Assembly: GCA_947488655.1 (NCBI GenBank)
Contig: CANKZZ010000004.1
Coordinates: 1 to 64,000, forward strand
Source: an uncultured Psychroserpens sp.
GTDB lineage: Bacteria; Bacteroidota; Bacteroidia; Flavobacteriales; Flavobacteriaceae
Direction of reading: 5' to 3'
DNA length: 64,000 bases
The notes under the pieces are model-generated. The model searched no databases and was not told the DNA's origin. It worked only from the letters and a program-made list of their open reading frames with translations. This document shows positions 1-64,000 of this stretch, in pieces (position 1 is the first letter of the stretch; every line of letters begins with the position of its first letter). The translations under genes and the position numbers were made by a program.

Positions 1-37
1 ATGGTACTGCATTTGTGGGAGAGTAGGTCGTCGCCTT
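1..37 (+). rRNA. rrf: 5S ribosomal RNA, 3' end only
   Basis: The window opens with the 3' portion of a 5S rRNA. The GATGGTACTGC-like segment followed by GTGGGAGAGTAGGTCGTCGCC is the usual end of Bacteroidetes 5S rRNA. A strong terminator follows directly. An rRNA operon should therefore lie just left of the window. The exact 3' nucleotide (36 or 37) is not certain. Confidence 0.9.
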
Positions 38-42
38 TTTTG

Positions 43-79
43 AATCCTCAACAATTTATTTTGTTGAGGATTTTTTTTT
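43..79 (+). terminator. rRNA operon terminator
   Basis: A perfect 12-bp stem (43-54 with 61-72) around a 6-base loop is followed by a run of T. It sits a few bases after the 5S rRNA, so it ends the rRNA operon transcript. Confidence 0.92.
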
Positions 80-143
80 CTTTATTTTATTTTTTTATGT
101 GACCTTTTTTTATCTTCACATACTTAGGATTGACTATTTTATC

Positions 144-2576
144 ATGGATAATAAGGATATAAATTTAGCTTGGGATTTTGTAAACAATACAGATAGAAAT
201 GTTTTCTTAACTGGTAAGGCAGGAACTGGTAAAACTACTTTTTTACATAGTTTAAAAATGAAATCTTCAAAGAGAATGGTAGTCATTGCTCCGACAGGCG
301 TAGCTGCTATAAATGCTAAAGGGGTAACTATTCATTCTTTTTTTCAATTACCTTTTGGTCCTATATTACCTACTGCAGATTTACAATCATCATTTAATTT
401 TAAAAGAAAATTTAGTAAGATTAAGATAAATATAATACGATCTTTGGACTTACTTGTTATAGATGAGATAAGTATGGTTCGCGCTGATTTATTAGACGCG
501 ATTGATAAAACCTTAAGACGTTTTAGAAATAAAGATCTGGTATTTGGAGGTGTTCAGGTTTTGATGATTGGTGATTTACAGCAACTCTCTCCAGTGGTAA
601 ATGTTAACGAATGGGATCTATTAAAACCTTATTATAAAACCGCTTTTTTTTTTAGTAGTGTTGCATATGCTAAGTGCAATGCTATTACAGTAGAACTGCA
701 TCATATCTATAGACAAGATAATCCTATATTTATTAATATTTTAAACGAAATTAGAACTGATTCTCTATCAGTTTCTTCAGCAAAGGAACTAAATAAACAA
801 TATATTCCTGACTTTAGTCCTAATGAGAATGAGGGATATGTTTATTTAACTACCCATAATAACAAGGCAGAACGAGTAAATAATGATGAGTTAGATAAGT
901 TGAAATCCAAAACATTTATTTATTCTGCCATAATAGACGGGAAATTTCCTGAACATATATTTCCAAATAAATTTGATCTTGAATTAAAGGTTGGTGCACA
1001 AGTAATGTTTATTAAAAATGATTCATCTATAGATAAACAATATTATAATGGTAAAATTGGTAGGATCATATTATTGGATAAAGATGAAATTATTGTTAAA
1101 TGTCCAGATGATAATTATAATATTATTGTTACTCCTGCGCTATGGGAGAATATAAATTACAATATTAATCCAGAATCTAAGGAAATCGTTGAAAAAAAGA
1201 TAGGATCGTTCTCTCAGATACCATTGCGTTTAGCTTGGTCAATAACTATCCACAAAAGTCAAGGTTTAACCTTTGAAAAAGCTATCATTGACGCTCAGGG
1301 TGCATTTGCTCATGGGCAAACTTATGTCGCGCTCAGTAGATGTAAAAGTTTAGAAGGTTTAGTTCTTAAGAATAAAATTGAGTCTAATCAAATTATTAGT
1401 GACTTAAATGTAATTGACTTTAATAATTATTCAAAAGAAAATCAACCTAATGAATTGATGTTATTTAACTCTAAGTCTCAATTTCAACTTACTTTAATTT
1501 CGGAATTATTTGATTTTTATAAATTTTTATATCCAGTAAATAGAATTTTAGACATTTATTATAAAAATAAAGGAAGTATTGAAGGAGTTGTTGAAATTCC
1601 GTTAATCACCATTAAAACTACTGTGACAGAATTACTAAAAGTTGCTAATGGATTCAGTACTCAGCTTAAAGAATTAGCTAACCAACAACTACTACCAGAA
1701 GAAGATACCGTAATCCAGAATCGTTTTAAAGAAGCAATTTATTATTTTAGTAATCAAACGGAATCAATCATTGAAGCTACATACAAAACTTTTAGCTTTT
1801 CAACAGATAACAAATCAATAGAAGATGATTTAACAAAGCAATTAGACTCATTTGATCAAATACTATCCACAAAACTACTTTATTTTAATGAATTAAAAGC
1901 TGGTTTCAATTCTATCAAATTTCTTGAATTGAGAGCTCAATCCGTATTTTTAGTTAAGGATGCTCCTAAGAAACCTAGAAAATCAGTAATTGATGGTACA
2001 GCTAACGTTGAACTTTTTGAACTACTTCGCGAGTTAAGAAATACAATTGCACAAAGGGAAGATTTAATTCATTATCAAATCTTTACTCAGAAGGCTTTAT
2101 ATGCAATGTGTGAGTTACTGCCAATTTCAAAAGATGATTTAAAACAAATTCATGGTATGGGTAAGACTAGAATTGAAAAGTATGGTGCCGAAATTATTGA
2201 AGTTATACGTTTGTATTGTGAAGAAAATGATATAGACACTACTTTGAGCACCGAGATGTTTGAACCTGAGAAACCGAAGCGAAAAAAAGGAGATACAAAA
2301 AAGGAATCTCTAAATTTTTTTCAATTAGGTAAGACTATTGAAGAGATAGCAAAAATAAGAGAACTTAATATAAATACCATTATAAGTCATCTGGCTAACT
2401 ATTTACCCTCTGGAGAGATTAAAATTACAGATTTGATGTCTCAAGAGCATTTTAATGAATTAAAAGAATCCATTCCAAAATATAAGTTTGATAATCTATC
2501 AGATTTAAAACATCAAATTGACGATAAATATACTTATGGAGAATTAAGATTGGTCTTAGATCATCTTTCAACATAA
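144..2576 (+). CDS. PIF1-like DNA helicase with HRDC and C-terminal helix-turn-helix domains
   Basis: This is a superfamily 1 helicase of the PIF1/RecD2 type, expected to unwind DNA in the cytoplasm. With ATG 144 as start, Walker A is GKAGTGKT at residues 24-31. Walker B is the VIDEISM segment, followed by GDLQQLSPV and, near residue 380, the late motif containing HKSQG and VALSR. A HRDC-like segment lies around residues 630-690, and the last 70 residues look like the helicase-associated HTH_40 domain. The open frame extends upstream to a GTG at 99, but that would start only 20 bases after the terminator and add an unlike hydrophobic leader, so ATG 144 is preferred. Family assignment is firm; the biological role (repair or replication) is inferred. 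Confidence 0.9.
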   Translation: MDNKDINLAWDFVNNTDRNVFLTGKAGTGKTTFLHSLKMKSSKRMVVIAPTGVAAINAKGVTIHSFFQLPFGPILPTADLQSSFNFKRKFSKIKINIIRSLDLLVIDEISMVRADLLDAIDKTLRRFRNKDLVFGGVQVLMIGDLQQLSPVVNVNEWDLLKPYYKTAFFFSSVAYAKCNAITVELHHIYRQDNPIFINILNEIRTDSLSVSSAKELNKQYIPDFSPNENEGYVYLTTHNNKAERVNNDELDKLKSKTFIYSAIIDGKFPEHIFPNKFDLELKVGAQVMFIKNDSSIDKQYYNGKIGRIILLDKDEIIVKCPDDNYNIIVTPALWENINYNINPESKEIVEKKIGSFSQIPLRLAWSITIHKSQGLTFEKAIIDAQGAFAHGQTYVALSRCKSLEGLVLKNKIESNQIISDLNVIDFNNYSKENQPNELMLFNSKSQFQLTLISELFDFYKFLYPVNRILDIYYKNKGSIEGVVEIPLITIKTTVTELLKVANGFSTQLKELANQQLLPEEDTVIQNRFKEAIYYFSNQTESIIEATYKTFSFSTDNKSIEDDLTKQLDSFDQILSTKLLYFNELKAGFNSIKFLELRAQSVFLVKDAPKKPRKSVIDGTANVELFELLRELRNTIAQREDLIHYQIFTQKALYAMCELLPISKDDLKQIHGMGKTRIEKYGAEIIEVIRLYCEENDIDTTLSTEMFEPEKPKRKKGDTKKESLNFFQLGKTIEEIAKIRELNINTIISHLANYLPSGEIKITDLMSQEHFNELKESIPKYKFDNLSDLKHQIDDKYTYGELRLVLDHLST

Positions 2577-2612
2577 AAAAGGCTTTAAAATAAATTTTAA
2601 AGCCTTTTTTTT
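2575..2612. terminator. bidirectional terminator between convergent genes
   Basis: A perfect 10-bp stem (2581-2590 with 2595-2604) with a 4-base loop has A-rich DNA on the left and T-rich DNA on the right. It can therefore end both the helicase gene (plus) and the acyl-CoA dehydrogenase gene (minus). Confidence 0.9.
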
Positions 2613-2627
2613 ATGTAAAAACTATTA

Positions 2628-3770
2628 TTATCCTTTAATTACACCTCTAGAAATTACAATTTTTTGAATTTCCGAAGTACCCTCATAAATTTGTGTAATT
2701 TTTGCATCACGCATTAAACGTTCAACATGATAGTCTTTTACAAAACCATTTCCACCATGTATTTGAACCGCTTCTACCGTTTGTTCCATTGCAACTTTAC
2801 TAGCATATAGCTTTGCCATTGCACTAGACATATCGTAGTTGTTACCTTGATCTTTGTCCCACGCAGCCTTCATTACGAGCATACGCGCAGCTTCTATCTC
2901 TGTGTACATATCTGCTAATTTAAACGCTATAGCTTGGTGGTTACAAATTTCGGTTCCAAAAGCTTTACGTTCTTTAGAATATTTTAAAGCTAATTCATAA
3001 GCACCAGAAGCAATACCTAATGCTTGTGCAGCAATACCAATACGTCCGCCCGAAAGAGTTTTCATCGCAAATTTAAAACCAAAACCATCATCTCCAATTC
3101 TATTTTCTTTAGGCACTTTTACATCATTAAATTGTAATGTATGAGTATCACTACCTCTTATTCCCAATTTATCTTCTTTTGGTCCTATATCAAAACCATC
3201 CATCCCCTTTTCTACAATAAAAGCATTTATACCTCTATGACCTTTATCTCTATCTGTTTGGGCTATAACTAGATATACCTCGGCTCTACCACCATTTGTA
3301 ATCCAGTTTTTTGTACCGTTTATCACATAATGATCTCCTTTATCAATCGCGGTTGTTGCTTGAGATGTTGCATCACTACCAGCTTCAGGCTCACTTAAAC
3401 AAAATGCACCAATACATTGACCGGTTGCTAATTTTGTCAAGTATTTTTGCTTTTGTTCTTCAGTACCATATGCTTCTAAACCATAGCATACCAAAGAGTT
3501 ATTAACAGAAACCATTACAGATGCAGAAGCGTCAATCTTAGATAATTCTTCCATAATTAGAACATATGAAATAGCATCCATTCCGCTTCCACCGTATTTA
3601 GGATCTACCATAATTCCCATAAAACCAAGGTCACCCATTTTGCGAACAAGTTCTTCAGGAAAAGTTTGAGCATTATCGCGTTCTATAACGCCAGGAAGTA
3701 ATTCGGTTTGAGCAAAATCACGAGCTGCATCGCGTATCATGATATGTTCTTCAGTTAAGCTAAAATCCAT
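2628..3770 (-). CDS. acyl-CoA dehydrogenase
   Basis: A 380-residue FAD-dependent acyl-CoA dehydrogenase, the usual full length of the family. It catalyses alpha-beta oxidation of an acyl-CoA and passes electrons to ETF. The N-terminal helical domain begins MDFSLTEEH. The FAD/substrate segment AFCLSEPEAGSDA lies near residue 130, and WITNG near 156. The C-terminal IYEGTSEIQ near residue 363 carries the catalytic glutamate typical of short-chain and butyryl-CoA dehydrogenases. It is a single gene, convergent with the helicase and divergent from anmK. Chain-length preference cannot be read from the sequence. Confidence 0.93.
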   Translation of the reverse strand: MDFSLTEEHIMIRDAARDFAQTELLPGVIERDNAQTFPEELVRKMGDLGFMGIMVDPKYGGSGMDAISYVLIMEELSKIDASASVMVSVNNSLVCYGLEAYGTEEQKQKYLTKLATGQCIGAFCLSEPEAGSDATSQATTAIDKGDHYVINGTKNWITNGGRAEVYLVIAQTDRDKGHRGINAFIVEKGMDGFDIGPKEDKLGIRGSDTHTLQFNDVKVPKENRIGDDGFGFKFAMKTLSGGRIGIAAQALGIASGAYELALKYSKERKAFGTEICNHQAIAFKLADMYTEIEAARMLVMKAAWDKDQGNNYDMSSAMAKLYASKVAMEQTVEAVQIHGGNGFVKDYHVERLMRDAKITQIYEGTSEIQKIVISRGVIKG

Positions 3771-3862
3771 AGTTTAATTATATTATTGAATTGATAAAAA
3801 ATGATTGCAAAGGTAAGTCTTTATTAGGAAAATTTCAATCGTTATAGTTATTTTTACAGAAT

Positions 3863-4921
3863 ATGACAAAATCAACTTATAATATTGTCGGTATAATGTC
3901 TGGTACCTCGTTAGACGGTATTGATCTCGCACATATTTCGTTTAGTTTTAACAATAAATGGTCTTTTGAAATTCATGAAGCAGAGACAATTTCATATACC
4001 CAATACTGGAAAAACACTTTAGCCAACTTAGTTAATTTTGATTTACAAACTCTTAAATCAATAGATCAAGAGTATACTGTATACTTAGCACAGGTTATAA
4101 ATGTTTTTCTTCGGAAAAATCAACTAACAAAACTTGATGCCATTTGTTCACATGGACATACAGCATTACACCAACCAGAACAAAAACTTACATACCAAAT
4201 AGGAAATTTACCGCAATTGGCAACTCTAGTTAATAATACTGTTGTTTGTGATTTTAGAACTCAAGATGTTGCGTTAAACGGTCAAGGTGCACCTCTAGTT
4301 CCTATTGGAGATCGGTTATTATTTTCTCAGTTTGATTATTGTATTAATTTAGGTGGTTTTGCAAATATTTCTTCCGAAATAAATCGATCAAGAATTGCAT
4401 ATGATATTTGTCCGGTAAATATAGTAATGAATCGTTATGCCAAAAAAAAGGGATTCGATTATGATAAAGGTGGAGCGATTGCAAAATCTGGAATAGTTAA
4501 TTCTAATTTATTAAACCAGCTAAATAATTTAGATTATTACAAAGATCAACCTCCAAAATCTTTAGGCTTAGAATGGGTAGACTTGCATGTGTTTCCTGTT
4601 TTAGAAGTTTTTAATCTTTCCGAAGAAAACATTTTAAGAACGTTTATTGAGCACATTGCAATTCAAATCTCTAAAGCTATTGAGCCCAATTCTAGAGTTT
4701 TATTTACAGGTGGAGGGACATTCAACGATTTTTTATTGGAGCGTATTAGGTTTCATAATAAGTTTGAATTAATTAAACCTTCTATAAAAATTATTGAATA
4801 TAAAGAGGCTCTAATTTTTGCACTTTTAGGTGTTTTAAAGCTAAATGGAGAAGTCAATTGCTTGGCAAGTGTTACTGGAGCAGATTTTGACCATTCGTCT
4901 GGAGTAATATTTAATCCATAA
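3863..4921 (+). CDS. anmK: anhydro-N-acetylmuramic acid kinase
   Basis: AnmK phosphorylates and opens 1,6-anhydro-MurNAc during cell-wall recycling. The N-terminal phosphate-binding motif GIMSGTSLDGIDLA at residues 10-23 is diagnostic. HGHTALHQP follows near residue 93, INLGGFANIS near 160 and FTGGGTFNDF near 280. The 352-residue length is normal. It is transcribed away from the acyl-CoA dehydrogenase, with about 90 bp between the start codons. Confidence 0.94.
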   Translation: MTKSTYNIVGIMSGTSLDGIDLAHISFSFNNKWSFEIHEAETISYTQYWKNTLANLVNFDLQTLKSIDQEYTVYLAQVINVFLRKNQLTKLDAICSHGHTALHQPEQKLTYQIGNLPQLATLVNNTVVCDFRTQDVALNGQGAPLVPIGDRLLFSQFDYCINLGGFANISSEINRSRIAYDICPVNIVMNRYAKKKGFDYDKGGAIAKSGIVNSNLLNQLNNLDYYKDQPPKSLGLEWVDLHVFPVLEVFNLSEENILRTFIEHIAIQISKAIEPNSRVLFTGGGTFNDFLLERIRFHNKFELIKPSIKIIEYKEALIFALLGVLKLNGEVNCLASVTGADFDHSSGVIFNP

Positions 4922-4960
4922 AAATATTATAAAATTTATACAAAGCGATTTTTAGTTTTT

Positions 4961-4968
4961 TATATTTG
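4961..4968 (+). promoter_or_regulatory. candidate -7 promoter element upstream of the dehydrogenase gene
   Basis: TATATTTG matches the Bacteroidetes -7 consensus TAnnTTTG about 105 bp before the start codon. No convincing -33 TTG is visible at the expected spacing, so this is only a candidate. Confidence 0.3.
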
Positions 4969-5073
4969 TTAGAACTAACAGAAAATAAAAAAAATCTTAA
5001 ATGAATCAACTTTAACTACTCTTTTATTTACTATACAAATTCTATAAAGTTAACAACGATTCAAAGTATATAA

Positions 5074-6300
5074 ATGAAAGATTTACTACAAAAATACGAA
5101 GACAAAACACCCGAAATTATTTTTAATTGGAAAGATCCAGAAACAGAAGCCGAAGGTTGGACAGTTATAAACTCCCTACGTGGAGGAGCAGCTGGAGGAG
5201 GAACTAGAATGCGAAAAGGCCTTGATATGAATGAGGTTTTATCTCTGGCAAAAACCATGGAAGTTAAATTTACAGTTTCTGGTCCAGCAATTGGAGGTGC
5301 AAAATCTGGTATTAATTTTGACCCCAAAGATCCAAGAAAAAAAGGCGTTTTAGAACGTTGGTATAAAGCAGTTTCTCCATTATTAAAAAGTTATTATGGT
5401 ACTGGAGGAGATTTAAATGTCGATGAAATTCACGAGGTTATTCCAATTACCGAAGAGAGTGGTGTTTGGCATCCTCAAGAAGGTGTTTTTGAAGGTCATT
5501 TTAAACCAACTATAGCAGATAAAATTAACCGTATTGGTCAATTAAGACACGGTGTTATAAAGGTTATAGAAAACCCAAAATACTCTCCAAGTGTTTCAAA
5601 AAAATATACAGTAGCAGATATGATTACTGGTTTTGGTGTTGCAGAAGCTGCAAAACACTTTTATGATGTGCATGGAGATTCAATCATTGGTAAACGTGCT
5701 ATTGTACAAGGTTTTGGTAATGTAGGTGCAGCTGCAGCATTTTACTTGTCTCAAATGGGAGCAAAAGTAGTTGGTATTATTGATATTGTTGGAGGTTTAA
5801 TTAATGAAGATGGATTTTCTTTCGAAGAAATTACAAATTTATATTTAAACAAATCTGGCAATACATTGGTAAGCGACCAGCTCATTCCTTTTTCAGAAAT
5901 GAACGAAAAAATCTGGTCTCTAGAAACCGAGATTTTTGCACCATGTGCAGCCTCGAGATTGATTACGCAAGATCAAATTGATCAAATGATACATACAGGT
6001 CTAGAAGTAATTTCATGTGGTGCTAACGTACCATTTGCAGATAAAGAAATTTTCTTCGGAAGCATTATGGAGCATACAGATAATAAAGTTAGTCTTATAC
6101 CAGATTTTATTTCTAACTGTGGTATGGCAAGAGTGTTTGCCTATTTCATGGAAAGAAAGGTACAAATGACCGACGAAGCTATTTTTAATGATACTTCAGA
6201 AATAATAAATAAAGCTATTAAAAAAGTTTACGATAAAAACCAATCCAAAACCGGTATTAGCGCTACTGCTTTTGAAATTGCATTAACACAATTAATATAA
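5074..6300 (+). CDS. Glu/Leu/Phe/Val family amino-acid dehydrogenase
   Basis: An NAD(P)-dependent oxidative deaminase of the Glu/Leu/Phe/Val dehydrogenase superfamily. The N-terminal domain has RGGAAGGGTRM near residue 36 and the substrate-loop motif GPAIGGAKSGI near residue 70. A Rossmann domain follows, with VQGFGNVGAAAAFYLS near residue 210. At 408 residues it is close to the leucine/phenylalanine-type dehydrogenases. Substrate cannot be fixed from the sequence. It is ten bases upstream of nhaD and is probably cotranscribed with it. Confidence 0.9.
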   Translation: MKDLLQKYEDKTPEIIFNWKDPETEAEGWTVINSLRGGAAGGGTRMRKGLDMNEVLSLAKTMEVKFTVSGPAIGGAKSGINFDPKDPRKKGVLERWYKAVSPLLKSYYGTGGDLNVDEIHEVIPITEESGVWHPQEGVFEGHFKPTIADKINRIGQLRHGVIKVIENPKYSPSVSKKYTVADMITGFGVAEAAKHFYDVHGDSIIGKRAIVQGFGNVGAAAAFYLSQMGAKVVGIIDIVGGLINEDGFSFEEITNLYLNKSGNTLVSDQLIPFSEMNEKIWSLETEIFAPCAASRLITQDQIDQMIHTGLEVISCGANVPFADKEIFFGSIMEHTDNKVSLIPDFISNCGMARVFAYFMERKVQMTDEAIFNDTSEIINKAIKKVYDKNQSKTGISATAFEIALTQLI

Positions 6301-6310
6301 TCCCAACCCT

Positions 6311-7708
6311 ATGGAAACAATAATAATATTAGTATTTGTTTTAGGCTACTTAGCCATAACTGTAGAACACAGTATAAAAATTGATAAATTAATCCCTGCT
6401 TTAGTTATGATGGCTATAAGTTGGGCATTGATTTCATTAGGTATCGATTCTTTTCCACAATGGTTTGACTCAGCAAATCATGGGTTAGTAGAAGGCTTTG
6501 CAGATCTTGGTCATGAGAGCAAAATGCACTGGATGGAAGAAACTTTACTCCATCACTTAGGTAAAACTGCAGAGATTTTAGTTTTCCTCTTGGGAGCAAT
6601 GACAATTGTTGAGATTATAGATTATTTTGATGGTTTCTCAACGATAAAAAGCTTTATAAAAACTAAAAGTAAAAAGAAAATACTCTGGATTTTTGGGTTC
6701 TTAGCATTTTTCTTATCTGCCATTATTGATAATTTAACAGCAACAATAGTTTTAATTTCTATACTACAAAAATTAGTTAATGATAGAAACGTACGTATAT
6801 GGTATGCAGGTTTAATTATCATTGCAGCAAATGCTGGAGGTGCATGGTCTCCAATTGGAGATGTTACTACAACTATGTTGTGGATTGGTAAAAAAGTAAC
6901 TACAGGTCATTTATTTGTATACCTGTTTTTACCATCACTAATTTGTATGTTAGTACCTTATTTAATTGCTTCATTTATGCCAGCATTTAAAGGTAATTTA
7001 GATCAAAGCACAGAGGATGTACAAGATAAACCTAAAAGTAAATTTAGCTCTACAATGCTTTATTTAGGTTTAGGTGGTATTGTATCTGTACCAATTTTTA
7101 AAACAGTAACTCATTTGCCTCCATATGTTGGTATGATGCTAGCACTTGGTATTGTTGCCATCTTTGCAGAGATATATAGTAACTCTAAGTTTAGTATTTC
7201 TAGTCATGATTCTGAAGAGAGTGATGCACACGCTCATCATAGTCCAGTACATCATTCTTTATCTAAGATTGAATTACCTAGTATTTTATTTTTCCTTGGA
7301 ATATTAATGGCAGTTGCAGCATTAGAATCGCTAGGTATTTTATTCGGATTTGCTGGTACTCTTCAAGATACCATGCCAATGTTAGGTACAGAGCTACATC
7401 ATGGTGGAGTTTCAGATTTAGTGGTATTGCTATTAGGAGTAGGATCTGCTGTAATTGATAATGTACCATTAGTTGCTGCTAGTTTAGGTATGTTTACCGA
7501 GCCAACAGATAACGAACTATGGCATTTCATAGCTTACTCAGCAGGAACTGGAGGAAGTATGTTAATCATTGGTTCTGCTGCAGGAGTTGTTGCTATGGGA
7601 ATGGAAAAAATTGACTTTTTCTGGTACTTAAAGAAAATATCTTGGTTGGCATTAATAGGGTTCTTAGCAGGAGCTGTAGTATTTATGTTTACTAGAACAA
7701 TTTTCTAG
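6311..7708 (+). CDS. nhaD: NhaD-type sodium/proton antiporter
   Basis: A 465-residue polytopic membrane protein of the NhaD family, expected to export Na+ in exchange for H+. The conserved SAIIDNLTATIVLI segment lies near residue 137, NAGGAWSPIGDVTTTMLW near 175 and AVIDNVPLVAAS near 380. A histidine-rich hydrophilic loop (about residues 297-318) lies between membrane halves. A Na+ pump of this kind fits a marine or salt-exposed flavobacterium. It starts 10 bp after the dehydrogenase stop. Confidence 0.92.
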   Translation: METIIILVFVLGYLAITVEHSIKIDKLIPALVMMAISWALISLGIDSFPQWFDSANHGLVEGFADLGHESKMHWMEETLLHHLGKTAEILVFLLGAMTIVEIIDYFDGFSTIKSFIKTKSKKKILWIFGFLAFFLSAIIDNLTATIVLISILQKLVNDRNVRIWYAGLIIIAANAGGAWSPIGDVTTTMLWIGKKVTTGHLFVYLFLPSLICMLVPYLIASFMPAFKGNLDQSTEDVQDKPKSKFSSTMLYLGLGGIVSVPIFKTVTHLPPYVGMMLALGIVAIFAEIYSNSKFSISSHDSEESDAHAHHSPVHHSLSKIELPSILFFLGILMAVAALESLGILFGFAGTLQDTMPMLGTELHHGGVSDLVVLLLGVGSAVIDNVPLVAASLGMFTEPTDNELWHFIAYSAGTGGSMLIIGSAAGVVAMGMEKIDFFWYLKKISWLALIGFLAGAVVFMFTRTIF

Positions 7709-7774
7709 TTATATACTTTCAGTAAAAAACAAACGTTATAAATACAGTAAAAATTAATTTTCAATTTTTAAAAT

Positions 7775-8470
7775 ATGATATTACAAAGTAATATTCAGGA
7801 TGGAGCAGAAGTCTTAACAGATGGAGAACCAGTAGAAAAAACATTATCTATCATTGAGCTTATTAGTAGTGGTGGCTTTGCAGGTCAAATAATCATCGCT
7901 ATTTTATTTGTGATGTTAATATTTGCAATCTATATTTATTTTGAGCGTTTATTTGCTATCAAAGCAGCTTCTCAAATAGATTCTAACTTCATGAATCAAA
8001 TAAAAGATCATGTAAGTAATGGTAAAATTGATTCGGCACAAATGTTATGTGCACAAGTTAACACACCAGTTTCTAGACTTATTAATAAAGGTATTACGCG
8101 TATAGGTAAACCATTAGAAGATATAAATACAGCTATTGAAAACGCTGGTAGATTAGAAATTTATGGTTTAGAGAAAAACGTAAGTATTTTGGCAACGATC
8201 TCTGGTGTTGCGCCAATGATTGGGTTTCTTGGTACCGTAGTTGGTATGATTTTAGCAATTTTTGAACTTGCAAATGCAGGTGGTACTATACAAATGGATG
8301 TATTGGCAAGTGGTCTATATACAGCAATGACAACAACGGTTGCAGGACTTATTGTAGGTATCGTAGGTTATATGGCTTACAATCATCTTGTTGTTAAAAC
8401 AGATAAAGTTGTGTATCAAATGGAAGCAAACTCTCTAGAGTTTTTAGATCACTTAAACGAGCCTATTTAA
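7775..8470 (+). CDS. exbB: MotA/TolQ/ExbB proton channel protein
   Basis: A 231-residue ExbB/TolQ-family inner-membrane protein. Three hydrophobic segments are visible, near residues 35-60, 130-155 and 175-200. The conserved GVAPMIGFLGTVVGM motif lies in the second. It forms the proton-driven motor with the ExbD protein that follows; its stop codon shares one base with the ATG of exbD. With the downstream TonB gene this is a complete energy-transducing set for outer-membrane TonB-dependent receptors. Confidence 0.93.
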   Translation: MILQSNIQDGAEVLTDGEPVEKTLSIIELISSGGFAGQIIIAILFVMLIFAIYIYFERLFAIKAASQIDSNFMNQIKDHVSNGKIDSAQMLCAQVNTPVSRLINKGITRIGKPLEDINTAIENAGRLEIYGLEKNVSILATISGVAPMIGFLGTVVGMILAIFELANAGGTIQMDVLASGLYTAMTTTVAGLIVGIVGYMAYNHLVVKTDKVVYQMEANSLEFLDHLNEPI

Positions 8471-8865
8471 TGAATTTAAGAGGAAGAAATAAAGTAACAC
8501 CTGAGTTCAATATGTCGTCAATGACAGATATTGTGTTCTTGTTATTGATATTTTTTATGATAGCTTCAACATTAGTAACTACTAATGCGATAGATATTTT
8601 ACTACCAACAGCAAGTGGTAAAACCGAAAATAAGAAATCTGTTGCTGTGAGTATAAAAAAAGATTTGACCTATTACATTGATCAAAATCGAGTAGGAGAG
8701 AGTGTGTTAGAAAACGAATTAATCTCTTTACTATCAACAAAAGATGAACCAATTATTGTATTGCGCGCAGAAAAATCTGTACCTGTAGAAAATGTGGTTA
8801 AGGTAATGGATATTGCCAATAGAAATAAATTTAAAGTTATTTTGGCAGTTAAGCCAGGTAATTAA
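8470..8865 (+). CDS. exbD: ExbD/TolR biopolymer transport protein
   Basis: A 131-residue ExbD/TolR protein with a short cytoplasmic N-terminus, one membrane helix near residues 20-40 preceded by SMTDIVFLLLIFFM, and a periplasmic C-terminal domain. The aspartate of TDIVFL is the conserved proton-path residue of the family. Its start overlaps the exbB stop by one base. Confidence 0.93.
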   Translation: MNLRGRNKVTPEFNMSSMTDIVFLLLIFFMIASTLVTTNAIDILLPTASGKTENKKSVAVSIKKDLTYYIDQNRVGESVLENELISLLSTKDEPIIVLRAEKSVPVENVVKVMDIANRNKFKVILAVKPGN

Positions 8866-8925
8866 AAACCTAATTTTTTTTTCTTCGGAATAGATCTTGC
8901 ATAGATTACTGTATAAATTAAACAG

Positions 8926-9795
8926 ATGAAGTATTTAGAAACCAAACATGAACAAAATTCAGCTAAGATTACTGCATTGATAGCAGTAATTCTAGTATTG
9001 CTGTTATTTGTTATGGGAAGTACTTATATGGATCCGCCAGAAGAATATGGTGTTGCTGTGAATTTTGGTAATTCTGAAGTTGGTTCTGGAAAAATTCAAC
9101 CAACTCAACCTGTAAAATCTATAGTAAACGAAGAAGTTGTAAAAGAAGAAAGGCAAGCTGAAAGGGTTGAAGAAGTTACGAAACCTACTGAAGCAAGTAG
9201 TAAAGCAGAAGATGTAATGACCAACGAATCTGCAGAAGCCATAGCAATTAAAAAAGCAAAAGAAGCAAAGGCTAAAGCTGACGCTAAGGCAAAAGCAGAT
9301 GCAGAACGTAATGAAAAATTACGTAAAGAAGCCGAAGCTAAAAAAGCCAAAGAAGAACAAGATAAAAAGGATAAACTCGATGCTCTAATTGGAGGTGTTA
9401 AAAATGCCGATGGACCAGCAAATGGAGGAGAAGGACCTGGTGATGGTTCAGGAGATGAAGGGCAATTAGATGGTAGTCCTTACGCACCTTATAATGGTAC
9501 TCCAGGATCTGGAAATGGTGGAGTTGGTTATGGTTTAAATGGACGTGGAAAACCCTCATTCAAATTATATGATGGCTGTGAAAATCAATATGGTAAGATT
9601 ATGGTTGATATTGTTGTTGATAGAAGCGGTAAAGTTATTGAAGCAACACCAGGAGTAAGAGGAAGTAATAATGCAACTTCTTGTTTGAAAGAACAAGCAA
9701 AAAAAATAGCGATGTCTTACAAATGGCCAGCAAATTCTAAAGCACCTGCAAGACAATTTGGTAAAGTGGTCGTTAATTTTTCTCCTACCAATTAA
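8926..9795 (+). CDS. TonB-like energy transducer
   Basis: A 289-residue protein with an N-terminal membrane helix (about residues 15-33) and a long charged Lys/Glu/Ala-rich periplasmic spacer rich in KAKEAKAKADAKAKAD-like repeats. A glycine-rich linker and a C-terminal domain of about 80 residues follow (KIMVDIVVDRSGKV, then YKWPAN). This is the TonB/TolA plan. It follows exbB and exbD by 60 bp and should link the ExbBD motor to outer-membrane receptors. TonB and TolA roles cannot be separated from the sequence. Confidence 0.87.
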   Translation: MKYLETKHEQNSAKITALIAVILVLLLFVMGSTYMDPPEEYGVAVNFGNSEVGSGKIQPTQPVKSIVNEEVVKEERQAERVEEVTKPTEASSKAEDVMTNESAEAIAIKKAKEAKAKADAKAKADAERNEKLRKEAEAKKAKEEQDKKDKLDALIGGVKNADGPANGGEGPGDGSGDEGQLDGSPYAPYNGTPGSGNGGVGYGLNGRGKPSFKLYDGCENQYGKIMVDIVVDRSGKVIEATPGVRGSNNATSCLKEQAKKIAMSYKWPANSKAPARQFGKVVVNFSPTN

Positions 9796-9796
9796 A

Positions 9797-11011
9797 ATGA
9801 ATTACCAAGATACAGTAAACTGGATGTTTAAGCAGTTGCCTATGTATCAAAATCAAGGTAAAACTGCTTTTAAAAAAGATTTATCTAATACGATTCTTTT
9901 AGCCAATCATTTAAAAAATCCCGAACATAAATTCAAAAGTATTCATGTTGCAGGAACCAATGGTAAAGGTTCTACAAGCCACATGTTGGCTTCTGTATTA
10001 CAAGAAGCTGGTTATAAAGTTGGTTTATATACATCACCACATTTAAAAGATTTTAGAGAGCGTATTAAAATTAATGGTAAAGAAGTTGGTAAACAATTTG
10101 TCATAGATTTTATTGAGAAGAACCAAAATTTTTTGGAGAAACAACATTTGTCATTTTTTGAAATGACTGTTGGTATGGCTTTCGACTATTTTGCAAAACA
10201 AAATGTAGATATTGCTGTGATTGAAGTTGGTCTTGGTGGTCGATTAGATTCTACAAATATTATTACTCCAGAAGTTTCAGTAATCACCAATATTGGGTTT
10301 GATCATACTCAGTTTTTAGGATCAACCTACGATGCTATCGCAAGAGAAAAGGCAGGAATTATAAAATCTAATATTCCCGTTATTATTGGAGAAACACAAG
10401 AAGAAACTAAAAGTGTGTTTTTAGATATTGCTAAAGCTAATACTTCGGTAATTTATTTTGCAGATCAAATTAAATCTTATTATACCAGCGATTTAAAGGG
10501 TAATTATCAAAAGCATAATATCAAAACAGCGGTTAACGCTTTAAAAGTTTTAAATGATAAAAGTTTTAAAATTTCCGAAGAACATATTAAGACAGGATTA
10601 CAAAATGTAGTTAAAAATACTGGCTTAAAAGGACGATGGCAAGTTTTACAGACACAACCAAAAATCATTTGTGATACTGCACACAATAAAGAGGGACTCT
10701 CTTATATAGTTAAACAATTGGCTCAAGAAAATTACAATAATCTTCATATTGTTTTTGGTGTGGTAAACGATAAAGATGTAGATTCTATTTTGCCATTATT
10801 ACCAAAAAAAGCTAGGTATTATTTTTGTAAACCTAATGTGCCTAGAGGCTTAGATGCCGAAATTTTAAAACTTAAATTTAAGTCATCTGGATTTAAAGGA
10901 GACAGTTATCAATCTGTCACAAAGGCATTAGATGAAGCTAAAAGTGCAGCCAAACTTAACGATTTAATCTATGTAGGTGGCAGTACTTTTGTAGTTGCAG
11001 AGGTCGTGTAA
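9797..11011 (+). CDS. folC: bifunctional folylpolyglutamate synthase / dihydrofolate synthase
   Basis: FolC adds glutamate to dihydropteroate and to folates using ATP. The P-loop motif HVAGTNGKGSTSHMLAS is at about residues 50-66. EVGLGGRLDSTN near residue 145, and HTQFLG and AREKAGI near residues 170-190, are Mur-ligase family signatures. ATG 9797 is preferred over an upstream ATG at 9758, because the longer form would overlap the tonB coding end by 38 bases. The length is 404 residues. Confidence 0.93.
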   Translation: MNYQDTVNWMFKQLPMYQNQGKTAFKKDLSNTILLANHLKNPEHKFKSIHVAGTNGKGSTSHMLASVLQEAGYKVGLYTSPHLKDFRERIKINGKEVGKQFVIDFIEKNQNFLEKQHLSFFEMTVGMAFDYFAKQNVDIAVIEVGLGGRLDSTNIITPEVSVITNIGFDHTQFLGSTYDAIAREKAGIIKSNIPVIIGETQEETKSVFLDIAKANTSVIYFADQIKSYYTSDLKGNYQKHNIKTAVNALKVLNDKSFKISEEHIKTGLQNVVKNTGLKGRWQVLQTQPKIICDTAHNKEGLSYIVKQLAQENYNNLHIVFGVVNDKDVDSILPLLPKKARYYFCKPNVPRGLDAEILKLKFKSSGFKGDSYQSVTKALDEAKSAAKLNDLIYVGGSTFVVAEVV

Positions 11012-11055
11012 ACTCTAAAAAATTGTATATTTAGATTTCAGTTTAAATTTTTACA

Positions 11056-11349
11056 ATGACAGAGATTATCAATCAAATTTTTGCCCTAGACTCTAAATTA
11101 AAAAAAGAAAATAATGATAGCGCTACACGATATTTAGATCGTATTTATCATGAATTTGAGGCAATGGGTTTTCAAATCGTTATTCCGTTAGGTCAAACCT
11201 ACCGCAATGAAATGACAGATGTTGAAGCTAACATACTTGGCGATTTAAGTAGAAAATCTAAAATTACTAAAGTCTTAAAACCTGTCATTTACCAAATTGA
11301 AAATAACGAAACGAAACTCCTTCAAAAAGGAATTGTAATTGTAGAATAG
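11056..11349 (+). CDS. small GrpE-like protein beside an Hsp70-like gene
   Basis: A 97-residue cytoplasmic protein that starts 44 bp after folC and ends 6 bp before an Hsp70-like gene. Its second half (GFQIVIPLGQTYRN, then ANILGD, VLKPVIYQ and LLQKGIVIVE) follows the pattern of the GrpE C-terminal beta domain. There, P-G and a final V-V strand contact the nucleotide-binding domain of DnaK. The long GrpE helix is much shortened. A role as a dedicated nucleotide-exchange factor is inference from this resemblance and from position; no family is recognised with certainty. Confidence 0.6.
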   Translation: MTEIINQIFALDSKLKKENNDSATRYLDRIYHEFEAMGFQIVIPLGQTYRNEMTDVEANILGDLSRKSKITKVLKPVIYQIENNETKLLQKGIVIVE

Positions 11350-11355
11350 CCTCAA

Positions 11356-13851
11356 ATGAAAACTATAAATTTTGCCATAGATTTAGGAACGACTAATAGT
11401 CTTATTGCTAAATATGACGACGGAAATATTAAAATTTACAACAATCCTTTAGGTTTAAAACAAACCTTGCCTTCTTGTATTGCTTTTCGTGGAAATAGAA
11501 TAGTAATTGGAGACAAAGCACTAGATTATCTCGAAAAAGATGCCGAAAATATTTGCATGCTTTTTAAACGAAAAATGGGTACTCAAGACACTTATTATGT
11601 GCCATCCATTGATAAAGAAATGTCTCCTATTGAGTTGTCTTCTTTAATTCTAAAAGAACTTAAAAACTTTGTTAATGACGATGATGTATTAGACTCTGTA
11701 GTTATTACAATTCCTGCATCTTTTGATACAATACAATCTAACGCTACAAAAAAAGCAGGTTATCTGGCTGGTTTTAAAGAAGTCGTTTTATTACAAGAGC
11801 CAATTGCAGCTTGCTTGGCGTTTGCAAATACAACTAATATTGAAGTAACAGATAAGCAAAACTGGATAGTTTATGATTTTGGAGGCGGAACATTTGATGT
11901 GGCTCTAGTAGAGGTTAATGATAGAGAATTAAAGGTTACAGATAATTTAGGTGATAATTATTTAGGAGGAGCTGATTTTGATAACCTCATTGTTGAGCAT
12001 TTAGTTGTTCCGTTTATAGAAGATAAATTATCACTTACTAATCTTTGGAAAGATTTAAAGTCTAAAACAACGTCATTTAAAGGGCTATATTTTGAATTGC
12101 TTAAAATTTCGGAAGAAGCAAAGAAAGAACTATCTATTTATGAAGAAACAGAAATAGAATTAGATATTGATATTAATGGCGAAAATTTCTATGAGCAATT
12201 GGTTATTAAACGAGAACAATTTGAAGATTTAATTGCTACCAAAGTAGAACAGACTATAGTTTTTATTAAAGATGTTATAAAAAACAATCAGCTCTTAAAT
12301 TCTCAAATAAATCGTATAATTTTAATTGGAGGTACTACTTATGTACCGTTAATAAAGAAACGTATTACGCAAGCAATAGGAGTAGAAGTAGATTCTAGCA
12401 TAGACCCTACATCGGCTGTGGCACATGGAGCTGCTTATTTTGCAGGATCTAAACCTGCAACGATATTTGATGTTGAAGACGTTGCAACTCAAAAAACTCA
12501 ATTAGACGTTGTAGATTTTAAGTTGTTTTATGAACAAAATACGAGAGATTTAGAAGAGTTAATAACATGTAAGATTAATTCTGGCAATGCTAAAAGTTAC
12601 AGGATTATGAGAAAGGATGGTGGTTATGACTCTGGTGTTAAAATATTAGAGGATAATACGTTTTCTGAGTTTGTGCCACTTCTTGAAGGTCGCTTAAACC
12701 CTTTTAAAATTCAATTATTAAATGAGGCTTTAGACGTTTTAACGGTTATAGATACTGTAGCTATTAATCAAGGAAGCTATAATGTACAAGGTCAGCCATT
12801 ACCAAACGATATTTGTATGGAAGTTGATGATATAGATGCATCAACAACGCGATTAGACCTCGTGTTTGCCAAAGGAAGTATTTTACCACTTAAAAAGAAA
12901 ATATATAAAACAGCGTCTAAAACAATACTTAGGCAATCTAAATCTAATATAATTATTAATATTATTGAAGGGAAATCTAAAGGACTCCCAAGTTCTGGCT
13001 TGAGTATTGGTTATATTGAAATCTTCGGAAAAGATCTTGAAGAAGACCTGATTAAAGGTACAGATATTGAAATCGAAATTGAGGTAACAGAGTCTCGCGA
13101 TTTAAAAATTAACGTCTTTTTGCAATCTTGTGATCAAGAATTTAAAAATGTCTTTAGTGAATCTGAAAGAGCTATAAGCATCAACAAGATTAATATGGAA
13201 ATAAATACAGTTCTTGGAGATGTTGAGGAGTTGATTAGAACTAATATTTCCGAAGAAAATTTTGAGTATTCTCATCAATTAGAGCGTATACGAGTAGGTT
13301 TAATAGAAACTCAAATTGCTGCATCTCTAATTAATGATGATGATGTATCTGATGCAAAATTTCAATTAGATGATAGAAAACGAAAACTTATTCAAGACTT
13401 TGATGATTTAACTCGTAATAAGTTAATTGCTCATGAAATTGAGAGCTATAACGAAACTAAAGACAATTTAGAATACCAATTAAACAAAGAGGAGAATGAA
13501 CGTTTTCAAGAAAAATATACTAGAATTATCAAAAATGAGCGTGAGGTAATTAACTCAGGTAATAAATATTTAATACGTTCTAAAATTAAAGAATTGGATG
13601 AATTGTATGACTCCATAATTCAATCTAGTGATGAGAATTTTATAACATATTTTTTACATATGAAATTTGTTACAGATTACGATAACCAGCGTAAGGCAGA
13701 TAGATTAATTAAACAAGGTGATGAAGCTTTAGAAAAACAGGATTACAAATCTTTACGTCACATTGTGTACGGATTATCATCTCTATTACCCGATTATGAG
13801 AAGGAAAAACAAAAGAAATTTAAAGATGATAGCAAAACTGGTTTAGGCTAA
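11356..13851 (+). CDS. Hsp70-family protein with extended C-terminus
   Basis: An 831-residue actin-fold ATPase of the Hsp70 family. Signature motifs are DLGTTNSLIAKYDDG at residues 7-21, the ATP-binding IVYDFGGGTFDVALVEV near residue 175, and ILIGGTTYVPLIK near 325. It has a substrate-binding-like beta region (about 385-600) and then about 230 residues of charged, helical sequence, and lacks a DnaK EEVD-like tail. It is longer than DnaK (about 640), so it is a specialised paralog and not the housekeeping DnaK. It is probably cotranscribed with the small GrpE-like gene. Its 3' end overlaps the convergent 553-residue protein gene by 4 bp. Confidence 0.87.
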   Translation: MKTINFAIDLGTTNSLIAKYDDGNIKIYNNPLGLKQTLPSCIAFRGNRIVIGDKALDYLEKDAENICMLFKRKMGTQDTYYVPSIDKEMSPIELSSLILKELKNFVNDDDVLDSVVITIPASFDTIQSNATKKAGYLAGFKEVVLLQEPIAACLAFANTTNIEVTDKQNWIVYDFGGGTFDVALVEVNDRELKVTDNLGDNYLGGADFDNLIVEHLVVPFIEDKLSLTNLWKDLKSKTTSFKGLYFELLKISEEAKKELSIYEETEIELDIDINGENFYEQLVIKREQFEDLIATKVEQTIVFIKDVIKNNQLLNSQINRIILIGGTTYVPLIKKRITQAIGVEVDSSIDPTSAVAHGAAYFAGSKPATIFDVEDVATQKTQLDVVDFKLFYEQNTRDLEELITCKINSGNAKSYRIMRKDGGYDSGVKILEDNTFSEFVPLLEGRLNPFKIQLLNEALDVLTVIDTVAINQGSYNVQGQPLPNDICMEVDDIDASTTRLDLVFAKGSILPLKKKIYKTASKTILRQSKSNIIINIIEGKSKGLPSSGLSIGYIEIFGKDLEEDLIKGTDIEIEIEVTESRDLKINVFLQSCDQEFKNVFSESERAISINKINMEINTVLGDVEELIRTNISEENFEYSHQLERIRVGLIETQIAASLINDDDVSDAKFQLDDRKRKLIQDFDDLTRNKLIAHEIESYNETKDNLEYQLNKEENERFQEKYTRIIKNEREVINSGNKYLIRSKIKELDELYDSIIQSSDENFITYFLHMKFVTDYDNQRKADRLIKQGDEALEKQDYKSLRHIVYGLSSLLPDYEKEKQKKFKDDSKTGLG

Positions 13852-15509
13852 TTTCTATATTTTTTATTGTACCAATCTGTATAAATTTTATTTATACTTA
13901 ATTGCTTAAGCTTAATTTTATTGGTTTTTATGGTTTCTCCTCGTACTGTATCTATAATTATTTTGTTTGAAGAGCTACTTTTTACTTTTGAGATAACATC
14001 TTCAAATGGGTAAATTATAATTTCCTTTTGTACTGTGGTATCGTAATTTGTGATTTTATACAAATTAGATAAGTCGGTATCTCTTTTAAAATGCGAAAAT
14101 CTTGTAGAGGCAAAATCGGTTCCAGTATAAAATAATAACGAGTCGTTTTGTATTGTTTTAATAGATACTCGCTCGCCTTTTGGGATGTATATAGATTGAT
14201 CTATACCATTTGTTAGTCTAAATACAATTAGATCTTTTTTGCTTTTATTTGTGATTTTGAGATATGTATTGTCTTGGTTACTTTCATCATAAGGTAAATC
14301 ATCAAAAGTAGTTTGATAAGGGTTTGAAAAAGGTATTAAATCCATACCTAAAATCTCATCACTAGTTTTGCGCTCCACTTTTCTTTTTAGGGTGTAAATA
14401 AATTTTGTGTGGTCTGCTAATTTATATCTATTGGTTGATGTGGTTTTATTATAGGAGTGCTCTGCTATGGTTTCTTCTATATCGAGAGCCTCAATTAAAT
14501 CGTCATCAATAGTAAAAGTATCATCGGTTGAACCAGAGCGTTGAATGCTATCAATCATTTGTTGTATTTCATCATTATATACAGGACTCGAATTATAATC
14601 ACTACTTCTTATATAGTCATATTCATAACTATTGTTAGAGCTTTTACCTACCCAAAAAATTACTCTAATTACAATCATTATTATCACAAAAACACTCCAC
14701 CCTCCAAAACCAGAACCTGTTTTTCGGCTAGATTTAGATGGGTATGAGTACTGCCTAGCTATCTCTGCATTAGATACTAGGGTTTCTTTTAAAAAGACAT
14801 TAGATGTGTCTAAAATTGAAAAAGCAACCATAGCTTTGGCAGCAAATCTAAACTCTTGATTATTGGTGTTTCTACGATTTGAGTTGTAAATATCAATAAC
14901 TTCAGAGTTGAGTTCTTGCATATCTGTATTAAAACAATCAGGATATTCATTTAAACAGTTAATAAAAACTTTGTTAGTTATAAAACCAACAGGAAATTCT
15001 TTATGTTTTAATCTACCTTCTCTTAAATAAACACTTGCATAATTTAAACGAGATTTAAAAAAGTTTATAATGAGCTGGTTGTTTTCTTCGGAAAACAGAT
15101 AATTATGACTTAAAACCTTAAGTAGAAGTACATACTTACCTTTGCTTAGCGTTTCAGATAAGAAGACCTTTAAGTTTTCTTTTAAAAAAGGTGATAGAAA
15201 ATATTTTAAATCTTCAAGGTTTGAAATATATGATTCATCTACAGTAATATCACTTTGCCTTACATTTTGATAATTACCAGAAATTATTTGTTTTAACCAA
15301 TCGTGTTTTTCTATAAAAACATGATGTTTGAGAATAGATTCATCTTTGAGATCATCTATTAAATTAGAAATATCTCCAAGATTATTTGCATCTCCCAACA
15401 TTGCTTTAGCTTTAAGTTGTTTTTGGAGTTTAATTATGCCATTAGTATCAATTTGAGCTAACTCATTAATATCTAGGCCTAATTGATCAATAAAAGAGAT
15501 GTATTTCAA
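13848..15509 (-). CDS. membrane-anchored protein of unknown function, convergent with the Hsp70-like gene
   Basis: A 553-residue protein I do not recognise. The N-terminal 255 residues are helical and charged and look cytoplasmic. A single membrane helix lies at about residues 271-288 (WSVFVIIMIVIRVIFWVG) after a Gly-rich stretch. The C-terminal 260 residues are a Thr/Ser/Asp-rich, beta-like, presumably periplasmic domain. It overlaps the 3' end of the Hsp70-like gene by 4 bp tail to tail. Convergent overlap may reflect a conserved module, but no function can be assigned. Confidence 0.75.
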   Translation of the reverse strand: MKYISFIDQLGLDINELAQIDTNGIIKLQKQLKAKAMLGDANNLGDISNLIDDLKDESILKHHVFIEKHDWLKQIISGNYQNVRQSDITVDESYISNLEDLKYFLSPFLKENLKVFLSETLSKGKYVLLLKVLSHNYLFSEENNQLIINFFKSRLNYASVYLREGRLKHKEFPVGFITNKVFINCLNEYPDCFNTDMQELNSEVIDIYNSNRRNTNNQEFRFAAKAMVAFSILDTSNVFLKETLVSNAEIARQYSYPSKSSRKTGSGFGGWSVFVIIMIVIRVIFWVGKSSNNSYEYDYIRSSDYNSSPVYNDEIQQMIDSIQRSGSTDDTFTIDDDLIEALDIEETIAEHSYNKTTSTNRYKLADHTKFIYTLKRKVERKTSDEILGMDLIPFSNPYQTTFDDLPYDESNQDNTYLKITNKSKKDLIVFRLTNGIDQSIYIPKGERVSIKTIQNDSLLFYTGTDFASTRFSHFKRDTDLSNLYKITNYDTTVQKEIIIYPFEDVISKVKSSSSNKIIIDTVRGETIKTNKIKLKQLSINKIYTDWYNKKYRN

Positions 15510-15668
15510 AGTAAAAAATAATTATTTATAAAAATATTAAAATAAGTTTTAACTCAACAAATAACCTTATTTTTTTGGTAATGAGAGACATTAAAAATTA
15601 TTTTTATTTTTTTTCAAAAAAGCTTTTGGTAATTAAAAATCTAGACTATATTTGCAGTCCAATTATTA

Positions 15669-15743
15669 GGGCAATTAGCTCAGTTGGTTCAGAGCACCTC
15701 GTTTACACCGAGGGGGTCGGGGGTTCGAATCCCTCATTGCCCA
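15669..15743 (+). tRNA. tRNA-Val (anticodon TAC)
   Basis: A 75-nt cloverleaf. Acceptor GGGCAAT pairs with ATTGCCC, and the D arm is GCTC-GAGC. The anticodon stem CCTCG-CGAGG closes loop TTTACAC (anticodon TAC with T33), and the T arm has GTTCGAATC. The discriminator is A, and CCA is not encoded. Confidence 0.96.
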
Positions 15744-15744
15744 C

Positions 15745-15773
15745 AAAAGTCCACAGAAATGTGGACTTTTTTT
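15745..15773. terminator. hairpin terminator between the two tRNA-Val genes
   Basis: A perfect 11-bp stem (15745-15755 with 15760-15770) with a GAAA loop is followed by T residues. It lies between two tandem tRNA genes, so the second tRNA may depend on partial read-through or on its own promoter. Confidence 0.85.
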
Positions 15774-15788
15774 GTTTTATATTGTAAT

Positions 15789-15863
15789 GGGTTATTAACT
15801 CAGTTGGTTTAGAGTGTCACGTCGACAACGTGGAAGTCACTGGTTCGAATCCAGTATGACCCA
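15789..15863 (+). tRNA. tRNA-Val (anticodon GAC), with C at position 33
   Basis: A 75-nt cloverleaf. Acceptor GGGTTAT pairs with ATGACCC (one G-U), the D arm is ACTC-GAGT, and the T arm is ACTGG-CCAGT. The anticodon stem TCACG-CGTGG closes loop TCGACAA, giving anticodon GAC but C instead of the nearly invariant U at position 33. All stems are intact, so it appears functional. Confidence 0.9.
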
Positions 15864-15873
15864 CTTTTACTAC

Positions 15874-15910
15874 AATCCTAATTTATAAAGTTATAAGTTG
15901 GGATTTTTAT
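15874..15910 (+). terminator. terminator after tRNA-Val(GAC)
   Basis: A 15-bp imperfect stem (15874-15888 with 15891-15905, including G-U pairs) is followed by a T-rich run, ten bases after the second tRNA. Confidence 0.8.
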
Positions 15911-15992
15911 TTTTCATAATATGTATGTTATTATTGCTTGTAATCCAGTCTAAAATGTAGGCTCTATATTGATTTTTTGACAGGTTAATAAT

Positions 15993-18146
15993 TTAATAAG
16001 TACCATCCTTCATCTTAATGAGCACATTCTTAGTTGTATTTAATAAGGAAGTACTATAAACTTTTAAATTTTTAGAGATTATTTCTACCGCTTTAGTTTG
16101 ATGCTCTATAGCTAATTTTTTATCCCCATTTTTGTAGAGTAGCTGTGCATAAGTATCTAGATAATATGCGTTATCTGGTTTAATATCTAATGAGGTTTTA
16201 GACCATTTTAATGCTTCTTTAAGTAATTTTTTATCCGTAATCTTTTCAACTACTACCCATGCAGCTTCGTTGGCTTCATTTGCTATACTGCTTTTATAAA
16301 TATCCCACGGTTTATTACTATTATTTTCTTCATACATTTCATCTAATCGAACAATAATATTTTTATCGTTATGAAGTTTATTACTATTGTAATAGTCTTT
16401 GTATTCGTTTAGATAGTCTTCAGGAATAAACTTTTTTAAAAATAGTAGATATTCGTTGTTATCAGTTTTTAAAGCTTTATATCTAAGTTTAATTTTTTTA
16501 AGAAAATCGTCATTTGCGTGATTTGCAATTCGATTTAAAAATGAAGTGATGGTATAACTTAAATTATAAAAGTCATATCCTTTACTATAATCTTCATCTG
16601 ATGTAGGTTTATAATTTTCTATCTCATTTTTAAACTTTAGAAGATAATCTATAGATTTTAAGTCTGATTCAAAAGGTTGAGGTTGAAAATTTTTATATAA
16701 CAATCCCTTAAAATGAGACACTAATGTTTTTGATATAATACTTGCAAATTGAAAATCAACAGTTGTATCATTATTATGAAAATCGATAAGATTATCATAT
16801 AGTTGATTCACTTGATTTAGATTAGATTGCAATTTATAGTAACTACTATTGTTTTTTATATAATCTTCTTCTCTATACGATTTCTCTTGTACACTTTCAT
16901 GACCAGAAAAGAAATCATAAGCTGTAATATTTGTAAGATCTGAGAAAATTCTTTGAGTTTTAATTGCGTTAAATGTTTTAGATTGTACTGCGTCATCTAT
17001 TTGTTTCATAAGAAACATATCATCAAAATCATTTCTAGCATATGAAGTTACTTGGTCTATTATTTCTTTACTCAAATCTGCAATAGTCGCTTTACGTCTG
17101 TAGATAATAAATTCATTTCCATCTAAAACAATCAATTCGTTTTCATTTAAGGCAAGGTTGTTGATGATGTCTTTATCCTCTGATTGCAGTAAATACATAT
17201 GAAATTTATCATTTTTAGATTTATAACTATCATACATAATATTAGATAGCTTTTCTTCATAGTTTTTTGCAAACGTCTTATAATTTTGTTCATTCAAATC
17301 ACCATTAGGGAGAAAGAATGTTAAAAGTAATTTATTGTCATTTTTTGCAGTTTGTAATGCATTTTTGTAGCTATCAAATGTTTTTAATTTAAAGGTATAA
17401 GGCGAGTTGTAATAAGACTCAATAGGTTTTACTTTTTCTTCGTTTCTCCAAACAACATCTTTAGAGACAGCTGTTGGATTTTTAAATCCTTCTAAATATT
17501 CATCAAAATCTTTATAGAAAGTTAGAGGATTATTCCTCCCAACTTCGTTAATAGTTACTATTTGTTTTTCTGCATTATAAACAGCATGTAATTTGTTCTC
17601 ACGCCTTTGAGATGGACGGTAGGTTATTTCAATTTCAGAGACAGATTTAGGTATTTCGTATTCATGAAGAATATTACTGTTTGTATTGTAATTTTCTTCT
17701 AGGATTAATAGGTATTTTTCTCTAGAGATTTTAAATGAGGGTTCATTATCATTTGGGTAAACTGAATTTTTTAAAGATGAGCCTTTTTCAAAATTTGCTG
17801 TTTCATCTAAATTATTTTTGGTCCCAAAAAAAATTCTATCTAAATAATAACTCTTAAAATTTTTTGAAAACTTGATAGTTAGAGAATCTTCACTTGTATT
17901 AGTCTTTGTGAATTTGACTCCAAATACCAAAGTTTTTTGTTTTTTTATTTCCAAATTAGAAATAGAATCTGAGGTGATTTTACCGCTAGCCAATGATAAT
18001 CTAAATTCATTATTGTCATCAACATGGAAATAAAATCCCATCCCTTCATCTTCTGAATAGTAAGATCCTGTTGGTATATTACCAATTTGTGCCGAAGTAA
18101 ATATTGTACTTAGTAAAAAAAGTAGAGAGAAAATATGGGTTTTCAT
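15993..18146 (-). CDS. secreted thioredoxin-fold-like protein with C-terminal TPR segment
   Basis: A 717-residue protein with a clear signal peptide (MKTHIFSLLFLLSTIFTSAQ). The middle part (about residues 258-375) resembles a thioredoxin-like fold of the kind that begins with LKTFDSYKNALQTAKNDNK, but it lacks a CxxC motif. No redox activity should therefore be assumed. The last 120 residues contain TPR-like helices (EAAWVVVEKI, then ALKWSKTSLDIKPDNAYYLD). It lies 39 bp downstream of murF on the same strand. The function is unknown; it is probably periplasmic or extracytoplasmic. Confidence 0.7.
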   Translation of the reverse strand: MKTHIFSLLFLLSTIFTSAQIGNIPTGSYYSEDEGMGFYFHVDDNNEFRLSLASGKITSDSISNLEIKKQKTLVFGVKFTKTNTSEDSLTIKFSKNFKSYYLDRIFFGTKNNLDETANFEKGSSLKNSVYPNDNEPSFKISREKYLLILEENYNTNSNILHEYEIPKSVSEIEITYRPSQRRENKLHAVYNAEKQIVTINEVGRNNPLTFYKDFDEYLEGFKNPTAVSKDVVWRNEEKVKPIESYYNSPYTFKLKTFDSYKNALQTAKNDNKLLLTFFLPNGDLNEQNYKTFAKNYEEKLSNIMYDSYKSKNDKFHMYLLQSEDKDIINNLALNENELIVLDGNEFIIYRRKATIADLSKEIIDQVTSYARNDFDDMFLMKQIDDAVQSKTFNAIKTQRIFSDLTNITAYDFFSGHESVQEKSYREEDYIKNNSSYYKLQSNLNQVNQLYDNLIDFHNNDTTVDFQFASIISKTLVSHFKGLLYKNFQPQPFESDLKSIDYLLKFKNEIENYKPTSDEDYSKGYDFYNLSYTITSFLNRIANHANDDFLKKIKLRYKALKTDNNEYLLFLKKFIPEDYLNEYKDYYNSNKLHNDKNIIVRLDEMYEENNSNKPWDIYKSSIANEANEAAWVVVEKITDKKLLKEALKWSKTSLDIKPDNAYYLDTYAQLLYKNGDKKLAIEHQTKAVEIISKNLKVYSTSLLNTTKNVLIKMKDGTY

Positions 18147-18185
18147 TTATAATTATTTTTTTATGAATTTTAAACGATGTTAATT

Positions 18186-19451
18186 TTATATCAAATCTAA
18201 TATGCGCTCTAATGCCATGCCTCGTGACCCTTTAATCAAGAACGATTGGTGGTTAAAATTAAAATTTCCGAAGTCATTGTAAAAGTCATTAAATGATTTA
18301 AAGTAATGACTATTTTGATCTTTTGTTTTAATATTATAAAAATTTTCACCTACAAAAATGGCCTTTTCAAAATGTAACTTGCTCACAAGATTAGAAATAT
18401 TTTGATGTTCTAATTGTGCAGTATCTCCTAACTCAAACATGTCTCCAAGAATAGTAACCTTATTTTCTTGATTTAATTTTTCAAAATTTGATAAAGCAGC
18501 AACCATACTGCTCGGATTTGCGTTATAAGCATCTAAAATTATTTGGTGGCCATTTTGATTTATAATTTGAGAACGATTATTAGACGGTATATAACTTTCT
18601 ATTGCGGTTATTATATCTGATGTATCTACTTTAAAATATTCTCCTAAAGCTATTGCCACAGACACATTATTATAATTATATGTGCCAGTAAGTTGCGTAT
18701 TAATTACTTTGGTTTGATAAATTAGAGATATGTAAGGTTGAGAATCTAACAACTTACTTTGGCTGCCAAATAGAATGATATTGTCATAATCACCTGCTTG
18801 CCTAAGTTGTAATTCATCATTTTTATTTATAAAAATTGTTTCGTTATTAGATTTTAAATATTGATATAATTCTGATTTGCCTTTTATTACGCCTTCAAAA
18901 CCGCCAAATCCTTCTAAGTGTGCTTTGCCAAAATTTGTTATTAAACCATAATTTGGTAGGGCTAGAGTGCATAGAAATTCTATTTCTTTTTGGTGATTTG
19001 CTCCCATTTCAACAATACCAATCTCTGTGGTTTCATCCATACTTAATAGCGTTAGTGGTACGCCTATGTGATTGTTAAGATTACCTATGGTTGCTGTTGT
19101 TTTATATTTTTTTGATAGTACAACGTTAACAAGCTCCTTTGTTGTTGTTTTACCATTACTACCCGTTAGTGATATAATCGGGATATTTAGAAATTTACGA
19201 TGAAAAACTGCTAAGTCTTGTAGGGTACGCAATACATCCTTAACAACGATGTATTTATCGTTTAATTTATATTCGGGCTCGTCAATAATTACAAAGGCAG
19301 CACCATTACTTAAGGCATCTTTAGCAAATTTGTTTCCATTAAAATTATCGCCTTTGAGAGCAAAAAACATACAGTTTTTAGATATTTTTCTAGTATCTGT
19401 ACTCACTGTTTTACAGTCTAGAAAATGTTCGTGGAGAGTTTCTATAGTCAT
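18186..19451 (-). CDS. murF: UDP-N-acetylmuramoyl-tripeptide--D-alanyl-D-alanine ligase
   Basis: MurF joins D-Ala-D-Ala to the UDP-MurNAc tripeptide, the last cytoplasmic step of peptidoglycan precursor synthesis. The ATP loop SLTGSNGKTTTKELV is near residue 115. EMGANHQKEIEFL near residue 168, LDAYNANPSSM near 308 and ILGDMFELG near 335 are MurF signatures. At 421 residues it is slightly shorter than the E. coli enzyme, as is common in Bacteroidetes. Confidence 0.94.
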   Translation of the reverse strand: MTIETLHEHFLDCKTVSTDTRKISKNCMFFALKGDNFNGNKFAKDALSNGAAFVIIDEPEYKLNDKYIVVKDVLRTLQDLAVFHRKFLNIPIISLTGSNGKTTTKELVNVVLSKKYKTTATIGNLNNHIGVPLTLLSMDETTEIGIVEMGANHQKEIEFLCTLALPNYGLITNFGKAHLEGFGGFEGVIKGKSELYQYLKSNNETIFINKNDELQLRQAGDYDNIILFGSQSKLLDSQPYISLIYQTKVINTQLTGTYNYNNVSVAIALGEYFKVDTSDIITAIESYIPSNNRSQIINQNGHQIILDAYNANPSSMVAALSNFEKLNQENKVTILGDMFELGDTAQLEHQNISNLVSKLHFEKAIFVGENFYNIKTKDQNSHYFKSFNDFYNDFGNFNFNHQSFLIKGSRGMALERILDLI

Positions 19452-19460
19452 AGAATAAAT

Positions 19461-19497
19461 GTAAAAAAAAAAGTCCTAATCTTAATGATTAGGACTT
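19461..19497 (-). terminator. terminator downstream of gldJ
   Basis: A perfect 10-bp stem (19472-19481 with 19487-19496). Read on the minus strand it ends in a run of ten T. It separates gldJ from murF. Confidence 0.88.
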
Positions 19498-19520
19498 TAA
19501 TTATATGTTTCTAAAAAGTA

Positions 19521-21197
19521 TTAATTTCTTTTCTTAGTTCCTTGAGATTTAGAACCAACTCTAGACATTGCACATCTAAATCCAATATAGTCTGTCGCCA
19601 TATCTTGTGGGAAATATCTACGTTGTGCTGGGTCAATCCAGTACGCTCTATCTCTCCAAGATCCACCTTTATAAACTCTTACTTCATCATTAATTAAAGA
19701 CGTTCTTTGGTTAGAAGTGTCATACTCCTTAATAAGGTTACCTAATGAGTCTCTTTGTACGTTATGTTTAGGTGAGTTGTACATTTTACTTGTTGTACTA
19801 TTCTCATCATCTACATCTTCGTCAAAGCTTTCAGCATATAGACGAGAAGATCTTGTATCTCCATCTCTAAAGTTTCTATTATCGCTTTTATCAAAGTTTG
19901 TTCTTAAATATGTTTCATCTTCATCAACAGCAACTCTAGCAATTTCACCTGGAAGGTTTCTAGCTACAATTCTACCATTGCTTAAAGTATCATATACAAT
20001 TTCATCTGGAGTGATAACCTTTACAGTACCATCTTCGTTAATTGCATTTTTGTAATATACATTACCTCTTACATAGTTAAAGTCATTAAACTCATCATCT
20101 ACGATAGGTCTGTATACATCATAAACCCACTCAGCAACATTACCTGCCATATCATAAATACCATAGTCATTTGGTTCGTATGACATTACTTGTGCAGTAA
20201 TATCAGCACCATCATCAGACCATCCAGCAATACCACCATAATCACCTTTTCCTTGTTTAAAATTGGCTAGTTGATCACCTTTTGTTTTACGCTTACCAGA
20301 TCTAGTATATTGACCATCCCATGGGTATTTCTTACGTCCTCTATAAACGTTAAAATTTCTCAGCTCACTCATACCAAGTGCAGCGTATTCCCATTCTGCT
20401 TCCGTTGGAAGTCTGTAGTCTGGTGAAATTAAACCAGACTCTCTACGAGCATATTGGTTAATTGTATCTCCAGCTGCAGTTGTTTGTACTCTTCTTCTAG
20501 ATTTTGAAGGGTTTATAATAGAATCATTACCTCCATAAGTTTGAGTTGGAGCATTAATGTATGTATCAACATTAAAGTTGCTATCTGCTGCAGATGTTAA
20601 ATGAGTATCTCTTTCTAAATAGCCTGCCTCTTGTAATTTCATTTCAGCAACTCTATCTGTTCTCCAGCTTGCAAATTCAACAGCTTGAATCCAACTTACA
20701 CCAACAACAGGATACTCTCCATAACCTGGGTGACGTAAATAATTTTCAGTCATCATTTCGGCATAACCTAAACGATTTCTCCATACTAATGTATCAGGTA
20801 ATGCACCTTGATAAATTAGTCTAAAGTTTTCATCTTCTGGCGGATAAGTTCTCTTGATCCAATCTAAGTATTCGGTATACATTTTATTTGTAACCTCACT
20901 TTCGTCCATATAAAAAGATTGAATATGTTGCTGATTTGGAGAATTGTTCCAATCATGCATCACATCATCTTGTACTTTACCCATTGTAAAAGTACCACCT
21001 TCTACAAATACTAATCCTGGAGCAGTTTCTTGTTCTTGGAATTTATCATTGTACTGGAAACCACCGTTTTTATCGTTGATTTTCCAACCTGTAGCTCTCG
21101 ACGTATTTTTTGAAGAGTTTCTACTACAACTAACAATTGTTAAAGATACCACTAGGGCTAATAATATCCTTAAATTTAAGACGTTTTTCATATCCAT
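19521..21197 (-). CDS. gldJ: gliding motility lipoprotein GldJ
   Basis: A 558-residue outer-membrane lipoprotein. The signal sequence ends LTIVSC, with Cys about residue 24 as the lipidation site. The bulk is a formylglycine-generating-enzyme-like (FGE-sulfatase) fold: GGTFTMGKV near residue 46, DESEVTNKMY near 75, YRLPTEAEWEYAALG near 257, DMAGNVAEWVYD near 348 and GGSWRDRAYW near 520. GldJ is a structural and regulatory part of gliding motility and type IX secretion in Flavobacteria and stabilises GldK. It is divergent from porU, a common arrangement in this family. Confidence 0.94.
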   Translation of the reverse strand: MDMKNVLNLRILLALVVSLTIVSCSRNSSKNTSRATGWKINDKNGGFQYNDKFQEQETAPGLVFVEGGTFTMGKVQDDVMHDWNNSPNQQHIQSFYMDESEVTNKMYTEYLDWIKRTYPPEDENFRLIYQGALPDTLVWRNRLGYAEMMTENYLRHPGYGEYPVVGVSWIQAVEFASWRTDRVAEMKLQEAGYLERDTHLTSAADSNFNVDTYINAPTQTYGGNDSIINPSKSRRRVQTTAAGDTINQYARRESGLISPDYRLPTEAEWEYAALGMSELRNFNVYRGRKKYPWDGQYTRSGKRKTKGDQLANFKQGKGDYGGIAGWSDDGADITAQVMSYEPNDYGIYDMAGNVAEWVYDVYRPIVDDEFNDFNYVRGNVYYKNAINEDGTVKVITPDEIVYDTLSNGRIVARNLPGEIARVAVDEDETYLRTNFDKSDNRNFRDGDTRSSRLYAESFDEDVDDENSTTSKMYNSPKHNVQRDSLGNLIKEYDTSNQRTSLINDEVRVYKGGSWRDRAYWIDPAQRRYFPQDMATDYIGFRCAMSRVGSKSQGTKKRN

Positions 21198-21386
21198 ACT
21201 TTTAAGTAAGCTAATTTATTTTAGAGACGCAATATAGTAATTAAAGGTAAACATACAATACTTTTTGCTAAAATCATGCAAAAAAAACTGCATTTCATCC
21301 CTTTTTTTATACACAACAACGGATTTTTGATCAGTTTATCGATGTATTTTGTCTTTAATAACGAACGAATAAATCAATTATTGTTG

Positions 21387-21394
21387 TAATTTTG
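21387..21394 (+). promoter_or_regulatory. candidate -7 promoter element for porU
   Basis: TAATTTTG fits the Bacteroidetes -7 consensus TAnnTTTG, 52 bp before the porU start, in the 249-bp divergent gldJ-porU region. No good -33 element is visible. Confidence 0.3.
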
Positions 21395-21446
21395 AATAAA
21401 AATTTTTGACTAAATAATATCACGACTTTATAGACGTTAATTAACT

Positions 21447-24400
21447 ATGAAAAAATATTTACTATTATCCTTATTATTTATCACTTATATAAGTTCTGCT
21501 CAGCAAAAGCAATTTGATATCAAATGGTCTGGTCAAACAACTTTAGAAACCGATAATTCTAAAATTGTAATACCTAGTTTTGATAAAAGTCATTTTAACT
21601 TCACTTATAAAGACGGAATTACATTTTTTGCACTCTGGGATGAATCTACCTTTGTAGATGAAAATTCTGTTGAGTTGAGTCAAGTATCATATGCAACTAT
21701 TACTGCAACAGAGTTAAGAGATTTACCATTATCAACAATACCAACTACACCAAAAATAACTTTTAAAAATGCTATAGATAGAGATAATGTATCGGCTTAT
21801 TTAGAAATTACACCAATCATTAATGATAGAGGTATATATAAAAAAATAACGTCATTCACCGTTAGTTATCAATATGGACCATCTCTTAATAGATCTAGTT
21901 TAGATAATCAAGAGATTGTTAATTCTGTTTTAAGTACTGGTCAATGGAACCGGTTTTATGTCGAAAAATCTGGAGTCTATATTTTAACAAAGGGTTTTTT
22001 AAACTCAATGGGTGTAAATACAAATGTAGACCCAAGATCTATAAAACTTTATGGTAATGGTGGTGCAATGCTTCCGTTAGCAAATAATGAACCAGCTCCA
22101 AATGACCTAATAGAAAATGCAATTAGATTTGTAGGAGGAGAAGACGGTGTTTTTAATGATAGTGATTACATATTGTTTTATGCCGAAGGTGTTAATGAGT
22201 ATAACCAGGAGAGTGATACTAATGTTAATTTATACGCAGACAAATCATATTACTATATAACGACTCAGGGAGACTTCGGAAAACGTATAACTCCATTAAA
22301 TCAACCAGATGATGAACCTTCTTTAGAAATCACAACATTTCAAGATTATCAGTTTCATGAAGTAGATGAGAACAATTTAGGAAAAATTGGAAGGCGCTGG
22401 TTTGGTGAGCGCTTTGATGTGGAGAACGAAAAAGAATTTAATTTCAGTTTCCCAAATATGGTGTCAACCGTACCAGCAAAAATTAGAGTGCTCGCAGCAG
22501 GAGTAAGTGAATCAACTGCAAGTAATATGCAAGTCGTAGTTAATGGTAACTTAGAAGGTACAATTGGTTTTTCAATTGTAGATGACCCCATACTTGCATC
22601 TCCAGGATCTTATCAAAATGATATAACACTTCCAGCTCCAGATGTTGATGTAAAATTAATTTACAATAATAACGGTAACCCATCTACTTTTGGGTATTTA
22701 GATTATGTATCTATTGAGGCAACAAGAGAGTTGGTTTTTGCTGGGACTCAGTTTGTATTTAAAAATGAAGAAGTTGCTTTAAACTCAGGGATAGTGCAAT
22801 ACACTTTAGGTAATGCAACTAACATACAAGAAGTTTGGGATATTACAGATAAATATAATGTACAAGCAGTCATCAATTCAGATCAAAACGCTAATCTAAT
22901 ATTTAAAGATATTGCAGGTTCAGAAAAAAAATACATAACCGTAACTACAGCAGATTATTATCAGCCTCTAAGAGATTCTAACACAAGTGTAGCAAATCAA
23001 AATATTAAAGGCACAGTATTTTTAAATAATCAAGGAGAATTTCAAGATTTAGACTATATAATTATATCTAACAATAATTATATCTCACAAGCAGAGAGGC
23101 TTGCTCAAATAAATAGAGACCAGTATGGTTTAAATGTAAAGGTAATTACATTAAACGAAATTTATCATGAGTTTGGGTCAGGTAAGCAAGATGTTGCAGC
23201 AATTAGAAATATGGTGCAGTATGTATATCAAAATGCAAGTGAACCAAGTAACCGATTAAAATATCTATGTTTATTTGGAGATGCGTCGTATGATTATAAA
23301 AACAGAGTTTCTAACAATACAAACGTAGTTCCTACTTGGAACTCTAATGAGAGTTTTAGTTTGGTTTCCTCGTTTATTTCTGATGATTTCTACGGAATGA
23401 TGGACGAAAATGAAGGAGAAATGGGACAATCAGAATTATTAGATATCGCTGTTGGTCGAATTTTAGCAGATACGCCTCAGCGTGCAAAAGAATTAGTAGA
23501 CAAAATCGAAGGATATTATGGAGAAGAAGCATTTGGTAGCTGGAGAAATAATGTAGTTTACATCTCTGATGACGTTGATAAAGATTGGGAAATTATTTTA
23601 GAGTCTACTACAGATGAGATTTCAAATGAAATTACCGCACAAAAGCCTTTTATAAATGTAACAAAAATTCATACAGATGCATTTCAACAACAATCATCTG
23701 CTAGTGGAGAACGATATCCTGCAGTAAATGACGCAATAAAAAATGCGTTAGATGTTGGAGCTATTGTAGTAAATTATTTTGGTCATGGTGGTGAAGATGG
23801 TTTAGCCTCAGAGCGTATATTCACAAAAGTCGATGCTCAAGAAATTAGAAACCTTTGTAAGTTTAATTTATTTATCACGATAACTTGCGAGTATACCAAG
23901 TTTGATAATCCGCAAAGACAAACTGCTGGAGAATTTACGTATTGGAACAAAGAGGGTGGAGCCATAGGTTTGATTACCACTACTAGACAAATATTTGTAA
24001 CGGTTGGAGTAACAGTTAATGAGCAATTTGCAGAGTATTTATTTAACTACGGATCTAACGATTACCCATCAATTGCAGAAGCTTTAAGGTTAACAAAAAA
24101 TGATCCGTCTGTAGCTGGTATTAATCAAAAATCGTTAGTTTTTTCTATTGGAGATCCAGCATTAAAATTAGCCATTGCAAAACCCGAAATTAGATTAACA
24201 AAAGTAAACGATGTACCTGTAGCTGAGCAAACCGAGCCACTTAAAGCTTTAGATCGCGTTAAAATGTCTGGACAAGTCTATGATACTTCTGGCAACTTTT
24301 TATCTAATTATAATGGTATAGTAACTGCCACAGTAATGGATAAAGAAATAGAAAGACAAACATTAGGAAACGATGGTATTACAGATAGTACAGGCGAGTT

Positions 24401-25295
24401 AATTATCTTAGATTTTAAAACACTGGGAGAAACTATGTTTAGAGGTCAGGCAACAGTGACTAATGGCGAGTTTGAATTTGAATTTGTTGTGCCAAGAGAT
24501 ATCGGTATACCAATAGGACAAGGAAAAGTTGGGTTTTATTCTAAACAAGATAATATTTTAGATGATAAAGCAGGATACAGCTTTGATATACAAGTTGGAG
24601 GTATCAATGAAAATGCCGAAGAAGATAATATAGGTCCTGTTATTAATCTTTTTATGAATGATGAAAACTTTGTGTCTGGAGGTATAACAAACGAGCAGCC
24701 AGTACTCATAGCAAAGTTGCAAGATGATAACGGTATCAATACCGCAAGCGGAATTGGGCATGACATAACAGCAATTATTGATGGAGACGAAACCAATCCT
24801 TTTATTTTAAATGATTACTACGAGGCAAGTGTTGATGATTTCACAAATGGTAAACTTAGCTATCCTTTTAGGGATTTAGAACCAGGTTTACACACTTTAA
24901 CCTTTAAAGCATGGGATGTTTATAACAATTCTTCAATTGCTCAAATAGAATTTAATGTAAGAGATAAAGATGAAGAATTAGTTATAGATAATGTATTAAA
25001 TTATCCAAATCCATTTATAGATTATACCGAATTTTGGTTTAATCACAATAGTTCAGATGTTTTAGACGTTTCAGTACAAATCTTTACAGTTTCAGGAAAA
25101 TTAGTAAGAACTTTAAATGGTCAAACCTCAGGAGGAGGTAAAGTAACTAGCTCACTTTCTAAAGATATTGTTTGGGATGGTAGAGATGATTTTGGTGATA
25201 AAATTGGTAAAGGAGTCTACGTTTATAAACTAAAAGTGAGATCTGAACGTTTAAATAAACAAGTTGAAAAAATTGAAAAACTTGTCATACTATAA
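21447..25295 (+). CDS. porU: type IX secretion system sortase PorU
   Basis: A 1282-residue gingipain-type (C25) peptidase acting as the T9SS sortase, which removes C-terminal signals from substrates at the cell surface and attaches them. It has a signal peptide (about 1-18, ending SSAQQ). The caspase-like catalytic pair is visible: His780 in YFGHGGEDG and Cys814 in TCEYTKFDNP. FlgD-like/Ig-like C-terminal segments (DIVWDGRDDFGDKIG) end in a beta domain with VYVYKLKV. It is followed by porV after 65 bp, its known functional partner. Confidence 0.95.
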   Translation: MKKYLLLSLLFITYISSAQQKQFDIKWSGQTTLETDNSKIVIPSFDKSHFNFTYKDGITFFALWDESTFVDENSVELSQVSYATITATELRDLPLSTIPTTPKITFKNAIDRDNVSAYLEITPIINDRGIYKKITSFTVSYQYGPSLNRSSLDNQEIVNSVLSTGQWNRFYVEKSGVYILTKGFLNSMGVNTNVDPRSIKLYGNGGAMLPLANNEPAPNDLIENAIRFVGGEDGVFNDSDYILFYAEGVNEYNQESDTNVNLYADKSYYYITTQGDFGKRITPLNQPDDEPSLEITTFQDYQFHEVDENNLGKIGRRWFGERFDVENEKEFNFSFPNMVSTVPAKIRVLAAGVSESTASNMQVVVNGNLEGTIGFSIVDDPILASPGSYQNDITLPAPDVDVKLIYNNNGNPSTFGYLDYVSIEATRELVFAGTQFVFKNEEVALNSGIVQYTLGNATNIQEVWDITDKYNVQAVINSDQNANLIFKDIAGSEKKYITVTTADYYQPLRDSNTSVANQNIKGTVFLNNQGEFQDLDYIIISNNNYISQAERLAQINRDQYGLNVKVITLNEIYHEFGSGKQDVAAIRNMVQYVYQNASEPSNRLKYLCLFGDASYDYKNRVSNNTNVVPTWNSNESFSLVSSFISDDFYGMMDENEGEMGQSELLDIAVGRILADTPQRAKELVDKIEGYYGEEAFGSWRNNVVYISDDVDKDWEIILESTTDEISNEITAQKPFINVTKIHTDAFQQQSSASGERYPAVNDAIKNALDVGAIVVNYFGHGGEDGLASERIFTKVDAQEIRNLCKFNLFITITCEYTKFDNPQRQTAGEFTYWNKEGGAIGLITTTRQIFVTVGVTVNEQFAEYLFNYGSNDYPSIAEALRLTKNDPSVAGINQKSLVFSIGDPALKLAIAKPEIRLTKVNDVPVAEQTEPLKALDRVKMSGQVYDTSGNFLSNYNGIVTATVMDKEIERQTLGNDGITDSTGELIILDFKTLGETMFRGQATVTNGEFEFEFVVPRDIGIPIGQGKVGFYSKQDNILDDKAGYSFDIQVGGINENAEEDNIGPVINLFMNDENFVSGGITNEQPVLIAKLQDDNGINTASGIGHDITAIIDGDETNPFILNDYYEASVDDFTNGKLSYPFRDLEPGLHTLTFKAWDVYNNSSIAQIEFNVRDKDEELVIDNVLNYPNPFIDYTEFWFNHNSSDVLDVSVQIFTVSGKLVRTLNGQTSGGGKVTSSLSKDIVWDGRDDFGDKIGKGVYVYKLKVRSERLNKQVEKIEKLVIL

Positions 25296-25360
25296 TAATA
25301 AATTATATTTGCCTAATATATTATAAGTAGCAATACCTTAATATAAACACAAATTCACAT

Positions 25361-26599
25361 ATGAAAAAGTACATTTTAGCCTTAGTTTCTCTTATTGCAC
25401 TACAAAACATATACGCGCAAGAAGAAGGAGCAACAATAACATTTCCAAACCAATCTACAGTTATTACAACAGGAGTTCCTTTTATGCTCATTGCACCAGA
25501 TGCAAGATCTGCAGGTATGGGAGATATAGGAGTAGCAACATCAGTAGATGCTTATTCGCAACAATGGAATGCTGCTAAATACACATTCTCTGAGGCAAAA
25601 TCAGGAATAGCAGTAAGTTATACACCATACCTAAGTAAATTAGTAAATGATATATCAATTGCATATCTAACCTATTTTAATAGAATAGATGATAGAAGTG
25701 CCTTTGGTGTTAGTTTTAAATATTTTGGATTAGGTGAAATAGAAATTCGTCCAGATGAATTCTCGGAGCCTTTAATTGAAAAGCCTAATGAGTTTACGGT
25801 AGATGCATCTTACTCTTTACGTTTAGCAGACCAATTTTCTATGGCAGTAGCTTTAAGATATTTACGTTCAGATTTAAGAATACAAGCAGTAGATGCAAAT
25901 GCTAGCGCAGCTGGCTCTTTTGGAGTGGATATTTCTGGTTTCTATCAAAGTGAAGAAGAAGCTTATGATAGTTTTAATGGTAGAACACGTTTAGGTTTTG
26001 CAATTCAAAATTTAGGTCCAAAAATTAAATATGATGATGGAGGTCGTGAAAACTTTTTACCTACAAACCTTAGATTAGGAGGTGGGTTTGATTTTATTTT
26101 TGACGAGTATAATACATTATCTGTAACTGCAGAGGTAACTAAATTATTGGTGCCAACACCTCCATTATTTGGTTTTGTTGATACTAATGGAGATGGAGAA
26201 CAAACGTCTGATGACGCTTCAACAGCAGATATTGACGAAAATGAACCAACCATCATTACAGGAGGTCAAGATAATAATGTTAGCTTCTTATCAGGAGTTT
26301 TTCAATCATTTGGAGATGCTCCAGGTGGTTTTAGCGAAGAGCTAAAAGAGTTTACATGGGCATTAGGAGCAGAGTATCTTTACCAAGAATCATTTGCTTT
26401 TAGAGCAGGTTATTTTAACGAGAGCGATGATAAAGGTGCACGTAAATTCTTTGCACTTGGCGCAGGATTTAAATACACAACAATAAATATAGATTTATCA
26501 TACTTGTTTTCGGCATCAAAAATTCAAAGCCCTTTAGAAAATACTTTACGTTTTTCTTTAACATTTAATTTTGGAGATGGAGAATATGATGAGTATTAA
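25361..26599 (+). CDS. porV: type IX secretion system outer-membrane protein PorV
   Basis: A 412-residue outer-membrane beta barrel of the FadL-like PorV/LptO family, with signal peptide ending IYAQE. PorV shuttles substrates from the SprA translocon to the PorU sortase. DARSAGMGDIGVATSVDAY near residue 48 is the family signature. A Ca2+-binding-like DTNGDGEQTSDD loop lies near residue 271. The end is SLTFNFGDGEYDEY. It is in an operon-like arrangement with porU, and a terminator follows. Confidence 0.94.
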   Translation: MKKYILALVSLIALQNIYAQEEGATITFPNQSTVITTGVPFMLIAPDARSAGMGDIGVATSVDAYSQQWNAAKYTFSEAKSGIAVSYTPYLSKLVNDISIAYLTYFNRIDDRSAFGVSFKYFGLGEIEIRPDEFSEPLIEKPNEFTVDASYSLRLADQFSMAVALRYLRSDLRIQAVDANASAAGSFGVDISGFYQSEEEAYDSFNGRTRLGFAIQNLGPKIKYDDGGRENFLPTNLRLGGGFDFIFDEYNTLSVTAEVTKLLVPTPPLFGFVDTNGDGEQTSDDASTADIDENEPTIITGGQDNNVSFLSGVFQSFGDAPGGFSEELKEFTWALGAEYLYQESFAFRAGYFNESDDKGARKFFALGAGFKYTTINIDLSYLFSASKIQSPLENTLRFSLTFNFGDGEYDEY

Positions 26600-26620
26600 T
26601 AAATCATAAAATTCAAATAA

Positions 26621-26656
26621 AAAAAACTATTGTTATTACAGCAATAGTTTTTTTGG
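26621..26656. terminator. terminator after porV
   Basis: A stem of about 13 bp with one G-U pair and a 5-base loop (arms about 26624-26636 and 26642-26654) has an A run before and a T run after. It ends the porUV transcript. Confidence 0.85.
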
Positions 26657-26671
26657 CTAAACACGTTTTTG

Positions 26672-27154
26672 ATGAGAGATATAAAAATAGAATCTACCCT
26701 TACTGTTTATGAAGACTACAATGAGCTTCCTAAAGATGTGGCATCTTTAATGGATCAAGCAATAGATGCCAGACTTAAGGCATATGCACCATATTCAAAA
26801 TTTTTAGTAGGCGCAGCAATTCTATTAGATAATGGAGAGATTATTACTGGTAATAATCAAGAAAATGCATCATATCCTTCAGGTTTGTGCGCAGAGCGCA
26901 CAGCAATCTATTATGCAGGCTCAAAATATCCAAATGCAAAAATTGTAACAATGGCTTTAACAGCAGGCTCTCAAAAGCAACCTACCAATTCTCCAATTCC
27001 ACCTTGTGGTGCGTGTAGGCAAGCAATTTCAGAGTACGAGGTCAAACAAGAAGCACCTATAGAAATCTATTTTATGGGAACCTCAGGCAAGGTTGTAAAA
27101 TCAAAATCTCTTGCAATTTTATTGCCTTTAGGCTTTGATAAAAGTTTTCTATAA
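26672..27154 (+). CDS. cdd: cytidine deaminase
   Basis: A homotetrameric-type cytidine deaminase (160 residues) converting cytidine or deoxycytidine to uridine in pyrimidine salvage. Zinc ligands and the catalytic Glu are seen in CAERTAIYYA near residue 73 and in PPCGACRQA near 110. ATG 26672 is chosen over the in-frame TTG three bases upstream. It follows the porV terminator directly. Confidence 0.93.
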   Translation: MRDIKIESTLTVYEDYNELPKDVASLMDQAIDARLKAYAPYSKFLVGAAILLDNGEIITGNNQENASYPSGLCAERTAIYYAGSKYPNAKIVTMALTAGSQKQPTNSPIPPCGACRQAISEYEVKQEAPIEIYFMGTSGKVVKSKSLAILLPLGFDKSFL

Positions 27155-27207
27155 CGATTTCGTAATAAAATTACGTTTTTCGGTTTTTTCATTACTAACT
27201 AAAGTGT

Positions 27208-27215
27208 TACTTTTG
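27208..27215 (+). promoter_or_regulatory. candidate -7 promoter element upstream of pdhA
   Basis: TACTTTTG fits TAnnTTTG, 98 bp before the pdhA start codon. The -33 region is not recognisable, so this is tentative. Confidence 0.3.
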
Positions 27216-27312
27216 TTAGTGGCTTGATTTTATCTAAAATTAAAATCATGCTAGTGATATCTCAAGAGACTTTAAAACTTGAGTATTATTTTAGACATAA
27301 ATAATAAACTAT

Positions 27313-28311
27313 ATGCAAAAAATCACAAAAGAGGTTTACCTTAAATGGTATGAAGACATGTTGTTCTGGAGAAAGTTTGAAGACAAGCTAGCTGCAGTTT
27401 ATATTCAACAAAAAGTAAGAGGATTTCTTCACTTATATAATGGTCAGGAAGCAGTTTTAGCAGGAGCACTTCATGCTATGGATTTGACAAAAGATAAAAT
27501 GATTACTGCGTATAGAAATCACGTTCAGCCAATTGGTATGGGAGTAGATCCTAAACGCGTTATGGCAGAGTTATATGGTAAAGCAACAGGGACTTCTCAA
27601 GGTTTAGGTGGATCTATGCATATTTTCTCTAAAGAACATCGTTTTTATGGTGGTCATGGTATTGTAGGAGGACAAATTCCACTAGGAGCAGGAATTGCTT
27701 TTGGAGACAAGTATCACGATGTAGATGGTGTAACAATTTGTTGTTTTGGAGATGGTGCAGCACGTCAAGGCTCACTGCACGAAACATTTAATTTAGCAAT
27801 GTTATGGAATTTGCCAGTAGTCTTTGTTTGTGAAAACAATGGTTACGCAATGGGAACCTCTGTAGAACGTACAGCAAACCATACAGATATTTGGAAACTA
27901 GGTTTAGGTTATGAAATGCCATGTGGACCAGTTGATGGGATGAACCCAATTAAAGTAGCAGAGGCTTTTGATGAAGCAATCACCAGAGCTAGATCTGGAG
28001 GAGGACCAACTTTTTTAGAAGTTAAAACGTACCGTTATAGAGGTCATTCTATGAGTGATGCTCAACACTACAGAACCAAAGATGAAGTTGCAGAGTACAA
28101 AAAAATAGATCCTATTACTCAAGTTAAAGATATTATTCTTGAAAATAATTATGCCTCAGAGGCAGATATAAAAGTTATTGATAAACGCGTTAAAGCATTA
28201 GTCGCAGAGTGTGAGAAATTTGCAGAAGATTCTCCATATCCTGAGAAAAATGTGATGTACGATGTCGTTTACGAACAAGAAGATTATCCATTTATTCAAC
28301 ACAAATTATAA
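27313..28311 (+). CDS. pdhA: pyruvate dehydrogenase E1 component, alpha subunit
   Basis: The alpha subunit of the heterotetrameric thiamine-diphosphate E1, 332 residues. The ThDP/Mg motif runs from GDGAARQGSLHE near residue 146 to CENNGYAMGT near 175. Phosphorylation-loop-like YRYRGHSMSDAQHYR is near 236. It decarboxylates pyruvate and acetylates the E2 lipoyl groups together with a beta subunit, which is not encoded here and must lie elsewhere. It is followed after 3 bp by the E2 gene. Confidence 0.94.
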   Translation: MQKITKEVYLKWYEDMLFWRKFEDKLAAVYIQQKVRGFLHLYNGQEAVLAGALHAMDLTKDKMITAYRNHVQPIGMGVDPKRVMAELYGKATGTSQGLGGSMHIFSKEHRFYGGHGIVGGQIPLGAGIAFGDKYHDVDGVTICCFGDGAARQGSLHETFNLAMLWNLPVVFVCENNGYAMGTSVERTANHTDIWKLGLGYEMPCGPVDGMNPIKVAEAFDEAITRARSGGGPTFLEVKTYRYRGHSMSDAQHYRTKDEVAEYKKIDPITQVKDIILENNYASEADIKVIDKRVKALVAECEKFAEDSPYPEKNVMYDVVYEQEDYPFIQHKL

Positions 28312-28314
28312 GCT

Positions 28315-30021
28315 ATGGCAGAAATAATTAACATGCCTCGTTTGAGCGATACGATGGAAGAAGGAACGGTTGCTACTTGGTTAAAAAAAGTTGGTGACAA
28401 GATCGAAGAAGGAGACATTCTTGCAGAAATTGAAACTGACAAGGCAACAATGGAGTTTGAATCTTTCAACGAAGGTACGTTACTACATATAGGCATTGCA
28501 GAGGGAGAAACCGCAAAGGTAGATACACTTTTAGCAATCATTGGAGAAGAAGGTGAAGATATTTCTCAATATTTAGATGATAATGCTTCGGAAGCTAAAG
28601 CACAAGACTCAGAGACTGAGACTTCCGAAGATAATGAAGAAGATAAAGAAGAAGAAAAGGAAGATAATAGCCAGAGTGAAGCTAATTCATCTTCCGAAGA
28701 GAAAGAAGATGAAACAGCAAGTGACGATCAATTGCCAGAAGGTGTCATAGTTGTAACGATGCCTCGTTTAAGTGACACGATGGAAGAAGGTACTGTGGCT
28801 TCTTGGTTAAAGAAAGTTGGTGATAAAGTAGAAGAAGGAGATATTCTAGCAGAAATTGAAACAGATAAAGCTACAATGGAGTTTGAATCTTTTCAATCAG
28901 GTACGCTTTTAGAAATAGGAATAGATGAAGGAGAATCTGCCAAAGTAGATTCACTTTTAGCAATTATAGGTCCAGAAGGAACAGATATCTCTAACGTTGC
29001 AAAAAACTTTAAAACTGCAAACTCATCTTCTAAAGCTTCTAAAAGTACAGAAACTAAAGAAGAACCTAAGAAAGAAGAAAAGAAAGAAACGACTTCTAAC
29101 AAAGCTCCAAAAGAAGAGACTAAAAAAGAAACTAAAACGTCTAAACCTGCAGTTTCAACAAATTCATCTGGTAGAATTCATGCATCTCCTTTAGCTAAAA
29201 AAATGGCAGAAGAGAAAGGTGTTAATTTATCTCAGGTTACTGGAAGTGGAGAAAATGGACGTATTGTAAAACGCGATATAGAAAATTACACACCTGCTCA
29301 AGCAGGCGCTCAAGTTGGTAAATTTGTACCAACTGGACAAGAGGATTTTGATGAGGTACCAAATTCTAACATGCGTAAAGCGATTGCAAAAAACTTAGCA
29401 AAATCTAAATTTACAGCACCACATTATTATTTAAATGTGGAGTTTGATATGGAAAACGCTATGGCTTTTAGAGCACAGTATAATTCTCTGCCAGATACCA
29501 AAATATCTTATAACGATATGATTGTAAAAGCTTGTGCACTTGCTTTAAAAGCACATCCGCAGGTTAACTCTCAATGGTTTGATGATAGAATGCAACTCAA
29601 TAATCACGTACATATTGGTGTAGCAGTTGCTGTACCAGATGGTCTATTAGTGCCAGTTGTAAAATTTGCTAACGAGCAAAGTTTACCGCAAATAGGTGCA
29701 GCTGTTAAAGAGTATGCAGGAAAAGCTAGGAATAAAAAATTAGCTTTAGATGAGATGGAAGGTAGTACGTTTACTATATCTAACTTAGGAATGTTTGGTA
29801 TAGAAAGTTTCACGTCTATTATCAATCAGCCAAACTCTGCAATCTTATCTGTTGGTGCAATTGTATCTAAACCAGTTGTTAAAAACGGACAAGTAGTGGC
29901 AGGTAATACAATGAAATTAACATTGGCTTGTGATCATAGAACAGTAGATGGTGCTACAGGAGCACAATTTTTACAAACTTTAAAGGGATATATCGAAAAT
30001 CCTATAACGATGTTAGTTTAA
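28315..30021 (+). CDS. pdhC: dihydrolipoamide acetyltransferase, E2 of pyruvate dehydrogenase
   Basis: A 568-residue E2 with two tandem lipoyl domains (about residues 2-77 and 144-220). Each carries the lipoylation lysine in EIETDKATMEFES. Acidic and then Lys/Glu-rich linkers follow, then a peripheral-subunit-binding domain (about 285-320, HASPLAKKMAEE). The C-terminal catalytic acetyltransferase domain has active-site His541 in DHRTVDG. The near duplication of the lipoyl domains at protein level is clear. It forms an operon with pdhA; a terminator follows. Confidence 0.95.
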   Translation: MAEIINMPRLSDTMEEGTVATWLKKVGDKIEEGDILAEIETDKATMEFESFNEGTLLHIGIAEGETAKVDTLLAIIGEEGEDISQYLDDNASEAKAQDSETETSEDNEEDKEEEKEDNSQSEANSSSEEKEDETASDDQLPEGVIVVTMPRLSDTMEEGTVASWLKKVGDKVEEGDILAEIETDKATMEFESFQSGTLLEIGIDEGESAKVDSLLAIIGPEGTDISNVAKNFKTANSSSKASKSTETKEEPKKEEKKETTSNKAPKEETKKETKTSKPAVSTNSSGRIHASPLAKKMAEEKGVNLSQVTGSGENGRIVKRDIENYTPAQAGAQVGKFVPTGQEDFDEVPNSNMRKAIAKNLAKSKFTAPHYYLNVEFDMENAMAFRAQYNSLPDTKISYNDMIVKACALALKAHPQVNSQWFDDRMQLNNHVHIGVAVAVPDGLLVPVVKFANEQSLPQIGAAVKEYAGKARNKKLALDEMEGSTFTISNLGMFGIESFTSIINQPNSAILSVGAIVSKPVVKNGQVVAGNTMKLTLACDHRTVDGATGAQFLQTLKGYIENPITMLV

Positions 30022-30068
30022 TACTATCTAAAGGTTATACTGTATTTATTACAGCATCTAATTAATAT

Positions 30069-30106
30069 AATCCTGATTTGATAATATTTCAAGTCAGGAT
30101 TTTTTT
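30069..30106 (+). terminator. terminator after pdhC
   Basis: A 13-bp stem with one G-U pair (30069-30081 with 30089-30101) is followed by T residues, 47 bp after the E2 stop codon. Confidence 0.88.
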
Positions 30107-30164
30107 ATATTTAAACTCAAATAATTTGAGACCTGTATTAAAAGGTCTAAAAATATATATTTAT

Positions 30165-31205
30165 ATGAAAAACATAATTTCAATTCTACTAGTAGCACTG
30201 CTTATAAGCTCTTGTAATGCAAAACAAAAAGGTGCAGATGGTAAGGCAGGTAAAGATGGTAATGCAGCAAAGGCTATGATGGCAGATGCAGAAAATGTCA
30301 CTATTTCACAAAATTCTATTCAAAAGAGTATGGAGTTTTTAGCTTCAGATGAATTAAACGGTAGAGCAACAGGAACTCCTGGCATTGAGAAGGCTGCAGT
30401 TTATATAGAAAACTACTTAAAGGAAAACGGTATTAAACCTTTTTTTACAGATTATAGAGATCATTTTGAGTTTATTAATGAAAGAGCAGCAAAACCAGGT
30501 GAAACACCTACACCAATAAAGGGTTTTAATATAGTAGGTGTTATAGAAGGTAATGATCCACAATTAAAAAATGAATATATCATTCTTGGAGGACATTATG
30601 ATCACATTGGTCAAGGTAAAGAAGTAGATGGAGATATAATAGCAAATGGCGCTAATGATGATGCTTCTGGTACTATCGCAGCAATGGAGTTTGGACGGTA
30701 TTTTGCTAAAACAAAAACCAATAAACGTAGTATTTTAATTACCTTATATTCTGCTGAAGAAATGGGTCTTAAAGGGTCAAGCCATTTAGCCGAAAGATTT
30801 AAAAAAGAAGGAATTAAAGCCTATACAATGATAAATTTTGAAATGATTGGAGTGCCTAGAGCAGATGGTAAACCTATGGCTTATATGAGTGGATATAATC
30901 GCTCTAATTTTGCGCCAACGTTAAATAAATATGCTGGAGAAGAAGTGGTTGGCTTTTTTCCGAAGGCAGAAGAATACAAATTGTTTTTTAGATCAGATAA
31001 CTTTCCGTTTTTTAAGGAGTTAGGAATCCCAGCTCATGCTATTTCTACATTTGATTTTACAAATTTTGATTATTATCATCATGTAGATGACGAAGCAGAT
31101 AAAATGAATTATGAGCACATGACTAGTTTTATGAATAAAATGATTCCTGCATTAGAAGGAATGATGAATGCACCTACTAATGAAGTTGTTTTAAATGAAG
31201 AGTAA
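30165..31205 (+). CDS. M28-family metallopeptidase lipoprotein
   Basis: A 346-residue zinc aminopeptidase-like protein of peptidase family M28. Starting at ATG 30165 gives a lipoprotein signal (LLISSCNAK). The longer frame from 30078 runs through the terminator and is rejected. Zinc-binding motifs are GGHYDHIG near residue 143, NGANDDASGT near 160 and YSAEEMGLKGS near 195, with a final HHVDDEADK. It probably digests peptides at the periplasm or cell surface. The following SDR gene starts inside its last codons. Confidence 0.9.
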   Translation: MKNIISILLVALLISSCNAKQKGADGKAGKDGNAAKAMMADAENVTISQNSIQKSMEFLASDELNGRATGTPGIEKAAVYIENYLKENGIKPFFTDYRDHFEFINERAAKPGETPTPIKGFNIVGVIEGNDPQLKNEYIILGGHYDHIGQGKEVDGDIIANGANDDASGTIAAMEFGRYFAKTKTNKRSILITLYSAEEMGLKGSSHLAERFKKEGIKAYTMINFEMIGVPRADGKPMAYMSGYNRSNFAPTLNKYAGEEVVGFFPKAEEYKLFFRSDNFPFFKELGIPAHAISTFDFTNFDYYHHVDDEADKMNYEHMTSFMNKMIPALEGMMNAPTNEVVLNEE

Positions 31206-31881
31206 AAATATTATCATTACAGGAACGAGTCGTGGTATTGGGTTTGAGCTCGTACATTTATTTGCAAATCAAGGTCATAATGTGTTAGCATTATCAAGAA
31301 ATGCGCAGCCAGTTAATAATCTTCAGTTTGATAATATATCATCATTTGCCTTTGATTTATGCGAAGAAAATGATTATAAAAAAGTAGTAGCTTTTATTGA
31401 AGATGAATGGAAACATGTAGATGTTTTAATTAATAATGCAGGAATGTTACTTAACAAACCATTTGCTGATACAACATTTAAAGATTTCTCTAAAGTGTAT
31501 GAAACTAACGTTTTTGGTGTTGCTGAAATGACTAGAATTGTATTGCCATTTATGAAAAGTGATGGTCATGTGGTAACGATAAGCTCCATGGGTGGAATCC
31601 AAGGTAGTATGAAATTTCCGGGTCTAGCAGCTTATAGTTCTAGTAAAGGTGCAGTTATTACGCTTACAGAGTTGCTTGCAGAAGAGTACAAAGAAACTGG
31701 ACCACAATTTAATGTCTTAGCCTTAGGTGCAGTGCAAACCGAAATGCTTAAAGAGGCATTCCCAGAGTATCAAGCGCCTACTACAGCTTTAGAAATGGCA
31801 GAATATATACAAGATTTTGCACATAATGGTAATAAATATTACAATGGTAAAGTGTTGCAGGTTTCTAATTCTACGCCATAA
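31195..31881 (+). CDS. short-chain dehydrogenase/reductase
   Basis: A 228-residue Rossmann-fold NAD(P)-dependent oxidoreductase of the SDR family. TGTSRGIG at residues 8-15 binds the cofactor, and NNAG is near residue 81. The catalytic Ser is in TISSMGG, with the YSSSK Tyr-Lys pair near residue 150. It overlaps the M28 peptidase gene by 11 bp, which suggests translational coupling. The substrate is unknown. Confidence 0.9.
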   Translation: MKSKNIIITGTSRGIGFELVHLFANQGHNVLALSRNAQPVNNLQFDNISSFAFDLCEENDYKKVVAFIEDEWKHVDVLINNAGMLLNKPFADTTFKDFSKVYETNVFGVAEMTRIVLPFMKSDGHVVTISSMGGIQGSMKFPGLAAYSSSKGAVITLTELLAEEYKETGPQFNVLALGAVQTEMLKEAFPEYQAPTTALEMAEYIQDFAHNGNKYYNGKVLQVSNSTP

Positions 31882-31889
31882 CGATAGGC

Positions 31890-32192
31890 TCAAATATCTT
31901 CGTATTTGCGTAATTTGTTTCTTGTTAAATTCAATTCTAATTTTAAATTTTCAATTTTTTCAAGCAGATTAAAAACCGTATCAATGCCTTCGTAGTTTAA
32001 ATTTAGATCTTTATGTAAGCGTACCATTTTTTCTACATTAGCTACATGATCTTCGAGAATGCAATATGTTTTTTCTACTGTAATAACTTCAAGGAGTCCA
32101 TGAGATTGTAAGTCATTAAAGAAAGACATTTCTATCTGGTAATGCATGCATAAATCTGGTAATGATATATAATTTTCTTCCTTCATAATCAT
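31890..32192 (-). CDS. cbpM: CbpM-like chaperone modulator
   Basis: A 100-residue protein of the CbpM type (MerR-like HTH_2 fold: [20 protein letters not shown], then GLLEV near residue 33). CbpM proteins bind the J-domain of CbpA and inhibit it. It overlaps the upstream cbpA-like gene by an ATGA, so the pair is translationally coupled. Confidence 0.85.
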
Positions 32193-33088
32193 TGTAGTTT
32201 TGCGAGTTCTTCAAAAAGTTCTTTTTCTTTGTCACTGAGTTTATTTGGAAGTTTTACATTGTAAGTGATATATAAATCTCCAAACACACCTTCTTTTTTA
32301 TAAACCGGAAATCCTTTTCCTTTCAATTTAATTTGGGTTTGGTTTTGCGTAGATGGTTTTACATTAAGTTTGACCTTACCATCAAAAGTGTCAACCATAA
32401 TATCTCCTCCTAATACCGCTTTGTATAAATCTAAATCTACAGTTTTGTAGAGGTTTTGAGCATCACGTTTAAAAGTGGTATTATTTAAGATATTAAATTC
32501 AATTAGTAAGTCTCCAGTAGGACCTCCATTAACCCCTTGTCCTCCTTTGCCTCTAATTTTTATGATTTGACCGTTAGTAACACCAGCAGGAATGGTTAAC
32601 CTTATATTTTTTCCATTTACGGTAAGTACTTGCTTTTGTGTTGTAAAGACATCACTTAAATTTAATTGCAATGTGGCATTAAAATCTTGACCTCTAAACT
32701 TGGTGTTTCCACCACGATTGGAAAAGCCACCACCAAACATCGACTCAAAAAAATCGGAAGAATCACCACTACCAAATCCTTCAAATCCATCAAAACCTTG
32801 ACCACCTTGATATTGCTGTTGAGACTTACGTTGTTGCTGTCTCGTTTTTTCGTAGGCTTCACCGTCTTTCCAGTTCTCTCCATAGCTATCGTACTTCTTA
32901 CGATTTTCAGCGTTGCTTAGAACCTCATTGGCTTCATTGATTTGCTTAAATTTTAACTCAGCTTCTTTATCGTTAGGGTTTAAATCTGGGTGATACTTTC
33001 TTGCTAGTTTACGATAAGCCTTTTTGATATCTGTACTAGAAGCACTTTTATCAATGCCTAAAACTTTATAATAATCTATAAATGCCAT
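32189..33088 (-). CDS. cbpA: DnaJ-class co-chaperone, CbpA-like
   Basis: A 299-residue J-domain protein. The J-domain (residues 1-70) contains [10 protein letters not shown] with the HPD tripeptide needed to stimulate Hsp70 ATPase. A Gly/Phe/Gln-rich linker and two C-terminal substrate-binding beta domains follow (about 125-295). The cysteine-rich zinc domain of DnaJ is absent, which defines the CbpA class. It is operonic with the CbpM-like gene. Confidence 0.92.
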
Positions 33089-33311
33089 ATTTTAAAAATT
33101 CATGTCGTTTGAGATTATAGTTTTTTTTCTACTCTAAATTAAGGGTAATTTTGCTAAAAATCTAAATGTATGTGTTAATACTATTTTATATCATGTGTTT
33201 TGAAAACCTTGCGTTGATAGGATGTTTTATGTTTTTGATGATTGAATTTATCGTAAAATTAAAGACACAGGCTTTATTAGCATTTTAGTAAAAGGTTTTG
33301 TACTATAAAAA

Positions 33312-34529
33312 TTAATTACCCTTTGTTAATGCATCTAATTTTACTTTAGCATCTTCATTACCGTCAATTTCTATAGCTCTCTTAAAATACGATATGGCTT
33401 CTTGTTTGTTTTTTGTTTGTAAATAAAAATCTCCTAGTGCCACATAGGTTCTAGACTCTTCAGGATAGAATTTAATATTCATTTCTAAATAAGCTTGTGC
33501 CCTTTTTGGAGCGTTAAATGAGGATAGTATATGAAATCCTACATCATTAATAAATTGCCATTCTGGTTTAACCTCACGTTTAAAACGCTTGCTTAATTCT
33601 TTATAATGAATAAAGAAAGGCTCAGTTAATTCTTTTGCAGTATATGCTTTAGGTGTGTTAAATCGCCAGCGTTCTGGAAATGGATACCATGAAAACAAAG
33701 CTCTTAAACCATCATACATTCCTGGGATCACGACACTTCCATGGTCTTCGTTTTTATAATAATTCCACGTAAAGTTTAAATGATTCTTGTTTTTTACTAA
33801 CAAATCATGAAATTTAAGGTTTGCTCTAAGCATTTCGGTTGGTTCAGATTTCATTTTTCTGATACTTACGGTATCAATACCTGTACTATTAGCAACTGCA
33901 ATATTTAGATATTTGTTTTGACGAGTTGTTGTTTTTAAAAGCTCTTTAGATTCATTTAAGAGTTTTTCTTTGTCCCACCAAAGACTTGGGTCAATAGCTA
34001 GATAGTTATCAAACATTTCAGGATGATTGGTGTAGGCATACAGTACAAAAAGTCCACCAGTAGAATGACCAATGATAGTGCTCATGTCGTCAATAGGATA
34101 CTTACTTTTTAAATAAGGTTGTAATTCGGTAGAAATAAAAGTTAGAAAATTAGCAGCTCCTCCAGAGGATAAAGATTCTTGACCACGTTGAAACTCTACT
34201 TTTGAAGGTGTGAAATCTCTTGTTCTATCTGTATTAGAAATACCAATAATGATTGACTCAGGTATGTTCCATTTTTCTAGACGTTTTAAAATACCTGTAG
34301 CTGTAAAAAATTGTGAGGTTCCGTCTAATAAATAGATTACTGGATACTTTTGATTAATATCCATGTTTTCTGGTACATGAACCCAAATTTCTCGCTGTTC
34401 ATTTAGAGTATTAGAAAACAATGAGTCTACAGTGCCTATGACTATTTGTTTGTCTTTGTTTTGGGTAAATTGTGCAGTTGCATAAAACGTCGTGAATAAA
34501 AACGCAATAAGTGTTAGTGTTTTTGACAT
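33312..34529 (-). CDS. secreted alpha/beta-hydrolase esterase with TPR-like C-terminus
   Basis: A 405-residue protein with a signal peptide ending FYATAQ. The main domain is of the esterase D / IroE-like family (VIYLLDGTSQF near residue 68, nucleophile elbow GHSTGGLFVLYA near 156, and HGSVVIPG near 265). The last 70 residues form a TPR-like pair (YVALGDFYLQTKNKQEAISYF). Related enzymes hydrolyse siderophore or other esters. The real substrate is unknown. Confidence 0.85.
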   Translation of the reverse strand: MSKTLTLIAFLFTTFYATAQFTQNKDKQIVIGTVDSLFSNTLNEQREIWVHVPENMDINQKYPVIYLLDGTSQFFTATGILKRLEKWNIPESIIIGISNTDRTRDFTPSKVEFQRGQESLSSGGAANFLTFISTELQPYLKSKYPIDDMSTIIGHSTGGLFVLYAYTNHPEMFDNYLAIDPSLWWDKEKLLNESKELLKTTTRQNKYLNIAVANSTGIDTVSIRKMKSEPTEMLRANLKFHDLLVKNKNHLNFTWNYYKNEDHGSVVIPGMYDGLRALFSWYPFPERWRFNTPKAYTAKELTEPFFIHYKELSKRFKREVKPEWQFINDVGFHILSSFNAPKRAQAYLEMNIKFYPEESRTYVALGDFYLQTKNKQEAISYFKRAIEIDGNEDAKVKLDALTKGN

Positions 34530-34593
34530 TGTGTTTATGGTTTTATATTGAAACTATCTAACTCCTAATTATATAGTTTCAATATAATAAAAA

Positions 34594-35247
34594 TTATATT
34601 ACTATTCTCATTAATAGGGTGATAGGAAATATAATAATAGAGAAAATAAAGATGTACTTGCCTTGTTTGCGATCATTTGCAGAATAAGAATATACTTTTT
34701 GTCCGTTAGGTAATGTCTTTTTAGAAGTCCATAAGAAATAACCAATTATCAATCCTAAAAATCCACCTAATAAGGCAAATATATATCCAACAGCTATCCA
34801 TGGTTTTTGGTTACCTTCTGGTTGAGATAAATCATCTAAACGCTGTTTTTTAAGTGAATCTAAAAGGTCCTTATCAACAGATTTTCCTCTCTCTTTTAAT
34901 ATTTTTTGAGCCAGTGAATAATCAAATTTGTTCCATTCGTCAGCTTTTAGGAGTAAATCATAAAGCTCTTCATTAGTAAAATCAAAGAGATAATAATCTG
35001 GGTCTATATTATTAAGTTGCTCTTCAGCTTCTTTTTCTAAAATTAATTCTGCTTTTTCAAAATCAGTTTGTTTAATTCTAACCTCAATTGTATCTTGTAA
35101 TGAGCTACCAACACCAAAGGTTACGTCAACAGGAGGTGAGTTGTCATCTATTATGCTGTCTATTTCATTAGTATTGAGTATGTCTTTTAATTCAAGTGCT
35201 TGCTCAATATTTGAAAATCTTCTAAATATGGAATAGTCATTACTCAT
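34594..35247 (-). CDS. DUF2007-like membrane protein
   Basis: A 217-residue protein when started at ATG 35247, which overlaps the stop of the upstream gene by 8 bases. A longer start at 35280 is possible but overlaps more. The N-terminal 70 residues (FRRFSNIEQALELKDILNTN, then IKQTDFEKAELIL) resemble the DUF2007 putative signal-transducing domain. Two membrane helices fill the C-terminal third (about residues 150-175 and 193-215). The function is unknown. Confidence 0.75.
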   Translation of the reverse strand: MSNDYSIFRRFSNIEQALELKDILNTNEIDSIIDDNSPPVDVTFGVGSSLQDTIEVRIKQTDFEKAELILEKEAEEQLNNIDPDYYLFDFTNEELYDLLLKADEWNKFDYSLAQKILKERGKSVDKDLLDSLKKQRLDDLSQPEGNQKPWIAVGYIFALLGGFLGLIIGYFLWTSKKTLPNGQKVYSYSANDRKQGKYIFIFSIIIFPITLLMRIVI

Positions 35248-36226
35248 CTCTATATTCGTTAAAATTAATCCCAACACCATAATTGTTGAGGTTGGTTTTT
35301 AAAAGACTAGATTCTATCCCATTTCCTTTTTTAAATTGAACCCATCTATTTCCGCTAATAAACACGCGTTTAATAAATGTATTATGAGCATCTATTTCAT
35401 CTGTAAAAGGTAATAGAGGTCTAAAATTGGTTGGTATTTTAACCATTCCGCTTCTGCCTTTAATCTCCTTATATTTTTTATTGGGTAGTAATTTTCCGTT
35501 AGCATCTGTATAGCCTAAAACTTGCAGTGAGACAAAAAAACCATCTTTAGGGATAAACAAATCATGCTCAGATACATCAAGTTCAAATTTATCTCCATTT
35601 TTTTCTGTAGCTCTAAAAACAATATTTGTATAAGTCATGACATCACCTGGTAAACCATTATTGTTTTTGTAAAATTTAACTTTGAATAAGGTAGAGAATT
35701 TTCGCTTATCAGCATTGGCACGTTTGCGCTTTTTCCAATCTCTTGATTCTAGCGCAAAGGGAAATAAAACAGTTGTAATTTTTTTAAGTTTATCATTTCC
35801 GTTAGGGAAAAACACAGCAATTTCACTCTCTATAGTTGGCAGCCAACATTTGTAATAATCATCGTCTAGATAAGGTTTTATAGTTTCTTCTTTAAATTTT
35901 CTATCTATTTTGGCAGTAACAATGACTTCATCTAATTTATTTATATCTGCTTGCATTTCAATTGTCTTGGGTAAATTGGTAGTTGCTAATGCCAGGCTTT
36001 TATAGCCAAGAGAAGAAATAAAAAGTGAATCTACATCTTTATATAACTTTTTGGTGAAAATAAAAAGTCCGTCATCATCTGCAAATAATCCTTGACCATC
36101 ACCAAAAGATATCGTTGCATACGAAACTGGGTATTTAGTTTCTGCATCAATAATTTTAGTTTGTGCGTTGGTACTTAATGTTAATAGAAAAAGGAATAAA
36201 TAGGTAGTTGTAATCGTGTATTTCAT
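35240..36226 (-). CDS. secreted carboxypeptidase-regulatory-like domain protein
   Basis: A 328-residue protein with a signal peptide (ending TNAQT) and an N-terminal CarboxypepD_reg-like beta-sandwich (KIIDAETKYPVSYATISFGD). About 200 residues without a recognised family follow. In Bacteroidetes such modules occur in periplasmic and outer-membrane proteins, often TonB-linked. It shares an operon with the downstream DUF2007-like gene (8-bp overlap). Confidence 0.75.
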   Translation of the reverse strand: MKYTITTTYLFLFLLTLSTNAQTKIIDAETKYPVSYATISFGDGQGLFADDDGLFIFTKKLYKDVDSLFISSLGYKSLALATTNLPKTIEMQADINKLDEVIVTAKIDRKFKEETIKPYLDDDYYKCWLPTIESEIAVFFPNGNDKLKKITTVLFPFALESRDWKKRKRANADKRKFSTLFKVKFYKNNNGLPGDVMTYTNIVFRATEKNGDKFELDVSEHDLFIPKDGFFVSLQVLGYTDANGKLLPNKKYKEIKGRSGMVKIPTNFRPLLPFTDEIDAHNTFIKRVFISGNRWVQFKKGNGIESSLLKTNLNNYGVGINFNEYRDE

Positions 36227-36280
36227 TTTGGGGCAAAATTTTACATATGCAATAAAGATACAATTAAGTTTATGTAAATA

Positions 36281-36305
36281 AAAAAAGCACTATAATGAGT
36301 GCTTT
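36281..36305. other. hairpin in the divergent promoter region
   Basis: A perfect 8-bp stem (36284-36291 with 36298-36305) has an A run on its left, so it resembles a terminator when read on the minus strand. No minus-strand gene ends here, so its role is unclear. Confidence 0.45.
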
Positions 36306-36411
36306 AAACTGTAAACAATATATTGAAGTCTCATTTTTAAAAAAAAATCAACAATTTTGAAACCCTAACGTTTTTCTTTCGTTATTGATAATGTAAACTA
36401 ACCAAAACCGA

Positions 36412-36957
36412 ATGTCAAACAACCACAACCTTTTAATAGAACGTTGTAAAAAAGGAGATGAAAAAGCCATGATGCAAATTTATGACGCATACTGTGGTGC
36501 GATGTTTCAAATTTCGTGTAGATATTTATGTGATGAAGATGCAAAAGATGCGATGCAAGAAAGTTTTATTAAAGCATTTGCAAAACTAGAAAGTTACCAA
36601 CCAGAATTCACTTTTGGATCGTGGTTAAAAAAAATTGTCATTAACCATTGTATTGATCAACTAAAAAAGAAACGACTAAAATTTGCTGAAACAGAGGTTG
36701 CAAATCTTAATATAGAAGATGATAATGATTGGACATTTTCTTCGGAAATATCTAAACAACAAATTATCGATGCTATAGAGACATTAGATAATAAATATAA
36801 AATTGTTGTTCAACTCTATTTGATTGAAGGCTATGATCATGAAGAAATCTCTAGCATATTAGAGATTCCGACGAAAACATCAAGAACACATTTAAGACGC
36901 GGTAAATTAAAACTTCGCGAACTTTTAAAAACACACTATAATGAAGCAAGATATTAG
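36412..36957 (+). CDS. ECF-type RNA polymerase sigma factor
   Basis: A 181-residue sigma-70 family factor with only regions 2 and 4. Region 2 has EDAKDAMQESFIKAFAKL (near residues 43-60). Region 4 has ALETLDNKYKIVVQLYLIEG and the HTH EEISSILEIPTKTSRTHLRR (about 140-165). It is followed by three overlapping or closely packed genes; the first is a single-pass membrane protein that starts inside it. That is the usual sigma / membrane anti-sigma plan. Confidence 0.92.
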   Translation: MSNNHNLLIERCKKGDEKAMMQIYDAYCGAMFQISCRYLCDEDAKDAMQESFIKAFAKLESYQPEFTFGSWLKKIVINHCIDQLKKKRLKFAETEVANLNIEDDNDWTFSSEISKQQIIDAIETLDNKYKIVVQLYLIEGYDHEEISSILEIPTKTSRTHLRRGKLKLRELLKTHYNEARY

Positions 36958-37498
36958 AGATTTATTTCGGGATACAGACGCTAATTTGATTGACACATCT
37001 GGAAAACAATTGCCAGATAATCACAGACAAGAGTTTTACGATCAACTAAAAGCCTCCAGGCCAAGACGAGAATCTAAATTAAATACTAACTATTTAATTA
37101 AAATTGCAGCCATTATCACCTTGTTTGTTGCATTAACAGTTGCACTGTTTACAACCCTTGATAATACTTCAAAACAAATTGTTGAAGAACCATCAATAGA
37201 AACTCAGATTGAACGTATAGAAAAAGAATACTTAGCAAGTATAGATTTGGAGTGGCAACGCTTTTTAACGGTTGCCAATGATGAAAAATTAGTAGAGCGT
37301 TATAAAGACAAGTTAGATGACTTAACTCGCGATTATAAAGAAATCTCACTTCAGTTTAAGGAAGATAACAATAATATATCAGTCATAGAATCTCTAGTTG
37401 AAAATCTCCAAACCAGATTGCAACTATTAAAAGATATCCAAGAACACATCAAGGTTTTAAATCAAAAAAACGAGCAGTATGAAACGATTAACATTTAA
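36941..37498 (+). CDS. single-pass membrane protein, putative anti-sigma factor
   Basis: A 185-residue protein. It has a 50-residue cytoplasmic N-terminus, a membrane helix at about 51-72, then a long charged coiled coil outside. It overlaps the sigma gene by 17 bp and the next gene by 20 bp. No ZAS or RsbW-type motif is visible. The anti-sigma role is inferred from topology and position alone. Confidence 0.65.
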   Translation: MKQDIRDLFRDTDANLIDTSGKQLPDNHRQEFYDQLKASRPRRESKLNTNYLIKIAAIITLFVALTVALFTTLDNTSKQIVEEPSIETQIERIEKEYLASIDLEWQRFLTVANDEKLVERYKDKLDDLTRDYKEISLQFKEDNNNISVIESLVENLQTRLQLLKDIQEHIKVLNQKNEQYETINI

Positions 37499-38660
37499 AA
37501 TCAGCCTATTGATGCTCATCACATCACTATCTGTTTTTGCACAGAGAGAGACAGTGTATTCTGAGCAATTTTCCGCAGATAAAAATACAACTGCAATTTT
37601 TAATTTAGAAAACACAACAGTTTCTATAGAGACTTCTACAGATGGAAAAGTACATTTTGATTACACCCTAGAATTTGATGGCTATTCAAAAAAAGACATC
37701 GAAGAAAAACTAGAAAATATTAAAGTAAAAGCGACAAAGTTTGATAATCATATTACGCTCGTTTCTAATAGTGTGACTCAAATATCAACTGTAACGTACG
37801 CTTATGATTCTCCAAACGGTTTGGTTTTAGATTATGATGGTTCACAAAAAGCAACTGATAGTATAGTTAGAAAATCTAAAGATTCTATTATTGATGAAAT
37901 ACGTTATAATAACTTCGGAAAAATTAAAGCACCATTTAAATATTTTAATGACCGATTTAAAACAAAGGACGAAGACGGAAAATTAAAAAATGTAAGAAAG
38001 GGAAATATCAAAATCTTGAGAAGTCAATTTGTGATTAAAATTCCGCCATATTTAAAACTCAAAATAAATGGTAAAGATGCTCAAATTACTTTACGTGATG
38101 ATAGTATGAACGAAGTCTCAGTGGTTTTAAAACGAGGTTACTTTTATGCAAAACAACTTATAAATGAGTACAATCTTTTTAAAATTGAAAATGCCAATTT
38201 AAGAGCAGAAGGCATTGTTGGTGGTAGTTATGATTTTAACAATATTTCTAAAGGTTTGATTGGAAGTTTACAAAATGTGAAAATAACGTCTGAGTTTTCT
38301 AAAATTCAAATAGGTGAGCTCAAAGAGAAAGTTTCCATTACAGATTTTAACAGTGAGTACTTTTTCTATAATTGGAACTCAGATTTTAAACGCTTTGATC
38401 TGTTTTCAGAATATTCTAAAATTCATTTATTCTATCCTAAAGACAACGATTTTAGTATGAAAGTCATGGGAAATAACACCAAAAGTATGCATGGCAAAAA
38501 GTTTGAAGTAAACATGCAGCCTACAAGTAGAGGTGAAAAGTTTAATATGATGGAACGAAAAGCAAAAGGCGAAGGCCATTTCTCTGGAGCTATAAATTTT
38601 GATATCATTCATGGTATCATTTACAATTACAACGATACATTCACACCTTCTAAAAACTAA
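37479..38660 (+). CDS. secreted beta-helix-like protein of the ECF operon
   Basis: A 393-residue protein with a signal peptide (ending LSVFAQ) and regularly alternating beta-strand sequence, similar in feel to DUF4097-type adhesin-like domains (FNLENTTVSIETSTDGKVHF). It starts within the preceding membrane-protein gene, indicating cotranscription and coupling. I do not recognise an exact family. It may be the envelope target or sensor partner of the sigma system. Confidence 0.65.
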   Translation: MKRLTFKISLLMLITSLSVFAQRETVYSEQFSADKNTTAIFNLENTTVSIETSTDGKVHFDYTLEFDGYSKKDIEEKLENIKVKATKFDNHITLVSNSVTQISTVTYAYDSPNGLVLDYDGSQKATDSIVRKSKDSIIDEIRYNNFGKIKAPFKYFNDRFKTKDEDGKLKNVRKGNIKILRSQFVIKIPPYLKLKINGKDAQITLRDDSMNEVSVVLKRGYFYAKQLINEYNLFKIENANLRAEGIVGGSYDFNNISKGLIGSLQNVKITSEFSKIQIGELKEKVSITDFNSEYFFYNWNSDFKRFDLFSEYSKIHLFYPKDNDFSMKVMGNNTKSMHGKKFEVNMQPTSRGEKFNMMERKAKGEGHFSGAINFDIIHGIIYNYNDTFTPSKN

Positions 38661-38665
38661 AAATC

Positions 38666-39301
38666 ATGAAGAATTTAATTGTTTTGGCTGTAGCATTCAT
38701 TTGCTTTAGCACATTAAACGCGCAAAAAAATGAAGTAGATTTCAATGCGACTTCAGACTTAAAAATGAAAACAGATTATGGGTCTGATAATCCAGAAATC
38801 AATGATTTATTGAGCTTTCAAAGTATTGATTACATGAAAGTCGATTTCTCAGGAAAAGATCTCAAAGGGAAAAGTTATTACATCACTGTAAAAGAAATTT
38901 GGAACGGAAAAGTCCTTAGAGACACCATAGTACTTAATAGTAAAAACCTTGGTATTAAACAATTTGAAACGATTAATGACTCTATACTTAGTATAAAAAT
39001 TATTGCCAGACATACAGATAATAATTTAAGAGTAAAGTTTAAGTTTCCAAGATTTAGTGTAACCAAAGATTATGAAGCGACAGGCTCTGAAGATTATAGT
39101 TTACGCAATCTCGCAGACGAGAGTAACTTACCAATTGGATACCATGAGAAATTTTATTTTCTAGCTTATATTTTGCCTTACGAAAGAGAAGATGGATCTA
39201 AATCATGGTGCGAAGTGGGAACCTCAGGAGATTCTATAGAACAATGGGGAGAAAAATTTGGAATAGAACACTACTTGCTTTTCGAAATGAAGTTTGAGTA
39301 A
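38666..39301 (+). CDS. secreted protein of unknown function, last gene of the ECF operon
   Basis: A 211-residue protein with a signal peptide (ending TLNAQK), starting 5 bp after the previous gene and followed by a terminator. No recognised family. Together with the preceding three genes it forms a four-gene sigma-factor operon. Confidence 0.65.
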   Translation: MKNLIVLAVAFICFSTLNAQKNEVDFNATSDLKMKTDYGSDNPEINDLLSFQSIDYMKVDFSGKDLKGKSYYITVKEIWNGKVLRDTIVLNSKNLGIKQFETINDSILSIKIIARHTDNNLRVKFKFPRFSVTKDYEATGSEDYSLRNLADESNLPIGYHEKFYFLAYILPYEREDGSKSWCEVGTSGDSIEQWGEKFGIEHYLLFEMKFE

Positions 39302-39308
39302 CTCATAA

Positions 39309-39345
39309 AAAAAATCCATTAGTTAGTTACTAATGGATTTTTTTG
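39309..39345. terminator. terminator between the ECF operon and the RNA helicase gene
   Basis: A perfect 11-bp stem (39313-39323 with 39329-39339) is flanked by A and T runs, so it can act on both convergent genes. Confidence 0.9.
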
Positions 39346-39379
39346 ACTTTGGTCTTGGGTTTTCCGATTTCTAGCTTAT

Positions 39380-40615
39380 TTAATACCAACGTTTCTTTTT
39401 CTTTTTAGAACCTTCACCTTTACGACCTTTTTTATACTTGCTTCCTTGTTTTTTATGAACTACAGGTTTTGCGTTCATATCTAAAGGGTAAGGATGTTTA
39501 TCTTCAACAGGAATTTGAACATTAATTAACTGTTGTATAGCTTTTACATATGGTTTCTCATCTGCAGAGCAAAACGAATAAGATTTTCCAAACTCACCAG
39601 CACGACCAGTTCTACCAATTCTATGAACATACGTTTCTGGTACGTTAGGTAAATCAAAATTTACCACAGCATCTAAGTCTATAATATCAATACCACGAGC
39701 AGCAACATCTGTAGCAATAAGGATATTTACTTTACCACGTTTAAAATCTGCTAACGCATTTTGACGTTCGTTTTGAGAACGATCTCCATGTAAACGCTCT
39801 GCAGTAAAGCCATTATTTATAAGTGTGTCATGTAATTTATCTACACCAAATTTTGTGCGTCTAAAAATTAAGATATTACCTTTAATTGTATTTCTTAAAA
39901 CGTGTAAACACAATTCTATTTTACTTTTCTTCGGAACATAATACAACACCTGACTCACATTTTTTGCTGCGGAAGATGTAGGTGTCACCTCAATACGTTC
40001 TGGGTTTTTTAAAATGGAATTAGCTAATTGCTCAACCTTAAAAGGCATCGTTGCCGAAAACAGAAGCGTTTGCTTTGTGTCTGGACACAAGCGTTCAACT
40101 TTTTTAACGTCATCAATAAATCCCATGTCTAGCATTAAATCTGCCTCATCAAGAACTAACGTTTCTATATAATCTAAATTTAACAAATCTTGTTTATGAA
40201 GATCGAGTAGTCGTCCAGGCGTTGCCACTAAAATATCAACACCCTTTTTAAGAATATCTTTTTGTGGTTCTATAGATGTGCCACCATACACTACAGCAGA
40301 TGTTAAATCTGTATGAGACGCGTAGGTTACAAAGTTTTTGTTGATTTGTATTGCTAATTCTCGCGTAGGACTAATAACTAACGCTTTAATTTTCTTTCCT
40401 TTTTTAGGTGCAGCCTGTTTGTCATACAACAACTGTAAAATTGGTAATGCAAAAGCTGCTGTTTTACCAGTTCCTGTTTGTGCTGAGGTAATCACATCTC
40501 TACGTTCTAAAACAAACGGAATCGTTTGCTCTTGTACTAATGTTGGATTATCGTAACCAGCTTCGGCAACTGCTCTTAAAATAGGTTTGTTGAGTTTTAA
40601 GTCTTTAAATGACAT
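39380..40615 (-). CDS. DEAD-box RNA helicase
   Basis: A 411-residue RhlE-like DEAD-box helicase for RNA remodelling. It has the Q motif, AQTGTGKT near residue 45, TPGRLLDL, DEAD near 153, LLFSATMP near 185, VNFDLPNVPETYVHRIGRTGR near 315, and a very basic C-terminal tail (KYKKGRKGEGSKKKKKRWY). The substrate RNA is unknown. Confidence 0.94.
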   Translation of the reverse strand: MSFKDLKLNKPILRAVAEAGYDNPTLVQEQTIPFVLERRDVITSAQTGTGKTAAFALPILQLLYDKQAAPKKGKKIKALVISPTRELAIQINKNFVTYASHTDLTSAVVYGGTSIEPQKDILKKGVDILVATPGRLLDLHKQDLLNLDYIETLVLDEADLMLDMGFIDDVKKVERLCPDTKQTLLFSATMPFKVEQLANSILKNPERIEVTPTSSAAKNVSQVLYYVPKKSKIELCLHVLRNTIKGNILIFRRTKFGVDKLHDTLINNGFTAERLHGDRSQNERQNALADFKRGKVNILIATDVAARGIDIIDLDAVVNFDLPNVPETYVHRIGRTGRAGEFGKSYSFCSADEKPYVKAIQQLINVQIPVEDKHPYPLDMNAKPVVHKKQGSKYKKGRKGEGSKKKKKRWY

Positions 40616-40655
40616 GCAATATATTTTGATACAAAGGTAATCTAAATAGTAACAC

Positions 40656-41009
40656 TTATTTTATAGTTACAAAGTATAATAAGATGCTAATTACTAGCAC
40701 GAGAAGTACAATAATCATGTTTTTTGATCTCGACGCGTTTTCCTTAATAATGTGACTACCTCTTCTAGGTTTTGGTTGTCTCGCCTCAAACTCTATTGCA
40801 GTAGCTGTTAAAACGTTGTCATTAGGTTGAAAATCTGGGTTGATTTCTAAAGCCTCTATAATTTCTTTAGATTCTTTTAAACTTATTCTAGCATCTTCAC
40901 GAAGACGTTTTATTGCATGTAATTTAGATTTGTTTTTGAGTAGTTGTAGCAATTTTGATTTATCAATTTGAGCTCCATTTATTAATAATGTTGATGATTT
41001 CATTGTCAT
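40656..41009 (-). CDS. membrane protein with an L7/L12-C-terminal-like segment
   Basis: A 117-residue protein. Residues about 24-52 (KLHAIKRLREDARISLKESK) follow the pattern of the ribosomal L7/L12 C-terminal domain. A membrane helix is at 98-114. It lies 6 bp downstream of the MOSC gene. The ribosome-stalk-like domain in a membrane-anchored protein is unusual; the function is unknown. Confidence 0.65.
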   Translation of the reverse strand: MTMKSSTLLINGAQIDKSKLLQLLKNKSKLHAIKRLREDARISLKESKEIIEALEINPDFQPNDNVLTATAIEFEARQPKPRRGSHIIKENASRSKNMIIVLLVLVISILLYFVTIK

Positions 41010-41015
41010 TGGTTT

Positions 41016-41648
41016 TTACAGAAAACGTTTTAAATTGTCTCTTTTTTTCTTCGGAATGCACTCATTGTCAATTATAGCTTTAATGTGAAGTTTATTCTTT
41101 TCCGAAGCATATAAAAGTTCAAAAAACTGAAATATGGAAATGCTTTGTAGTGCTTTTTCAACCAACTCAAATGTATCACCATTTTTTACAGTGCCTTCTT
41201 TTAAAACTCTAACGTAAGTGCCTGGATAGCCATGAGCAATAAATTCTTGCAACACATTTGTAGAGTTAAATTTCATAGCAAACTTATAGCAAGGCTCTCT
41301 AGGTTGTGTGATTTGAACTAAAGCGTTACCAACTTTGTAAATATCGCCAATGTTTAGTTCTTTTTCGTCTAAGCCTTTTATGGTAAGGTTTTCGCCTAAC
41401 ATTCCGTAGGTCCAATCTAGGTTAGGGTAGAGGTTTTTCCAATATGGATAATGATCTTCCGAAAACAAGTAACACGCTTTAAACTCGCCTCCATGATGTT
41501 TTCTGTCTGAGACTTCATCGTCTTTTACTGTTTCATTTCCGAGGAAAATAGGCGTATTAACCGGTTTTTTATAAATTCCTGTTGTTTCTTCTTTTCCGTT
41601 CCAGATGAAGGTGGTTGGTTTGGCGATGTTGGTAGAGATGATTTGCAT
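41016..41648 (-). CDS. MOSC-domain protein
   Basis: A 210-residue MOSC (molybdenum cofactor sulfurase C-terminal) domain protein of the YiiM type. GIYKKPVNTPIFLGNETVKDDE near residue 24, DRKHHGG near 48, YGMLGENLTIKGLDE near 85 and the cysteine of QPREPCYKFA near 118 match. YiiM-like proteins reduce or bind N-hydroxylated substrates through the molybdenum cofactor. A decayed fragment of a second copy lies near 44.5 kb. Confidence 0.9.
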   Translation of the reverse strand: MQIISTNIAKPTTFIWNGKEETTGIYKKPVNTPIFLGNETVKDDEVSDRKHHGGEFKACYLFSEDHYPYWKNLYPNLDWTYGMLGENLTIKGLDEKELNIGDIYKVGNALVQITQPREPCYKFAMKFNSTNVLQEFIAHGYPGTYVRVLKEGTVKNGDTFELVEKALQSISIFQFFELLYASEKNKLHIKAIIDNECIPKKKRDNLKRFL

Positions 41649-41817
41649 GTAGTGAAATTACGAAAAAACTATCATTGGATGATTAATCATTTTTAATGTG
41701 CTTTCGTTATTTTCTAATTAACATTTAGTAATAGGTAAAGAGTATTTTTTAGCGTCGTTAAGGATTTGATTGATTTTTGATATTCATCTCTATTTTGTCG
41801 TAGAGTTACCTTTCGCG

Positions 41818-42060
41818 CTAAAACCATGTTTGGAAATAGGTTACCTCAGCATAACTTTTTGAATTCGTGTTCATATCCCAAAAACTAACATTAGGAATCA
41901 AAAAAATTTCATAATATGATTGTACTCCTTTTTTATCAAATGATTCAACTGTTTTTATCTCATTAAACCTTTAATCTGTTTCAGATATAGAGTGACATAA
42001 TTTTAAATCATCAAATAGTTTTAGGTCGCCTGAAAACTTTAAGTTTTCATACGTTATCAT
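41818..42060 (-). pseudogene. decayed small gene at the left end of the cassette region
   Basis: From ATG 42060 an 81-codon frame runs to a TAG at 41818, interrupted by one in-frame TAA at 41971-41973. The leader just upstream (CAGAAACCGCTAACCAATGAT on the minus strand) is nearly identical to the leader of the intact DUF6090 cassette gene at 58974. This marks it as an old cassette whose gene has decayed. No family is recognised. The space from 41649 to 41817 shows nothing else. Confidence 0.55.
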
Positions 42061-42084
42061 TGGTTAGCGGTTTCTGGACATGAG

Positions 42085-42214
42085 GTATAAGGTGTTTGTT
42101 TATGATTAGTTGTGTGGTTGAGCACCTAATTTAGTAAATAAAAACCGAATAGTAAATCTGCGAGGATTTCTAATAGTAGGTGAGAACAGCGATAAATTAT
42201 ATACCGTATTGTGC
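42085..42214 (-). repeat. attC-like site 1 (degenerate)
   Basis: A 130-bp imperfect palindrome with arms GTGTTTGTTTATGATTAGTTG and the matching AATTATATACCG side, and inner hairpin AAATCTGCGAGGATTT. Its outer cores (GTATAAG and ATTGTGC) have lost the GTT/AAC consensus. Confidence 0.75.
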
Positions 42215-42221
42215 GTTTGTT

Positions 42222-43175
42222 TTATTCTCTTTTGTCTATCTCATCTTTGCCCCAATAATCATAAAAAAGTCTACCAATTTCTGCTGAAAATTCAAATCCT
42301 GCATTCGTGGAATTAAGCGGTTTTGAATCATCTACATTTGTACATTTTAGTCCGATAATATATTCACTTTGGGATGTTTTTATATAGGCAACATCTCCTC
42401 GGTATCCTGGTGTGTATCCTGCTTTTCCGTACAATTCTATTCCAGCATATATTGGTTTGTATTTCCCGAATGCTTTCATAGTCGTGACTTCTTCAACAAA
42501 TGGGCTCCATGGCAAGTGACGAGCAAGTCCATTATCTTCATAATGTTTTAGCATAATGCTTTTGCATAAATCAGCTGCTTTTTTAGAATAGCCATATTTT
42601 TCTGGACGAGCTAATATTTGAGCTGCAGTTGCCAATGACTTTGCCGAAGTTGAAATCCATTCCCCTTTAAAAACTTCTCCTTTTACTTCGGTGTCAATAA
42701 TACCAACTTTTTTCAAAAATTTGTCGACCGCTTCTATTCCTCCAACTTCTCTCAATAATATATTAGTTGCAACATTATCAGAAATAGACATCATTAAATA
42801 TGCAACAAATGATAATGAAACTTGATTGCCAGGATATTCAAAACGCAACACACCAGATCCTAAAACTTTGTCTTCTTCTGTTAGTGTTACTAGGCTAGTT
42901 GGGTCTAAAGTGTTATTGGTAACTTGTTCGGCATAAGTAAGTAAAATGTAAAGTTTTGCTTCACTTGCAGCATTATGAATACTATTAGCTTCAATATCTA
43001 TGACTTGTCCAGTTGTAAGATTTTCTGCGTATAAATGAGCATTACCGTCGAAGTTTTCAATCAAGTCATTTAATTGACTTTCAAGGTTAGCGTTCTCTTT
43101 AACTTTAGTATTACAAGATAGATGTGATAGAAGTAAAGCTAGTATTAATATTCTAAATAGTTTAATTTTCATCAA
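42222..43175 (-). CDS. class A beta-lactamase-like serine hydrolase lipoprotein (cassette 1)
   Basis: A 317-residue protein with lipoprotein signal (HLSCNTK). Penicillin-recognising motifs are in order: S71-E-A-K74, S132-D-N134, and K251-A-G253 in place of KTG. This is a beta-lactamase-fold enzyme; beta-lactam resistance is possible but not shown. It is the only gene of a unit bounded by attC-like sites 1 and 2. The unit ends GTGCGT and ACGCAC are complementary over six bases. Confidence 0.87.
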   Translation of the reverse strand: MMKIKLFRILILALLLSHLSCNTKVKENANLESQLNDLIENFDGNAHLYAENLTTGQVIDIEANSIHNAASEAKLYILLTYAEQVTNNTLDPTSLVTLTEEDKVLGSGVLRFEYPGNQVSLSFVAYLMMSISDNVATNILLREVGGIEAVDKFLKKVGIIDTEVKGEVFKGEWISTSAKSLATAAQILARPEKYGYSKKAADLCKSIMLKHYEDNGLARHLPWSPFVEEVTTMKAFGKYKPIYAGIELYGKAGYTPGYRGDVAYIKTSQSEYIIGLKCTNVDDSKPLNSTNAGFEFSAEIGRLFYDYWGKDEIDKRE

Positions 43176-43213
43176 TGATAGATATTCAGTTGATTAGTAT
43201 GGTTTAAAATGAC

Positions 43214-43344
43214 GCACAGCGGTTTTGTTTATGGCTTATTGCGTTGGCATGTACTAAGTTAGCAAATAAAAACCGAATAGATAATCCGCGAGGATTTACG
43301 TTAGTAGGCAAGAAGCCAGTAATAAATTATATACGGTATTGTGT
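43214..43344 (-). repeat. attC-like site 2 (degenerate)
   Basis: 131 bp, with arms GGTTTTGTTTATGGCTTATTGC and ATTATATACGGT, and centre AATCCGCGAGGATT. The cores are GCACAGC and ATTGTGT, so the GTT/AAC consensus has decayed. Confidence 0.78.
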
Positions 43345-43984
43345 GGCGTTATTTTTTTCAATTTATTTTTTATTCTTTTCATATTAGAGTTAATTCTTAA
43401 TGAATGAAATCCCTTTGGGTCTATTTTGTCAAGTTCTCTAAATAATGTTTTTATATAGATAAGAAATTCTATTAGACTAAATTCTTCATACAACGCTTTT
43501 GGATCATATTTTTCAGCTTTTACATTCTTACAAAATTCGGTTGAATCTTTAGTTTTATTATAAATGGTTTTATTTCTACAATGTATAAGGTTTTTTATTT
43601 CTCCACAAAAATGTAAACTTTTATCAATTTCTTTTCCTGTTATTAATCTAGGAATAAGAATTAATTTACTCGATAAATCAAGTTTATCAATATGGTTTTT
43701 GTGTGTTTTTGTCCGAATATTATGGCAGATAATTCAAAAAAATATGATTCTAAGAATGCTCCTAAAAAAACAACAACTTTGATTGACTCTTTTAAAAGTA
43801 AAAATTCTAAATCCTGAATTTTTTCTTGTTCATTGTCGATTGTAAATCTATCGTGTTCAAAATGTCCATTATTTATTAATAAATCGCTCTCAATTTTAAG
43901 TGTTTCAAATTTAAGAAATGAGTCAATGGAAATTTTCAAAAGCGTATTATTGTGGAAATGCCCGATTCTTGCAAATGTTCTCAA
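43296..43984 (-). pseudogene. frameshifted gene of unknown function (cassette 2)
   Basis: A TTG-started frame (43984) covers 107 codons and stops at 43661. A second frame, open from at least 43720 down to the stop at 43296, continues the same protein. About 230 residues of coherent helical protein result from one missing base near 43690-43710. The first part contains FLLLKESIKVVVFLGAFLES and a FFELSAI segment; the second contains ITGKEIDKSLHFC. The final 15 codons lie inside attC-like site 2. No family is recognised; HEPN-type helical proteins look similar in composition. Confidence 0.65.
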
Positions 43985-44030
43985 ATCATGATTTATAGTT
44001 AGGGTTTGATTTAATGACAGCTAACTTGTA

Positions 44031-44091
44031 ACACAACAAATATTAATTACTAATATCCCGTAAATAAATCAGGATATATTAATATTTGTGC
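44031..44091. repeat. 61-bp hairpin at the right end of cassette 2, possible short attC-like site
   Basis: ACACAAC, complementary to the GTGT at the start of cassette 2, opens a 61-bp inverted repeat (ACAAATATTAAT with ATTAATATTTGT, plus ATATCC with GGATAT). It is unlike the 130-bp family. The 13-mer TATCCCGTAAATA occurs at 44054 and again at 44098. It could equally be a terminator or an unrelated repeat. Confidence 0.4.
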
Positions 44092-44150
44092 TACTGTTAT
44101 CCCGTAAATATATATTATTTACCTCAGTATAAAAAAGGGGCTTATCGGTT

Positions 44151-44441
44151 CTAAATATTCTCTATTTTTCCATAAAACCTCACCAAAAATTTTCCAAAAA
44201 TAAAATACAGGATAAGCACAGTAAGTCCTCCAATTAAATAGCCATTATTTAATAATGCTTCATATCCATATTTGTAACAGAATAAAACAATACAAATCAT
44301 AAACTGAAGTATTGCATAGCCAATATTACCTTTTGAACTATAGCCAAATAGGCCAAGAAAATGAGTTTTTGTTAGTCCGAAAATAAGATGAGGCATCGCA
44401 TTTACAAGTAATGCACCAATTATAAAGTCAATATAATTCAT
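44151..44441 (-). CDS. small membrane protein of unknown function
   Basis: A 96-residue protein with three hydrophobic segments (about residues 4-24, 38-55 and 66-87). It lies alone between the 61-bp hairpin and a MOSC gene fragment. No family is recognised. It has no 130-bp site to its left, so it may or may not be a former cassette. Confidence 0.6.
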   Translation of the reverse strand: MNYIDFIIGALLVNAMPHLIFGLTKTHFLGLFGYSSKGNIGYAILQFMICIVLFCYKYGYEALLNNGYLIGGLTVLILYFIFGKFLVRFYGKIENI

Positions 44442-44467
44442 TTTTACTTTTAGTAATCATTAGTATG

Positions 44468-44547
44468 TTTTTCTATCTGAAACTTCATCAACTTTAACCG
44501 TTACATTTCCGAGGAAATAAACAGCGTCAACATGGTTTTTGTAGCAC
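44468..44547 (-). pseudogene. fragment of a second MOSC gene
   Basis: About 80 bp align without gaps worth noting to 41497-41575 of the intact MOSC gene, at roughly 75 percent identity by eye. The frame still encodes FLGNVTVKVDEVSDRK, compared with FLGNETVKDDEVSDRK in the intact gene. Both ends are lost. It lies directly against the end of the pyruvate carboxylase gene. Confidence 0.75.
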
Positions 44548-44548
44548 C

Positions 44549-47500
44549 CTATTGTAGCGTCACAATCAAATCATCCTGTTTTACCATAGAACCTTCTTTT
44601 AGTGATATGGTTTTTATTTTTCCAGCTTTAGAGGCAGTCACAGTGGTTTCCATTTTCATGGCTTCAATAATAAAAAGCGGGTCATTTTCTTTAACCTCTT
44701 GTCCTTTTTTAACCAAAACTTTATAAAGTGATCCTTGTAAAGGTGCTCCAATTTGATTGGCATCTGCTGGATCTATTTTAGTGTTGATTTCTAGTTTAAG
44801 ATTTAAAGTCGTGTCTAAAACGTCCACAAATCTGTTTTCACCATTTACCTTAAAAAACACAGTTCTCATACCTTTATCATCAGGAATTCCAATAGAAAGG
44901 AGTTTGATAATTACTGTTTTTCCAGGTTCTAATTCTATAAGGATTTCTTCGCCAAGCTTCATTCCGTAGAAAAAATTCTTTGTAGGTACTAAAGTTAAGT
45001 TGCCATACAATTTATAATTTTCATGTGCTTGCTCAAATACTTTTGGGTATAAGGTGTATGATAGAAAATCTTCCATTTCTATTGGACGCGTAAAGCCTTT
45101 TTGAAACTTTTTTGTAAAGGCTTTAAATTCTAAATCAAAATCTATAGGTTGTAAATGTGCGTTTGGTCTATTGGTATATGGTTTTCTGTTTTTCAGAATT
45201 ATTTTCTGTAATTTCTTCGGAAATCCGCCAGTTGGTTGCCCTAAATCTCCCATAAAGAAACTTATTACCGAATCTGGAAAAGACATATCCTTTCCACGCT
45301 CCATAACATCTTCAGTAGTAAAATTATTGGTCACCATAAAAATTGCCATATCTCCAACAACTTTAGAACTAGGTGTCACTTTTATCAAATTTCCGAAGAG
45401 TTTATTTACATCAGCATACATTTTTTTGACCTCATCAAAACGATCTCCTAAACCTAATGCAGTGGCTTGCGGACGCAAATTTGAATATTGTCCGCCAGGA
45501 ATTTCATGTTCAAAAACCTCTGCAGTTCCTGCTTTAAGTCCAGACTCAAATGGATAATACAGCTCGCGAGTATCTTCCCAGAAATTAGAAAACGCATTCA
45601 GCTTTGTCATATCAAACTCATGAGCTCGTGGCTGATTTTTCATCATCTCAACAATTGCATTAAAATTAGGTTGCGATGTTAAACCAGACAAGCCACTCAA
45701 TGCTACATCAACAACATCAACACCAGCTTCAATAGCTTTTAAATAGGTGGCACTTTGTAACGACGACGTATCATGCGTGTGTAAATGAATTGGTATGTTT
45801 ACAGTAGCCTTCAATGCAGTCACCAACTCTGTAGCAGCATAAGGTTTTAACAATCCTGCCATATCTTTGATACAAATCATGTGTGCACCAGCATTTTCTA
45901 AATCTTTGGCGAGTTGCGTGTAATATTTGAGGTTGTATTTGGTCTCATTAACATCTAGAATGTCTCCTGTATAACTTAAAGCTGCTTCTGCAATACCTCC
46001 AGTTTTATCACGTACATAATTGATGCTTGGTTCCATAGCTTTAACCCAATTTAAGGAATCAAAAATTCTAAAAACATCCACACCATTTTCCCAAGATTTC
46101 TCTACAAATTTTTCGATGAGATTATCAGGATAGGCTTTATAACCAACGCCATTTGAACCTCTCAGCAACATTTGGAATAATATATTTGGGACTGCTTTTC
46201 GCAATTCTCTTAAACGTGTCCACGGACTTTCATGCAAGAACCTTAAACAGACATCAAAAGTTGCGCCTCCCCAAACTTCCATACTAAAGGTGTTGGGATG
46301 GTTTTTTGCAAAACTCTCAGCAACATTCATCATATCAAATGTTCGCATACGTGTTGCTAACAACGATTGATGTGCATCTCGCATTGTGGTATCTGTAAAA
46401 TGAATTTTCTTCTCATCTTTTAACCAAGCGCAAAATTTCTCAGGACCTAGTTCTGTAAGCAGATCTTTTGTGCCTTTTGGGTGTGCTTCGGAAAGACTAA
46501 ACTTTGGAACCTTTGCATTTCTAAATACTTTAGTCTTGTCAATATTTTTAACATCAGAATTTCCATTTACAATCACTTCAGCTAAAAAATTAACCACTTT
46601 AGAGGTTCTGTCCTGCGGAAGTTTTATGTCAAATAATGCAGGCGTATTCTGAATAAAATTAACTGTTACTTTTCCTTCTTTAAAGGTGTCGTGCTGGATC
46701 ACATTTTGTAAAAAATGGATATTGGTCTTAACACCACGAATTCTAAATTCTTTTAAAGCACGCACCATTTTACGAGTTGCTCCATCTAAAGTTCTTCCAT
46801 GAGAAGAGACTTTTACGAGCATAGAATCAAAAAACGGACTCACATTATAACCTTGATAAATACTTCCTGCATCTAATCGAATTCCCATTCCTGAGGCACT
46901 TCTGTAAGTTGTGATATTACCGTAATCTGGTGTGAAATTATTTGCAGGATCCTCTGTAGTTAAACGACATTGTAGTGCAAAACCATAGGTAGCAATAGAG
47001 TCTTGACCAAAAATTTTAATTTGTTTACTATCTAATGTATAACCACCAGCAACAAAAATTTGCGTCTTTACCAAGTCAATACCTGTTACCATTTCGGTAA
47101 CTGTATGTTCTACTTGAATTCTTGGATTAACTTCTATGAAATATATGTTATCTTCTGGATCTACTAAAAATTCTACGGTTCCAATATTGTTATAGCCAAC
47201 TTCTGTAGCAATAGCAACCGCATATTTGTATAAGTTGTTTTTAACTTCGGTACTCACATTATGCGAAGGTGCAATCTCTACTACTTTTTGATGACGACGT
47301 TGCACAGAGCAATCACGTTCATGTAAATGTCTTATGTTTCCGTGGTTATCTGCTACAATTTGAACTTCAATATGTTTTGGGTTCTCTACATATTTTTCTA
47401 AAAACATGGTGTCATCACCAAACGCATTTAAGGCTTCATTTCTAGCAGAATCAAAATTATGTTCTAAATCTTCATCTTTTCTAATAATTCGCATGCCACG

Positions 47501-48001
47501 ACCACCTCCTCCAGAAGCAGCTTTAAGCATTAGTGGATAGCCAATAGTTGCAGCTTCTGATAATGCTATTTTGAGTGAAGATAGTTTCTTTTTATTGCTT
47601 TCAATAATGGGAACCTTACATTTAACAGCTACTTTTTTTGCTGTAATTTTATCACCTAAAGCATCCATAACTTCAGGTTTTGGTCCCACAAAAATAATTC
47701 CATTTGCAGCACACTGTCTGGCAAATTCTGAGTTTTCAGATAAAAACCCATAACCAGGATGAATGGCATCTACGTTTTTAGATTTTGCCAAATCTATAAT
47801 TTGCGCAATATCCAAATACGGTTTTAAAGGTTGGTTGTTCTCTCCAATTTGATAGGATTCATCAGCTTTGTTTCTATGTTGAGAATAGCGATCTTCATAA
47901 GTGTAAATTGCTACAGTGGCTAAATTTAACTCTGTACAAGCACGTAATACACGTATTGCAATTTCTCCTCGATTGGCAACAAGAACCTTTTTAATTTTCA
48001 T
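44549..48001 (-). CDS. pyc: pyruvate carboxylase
   Basis: A single-chain 1150-residue pyruvate carboxylase, the usual length. It makes oxaloacetate from pyruvate and bicarbonate using ATP and biotin. The biotin carboxylase domain is at residues 1-450 (ASGGGGRGMRI near 165, HERDCSVQRR near 230). The carboxyltransferase domain is at 530-820 (TDTTMRDAHQSLLATRMRT near 533, GGATFDVCLRFL near 572). The C-terminal biotinyl domain has Lys1116 in EAMKMETT. It is an intact anaplerotic core gene flanked on both sides by degenerate cassette DNA. Confidence 0.96.
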   Translation of the reverse strand: MKIKKVLVANRGEIAIRVLRACTELNLATVAIYTYEDRYSQHRNKADESYQIGENNQPLKPYLDIAQIIDLAKSKNVDAIHPGYGFLSENSEFARQCAANGIIFVGPKPEVMDALGDKITAKKVAVKCKVPIIESNKKKLSSLKIALSEAATIGYPLMLKAASGGGGRGMRIIRKDEDLEHNFDSARNEALNAFGDDTMFLEKYVENPKHIEVQIVADNHGNIRHLHERDCSVQRRHQKVVEIAPSHNVSTEVKNNLYKYAVAIATEVGYNNIGTVEFLVDPEDNIYFIEVNPRIQVEHTVTEMVTGIDLVKTQIFVAGGYTLDSKQIKIFGQDSIATYGFALQCRLTTEDPANNFTPDYGNITTYRSASGMGIRLDAGSIYQGYNVSPFFDSMLVKVSSHGRTLDGATRKMVRALKEFRIRGVKTNIHFLQNVIQHDTFKEGKVTVNFIQNTPALFDIKLPQDRTSKVVNFLAEVIVNGNSDVKNIDKTKVFRNAKVPKFSLSEAHPKGTKDLLTELGPEKFCAWLKDEKKIHFTDTTMRDAHQSLLATRMRTFDMMNVAESFAKNHPNTFSMEVWGGATFDVCLRFLHESPWTRLRELRKAVPNILFQMLLRGSNGVGYKAYPDNLIEKFVEKSWENGVDVFRIFDSLNWVKAMEPSINYVRDKTGGIAEAALSYTGDILDVNETKYNLKYYTQLAKDLENAGAHMICIKDMAGLLKPYAATELVTALKATVNIPIHLHTHDTSSLQSATYLKAIEAGVDVVDVALSGLSGLTSQPNFNAIVEMMKNQPRAHEFDMTKLNAFSNFWEDTRELYYPFESGLKAGTAEVFEHEIPGGQYSNLRPQATALGLGDRFDEVKKMYADVNKLFGNLIKVTPSSKVVGDMAIFMVTNNFTTEDVMERGKDMSFPDSVISFFMGDLGQPTGGFPKKLQKIILKNRKPYTNRPNAHLQPIDFDLEFKAFTKKFQKGFTRPIEMEDFLSYTLYPKVFEQAHENYKLYGNLTLVPTKNFFYGMKLGEEILIELEPGKTVIIKLLSIGIPDDKGMRTVFFKVNGENRFVDVLDTTLNLKLEINTKIDPADANQIGAPLQGSLYKVLVKKGQEVKENDPLFIIEAMKMETTVTASKAGKIKTISLKEGSMVKQDDLIVTLQ

Positions 48002-48344
48002 TTTTTATGAATTATAAGATGATTTATGTGTGTTTTATATTTCCGAAGAACATCTAAATTCGCTCATTTAAATTGTGAAAATTTTAAGCGCTTTTATAGT
48101 TGCTAACAGCAAGGCTATAAGGTAATTTTAAAAATCATTATTTACAAGGGAGATATTACGAAAAACGCAAACTAATTTATAGTCTCTATTGACCATAAAA
48201 ATTGGCTGTCTAAAAAATTGTCTTCTATATGCATATAAAGAATCTATAATGCCAAATAGTAATACATTGAGATTTTTCGCTATCGCTCTGAATGACCTTA
48301 AAACACTTTTAGATAGCCTTGTTTACTGTGTTATCTTAAAACAC
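48002..48344. other. non-coding stretch, no feature recognised
   Basis: Upstream of pyc. It holds one copy of the TTCCGAAG 8-mer at 48041 but no open frame of interest, no 130-bp site and no tRNA. It probably contains the pyc promoter plus degenerate sequence. Confidence 0.6.
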
Positions 48345-48856
48345 TAATCTACCTTCTTTCCAGGCATTTCTTGTCCGCCTTGAAATAAAGTTAAACTTTC
48401 AACTATGCCTTCTGCATTTCTATAAAAGTGCAGATCTGCAGCAACCACTTTTAAAAAGAATTTGTCTTTTTCTTCAGCAAATAATTCAAATTCACCTTTG
48501 ACCTGTAGCTTGTCCATATATTTTATTGTCTTTAACGCTTACTGCAATATTAAAACCTGGTTGAATTTCATACGTGCCAATATATTGTTTAAGCACGTTG
48601 ACATCTAACATGAGTTCTGGACGTTTTGTAGGAGGTGCTTTGTCTATCCCTTTTCCTGTTATTACATTTCCACTAGCTGTTACTTCTCCAATTCCGTTTG
48701 CTTTTAGTAATTTCTCTAATGGGTCTTCATAAATTTCTCCTCTGTCAATAGGCATAATTTTATCATTTACGGTAGCCACAATAAAATTTACGACATCATT
48801 ATTTTTTTGTTTTCCGAAGAGATTCTTTATGAAGTTCAGAGGTTTGTTTAGCTTGT
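48345..48856 (-). pseudogene. C-terminal remnant of a serine hydrolase (DUF3471-like)
   Basis: The frame encodes KQYIGTYEIQPGFNIAVSVK and then KIYGQATGQ, the C-terminal domain found on beta-lactamase-fold serine hydrolases. A frameshift near 48510 (one extra A) ends the frame at 48492. The correct continuation FELFAEEKDKFFLKVV runs to a TAG at 48345. The N-terminal catalytic part is missing and the fragment abuts attC-like site 3, from which an apparent start codon is borrowed. This looks like a core gene cut by the edge of the array. Confidence 0.8.
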
Positions 48857-48987
48857 TTACAACGTTTTCGTGTATGGCTAGTTTATGTTTAAGCAACTAA
48901 TTTAGTAAACAAATACAAGCTAGAGGAAATTCCGAAGGAATTTCTAAGTGGGCGAGTACTAGCAATGAATTATTCACGTTGTTACAG
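48857..48987 (-). repeat. attC-like site 3
   Basis: 131 bp. Outer cores are TTTACAAC and GTTACAG, with arms GTTTTCGTGTATGGCTAG and GAATTATTCACGTT. The inner hairpin GAAATTCCGAAGGAATTTC happens to contain TTCCGAAG. Confidence 0.85.
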
Positions 48988-48996
48988 CACGTATTT

Positions 48997-49676
48997 TTAT
49001 GATATTTCAGTCACTATAATTTCATCAATTATCCATTTTTCATTAACCTTTCGGATAAAAACTCTTACTCCAGTTCCACATAATTTTCCACAACCCATTC
49101 CACTTCTTAAAATTCCAAAAGATTTGGTTGAATCGAATTGTATTCTTGATAAACTTGTAGTTCCGCTTAAATGAAAATCGTATTCTTTTTTCCAAATAGC
49201 ACTACCTTTTGGGAATTCAGATAAATATTTAAATTTCAGTTTCTGGTCTGCTATTAGCTTTTTCAGTTCAATTTTATATTTAGTTGTTAAATCAGTTGTG
49301 TCGAGACTTAAATTCAGTTCAGAATAATGTTTTAATAATTCATTACCTTCTTTTTTTTGAGAGTATAAACAGAATCATTAATTGCGATAACCAACTTAAC
49401 AGAGTCAGTTTTTAGTTCCGCTTTTCTTTTTTTATAATCCGCTAATACTTTTCCTATACCAGTTGTGTCAGTTCCAATAATTTGTCCTTTTTCATTAAAA
49501 ACAGGTCTTGGTGGACGTGGTGGTTTTATTCTAAGGTCAAAATGTAAAGAATCCATTAAAGCAGGAAATATTTCATAAACAACAGACTGCTCAAATTCCA
49601 GTTCAGATTGTTTTTTTTCGCAACCGAATAAAATCAGAATTATTGAAAACAGGAGTAAAGTTCGTTGTGTAGGCAT
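48997..49676 (-). pseudogene. lipoprotein gene with a frameshift in an A8 tract (cassette 3)
   Basis: Starting at ATG 49676 the frame encodes a lipoprotein (LILFGCEKKQ) and stops after 114 residues at 49332. Reading one extra base at the A8 run (49362-49369 on the plus strand) opens a further 120 codons (KEGNELLKHYSELNLSLDT ... WIIDEIIVTEIS) to a TAA at 48997, next to attC-like site 3. The whole is a coherent 226-residue lipoprotein. The shift may be a mutation, a sequencing error, or slippage; A-tract -1 slippage would restore the frame. No family is recognised. Confidence 0.7.
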
Positions 49677-49681
49677 ATGTG

Positions 49682-49813
49682 CTGTAACGTGTTCGTGTAT
49701 GGTTAGTTGTGGATTTTAAACACTTACTTTTCGGTATGTTACTGTCGTTTGATTTATATATTTCACTTTCGTCCTAGCGATTAAACCGCTATTATTTTTA
49801 TACAATGTTGGCA
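49682..49813 (-). repeat. attC-like site 4
   Basis: 132 bp. Outer cores are CTGTAAC and GTTGGCA. The left arm is the standard GTGTTCGTGTATGGTTAGTTG; the centre and right arm have diverged (no GGATTTT hairpin). GTGCTGTAAC at its left is the exact complement of the start of cassette 3, GTTACAGCAC. Confidence 0.78.
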
Positions 49814-49822
49814 ACGGGCTTT

Positions 49823-52800
49823 TTATTTTTTCAATGAGAAATGCCCGGAAAAAGTTTGACCATTACCAAGGTATGCTGTAAACCAATAATCATTTGACAT
49901 CATTTGTTTACCATTGTAAAGACCAGTCCATCCTATATCACTTGATGTCAATTGGGTTAACAGTTTACCATATCTGTCAAAAATTAATATTTTTGAACTT
50001 GGAAATTTACTGATTCCTTTTATCTGCCAGACATCATTATATCCGTCATTATTTGGTGTAAAGAATTTTGGATAGTCAATTATAACAACTTCGTCTGAAT
50101 CTTCTCCACATCCATCTTTATCTCTTACAAATACTGTATATATTCCTCCTTGAATATTTGAGAAATAATTACTGTCTTGATAATTTATACCATCAATTGA
50201 GTATTCAAAGTTACCATCGCCTGTAGCAATTATTTCAATATAATTATTTCCTAATTCTCCATAGTTTACTTGTTGTATTTCTGGTAAGACAGAGCGAATA
50301 AGACTAAAATTAAATGAGGCTTCACAGGTTATTCCATTGCTTATTTCGGTAACGGTAACTTCATAATTGCCTTCTTCTATAATTTCTGCGCTGCTCATAT
50401 TAGATATTGAAGTACCATCCTCAAATACCCAGTTATAAGTATCATAACCAGAAGCAATATTTAATATAATTGAAGGCTCCAAATTACAGACGAAGTATTG
50501 CTCCTCCAATATAATTACTGGTAATTCATTAACGATTAAATCAAACGACGTTTCTGAATAGCACAATGGATTTGCACTATCCTCAACACGGACGCCTATG
50601 GTTTGTAAGTAAGGTTCGGTATTCTCAAATACTGTCGGCAAAGGACTGGTCAACGCATTGTAGTTGGCATCAGAATAGCTTATGGTCAAACCAGTTTGGT
50701 TACCAATGAGCTGTTGCTCAATATTTGAGGTGTCAAATTGCGCAAAGCCATTACCGGTATCACAGGCATACAAATTATTAGGTTGATTGATATTTGGTTG
50801 ATTTACCGATTGAAACTCCAAGGTCGTTTCTGCATAACAGGTTGAAACGGTATTGGTGACTCTTACCGTTATGGTTTCACTAAATGGTGTGCTATTGGTA
50901 TAAGGGTTTGGCAATGGACTTGGTAAAGGGTTGCCGTAGGCATCAAAATAACTTACGGTCATTCCGGTTTGGCCATTCAAAACTTGGCTTTCCACCGTTG
51001 AGGTATCAAAATATTCTGAGATCCCGTCATTATTATCATCGCAACCGTTAATAAGTAATAGCGCATTAGCCTGTGGATTGTCACTTACAAAAAGATCGAT
51101 GGTAATTTCAGAAACACAATTTGTGGTGGTATTGGTTGCGCGTGCTGTTACATAATCTTGATTGGCCACCACATTCGCAAAGTTGTCATAATCATTAATT
51201 GCAATATGGTTGTTACTGCTATCAAAAAGTTCTAGTGTTAAGTCCGGTTGCCCATTTAGAATAGTATACGGTAAACTAGAGAGATCAAATTGTGAAAATC
51301 CATTAAAACCTTCGTCGCAACTGACTAATGCAGGCACGGGCTGTAACTCTGGTAAAGGGTAGGTGATGACATCGAAGGTGGTTTCTGAAACACAACACGG
51401 ATTATTTTCATTGGCCACACGCACTGTAATGGTTTCTAGTCCACTAACCGTATTGGTAAACGGATTAGGCAAAGTATCATAGGTGTTACCACTACCATCT
51501 ATATAGGTTACTATTTTACCCGATTGACCGCCAAGAACTTGATTCTCAATGGTGGTGACATCAAAGGATGAGGAAATACCAGAATTTAAGGTATCTTCAC
51601 ATGCATAAATATTATTAATGCCATAGGCATTTGGTGGTTCATTTACCTCTATAGTTTCTGTGAGCACTTCAACACTGCCATCTAAGGATGTCACAGTTGC
51701 TGTTATGGTATAGGTGTCATCCACTGTAAAATCATGATATGGTGATAAATCATTAGAGGTATTATCTGGGCCAGAAGCCGGATCTCCAAAATCCCATAGT
51801 ACCGAACTGATATTAGGATTACTTTCTATGCTAAATTCCTTTAAAAACTCAGAGCAAATATTGGTCACCGAAATCCCATAGGTATTGCTAACATGGTTGA
51901 CATTACCCGTAACGTTGATATAAAAGTTAGAGTTAGGATAACCCATATCTGTTGCTGTTACAAAGCCGTTAACGGGTGTGGCGTTAACGATACAGCCACG
52001 TTGCCAAGAGACATCATTATCTATTGTTGTGCCACCTACAAAGGCGAGGGCATCACCATAAACAATCCCTTTATGCACCTCGACTAGAATACGTTCCACA
52101 CCAGCAGGAACCGTAATAGGTGTATCAAATTCCACTTCAATGACTTCTGGGTGATCGGTAATAGCAGGACTGAGTTGCTGATACTGACTACTCCCTATTA
52201 AATTGTCTTCCGAGAACGATGCTGGGAAATTCTCGTCTATTTCGTAAATTCTAAAGTTTATTTCTGGTAACCATCCCACACCACTCATGGCCACCTGACC
52301 TTTTGTAATCACATACTCCTCATTCGTTGATATCCCGAAGTTTGCCAAAGTAAAGGTTCTCGACCAGTACAAATAAGAGGATGAGCAAGAGAAAATATTA
52401 GTCTTTAAAATTTCACCACAAGTATTATGTGATAATCTTGTCACTGGGCCATTTCTAAACACATCATAAGCTTCACCAGTAACATTAATAAAGAAGTTGG
52501 CATTTGGCTGTGGGTTGTTGGGCAGATCTGTGGTGGGTATAAGACTATAGCTTTCATCACAACCGTAGTAATACGACACATCATTATCCTCTTGCGTGCC
52601 AGCAATCCTAACTACGGAAGATTCGTCATCGTAGATGCCCCAGTACTTTTCTACAGCTACCAGTATTTTTTCAGTACCTGCTGGGATAATAACCGGTTCG
52701 TCAAAATCGGTTTGCACAATCTCAGGCGCACCAGTAATGGTGGGCGCCTCACCAATACCACGTGTACCGAGTAAGGTCGTAGGGTATAAGGAAAAAGGGT

Positions 52801-53092
52801 AATTTGGAAAATCTGGACCAACACGATAAAAACGAAATTGCAGATTAGCACCAGAATAGGATTCTGAAAAAGCTATTTGCCCTGAGGTAATGGCAAATTC
52901 CTCATTAGGACCAATACCAAAATTGGCAAGATCGAAAATACGCATCCAGGTTTCATCGCCTTCACAAGAGAACATCCCAGTGTCTATTGGTGTATTGCCG
53001 ACATTATGTGTTAAGGTAATCTGTGCATTTGATTTAAAAATCCAGCAAATGGAAATAATGACAATTAATTTGAACTTCAAGTTTTTATTCAT
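49823..53092 (-). CDS. large surface protein with T9SS type B sorting domain (cassette 4)
   Basis: A 1089-residue secreted protein with a signal peptide (ending FKSNAQ). Two tandem N-terminal modules of about 190 residues each contain the phrase LANFG followed by EEFAITSGQ or EEYVITKGQ. A PKD-like domain follows (VLWDFGDPASGPDN near residue 435), then about five repeats of 75-80 residues with patterns such as FDVTTIENQVLGGQ and FDTSNIEQQLIGNQ. A CHU_C-type C-terminal sorting signal ends it (FFTPNNDGYNDVW, then ILIFDRYGKLL). It would be exported by the PorU/PorV system and serve as adhesin or surface filament. It fills one unusually large unit whose ends GTTGGCAA and TTGCCAAC are exact complements. 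Base composition rises clearly between about 50.5 and 53.0 kb. Confidence 0.9.
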   Translation of the reverse strand: MNKNLKFKLIVIISICWIFKSNAQITLTHNVGNTPIDTGMFSCEGDETWMRIFDLANFGIGPNEEFAITSGQIAFSESYSGANLQFRFYRVGPDFPNYPFSLYPTTLLGTRGIGEAPTITGAPEIVQTDFDEPVIIPAGTEKILVAVEKYWGIYDDESSVVRIAGTQEDNDVSYYYGCDESYSLIPTTDLPNNPQPNANFFINVTGEAYDVFRNGPVTRLSHNTCGEILKTNIFSCSSSYLYWSRTFTLANFGISTNEEYVITKGQVAMSGVGWLPEINFRIYEIDENFPASFSEDNLIGSSQYQQLSPAITDHPEVIEVEFDTPITVPAGVERILVEVHKGIVYGDALAFVGGTTIDNDVSWQRGCIVNATPVNGFVTATDMGYPNSNFYINVTGNVNHVSNTYGISVTNICSEFLKEFSIESNPNISSVLWDFGDPASGPDNTSNDLSPYHDFTVDDTYTITATVTSLDGSVEVLTETIEVNEPPNAYGINNIYACEDTLNSGISSSFDVTTIENQVLGGQSGKIVTYIDGSGNTYDTLPNPFTNTVSGLETITVRVANENNPCCVSETTFDVITYPLPELQPVPALVSCDEGFNGFSQFDLSSLPYTILNGQPDLTLELFDSSNNHIAINDYDNFANVVANQDYVTARATNTTTNCVSEITIDLFVSDNPQANALLLINGCDDNNDGISEYFDTSTVESQVLNGQTGMTVSYFDAYGNPLPSPLPNPYTNSTPFSETITVRVTNTVSTCYAETTLEFQSVNQPNINQPNNLYACDTGNGFAQFDTSNIEQQLIGNQTGLTISYSDANYNALTSPLPTVFENTEPYLQTIGVRVEDSANPLCYSETSFDLIVNELPVIILEEQYFVCNLEPSIILNIASGYDTYNWVFEDGTSISNMSSAEIIEEGNYEVTVTEISNGITCEASFNFSLIRSVLPEIQQVNYGELGNNYIEIIATGDGNFEYSIDGINYQDSNYFSNIQGGIYTVFVRDKDGCGEDSDEVVIIDYPKFFTPNNDGYNDVWQIKGISKFPSSKILIFDRYGKLLTQLTSSDIGWTGLYNGKQMMSNDYWFTAYLGNGQTFSGHFSLKK

Positions 53093-53104
53093 TTTTCAGC
53101 TTGT

Positions 53105-53236
53105 TGCCAACGTGTTCGTGTGTGGTTTGTTACGTTGGCTAGAACTAAGTTAGCAAAAGAAAACGAACTAGAGAAAAATCCGTAGGATTTTCCGAGTAGA
53201 CACAGAACTAGCAATTAAATATACACGTTGTTGTAG
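53105..53236 (-). repeat. attC-like site 5
   Basis: 132 bp. Outer cores are TGCCAAC and GTTGTAG. It belongs to the subfamily with centre AAAAATCCGTAGGATTTT, shared with sites 6, 7 and 11. Confidence 0.88.
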
Positions 53237-53246
53237 GTAGTTTTTG

Positions 53247-53380
53247 TTATAATATCTCAACATTATAGATTAAGTCCAATTCTCCATCTAAAAAAAGTTT
53301 TATTTCGAATTCTTTTTCAAACTCCATAAACCAACTTTCTTTTTTATGATATTCACAAATTCGTTTGACAATTTTTCCAA
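53247..53380 (-). pseudogene. 3' fragment of a cassette gene (cassette 5 remnant)
   Basis: An open frame without start encodes about 44 residues (KIVKRICEYHKKESWFMEFE, then LFLDGELDLIYNVEIL) and stops at 53247 just inside site 5. Its 5' part and half of the following site are deleted. No family is recognised. Confidence 0.65.
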
Positions 53381-53421
53381 TTAGTCGATAATCAGGCAAT
53401 AAATTTTATACGGTGTTGTAT
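53381..53421 (-). repeat. half attC-like site (right arm only)
   Basis: The sequence from AGTCGATAATCAGGCAAT to ATACGGTGTTGTAT matches only the right arm of the 130-bp family (compare sites 8 and 12). The left arm was lost in the deletion that truncated cassette 5. The core GTTGTAT belongs to cassette 6. Confidence 0.75.
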
Positions 53422-53427
53422 GTAGTT

Positions 53428-54516
53428 TTATTTTTTATTAACTAAATCTGTTAAACTGGTATAAAGAATTTCGTTAGAATTTTCATAGATTCTCAGCATC
53501 AAACGTTTAGCGCTTGTCGTTTCGATAATATGTTCTATCACATAGAGAAACTCTCCATTTTGAAATTGATAATCAAAACCAGAACCATATTTGGTTTGTT
53601 GTTCAATCTCTCCATCATACAGAACCAAACTTGGTGCATCTATTTTCGTTTTTGGTTTATTCCAAGATGTATATCTTATTGAGCCATCTTTTAGTCTATC
53701 AACCTTAATTATAAACTTATTATTTTCAGAATTTATAATGTTTTCTCTAAGCTCATTACTATAAGTAATTCGTTTATCTTGAATTTTAAATTTATAATAT
53801 TCTTTACCATTACTAGCATAGAAACTACTATCTGAGACCCAATATACTTTACCAAAAGAACTAAAATCAAATTTATATTTTTCTTCTATGTCGTAATCGG
53901 TAATAAGAATTGGTTGAGCTTTTTTGTCTATTATTTGATGCAAAGAAATACCTGCGAAATCAATTCCATCATTAGCGTAGCTATAAATGAACTTTAAATT
54001 TGGGGAAAAAATGAGCTCGTCGCCAGTTATATACGATGTTGAGCCATTTTCTAAGTTTATTAATAAGTTTGTAGTACTTGACTCAAACCAATTCTCATAA
54101 ATAACACAACTATTTATTTTTTTTATGAAACCGCTATAAGATAAACTAAGAAGTTGTTCATCATCTTCTAAACAAGCTTTAATAGTTTTAATTGGTGTTT
54201 TGACAGTATAACAGGATTCAGTTATATTAACCTGAGAAGGAATTATAGTTTTATCTAATAATTGATTTTGTATTTGTCTTGCATTTTCATAATCCTCCTT
54301 TTTTATAGTAGTTAAGACTATATCATAATTTTTGTTGCCTCTAATCAATAAATTAAAATTTTTATTATTTGGTATGATCGAGTCTAGCTTCTGTTTATAA
54401 TAGAGTGAATATTTTGATTCTATTTCGAGGCCATCTTTAAAGTTATTAAATATTCGATATTCTTTAATTGAAATACTAAGTAAAAAAATATTGAGAATTA
54501 TAGTCGCAAATTTCAT
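53428..54516 (-). CDS. secreted protein of unknown function (cassette 6)
   Basis: A 362-residue protein with a hydrophobic N-terminal segment (about residues 3-17) that may be a signal peptide or anchor. The rest is beta-rich and polar with motifs such as DELIFSPNLKFIYSYANDGI, reminiscent of propeller-like proteins but not assignable. It is the sole gene of a unit whose ends GTTGTATGTA and TACATACAAC are exact complements. Confidence 0.7.
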   Translation of the reverse strand: MKFATIILNIFLLSISIKEYRIFNNFKDGLEIESKYSLYYKQKLDSIIPNNKNFNLLIRGNKNYDIVLTTIKKEDYENARQIQNQLLDKTIIPSQVNITESCYTVKTPIKTIKACLEDDEQLLSLSYSGFIKKINSCVIYENWFESSTTNLLINLENGSTSYITGDELIFSPNLKFIYSYANDGIDFAGISLHQIIDKKAQPILITDYDIEEKYKFDFSSFGKVYWVSDSSFYASNGKEYYKFKIQDKRITYSNELRENIINSENNKFIIKVDRLKDGSIRYTSWNKPKTKIDAPSLVLYDGEIEQQTKYGSGFDYQFQNGEFLYVIEHIIETTSAKRLMLRIYENSNEILYTSLTDLVNKK

Positions 54517-54539
54517 TTTCAGGTGTTTGTTTTATTTAC

Positions 54540-54671
54540 ATACAACGGTTTTGTGTATGATTAGTGGCGTTGACTAGAACCAAGTTAGTAAAAGAAAACG
54601 AACCAGAGGGAAATCCGTAGGATTTTCCGAGTTCACACAGAACCAGCAATTGATTATATACGTTATTGTGG
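54540..54671 (-). repeat. attC-like site 6
   Basis: 132 bp. Outer cores are ATACAAC and ATTGTGG (the second has lost GTT). Its centre is AAATCCGTAGGATTTT. Confidence 0.87.
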
Positions 54672-54679
54672 TGCGTTTT

Positions 54680-55336
54680 TTATTCTTTTCTGTATGCTAT
54701 CTTTTCCATTGGTACAGTTGGAATTAAATATAGTTTTAAAAATTCCGACGTAACTTCTTTGATTGGAATTGAACCATTTCTTTTTCCATTTAAATACATA
54801 GAGACAAAAAACGTTGAGTCAATCTGTTCAATCATTTTTTTCTCTCCTTCTTTTCTCTTAAACTGTTCCAATCTTTCTTTATCCCAAAGCTCTTTATTAA
54901 ATTCAAATTCCGATTCTCGTCCGTTTTCAGTCAGCACGAAAGTCATTTTTTCAATATCTTCTTTTTTCAGCGTTGTGATTGTCGGTTCAAGTCGATAAAA
55001 GTCACATTCAAAAATAGCGTCTTTGTCATTTGACTTTCCTTCAATAAACCACTTTATGTGAGTCTCACTAACGATTTCGTATTTCGAGGTTTTCTCATTG
55101 TTATGGTTCAAAAAGTTTCCATTGTCCATTTTTAATGTTGTTGCTTTTTCTTTAAGAGTAAAATCTGTGTATACATCAACATTGTCGTTGCTAATTTCAA
55201 GAAGTTGAAAACCTGGATATCCTTTTTTTTCATTTCCTGAATTAACGTCTTTAAGAATCCATTTTCCGTTCATATTTTGTCCAATTACTGAATTAAAAAT
55301 CAATGTTAATAATATGAAGATTGTTGTTTTTATCAT
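54680..55336 (-). CDS. secreted protein of unknown function (cassette 7)
   Basis: A 218-residue protein with a signal peptide (ending FNSVIGQN). The next 100 residues resemble a small beta-barrel (NMNGKWILKDVNSG). No family is recognised. The IS3-type element is inserted immediately upstream; the 3-bp target copy ATA includes bases of the start codon, so its own promoter region has been displaced 1.3 kb. Expression may now depend on the IS. Confidence 0.68.
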   Translation of the reverse strand: MIKTTIFILLTLIFNSVIGQNMNGKWILKDVNSGNEKKGYPGFQLLEISNDNVDVYTDFTLKEKATTLKMDNGNFLNHNNEKTSKYEIVSETHIKWFIEGKSNDKDAIFECDFYRLEPTITTLKKEDIEKMTFVLTENGRESEFEFNKELWDKERLEQFKRKEGEKKMIEQIDSTFFVSMYLNGKRNGSIPIKEVTSEFLKLYLIPTVPMEKIAYRKE

Positions 55337-55376
55337 ATGTCTTGTCCTGAAATATGGCTACAGGTTAAAATTGAAT

Positions 55377-56246
55377 TTACGCTGTTTTTAAATATACCAT
55401 ATTTGGTGTTTTATAGTCTAAAGATAAATGTAATCTTATTTTGTTGTATAAATTAATTGCATTTTTTGTTGCTCTTTTAGCGTGAGCCACGTCAGTAAAG
55501 GTTTGGTCCAAATAGAATTCATCTTTTAAGATACCGTTTACACGCTCAGCCATTGCATTTTCGTAGCAATGATTTTCTTGTGTCATACTGATTCCAATCT
55601 TTTTTCTCTTAAGAATTTGTGTGTATTGATTGCTACAATATTGTATACCTCTATCAGAATGATGAATAAGTTGTTTAATGTCTTTAGCTTGATATATAGC
55701 TTTATTAAGCGCTCTGACGCATCCTTTGAGCTCTAGGCTATCACTTATGTCATAACCAACTATTTTACGAGAATACATGTCTGTAATCAGCGCTAGATAA
55801 CAAAATCCTTTTAGGGTTCTGATATAGGTTATGTCTGACACCCAAACTTGGTTTGGTCTAGTCACTTCCAAGTCTTTTATAATATTGTTGTACTTATAAA
55901 AACGATGGTATGAGTTAGTGGTTCTGCTACTGTATTTCTTTCTGAGTGTTAGCATTTTGTGTTTTCTAAGAATGTTGAACAAAGTGTCTCTGCCGACTTT
56001 AAGACTGGCTTTGGTAAACTCATTATCTAGTGATACTTTGAGTTTTCGCACACCTTCTCTAGGAAGGGATCTGCGTCTTTTGTGTACTATTTCAATAATC
56101 TGTTGTTCCAGTTTTAAACGTTTGTCAGCTCTAGATTTGTACTTATAATAAGCATCACGTTTAAGTCCAAAACAATGGGTTATAGTTGTTAAAGAAGCAA
56201 ATCCCTTAGATTTCTCTTTGGCTTTGATTAAGGCTTTATACTTAGC
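55377..56246 (-). CDS. IS3-family transposase OrfB (DDE integrase)
   Basis: The OrfB frame is open from the A9 slippery tract (56247-56255) to the stop at 55377, 289 codons. The first ATG inside it is at 56051, so full product needs -1 frameshifting from OrfA, as is known for IS3 elements. A helical HTH_21-like region precedes the catalytic core (VWVSDITYI, then HHSDRGIQY, then AERVNGILKDE), giving D-D-E. Confidence 0.92.
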   Translation of the reverse strand, partial: AKYKALIKAKEKSKGFASLTTITHCFGLKRDAYYKYKSRADKRLKLEQQIIEIVHKRRRSLPREGVRKLKVSLDNEFTKASLKVGRDTLFNILRKHKMLTLRKKYSSRTTNSYHRFYKYNNIIKDLEVTRPNQVWVSDITYIRTLKGFCYLALITDMYSRKIVGYDISDSLELKGCVRALNKAIYQAKDIKQLIHHSDRGIQYCSNQYTQILKRKKIGISMTQENHCYENAMAERVNGILKDEFYLDQTFTDVAHAKRATKNAINLYNKIRLHLSLDYKTPNMVYLKTA

Positions 56247-56599
56247 TTTTTTTTTAGTTCAGCAACAGATTTGTAACCTAAATCTTCCGCAGCTACTTCA
56301 AGGTAAGAATCCAATACCATAGCATCGAGATCTTTTTTTAAGAGTAGTTTCTTAAGCTGTTCAATCTCTTTTTGAAGCGCTTTAATTCTAGATATTTCGT
56401 CTTTTGTTTCCACTTTTACTCTGGTGTTCATTAAGTCTTTACGATTGTACTTTTTAATCCACTCATTAACGGTTGTAGGCGCAATAGAGTAGAGTTTACA
56501 TAGTTCGCTCTTTGTGTGTTTTCCGGTTGTAAGTTCGGCTAAAATTTTTAATTTGAAAGGTTCGCTGTAACGTCTAATTACTTTGTCATTTTTGTACAT
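56228..56599 (-). CDS. IS3-family transposase OrfA
   Basis: A 123-residue HTH protein (YSEPFKLKILAELTTGKHTK, then LYSIAPTTVNEWIKKY) followed by a leucine-zipper-like helix (IKALQKEIEQLKKLLLKK). Its last codons overlap OrfB at an A9 run, the expected slippage site. Confidence 0.92.
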   Translation of the reverse strand: MYKNDKVIRRYSEPFKLKILAELTTGKHTKSELCKLYSIAPTTVNEWIKKYNRKDLMNTRVKVETKDEISRIKALQKEIEQLKKLLLKKDLDAMVLDSYLEVAAEDLGYKSVAELKKKLSIKP

Positions 56600-56645
56600 A
56601 ATGTTTAAAATTATGTAGCCTTTATTCAGGACGGGTCAATATTGT

Positions 56646-56777
56646 GTACAACGTGTTCGTGTATGGTTAGTTGCGATGGCAAGAACTAAGTTAACAAAAG
56701 AAAACGAACCTGAGGAAAATCCGTAGGATTTTCTGAGTACACGCAGACCAAGCAATTGACTATACACGGTGTTAGGG
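56646..56777 (-). repeat. attC-like site 7
   Basis: 132 bp. Outer cores are GTACAAC and GTTAGGG, with centre AAAATCCGTAGGATTTT. Its left core does not match the start of cassette 7 (ATTGTGG), so that unit has been rearranged. Confidence 0.87.
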
Positions 56778-57308
56778 TACGTTTTTTATTTCAGTTTTTG
56801 TCATTCGGATTGTGTCCGTTACTAAACCATTTTTCCAGCCCACATTTTTTTTAGGATTTTTTTCTCGAAGAACAGTATCTATAAAATCATAGAGTTTTTT
56901 CGGTTTTAGATGACAGATAGAATCTCCAATTCCGTTGGTAAACTGTTGGTTTTTCTTATCCAATAAGCTAAAAGTAAACACAAAATCATCTTGTTTTCCG
57001 CTAAATTCTAAACATAAAGTATGTCCATATTCATCCGCAATTTGTGGTTTTCCATTGTGATAAGTCCAAGAAACTTCAGACCAAACTTTTTTAATTACTA
57101 TTTTTCGACCGTTAATTAATGTTAACGTGTCTTTACTAGGTTTAAAGTCAACAACTGTAAATCCATTATTTATTGCATTTTCTCTACTTTTAGAATGTCC
57201 AAAAAGTCCTTCGTTTTTGTTTGAAATTTTTGTCACAAAATCATAAATATAATAGACAGCAAATAGAGATATTAAAATCAGTACATATTTAATTATTCGT
57301 TTCTTCAT
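56772..57308 (-). CDS. single-pass membrane or secreted protein of unknown function (cassette 8)
   Basis: A 178-residue protein with an N-terminal membrane helix (about residues 7-24) and a polar extracytoplasmic domain (VVDFKPSKDTLTLINGRKIV, FVFTFSLLDKKNQQF). The TAA stop is formed by the site core itself (CCCTAAC read on the minus strand), so the gene ends exactly at the recombination core. Unit ends GTTAGGGTAC and GTACCCTAAC are exact complements. Confidence 0.75.
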   Translation of the reverse strand: MKKRIIKYVLILISLFAVYYIYDFVTKISNKNEGLFGHSKSRENAINNGFTVVDFKPSKDTLTLINGRKIVIKKVWSEVSWTYHNGKPQIADEYGHTLCLEFSGKQDDFVFTFSLLDKKNQQFTNGIGDSICHLKPKKLYDFIDTVLREKNPKKNVGWKNGLVTDTIRMTKTEIKNVP

Positions 57309-57327
57309 GTCGCTTTTCTCAAATGTA

Positions 57328-57460
57328 CCCTAACGTGTTTGTGTATGGTTAGTTGCGTGGTTAGGCAACTAATTTAGCAAATAAATTACAGATAGAATAT
57401 TCCGCAGGAATGTTCGTAAGTCGGCAGTGACCTAGCAATTAATTATACACGGTGTTGTAG
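57328..57460 (-). repeat. attC-like site 8
   Basis: 133 bp. Outer cores are CCCTAAC and GTTGTAG. It is nearly identical to site 12 over its full length (centre ATTCCGCAGGAAT), although the outer cores differ. Confidence 0.9.
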
Positions 57461-57470
57461 CACGTTTTTA

Positions 57471-57776
57471 TTACTCAACTTTTCTTTTATTTCCGCAATT
57501 CGCACACAGTTTTGCTTTTGGTGTTCTATATGGTTTTCCGCAATTTTCACAATCAGGTCCGATTTGTTCAAGTGAGTGATGCATAATTGCATTCGGTTCA
57601 GTTTCTCCAAATCCAGTCAAATTATTATAGTATTCCAATAATTCTTTAAATCTCTCTTTTCTATCCGCTTTTGCTATTTTAAATCCGTTTGAGTATAATT
57701 CGGAAGCGATTGTAAACTCTTCTTTATCCAACATTGGAATTTCCATTTTACATCTCCAGCAATATTTAATTTCCAT
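57471..57776 (-). CDS. small zinc-ribbon protein (cassette 9, second gene)
   Basis: A 101-residue protein with CWRC near residue 6 and a C-terminal CENC...CANC zinc-ribbon (residues about 76-95). It is probably cytoplasmic. It lies 1 bp after the preceding membrane-protein gene in the same unit, so the two are cotranscribed. The function is unknown. Confidence 0.75.
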   Translation of the reverse strand: MEIKYCWRCKMEIPMLDKEEFTIASELYSNGFKIAKADRKERFKELLEYYNNLTGFGETEPNAIMHHSLEQIGPDCENCGKPYRTPKAKLCANCGNKRKVE

Positions 57777-57777
57777 T

Positions 57778-58029
57778 TTATTCGATTGTTTGATTTTCTA
57801 AAACAAATTCATCGAACAGTTTTTGTTCATTTTGTTTTTCAGTGGACATTTGAGATAATTTTAAATCACTCATTCCTCTTGGTGAATAGAAAAACGTTTT
57901 CCAAATCGGTCTGTGCTTAATAAAAAGATTTTTTCCACCAAACTCGTCGTGAGTATAGATTCCAATCCAGAATTTTGAGACGATTAAAATTCCGATTATT
58001 AATATTAAAATTCCTGTTTTTCTTTTCAA
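57778..58029 (-). CDS. small membrane protein (cassette 9, first gene), TTG start
   Basis: An 83-residue protein with one membrane helix near the N-terminus (KRKTGILILIIGILIVSKFW). The longer frame to 58092 would start inside attC-like site 9. A TTG at 58029 is preferred because the leader ACATTTGAGAAAA before it is shared with cassette 8, where it precedes the ATG. No family is recognised. Confidence 0.62.
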   Translation of the reverse strand: MKRKTGILILIIGILIVSKFWIGIYTHDEFGGKNLFIKHRPIWKTFFYSPRGMSDLKLSQMSTEKQNEQKLFDEFVLENQTIE

Positions 58030-58051
58030 TTCGTGATTTTTCTCAAATGTG

Positions 58052-58186
58052 CTACAACGGTTTTGTGTATGGTTAGTTGCGTGGTTAAGCAACTAATTTA
58101 GTAAACAAAAACGAACGCGAGAAAATTCCGAAGGAATTTTCCAAATAAGCACTTGCCAAAGCAATTAATTATACACGTTGTTGTGC
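58052..58186 (-). repeat. attC-like site 9
   Basis: 135 bp. Outer cores are CTACAAC and GTTGTGC. The centre AAAATTCCGAAGGAATTTT contains the 8-mer TTCCGAAG by its palindromic form. GTGCTACAAC at the left is the exact complement of the start of cassette 9. Confidence 0.88.
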
Positions 58187-58191
58187 TTTCG

Positions 58192-58974
58192 TTATTTTTC
58201 TTGTTTTAAATAAGCATCAATAGCCTTAATCGTCTTTAGTCCTTCTTTGTGTAGTAACAATCGCACTTTATGATTCAGTAAAATGTTAGCTTTTGTCAAG
58301 CCAAAATTATCTGAAATTATTTTTTTTTGGTCTTCATCTAGGTTTATCAGGGAATTATAAAAATTATAAAATGATTTTTCATTCGAATTTTCTTTCCACC
58401 TTTCTGGCATCCCAAGGTCTGATCCAGAACCTGTTGCGAATAAAGGATAAATATTATCATTATATTTTAAGATGGAATTATTGTGTACGCTCTCTTCTTT
58501 TATGACTTCATCAAATAATCTGTAGTAATATTGAATACTATTTCTTAAAGAATCTGAAGTAATGAGTCCTGTTTTGCCAGACGATTTCATGTCATCAAAA
58601 ACTATATTTTTACCTTCAAACCAATGGATTCCAAAAGCATTACCTGACTTTGAGAGTAATAAAGTAGGGTCTTCAGGTATTGAATCTGATTGCAAATAAC
58701 GTCCCAAATAAGTATAAGAATCTAATCGAATAGTATCCCCTTGAAAAAGCCTTTCTAATTCTGCTAAGTCCTGTTTAATATCTAATTGTATTCTAGCAAG
58801 GTATTTCTTTTCATCAACTTTGTCTTTTCTTATATCATTAAGATTATTTAATTGCAAGGCAATAAGAATACCAATTACAACAAGAATAACTTCTCCAATA
58901 GCATAAATGAAATAATTACTGAGTTTATTTTCAGTTAGTAGTTTTTGTCTAATTTTCCTAAAGAATTTTATCAT
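58192..58974 (-). CDS. DUF6090-like single-pass membrane protein (cassette 10)
   Basis: A 260-residue protein. Its opening MIKFFRKIRQKLLTENKLSN and the helix YAIGEVILVVIGILIALQLN (residues 24-43) are typical of a large flavobacterial family (DUF6090), which occurs in many copies per genome and has no known function. The rest is a helical extracytoplasmic domain. Unit ends GTTGTGCTT and AAGCACAAC are exact complements. Confidence 0.85.
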   Translation of the reverse strand: MIKFFRKIRQKLLTENKLSNYFIYAIGEVILVVIGILIALQLNNLNDIRKDKVDEKKYLARIQLDIKQDLAELERLFQGDTIRLDSYTYLGRYLQSDSIPEDPTLLLSKSGNAFGIHWFEGKNIVFDDMKSSGKTGLITSDSLRNSIQYYYRLFDEVIKEESVHNNSILKYNDNIYPLFATGSGSDLGMPERWKENSNEKSFYNFYNSLINLDEDQKKIISDNFGLTKANILLNHKVRLLLHKEGLKTIKAIDAYLKQEK

Positions 58975-58998
58975 TGGTTAGTGGTTTCTGATAATGAA

Positions 58999-59130
58999 GC
59001 ACAACGTGTACGTGTATGGTTTGTTACGGTCAAGTACGCGATTATTTTTCCGCAGTAACAATATAGTAAAAAGTATGCAAAGATCTTCGTCTTAGCCTGC
59101 TGTAGTAATTAACTATACACGTTGTTAGCT
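58999..59130 (-). repeat. attC-like site 10
   Basis: 132 bp. Outer cores are GCACAAC and GTTAGCT, with standard arms (GTGTACGTGTATGGTTTGTTAC and AATTAACTATACACGTT). The centre is diverged and lacks the GGATTTT-type hairpin. Confidence 0.83.
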
Positions 59131-60602
59131 GTTGTTTTTATTTGCCAAGTTTTAATTGTTCCGTCATAAGAAGCACTTATTATTGTTTTATTATCCAATA
59201 CTTCAATGGATTGGACAAAGTTTTGATGTGCAAATTCCGAAATCAGTTTACCATCTAGATTCCATATTTTTACTTTGTTATCTTCTCCACCTGTTGCAAA
59301 CTGATAATTATTTATAAACTTAATTGTTCTAATTATTCCCGAATGAGCTTTAAATGTTTTAAATTCTACTTGATTATAATCTTTAGACAAAGTTCGAATT
59401 GAAATTTCCCCTTTTAAATTTCCACTAATTAGTTTTCGTGTTAACCTTTTGAAGCTAAGGCTAATAATTGAACAGTCTTCAAAAAATGTTTTTATTGATT
59501 TTTCTGTCTTTAAATTCCAAATTTTAATTGTTCCATCTTCAGAACCTGATGCAATAATGTCTTGGTCTAATTTAATGACTTGCCAAACCCAATTAGTATG
59601 TTCTTTAAATGTTTGTAAAACTTCTCCTTTTAGGTTTGATATTTTGACAGTATTGTCTCCACTACTCGAAGCAAAAGTATAATTATCTAAAGGGCAAAGC
59701 GAAAGTACAATTGCAGAATGAATTTCTATGCTGTTTATAGTTTTGAAGTTTTTCCAAACTAATATTTTGCGGTCTCTAGAACCTGAAATAAAAATATCAT
59801 CACTTATTTTCTTAATACACAAAATTGAGTTTTGATGTCCGTTCAATGAATGTGTTTGTTTGCCAGAGATATTCCAAGATTTTATTTCTTTGTCTCTTCC
59901 TCCACTAAGAATCGTATTATTATCAAATTTGAGTATTGACCAGATGTATCCTAAATGACCAGAAAAAGGCTCTTGTATTTGTTTTGTTAATTCTTTTGAA
60001 TATAGAATATCACTTCTTAAAACAAATTTTTCGCCTTGAGTTAAGGTTTCTCCTTCGTGCCAAATATTATGGTCAAAAATAATAAGGTCTCCTTGCTTTG
60101 GAATGTATGAAGCCCAAATTTCATCCGTTTCTTTTGTTTTGAAAAATAAGGTTCGTCCACCTTTAAATTCAGTTGCACTATTCAAATAAATCATGAACGT
60201 CAACTTAGATTGTGTTGTTTCATTTCGATAATGAACTCCATCGAGATGTCTATGAAAATATTGGTTAGCAGAATATTTACAATATCTAAGTCTATTATTC
60301 AATTCTTTTAAAAGCCAAACTCCATTTTCGGATTGAATAGTTGAATTTATTTTGATTGTTTCTGGTATATATGGTTTTACTTTTTCAAAAAGTTTCTTAG
60401 CTAAATCATCATTATCCATTACAAACCTTTCGTTGTTTCTGTAATAAGTTGGATAATTTGAAATGGCTTTTTTAAATGAGTTTTTAATTCGGGTATCTAA
60501 TAGTTCCGCACATTCTTTTTTAGATAAAAGAGCTGGAATAACAAAACAAGTAGAGTTTGTATCTGGCAGTATATTTTGTATTTCAATTTTCGATTTTATC
60601 AA
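59109..60602 (-). CDS. 2OG-Fe(II) dioxygenase fused to a WD40 propeller (cassette 11, second gene)
   Basis: A 497-residue two-domain protein. Residues about 15-205 form a prolyl-hydroxylase-like 2-oxoglutarate/Fe(II) oxygenase with metal ligands H119, D121 and H182 and 2OG-binding R196. Residues about 210-490 hold seven WD40-type repeats (LSGGRDKEIKSWNISGKQ, FISGSRDRKILVWKNF, and others). The last seven codons (TANNVYS) read through the right arm of attC-like site 10. It overlaps the HD-domain gene by 4 bp. The substrate is unknown; the propeller may recruit a protein target. Confidence 0.86.
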   Translation of the reverse strand: MIKSKIEIQNILPDTNSTCFVIPALLSKKECAELLDTRIKNSFKKAISNYPTYYRNNERFVMDNDDLAKKLFEKVKPYIPETIKINSTIQSENGVWLLKELNNRLRYCKYSANQYFHRHLDGVHYRNETTQSKLTFMIYLNSATEFKGGRTLFFKTKETDEIWASYIPKQGDLIIFDHNIWHEGETLTQGEKFVLRSDILYSKELTKQIQEPFSGHLGYIWSILKFDNNTILSGGRDKEIKSWNISGKQTHSLNGHQNSILCIKKISDDIFISGSRDRKILVWKNFKTINSIEIHSAIVLSLCPLDNYTFASSSGDNTVKISNLKGEVLQTFKEHTNWVWQVIKLDQDIIASGSEDGTIKIWNLKTEKSIKTFFEDCSIISLSFKRLTRKLISGNLKGEISIRTLSKDYNQVEFKTFKAHSGIIRTIKFINNYQFATGGEDNKVKIWNLDGKLISEFAHQNFVQSIEVLDNKTIISASYDGTIKTWQIKTTANNVYS

Positions 60603-61213
60603 AGCGATTCAATTTCTTGTTTTAAGTTCTTTTTGGCTTGTGTTTCAAACTTGTTATAAAAAAAGTTCGTTTTGAATATTCTTTCCATTGACAAGAAATG
60701 ATTTAGTACTTTTTTCCGTCCAGGATTGTAAACTAAGCTAGGATATATTGAATATTCCTTTCTAACGTTTTTGTAATAAATTGAATATGTTTCCCAATTT
60801 TGACCTAATACAGAAAGGTCGGCATCTATAAAATAGTTTGTATCACCGTTTGTTGATTTTATGTGTGATTTGGTGGCTAAAATTTGTTTTTTACATAGTT
60901 CTATTGTTTCATTAGAAACGGAAATTTGTTTCATACGCCTTTCGGCTAGTTCAACACTTTTTTCTTCATTGTCTGATTTTATAGAATTGTAAATTATGTC
61001 GTGATAAAAGAGTGTGAATAGGATGGTTTCCCAGTCCTGTATTTCACTTTTAACATTAGTTAATTGAATAAGTAAATTGTCAAGGTGCTGTAAAGTATGA
61101 TAATGTCTTTTTTTACTTGAATAGTTTTTTTCAATTTCACTCCATAGTTCGCTTTTCAGACTATCACTGTCTGTATAGTTTGACAAAAGTTCTATGAAAG
61201 TTTCTTTTAGCAC
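60599..61213 (-). CDS. HD-domain metal-dependent phosphohydrolase-like protein (cassette 11, first gene)
   Basis: A 204-residue cytoplasmic protein starting with GTG. RHYHTLQHLDNLL near residue 36 and LFYHDIIYN near 68 give the H...HD pattern. FIDADLSVLG near 128 gives the final Asp of predicted HD phosphohydrolases (COG4339-like). The substrate is unknown. It overlaps the dioxygenase-WD40 gene by ATGA, making this one of three two-gene cassettes. Unit ends GTTAGCTGT and ACAGCTAAC are exact complements. Confidence 0.83.
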   Translation of the reverse strand: MLKETFIELLSNYTDSDSLKSELWSEIEKNYSSKKRHYHTLQHLDNLLIQLTNVKSEIQDWETILFTLFYHDIIYNSIKSDNEEKSVELAERRMKQISVSNETIELCKKQILATKSHIKSTNGDTNYFIDADLSVLGQNWETYSIYYKNVRKEYSIYPSLVYNPGRKKVLNHFLSMERIFKTNFFYNKFETQAKKNLKQEIESL

Positions 61214-61230
61214 TATTTTTTTAAAATTAC

Positions 61231-61362
61231 AGCTAACGTGTTCGTGTATGGTTAGTTGCGTTGGCTAGGTCTAAATTAGTAAAAGAAAACGAACCAGAGG
61301 AAAATCCGTAGGATTTTCCGAGTACACACAGAACTAGCAATTAAATATACACGTTGTTACCT
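61231..61362 (-). repeat. attC-like site 11
   Basis: 132 bp. Outer cores are AGCTAAC and GTTACCT, with centre GAAAATCCGTAGGATTTTC. It is close to sites 5-7. Confidence 0.9.
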
Positions 61363-61371
61363 GTAGTTATT

Positions 61372-61959
61372 TTATTGCACTATTTCTGTGTATTGAATTG
61401 GAATTGCTTGTCTAATTTCTCTCCATTTTGTAATATCATCTTCTTCAGACGAATTTATTAATTCCATTAGGTTCTTATCAAATTTCTTTATTGAAAACTC
61501 ATTTCGAGCTTTATTGTATGCGGAATAAATACTTTTTCTAATATTGCGATACTTTTCATACTCCAATTTTTCATTAAACTTAGCCAGAATAATCAAGTTT
61601 TTATTAACTATCAATTTTCCAGAAAGCTCAAATTCTTTTTCAATGGTAATTGGCATTTTTTCGTTTTCAGGACTTGGAATTATATATTTTAGAAGTTCCG
61701 TAGTAATTAAACTGTCTTCAACAAAATTATCCTCAATTGTTACCATTCCATCTTTATTTGTATTAATAATTACAATGTTTCTTTCCTTAATGATAAACGG
61801 ATCAGATTCAGATCTAAAATTGTTCATATAATTATCAAATCCGTATTCGAATTCGATTACTTTGTAATCAGTTTCTATCAATGTTTCAATTTCTTTTTTA
61901 CATGATAAAGCAGTAAATATTAGAAACAGAGATAATATCTTAAGAGAGATTTTTGTCAT
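61372..61959 (-). CDS. lipoprotein of unknown function (cassette 12)
   Basis: A 195-residue lipoprotein (signal ending FTALSC, Cys at about residue 20) with a polar, mixed alpha/beta body. No family is recognised. It is the sole gene of its unit; ends GTTACCTGTA and TACAGGTAAC are exact complements. Confidence 0.75.
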   Translation of the reverse strand: MTKISLKILSLFLIFTALSCKKEIETLIETDYKVIEFEYGFDNYMNNFRSESDPFIIKERNIVIINTNKDGMVTIEDNFVEDSLITTELLKYIIPSPENEKMPITIEKEFELSGKLIVNKNLIILAKFNEKLEYEKYRNIRKSIYSAYNKARNEFSIKKFDKNLMELINSSEEDDITKWREIRQAIPIQYTEIVQ

Positions 61960-61965
61960 AATTAC

Positions 61966-62098
61966 AGGTAACGTTGTTGTGTATGGTTAGTTGCGTGGTT
62001 AAGCAACTAATTTAGCAAATAAATCACAGATAGAATATTCCGCAGGAATGTTCGTAAGTCGGCAGTGACCAAGCAATTAATTATACACGGTGTTAGCA
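61966..62098 (-). repeat. attC-like site 12
   Basis: 133 bp. Outer cores are AGGTAAC and GTTAGCA, with centre ATTCCGCAGGAAT. It is nearly identical to site 8. Confidence 0.9.
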
Positions 62099-62107
62099 AA
62101 TCGGTTT

Positions 62108-62449
62108 TTAATTCCTAAAATTTATATCAAGAGCAGAATCAGAAAGTATATATTCCCAAATCGGTATAAAAGTCAAAACGATTAAAAAAATCGAAAGAAA
62201 TATTCCAACTATTCCAATTCGATTTCTATTCCGTACAGATTTGATTCCGAGTAAAAGTCCGAGTAATCCAATTCCTATTGCGATTAATTTATTCAATTTT
62301 CCACTTGTAACTATTGTAGGGCTTAAATCCGAATCGCTTTGCATTTTTGATAATTCAGTTAGGAATAATTCCGATGTTTGAATGTTAAACCAAATCACAA
62401 ATAAAATTCCAATTAGAGCTATTATTATCGATATTGTTCCTGTTTTCAT
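62108..62449 (-). CDS. small membrane protein of unknown function (cassette 13)
   Basis: A 113-residue protein with three hydrophobic segments (about residues 4-24, 52-66 and 76-96). No family is recognised. Unit ends GTTAGCAAA and TTTGCTAAC are exact complements. Confidence 0.75.
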   Translation of the reverse strand: MKTGTISIIIALIGILFVIWFNIQTSELFLTELSKMQSDSDLSPTIVTSGKLNKLIAIGIGLLGLLLGIKSVRNRNRIGIVGIFLSIFLIVLTFIPIWEYILSDSALDINFRN

Positions 62450-62465
62450 TTTTTGGTCAACTGTT

Positions 62466-62597
62466 TGCTAACGGTTTTGTGTATGATTTCGTTGCGTGTT
62501 TAAGCAACTAATTTAGCAAATACAAACTGAATAGAAAATCCGCGAGGATTTTCTTAAGTAGGCTAGTACTAGCAATTAATTATACACGTTGTTGTAA
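62466..62597 (-). repeat. attC-like site 13
   Basis: 132 bp. Outer cores are TGCTAAC and GTTGTAA, with centre AGAAAATCCGCGAGGATTTTCT. The left arm reads GTGTATGATTTCGTTGCG, shared with site 14. Confidence 0.9.
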
Positions 62598-62605
62598 CCA
62601 GTTTT

Positions 62606-62983
62606 TCACTCCACTTTTTCATAATAATGATTCAAGTCGTAATTCAATATAATTTTCGGCTTTTCAAAAACTTTATTGCTGAAATATGTACTATGTCCAG
62701 CTTGTCCGAATTCATATTCGTAAGTCCAGTCAATTTCGGTTGTTAGTATTCCGTAACTAACTTCATAAGTTCCATTTCCATAAAATCCGCTCTTAAATGT
62801 TCCGTCAGATTTTAAATTCAGCGTGTCTGCTTTGTGAGGTGATTCCACACAGCAAGGTTCATTTCCGTAATTAGTATTTACATAAATTCCAACTACACTA
62901 TTTTTTGTCATAGGAATATTACATCGCAATACTGAAATTCCAATAATTAAAATTATTCCGATTGCGAAAAGTATGCGTTTCAT
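62606..62983 (-). CDS. small lipoprotein of unknown function (cassette 14, second gene)
   Basis: A 125-residue protein with a lipobox ending SVLRC (Cys about residue 21) and a beta-rich domain (SVVGIYVNTNYGNEPCCVES). Related small lipoproteins occur singly in Bacteroidetes, but no named family is recognised. It overlaps the upstream membrane-protein gene by ATGA. Confidence 0.75.
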   Translation of the reverse strand: MKRILFAIGIILIIGISVLRCNIPMTKNSVVGIYVNTNYGNEPCCVESPHKADTLNLKSDGTFKSGFYGNGTYEVSYGILTTEIDWTYEYEFGQAGHSTYFSNKVFEKPKIILNYDLNHYYEKVE

Positions 62984-63336
62984 TTAATTTTAGGTTTGAA
63001 AATCAAAATCGCAAAGGTTGTAATGAAAATAATTAAAGGTATCTGAAACGCCAAATAGTTAAACTTTTCAATTGGTATTTCTGTTAAACGTCTAATTAAT
63101 GGTGTTAGCATTAGCCCAAAAATCAGGATTCTAAAAATTTTCCTTTTAAAATGTTTCGTAAAAAACGAAATAAGTCCAATTAATCCAATAATTGCAAAAA
63201 TTTGGTCATTATTTCCAAATTCAAAACTTGTCCAAAATAGCCATATGATAAATGGAATTCCAATCATTTGTCCCATTAGAATTATGAGAGAATATGAAGT
63301 CAAAGAAATGGTCTTTATGATGGTTTCAAATTTCAA
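62980..63336 (-). CDS. small polytopic membrane protein (cassette 14, first gene), TTG start
   Basis: A 118-residue protein with about four hydrophobic segments. The start is a TTG at 63336 in the context CGAAATTGAAATTTG, similar to the TTG start of cassette 9. Unit ends GTTGTAACCA and TGGTTACAAC are exact complements. The function is unknown. Confidence 0.72.
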   Translation of the reverse strand: MKFETIIKTISLTSYSLIILMGQMIGIPFIIWLFWTSFEFGNNDQIFAIIGLIGLISFFTKHFKRKIFRILIFGLMLTPLIRRLTEIPIEKFNYLAFQIPLIIFITTFAILIFKPKIK

Positions 63337-63359
63337 TTTCGAGGTTTTTCTTAAATTGG

Positions 63360-63491
63360 TTACAACGTGTTTGTGTATGATTTCGTTGCGTGTTTAAGCA
63401 CTAAAGTTAGCAAATAAATCACAGATAGAAAGTCCGCGAGGACTTTCGTAAGTAAGCTTTAACTAGCAATGAATTATACACGGTGTTGTAA
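63360..63491 (-). repeat. attC-like site 14
   Basis: 132 bp. Outer cores are TTACAAC and GTTGTAA, with centre GAAAGTCCGCGAGGACTTTC, where compensating changes (AGTCC with GGACT) keep the hairpin. Confidence 0.9.
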
Positions 63492-63499
63492 AACGTTTT

Positions 63500-63997
63500 T
63501 TATTTAAATTTCAAATTCTCATTTAACTCATTTCGGAATATTTTCATATTTTTTTTCATAGTGTAATATGGGAAAATCAATATCAATGTTGCTATTGGAA
63601 CAAACAATATTAATGCAGGATAAGCTTCTTTTATTATGATTACAGAAAATAATATCAAAAAGAATATTGGTCCAATTATTATCGCAAGTGTTGAGATTTC
63701 ATCATATCCGAAAATTTTCACGTTTAGTTTGGTTTTCTGATTTTCCACACTTATTATTCCAACAGCATTAGACGATTGAATATTCAGATTCATAAACTTT
63801 CTTTTTTTTCTCAAAGTGAATTTATTATCTCCTACTTTTCCGCAAAATATTTTTTTTGAACGATATAATTCGTCTAATAAAATAGGTGTTTCTTCATCAA
63901 CAATCAGTTTGATTCTTTTCTGAAATTCTTTTGGTTCAATATCATATTCAAACACCAAGGAATCAATTAACTTTAATTTTTTAAATAGACTTTCCAT
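63500..63997 (-). CDS. membrane protein of unknown function (cassette 15)
   Basis: A 165-residue protein with two adjacent hydrophobic helices (about residues 101-121 and 124-147) after a polar N-terminal half. The start codon is 3 bp from the window edge. The other end of its unit lies outside, so the array continues to the right. No family is recognised. Confidence 0.72.
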   Translation of the reverse strand: MESLFKKLKLIDSLVFEYDIEPKEFQKRIKLIVDEETPILLDELYRSKKIFCGKVGDNKFTLRKKRKFMNLNIQSSNAVGIISVENQKTKLNVKIFGYDEISTLAIIIGPIFFLILFSVIIIKEAYPALILFVPIATLILIFPYYTMKKNMKIFRNELNENLKFK

Positions 63998-64000
63998 TTT

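Follow-up and report, generated by a model that had tools for sequence, protein, structure and literature searches.

The window, that is the whole 64-kb stretch analysed from a Psychroserpens contig, carries an array of cassettes with attC-like sites. Fourteen complete sites were scored by the covariance model R1; a further half site was read separately (Table 1). The original prediction had counted 14 complete palindromic sites and one half copy, in agreement with the R1 sites and the half site at 53396. The array extends beyond the window end at 64000, where 12 further R1 sites follow (64009-74427), so that the whole array comprises 26 sites and the half site and reaches up to 74.4 kb. All 26 sites lie on the plus strand, and the 24 sites measured are 122-128 bp long from AAC to GTT. 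A model-free test for core pairs found 19 pairs on the plus strand and none on the minus strand between 48.8 and 76.2 kb, and no pair on either strand in positions 1-41000 of the window. In 24 of the 27 intervals of the array, the two ends of the cassette are complementary to each other; a matching core was not found in the interval 43.35-48.85 kb. Across 41000-64000 no Rfam family reached its gathering score. One cassette is broken by an insertion element at 55347..56622, which we take to be IS3-like from the appearance of its open reading frames.

Table 1. Features of the cassette array and its surroundings (contig numbering)
Feature	Position	Strand	Score or remark
attC-like site 1, array left end, degenerate core	42080..42219	+	R1 85.8 bits
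attC-like site 2	43209..43349	+	R1 97.0 bits
attC-like site 3	48852..48992	+	R1 122.5 bits
attC-like site 4, centre divergent, both cores match neighbours	49677..49818	+	R1 33.5 bits; cores read
attC-like site 5	53100..53241	+	R1 136.8 bits
Half site consisting of a right arm and a GTTGTATGTA core, which pairs with left core of the 54535 site	53396..53429	+	
attC-like site 6	54535..54676	+	R1 124.2 bits
Presumed IS3-like element inside a cassette, edges approximate	55347..56622	-	Two transposase-like ORFs, 55377-56051 and 56228-56599
attC-like site 7	56641..56782	+	R1 143.5 bits
attC-like site 8	57323..57465	+	R1 138.5 bits
attC-like site 9	58047..58191	+	R1 141.3 bits
DUF6090 cassette gene; congener G045 has this cassette at 92% identity	58192..58974	-	
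attC-like site 10, unusual centre	58994..59135	+	R1 93.7 bits
attC-like site 11	61226..61367	+	R1 142.0 bits
attC-like site 12	61961..62103	+	R1 134.0 bits
attC-like site 13	62461..62602	+	R1 133.1 bits
attC-like site 14	63355..63496	+	R1 130.1 bits
First part of cassette crossing the window end	63497..64000	-	ORF 63500-63997
attI-like site, beyond window	76142-76172		
Class A integrase (locus L009), beyond window	76317-77381	+	355 aa

At the end of the array a tyrosine recombinase is encoded (PF00589, 142.7 bits). Its gene is divergent from the cassettes, and the attI-like site is situated in between. The original prediction had suggested looking beyond position 64,000 for a recombinase with the IntI patch; the recombinase is there, the patch is absent. 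Residues 204-246 of VchIntIA (the patch III / I2 region) have no counterpart in the array-adjoining recombinase, and the IntI-specific insertion of about 42 aa is lacking in all 28 integrases measured. The distance from the Arg to the HxxR motif is 91 aa in each of the 24 named relatives measured, the protein itself included, and in the four class B integrases measured, compared with 133 aa in five of five IntI proteins and 97 aa in the one Xer protein measured (22 of the 56 rows were left out as not fitting the motif). The catalytic fold is Xer-like, and an extra N-terminal domain of about 75 aa is present that is absent from IntI. None of the curated models was reached: the integron integrase model TIGR02249 scored 200.9 bits in two stretches (cut-off 265), XerA (NF040815), the best NCBIfam score, 211.2 bits (cut-off 220), XerD 178.4 bits (cut-off 329.6) and XerC 177.5 bits (cut-off 335.15). 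The integrases form a branch separate from IntI and from Xer, the latter being represented by five rows. Since the recombinase is devoid of the IntI patch, the array is not a canonical integron. Of 75 integrases, no more than 4 are preceded by one of the Bacteroidetes SOS motifs given in the available text of PMC8565304 (CTAA-N5-TTAG twice, GGA-N5-TCC and TTAC-N5-GTAA once each).

The boundary beside the integrase reads YAAC|ACATTTATATACATATAAATGT, and similar boundaries occur in the orthologues and after class B integrases. It would be the attI site, where the first cassette of the array begins. Class B integrases lie next to arrays of this kind as well: in the six loci read, the attI-like boundary follows the stop codon, and the matching inverse core was present in the five loci whose first site lay within the stretch covered. 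At least six complementary nucleotides beyond AAC/GTT were found in 148 of 199 units from 34 loci, compared with 67 of 3980 shuffled ones. Upstream of 68 related integrases we counted 88 exact core pairs where 3.7 were expected, and two on the opposite strand (4.0 expected); these one-strand pairs are spread over many genera. An ORF reads away from attI in 172 of the 180 units that have one. The cores had been described as YAAC and GTTR and as compatible with the canonical RYYYAAC/GTTRRRY. GTTR is indeed conserved, but positions 5-7 are not R, R and Y, and the cores deviate from this consensus.

Near-identical units allow the breakpoints to be read. Among 33 such pairs, which are not independent because one unit of the congener G045 supplies many, the left boundary lies at AAC in 25 (chance 8%) and the right boundary lies at its core in 23 (chance 26%); both lie at AA^C/G^TT in 19 pairs, and the other 14 pairs lack at least one of the two. 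In G045, a 527-bp unit is present in 11 full copies, all of which begin at AAC behind differing flanks. In a further locus (L116) an identical 274-bp unit is present both internally and at attI, and one cassette (90-91% identity) is located at attI in two genomes and internally in a third. As to the order of the units in relatives, which had been proposed as a check, it differs in G045: in the stretches of its arrays that were compared, homologues (E<=1e-10) were found for five of the 32 cassette ORFs, arranged in another order, two of the five matching the same place. With a recombinase at the integron position, matched unit ends and mobile units, the claim of an integron-like cassette array in a flavobacterium is borne out. 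Site bodies are also repeated alone in L165, and an older cassette common to the window genome and G045 shares neither flanking site body, so site bodies are exchanged in another way too.

The stem of the sites is 97.6% paired, with changes on both sides in 13 of 19 pairs, and stem covariation was 0.437 compared with 0.03-0.09 when the register was slid. G.T pairs outnumber A.C pairs by 284 to 8 in alignment A3 and by 328 to 13 in alignment A4 (612 to 21 in sum), both alignments being fitted to the model and thus leaning towards pairing. The bottom strand is the more stable one in 192 of 194 cases, and the spacers are unequal (6 vs 3 nt). As extrahelical bases, one arm variant has a single bulged T and the other has none. 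From the G.T wobbles of a covarying hairpin on one strand we predict that the site folds as a single strand, with the bottom strand favoured, and that it is this strand which is recombined.

Sites were found in 251 of 299 genomes of the Flavobacteriaceae and relatives of the integrase in 192 (E<=1e-45). The two tend to occur together: sites are present in 182 of the 192 genomes with the integrase, the other 10 being without an R1 site, and in 69 of the 107 genomes in which it was not detected. At the level of single loci, R1 matches were obtained at only 26 of 80 named integrase loci, three of them weak and on the minus strand; at 36 of the 80 the contig has less than 3 kb on the array side.

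Taken together, the locus is very probably a chromosomal integron-like cassette platform run by the adjoining tyrosine recombinase without the IntI insertion. The recombinase would integrate circular single-gene cassettes at the attI-like site adjoining its gene, and would also excise them. As a rule, a cassette would have a single gene, directed away from attI, with an attC-like site at the cassette's 3' end. In the circle, the R stem of the site is expected to measure 14 bp and the L stem 16 bp, with an unequal spacer of 6/3 nt between them and a tip that varies. The crossover would lie at G^TT / AA^C. It is the non-coding (bottom) strand that would fold into the hairpin that is recombined; it would be marked by fixed G.T wobble pairs and not mainly by extrahelical bases, and the reaction would proceed without the IntI-specific insertion. 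As read from its sequence, the system is a patch-less integron, integron-like in its predicted working but falling outside the defining IntI test.

We considered whether these are ordinary integron cassettes moved by a canonical patch-bearing IntI, lost or located elsewhere in the genome, next to which the neighbouring recombinase would be incidental. Of 296 genomes of the phylum, 84 have a canonical IntI above the cut-off (one of the 84 in the class of the window genome), and the 69 genomes with sites but no detected patch-less integrase also speak for such an enzyme. However, the window genome itself gave no TIGR02249 match at E<=1e-40, and no R1 site was present in 74 kb taken from the surroundings of one plasmid intI1 and of 20 canonical IntI loci in the phylum with short flanks. 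Moreover, in many genera patch-less integrases have the one-strand core pairs upstream of them, and arrays of the same type with an attI-like boundary also stand next to class B integrases. This makes a canonical IntI a very unlikely cause. Even less probable is an origin of the sites as non-mobile repeats, whether terminators, REPIN-like or IS200/605-like hairpins, that homologous recombination or another transposase has spread. Intergenic hairpins are common in bacteria, and site bodies that recur or are swapped independently of the gene, as in L165 and between the window genome and G045, would be in line with them, but such repeats leave each unit's own matched pair of hypervariable ends unaccounted for and would give neither an attI-type boundary beside a recombinase nor unit-exact breakpoints.

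A use of the sites as double-stranded inverted repeats, like that of dif by Xer, with an incidental hairpin potential, would suit the Xer-like catalytic fold and the absence of the IntI insertion. It gives no reason, however, for the excess of G.T on one strand in A3 and A4, for the higher stability of one strand or for the unequal spacers, and we hold it to be unlikely, though the least so of the three. Compared with these explanations we prefer the patch-less integron. Beyond this locus, we think it fairly likely that a second integron lineage, IntI-independent or pre-patch, exists in most Flavobacteriaceae with about a hundred sites per genome at most; it would recombine single-stranded hairpins without the IntI insertion, with the strand read from fixed G.T wobbles, possibly with the help of the N-terminal domain absent from IntI.

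The additional domain of IntI was reportedly found to be necessary for activity by Messier and Roy in 2001. Its gain has been proposed, in the available text of PMC4792948, as the step that let an Xer-like enzyme use folded single strands. A cassette system without this domain makes the proposal directly testable. The IntI step of IntegronFinder needs the IntI-specific domain (PMC9668308, available text). Tools with this requirement would miss the system as a complete integron, so that a widespread group may hold a large pool of mobile genes that has escaped counting.

The original prediction knew of no integron array in Bacteroidetes; this does not hold, given canonical IntI in the 84 genomes of the phylum and, according to the available part of PMC9024848, a complete integron in Salinibacter ruber M1 and In0 elements in Bacteroidetes, found with IntegronFinder. 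Bacteroidota or the Bacteroidetes/Chlorobi group are named among integron taxa in the available text of several of PMC9024848, PMC2426708, PMC8618304, PMC8138268, PMC9668308, PMC8352920, PMC8946536, PMC4792948 and PMC8565304. In the open-licence PMC literature, as far as its text is available, an earlier description of the patch-less flavobacterial system was not found. The patch-less integrases may belong to the integron-like subgroup of simple tyrosine recombinases of Smyshlyaev 2021 (PMC8138268), in which, according to the available text, conservation of the CAT insertion is incomplete; this text does not mention cassettes or sites for the insertion-less members, and 'attC' occurs in it 0 times.

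With IntI integrons such as class 1 and the Vibrio superintegron, the system shares the recombinase gene, attI and co-oriented cassettes of mostly one gene, 3' palindromic sites with a core and inverse-core logic, the G^TT crossover, a favoured bottom strand (here predicted), large arrays and many cassette genes of unknown function. It differs in the patch-less integrase, with its additional N-terminal domain, in a core kept as GTTR only, in the R stem of 14 bp, whereas that of canonical attC sites is 7, and in the strand mark, which consists of G.T wobbles at fixed positions, to which one variant adds a single extrahelical base. With the Xer recombinases (XerA/XerC/XerD) it has in common the same catalytic domain without insertion; in contrast to these, the flavobacterial integrase stands on a separate branch, has an Arg-HxxR distance of 91 instead of 97 aa and is tied to cassette arrays.

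Searching with R1, a covariance model of the attC-like hairpin sites that was trained on 20 of the contig's own sites, revealed 26 complete sites on this 566-kb contig, whose first 64 kb make up the window. All of them are on the + strand and 14 are inside the window. Genome-wide, 47 R1 matches reached E ≤ 0.001 (of 2895 first-look candidates, 150 were scored); a second cluster was found on contig 3 (loci L133 and L134), and single sites are present elsewhere too. The genome has eight PF00589 matches. The match on this contig lies next to the array and none is near the contig 3 cluster, which is therefore similar to a CALIN.

Features of the array and related positions in the same genome
Feature	Position	Strand	Remark
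Complete sites	42.1-74.4 kb	+	R1
Half site	53396
Divergent sites	49677, 73604		added for the interval count
Pyruvate carboxylase-like gene	44549-48001	-	label presumed
Presumably IS3-like element	55347-56622		inside a cassette
Tyrosine recombinase	76317-77381	+	355 aa
Second site cluster	contig 3, 158-182 kb

The recombinase gene is directed away from the minus-strand cassette genes, and the closest named integrase is that of Psychroserpens damuponensis (Flavobacteriaceae; 81% identity). Of 299 family genomes, 14 including our own carry orthologues at E < 1e-130 (59-63% identity), here termed class A; one of these orthologues has two stop codons. Below these the next hits fall to E 5e-75 and form class B, with frames of about 300-390 aa which adjoin an array wherever examined. 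A class B query matched 192 of the 299 genomes at E ≤ 1e-45, classes A and B taken together, and Xer-like genes of four genomes gave E 1e-28 to 1e-34 with the same query. The integrase genes of loci L081, L083, L091 and L015 carry internal stop codons, and therefore some platforms may be dead. Immediately 5' of the class A start codon a palindrome is seen (e.g. in L042 and L040), TTTTGTATATCAAA..TTTGATATACAAAA, which could be an operator or a second recombinase site.

The right end of each site is complementary to the left end of the next over about 10 nt, the sequence varying from unit to unit. On average 6.5 of 9 positions match in adjacent site pairs (n = 23) versus 3.0 in non-adjacent pairs (n = 529), and the two ends within one site match at 2.7 positions. 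When the divergent sites, the half site and the attI-like site beside the integrase gene were added, 24 of 27 intervals matched, one of these with an internal mismatch, while the core of the leftmost is decayed. Three intervals fail: 43209 to 48852, the stretch from 53100 up to the half site, and a cassette that is interrupted by the IS3-like element and has lost its inverse core. The first of them holds the pyruvate carboxylase-like gene, which separates the two leftmost sites from the remaining array and has only partial matches (43-45% identical) in the congeners G045 and G267.

Across 199 units from 34 loci the right arm consists of GTT and 11 nt: positions 4-10 are Watson-Crick paired at 0.71-0.95 (0.28-0.53 when shuffled), position 11 is a fixed G.T (0.82), positions 12-14 are paired, and from position 15 on pairing is at background. 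At the cassette starts the A at position 11 is almost invariant and opens a TTTG-like sequence (positions 11-15), which somewhat resembles a Bacteroidetes -7 box; the cassettes might carry part of a promoter.

Independently of the model, exact core pairs spaced 200-3000 bp were counted in the flanks of 68 related integrases. Upstream, 88 pairs were found on the predicted strand versus 3.7 expected and 2 on the opposite strand versus 4.0 expected. Downstream, there were 5 pairs on the + strand (7.0 expected) and 33 on the - strand (5.4 expected); 26 of these 33 came from five loci (L114, L117, L120, L122 and L132), whose layout resembles that of class B. Our own array gave 19 pairs on the predicted strand and none on the opposite one, and window positions 1-41000 gave none on either strand. 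Among 80 named loci, the array side runs into a contig end within 10 kb in 53 and the other side in 21, an expected effect of repeat arrays.

At the attI-like site the first cassette of the array ends between GGTGCTAAC and ACATTTATATACATATAAATGT, about 170 bp 5' of the integrase start. In several class A orthologues YAAC or CATC precedes an AC(A/G)TAAATATGTG-like sequence. Six class B loci were inspected by eye, including one (genome G265) whose integrase is a 194-aa fragment only; in all six a ...G^TTR-type boundary directly follows the integrase stop, so class B arrays are located downstream of the integrase. The inverse core of the first site matches this boundary in all five loci having that site in the stretch inspected.

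The hairpins were compared in two alignments: A3, with 126 distinct sites that lie near class A integrases and come from 31 sources, and A4, with 127 distinct rows from class B loci and further sites of our own genome. In A3 97.6% of the stem cells are paired, 13 of 19 pairs changed on both sides, and the covariation score is 0.437 versus 0.03-0.09 with partners slid, values that lean to the model because the alignment was fitted to it. Mismatches on the model strand are G.T rather than A.C (284 versus 8 in A3; 328 versus 13 in A4), and two stem positions are nearly always G.T (124 and 106 of 126 in A3; 118 and 114 of 127 in A4). Because a G.T pair turns into A.C on the opposite strand, selection for pairing seems to act on a single strand, namely the non-coding strand. 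When the two cassette ends were joined in silico, this strand was predicted to be more stable in 192 of 194 cases (mean -26.6 versus -22.5 kcal/mol). The same strand is recombined by integrons (PMC8946536).

Near-identical units speak for mobility of the cassettes. Maribacter litopenaei has a 618-bp unit twice (99.4% identical), the identity reaching from the AAC of one site up to the next TAACG. In Croceivirga thetidis one copy of an identical 274-bp unit is internal to the array and the other directly at attI; similarly, a 1.3-kb cassette is at attI in two genomes and array-internal in a third. G045 contains 11 full copies (at least 95%) of a 527-bp unit, all starting at AAC. Among 33 repeat pairs, which are not mutually independent, 25 have the left boundary at AAC (chance 8%), 23 have the right one there (chance 26%) and 19 have both. 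The window cassette at 58.06-59.00 kb has a 92% identical counterpart in G045, the identity ending at AAGCACAACG; neither flanking site body is alike, which argues that site bodies are exchanged by another route too. At locus L165 the site bodies (186-192 bp) are near-identical with different cores at both sides, a hint of how one genome's sites grow alike. Of 32 own cassette ORFs, 5 have a homologue in the fetched stretches of the G045 arrays, in different order. G045 gave 109 R1 hits and has a class B integrase with adjoining sites; the hits are mostly on stretches reaching contig ends (C14, C1 and C17), making these arrays a candidate super-array.

Of 180 units with an ORF of at least 40 aa, 172 have their longest ORF directed away from attI, and 19 more units lack such an ORF. 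These outward ORFs start at a median of 30 nt from the core and fill 93% of the unit; class B cassettes, too, read away from attI. Pfam (E ≤ 0.01) matched nothing in 16 of 30 scanned cassette proteins, two of the 30 being from the doubtful 43-49 kb stretch. The matched ones include SMI1/KNR4, HEPN/AbiU2, EndoU nuclease, thioesterase, beta-lactamase-fold, WD40 and DUF proteins. PADLOC matched 4 of 20 proteins at E ≤ 0.01. The most promising of the four is the protein at 3467-4606 of our own locus (L009), which weakly matched PDC-M63B (4e-12) and PD-T4-10_B (3e-7), a phage-defence candidate; the WD40 protein gave a stronger match, but one that looks unspecific.

Of the 299 family genomes, 251 have R1 sites at E ≤ 1e-5. 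Sites and integrase are found together in 182, integrase only in 10, sites only in 69 and neither in 38 (odds ratio 10). In a sample of the class, 27 of 247 genomes had hits at E ≤ 1e-6. Canonical IntI was above the cut-off in 84 of 296 phylum genomes (sample including L138-L157), 83 of which belong to classes other than that of the window's genome, and R1 found no sites in the short flanks of 20 of the phylum's canonical IntI loci or at a plasmid intI1. We found no description of such a system in the open-access literature, as far as its texts were available, and it may be described beyond it. The comparative evidence strongly supports the mechanism of a putative patch-less integron, that is, one whose integrase lacks the IntI-specific insertion of about 42 aa. 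The matched ends of its units correspond to the core and inverse core of integron cassettes, but they are longer.
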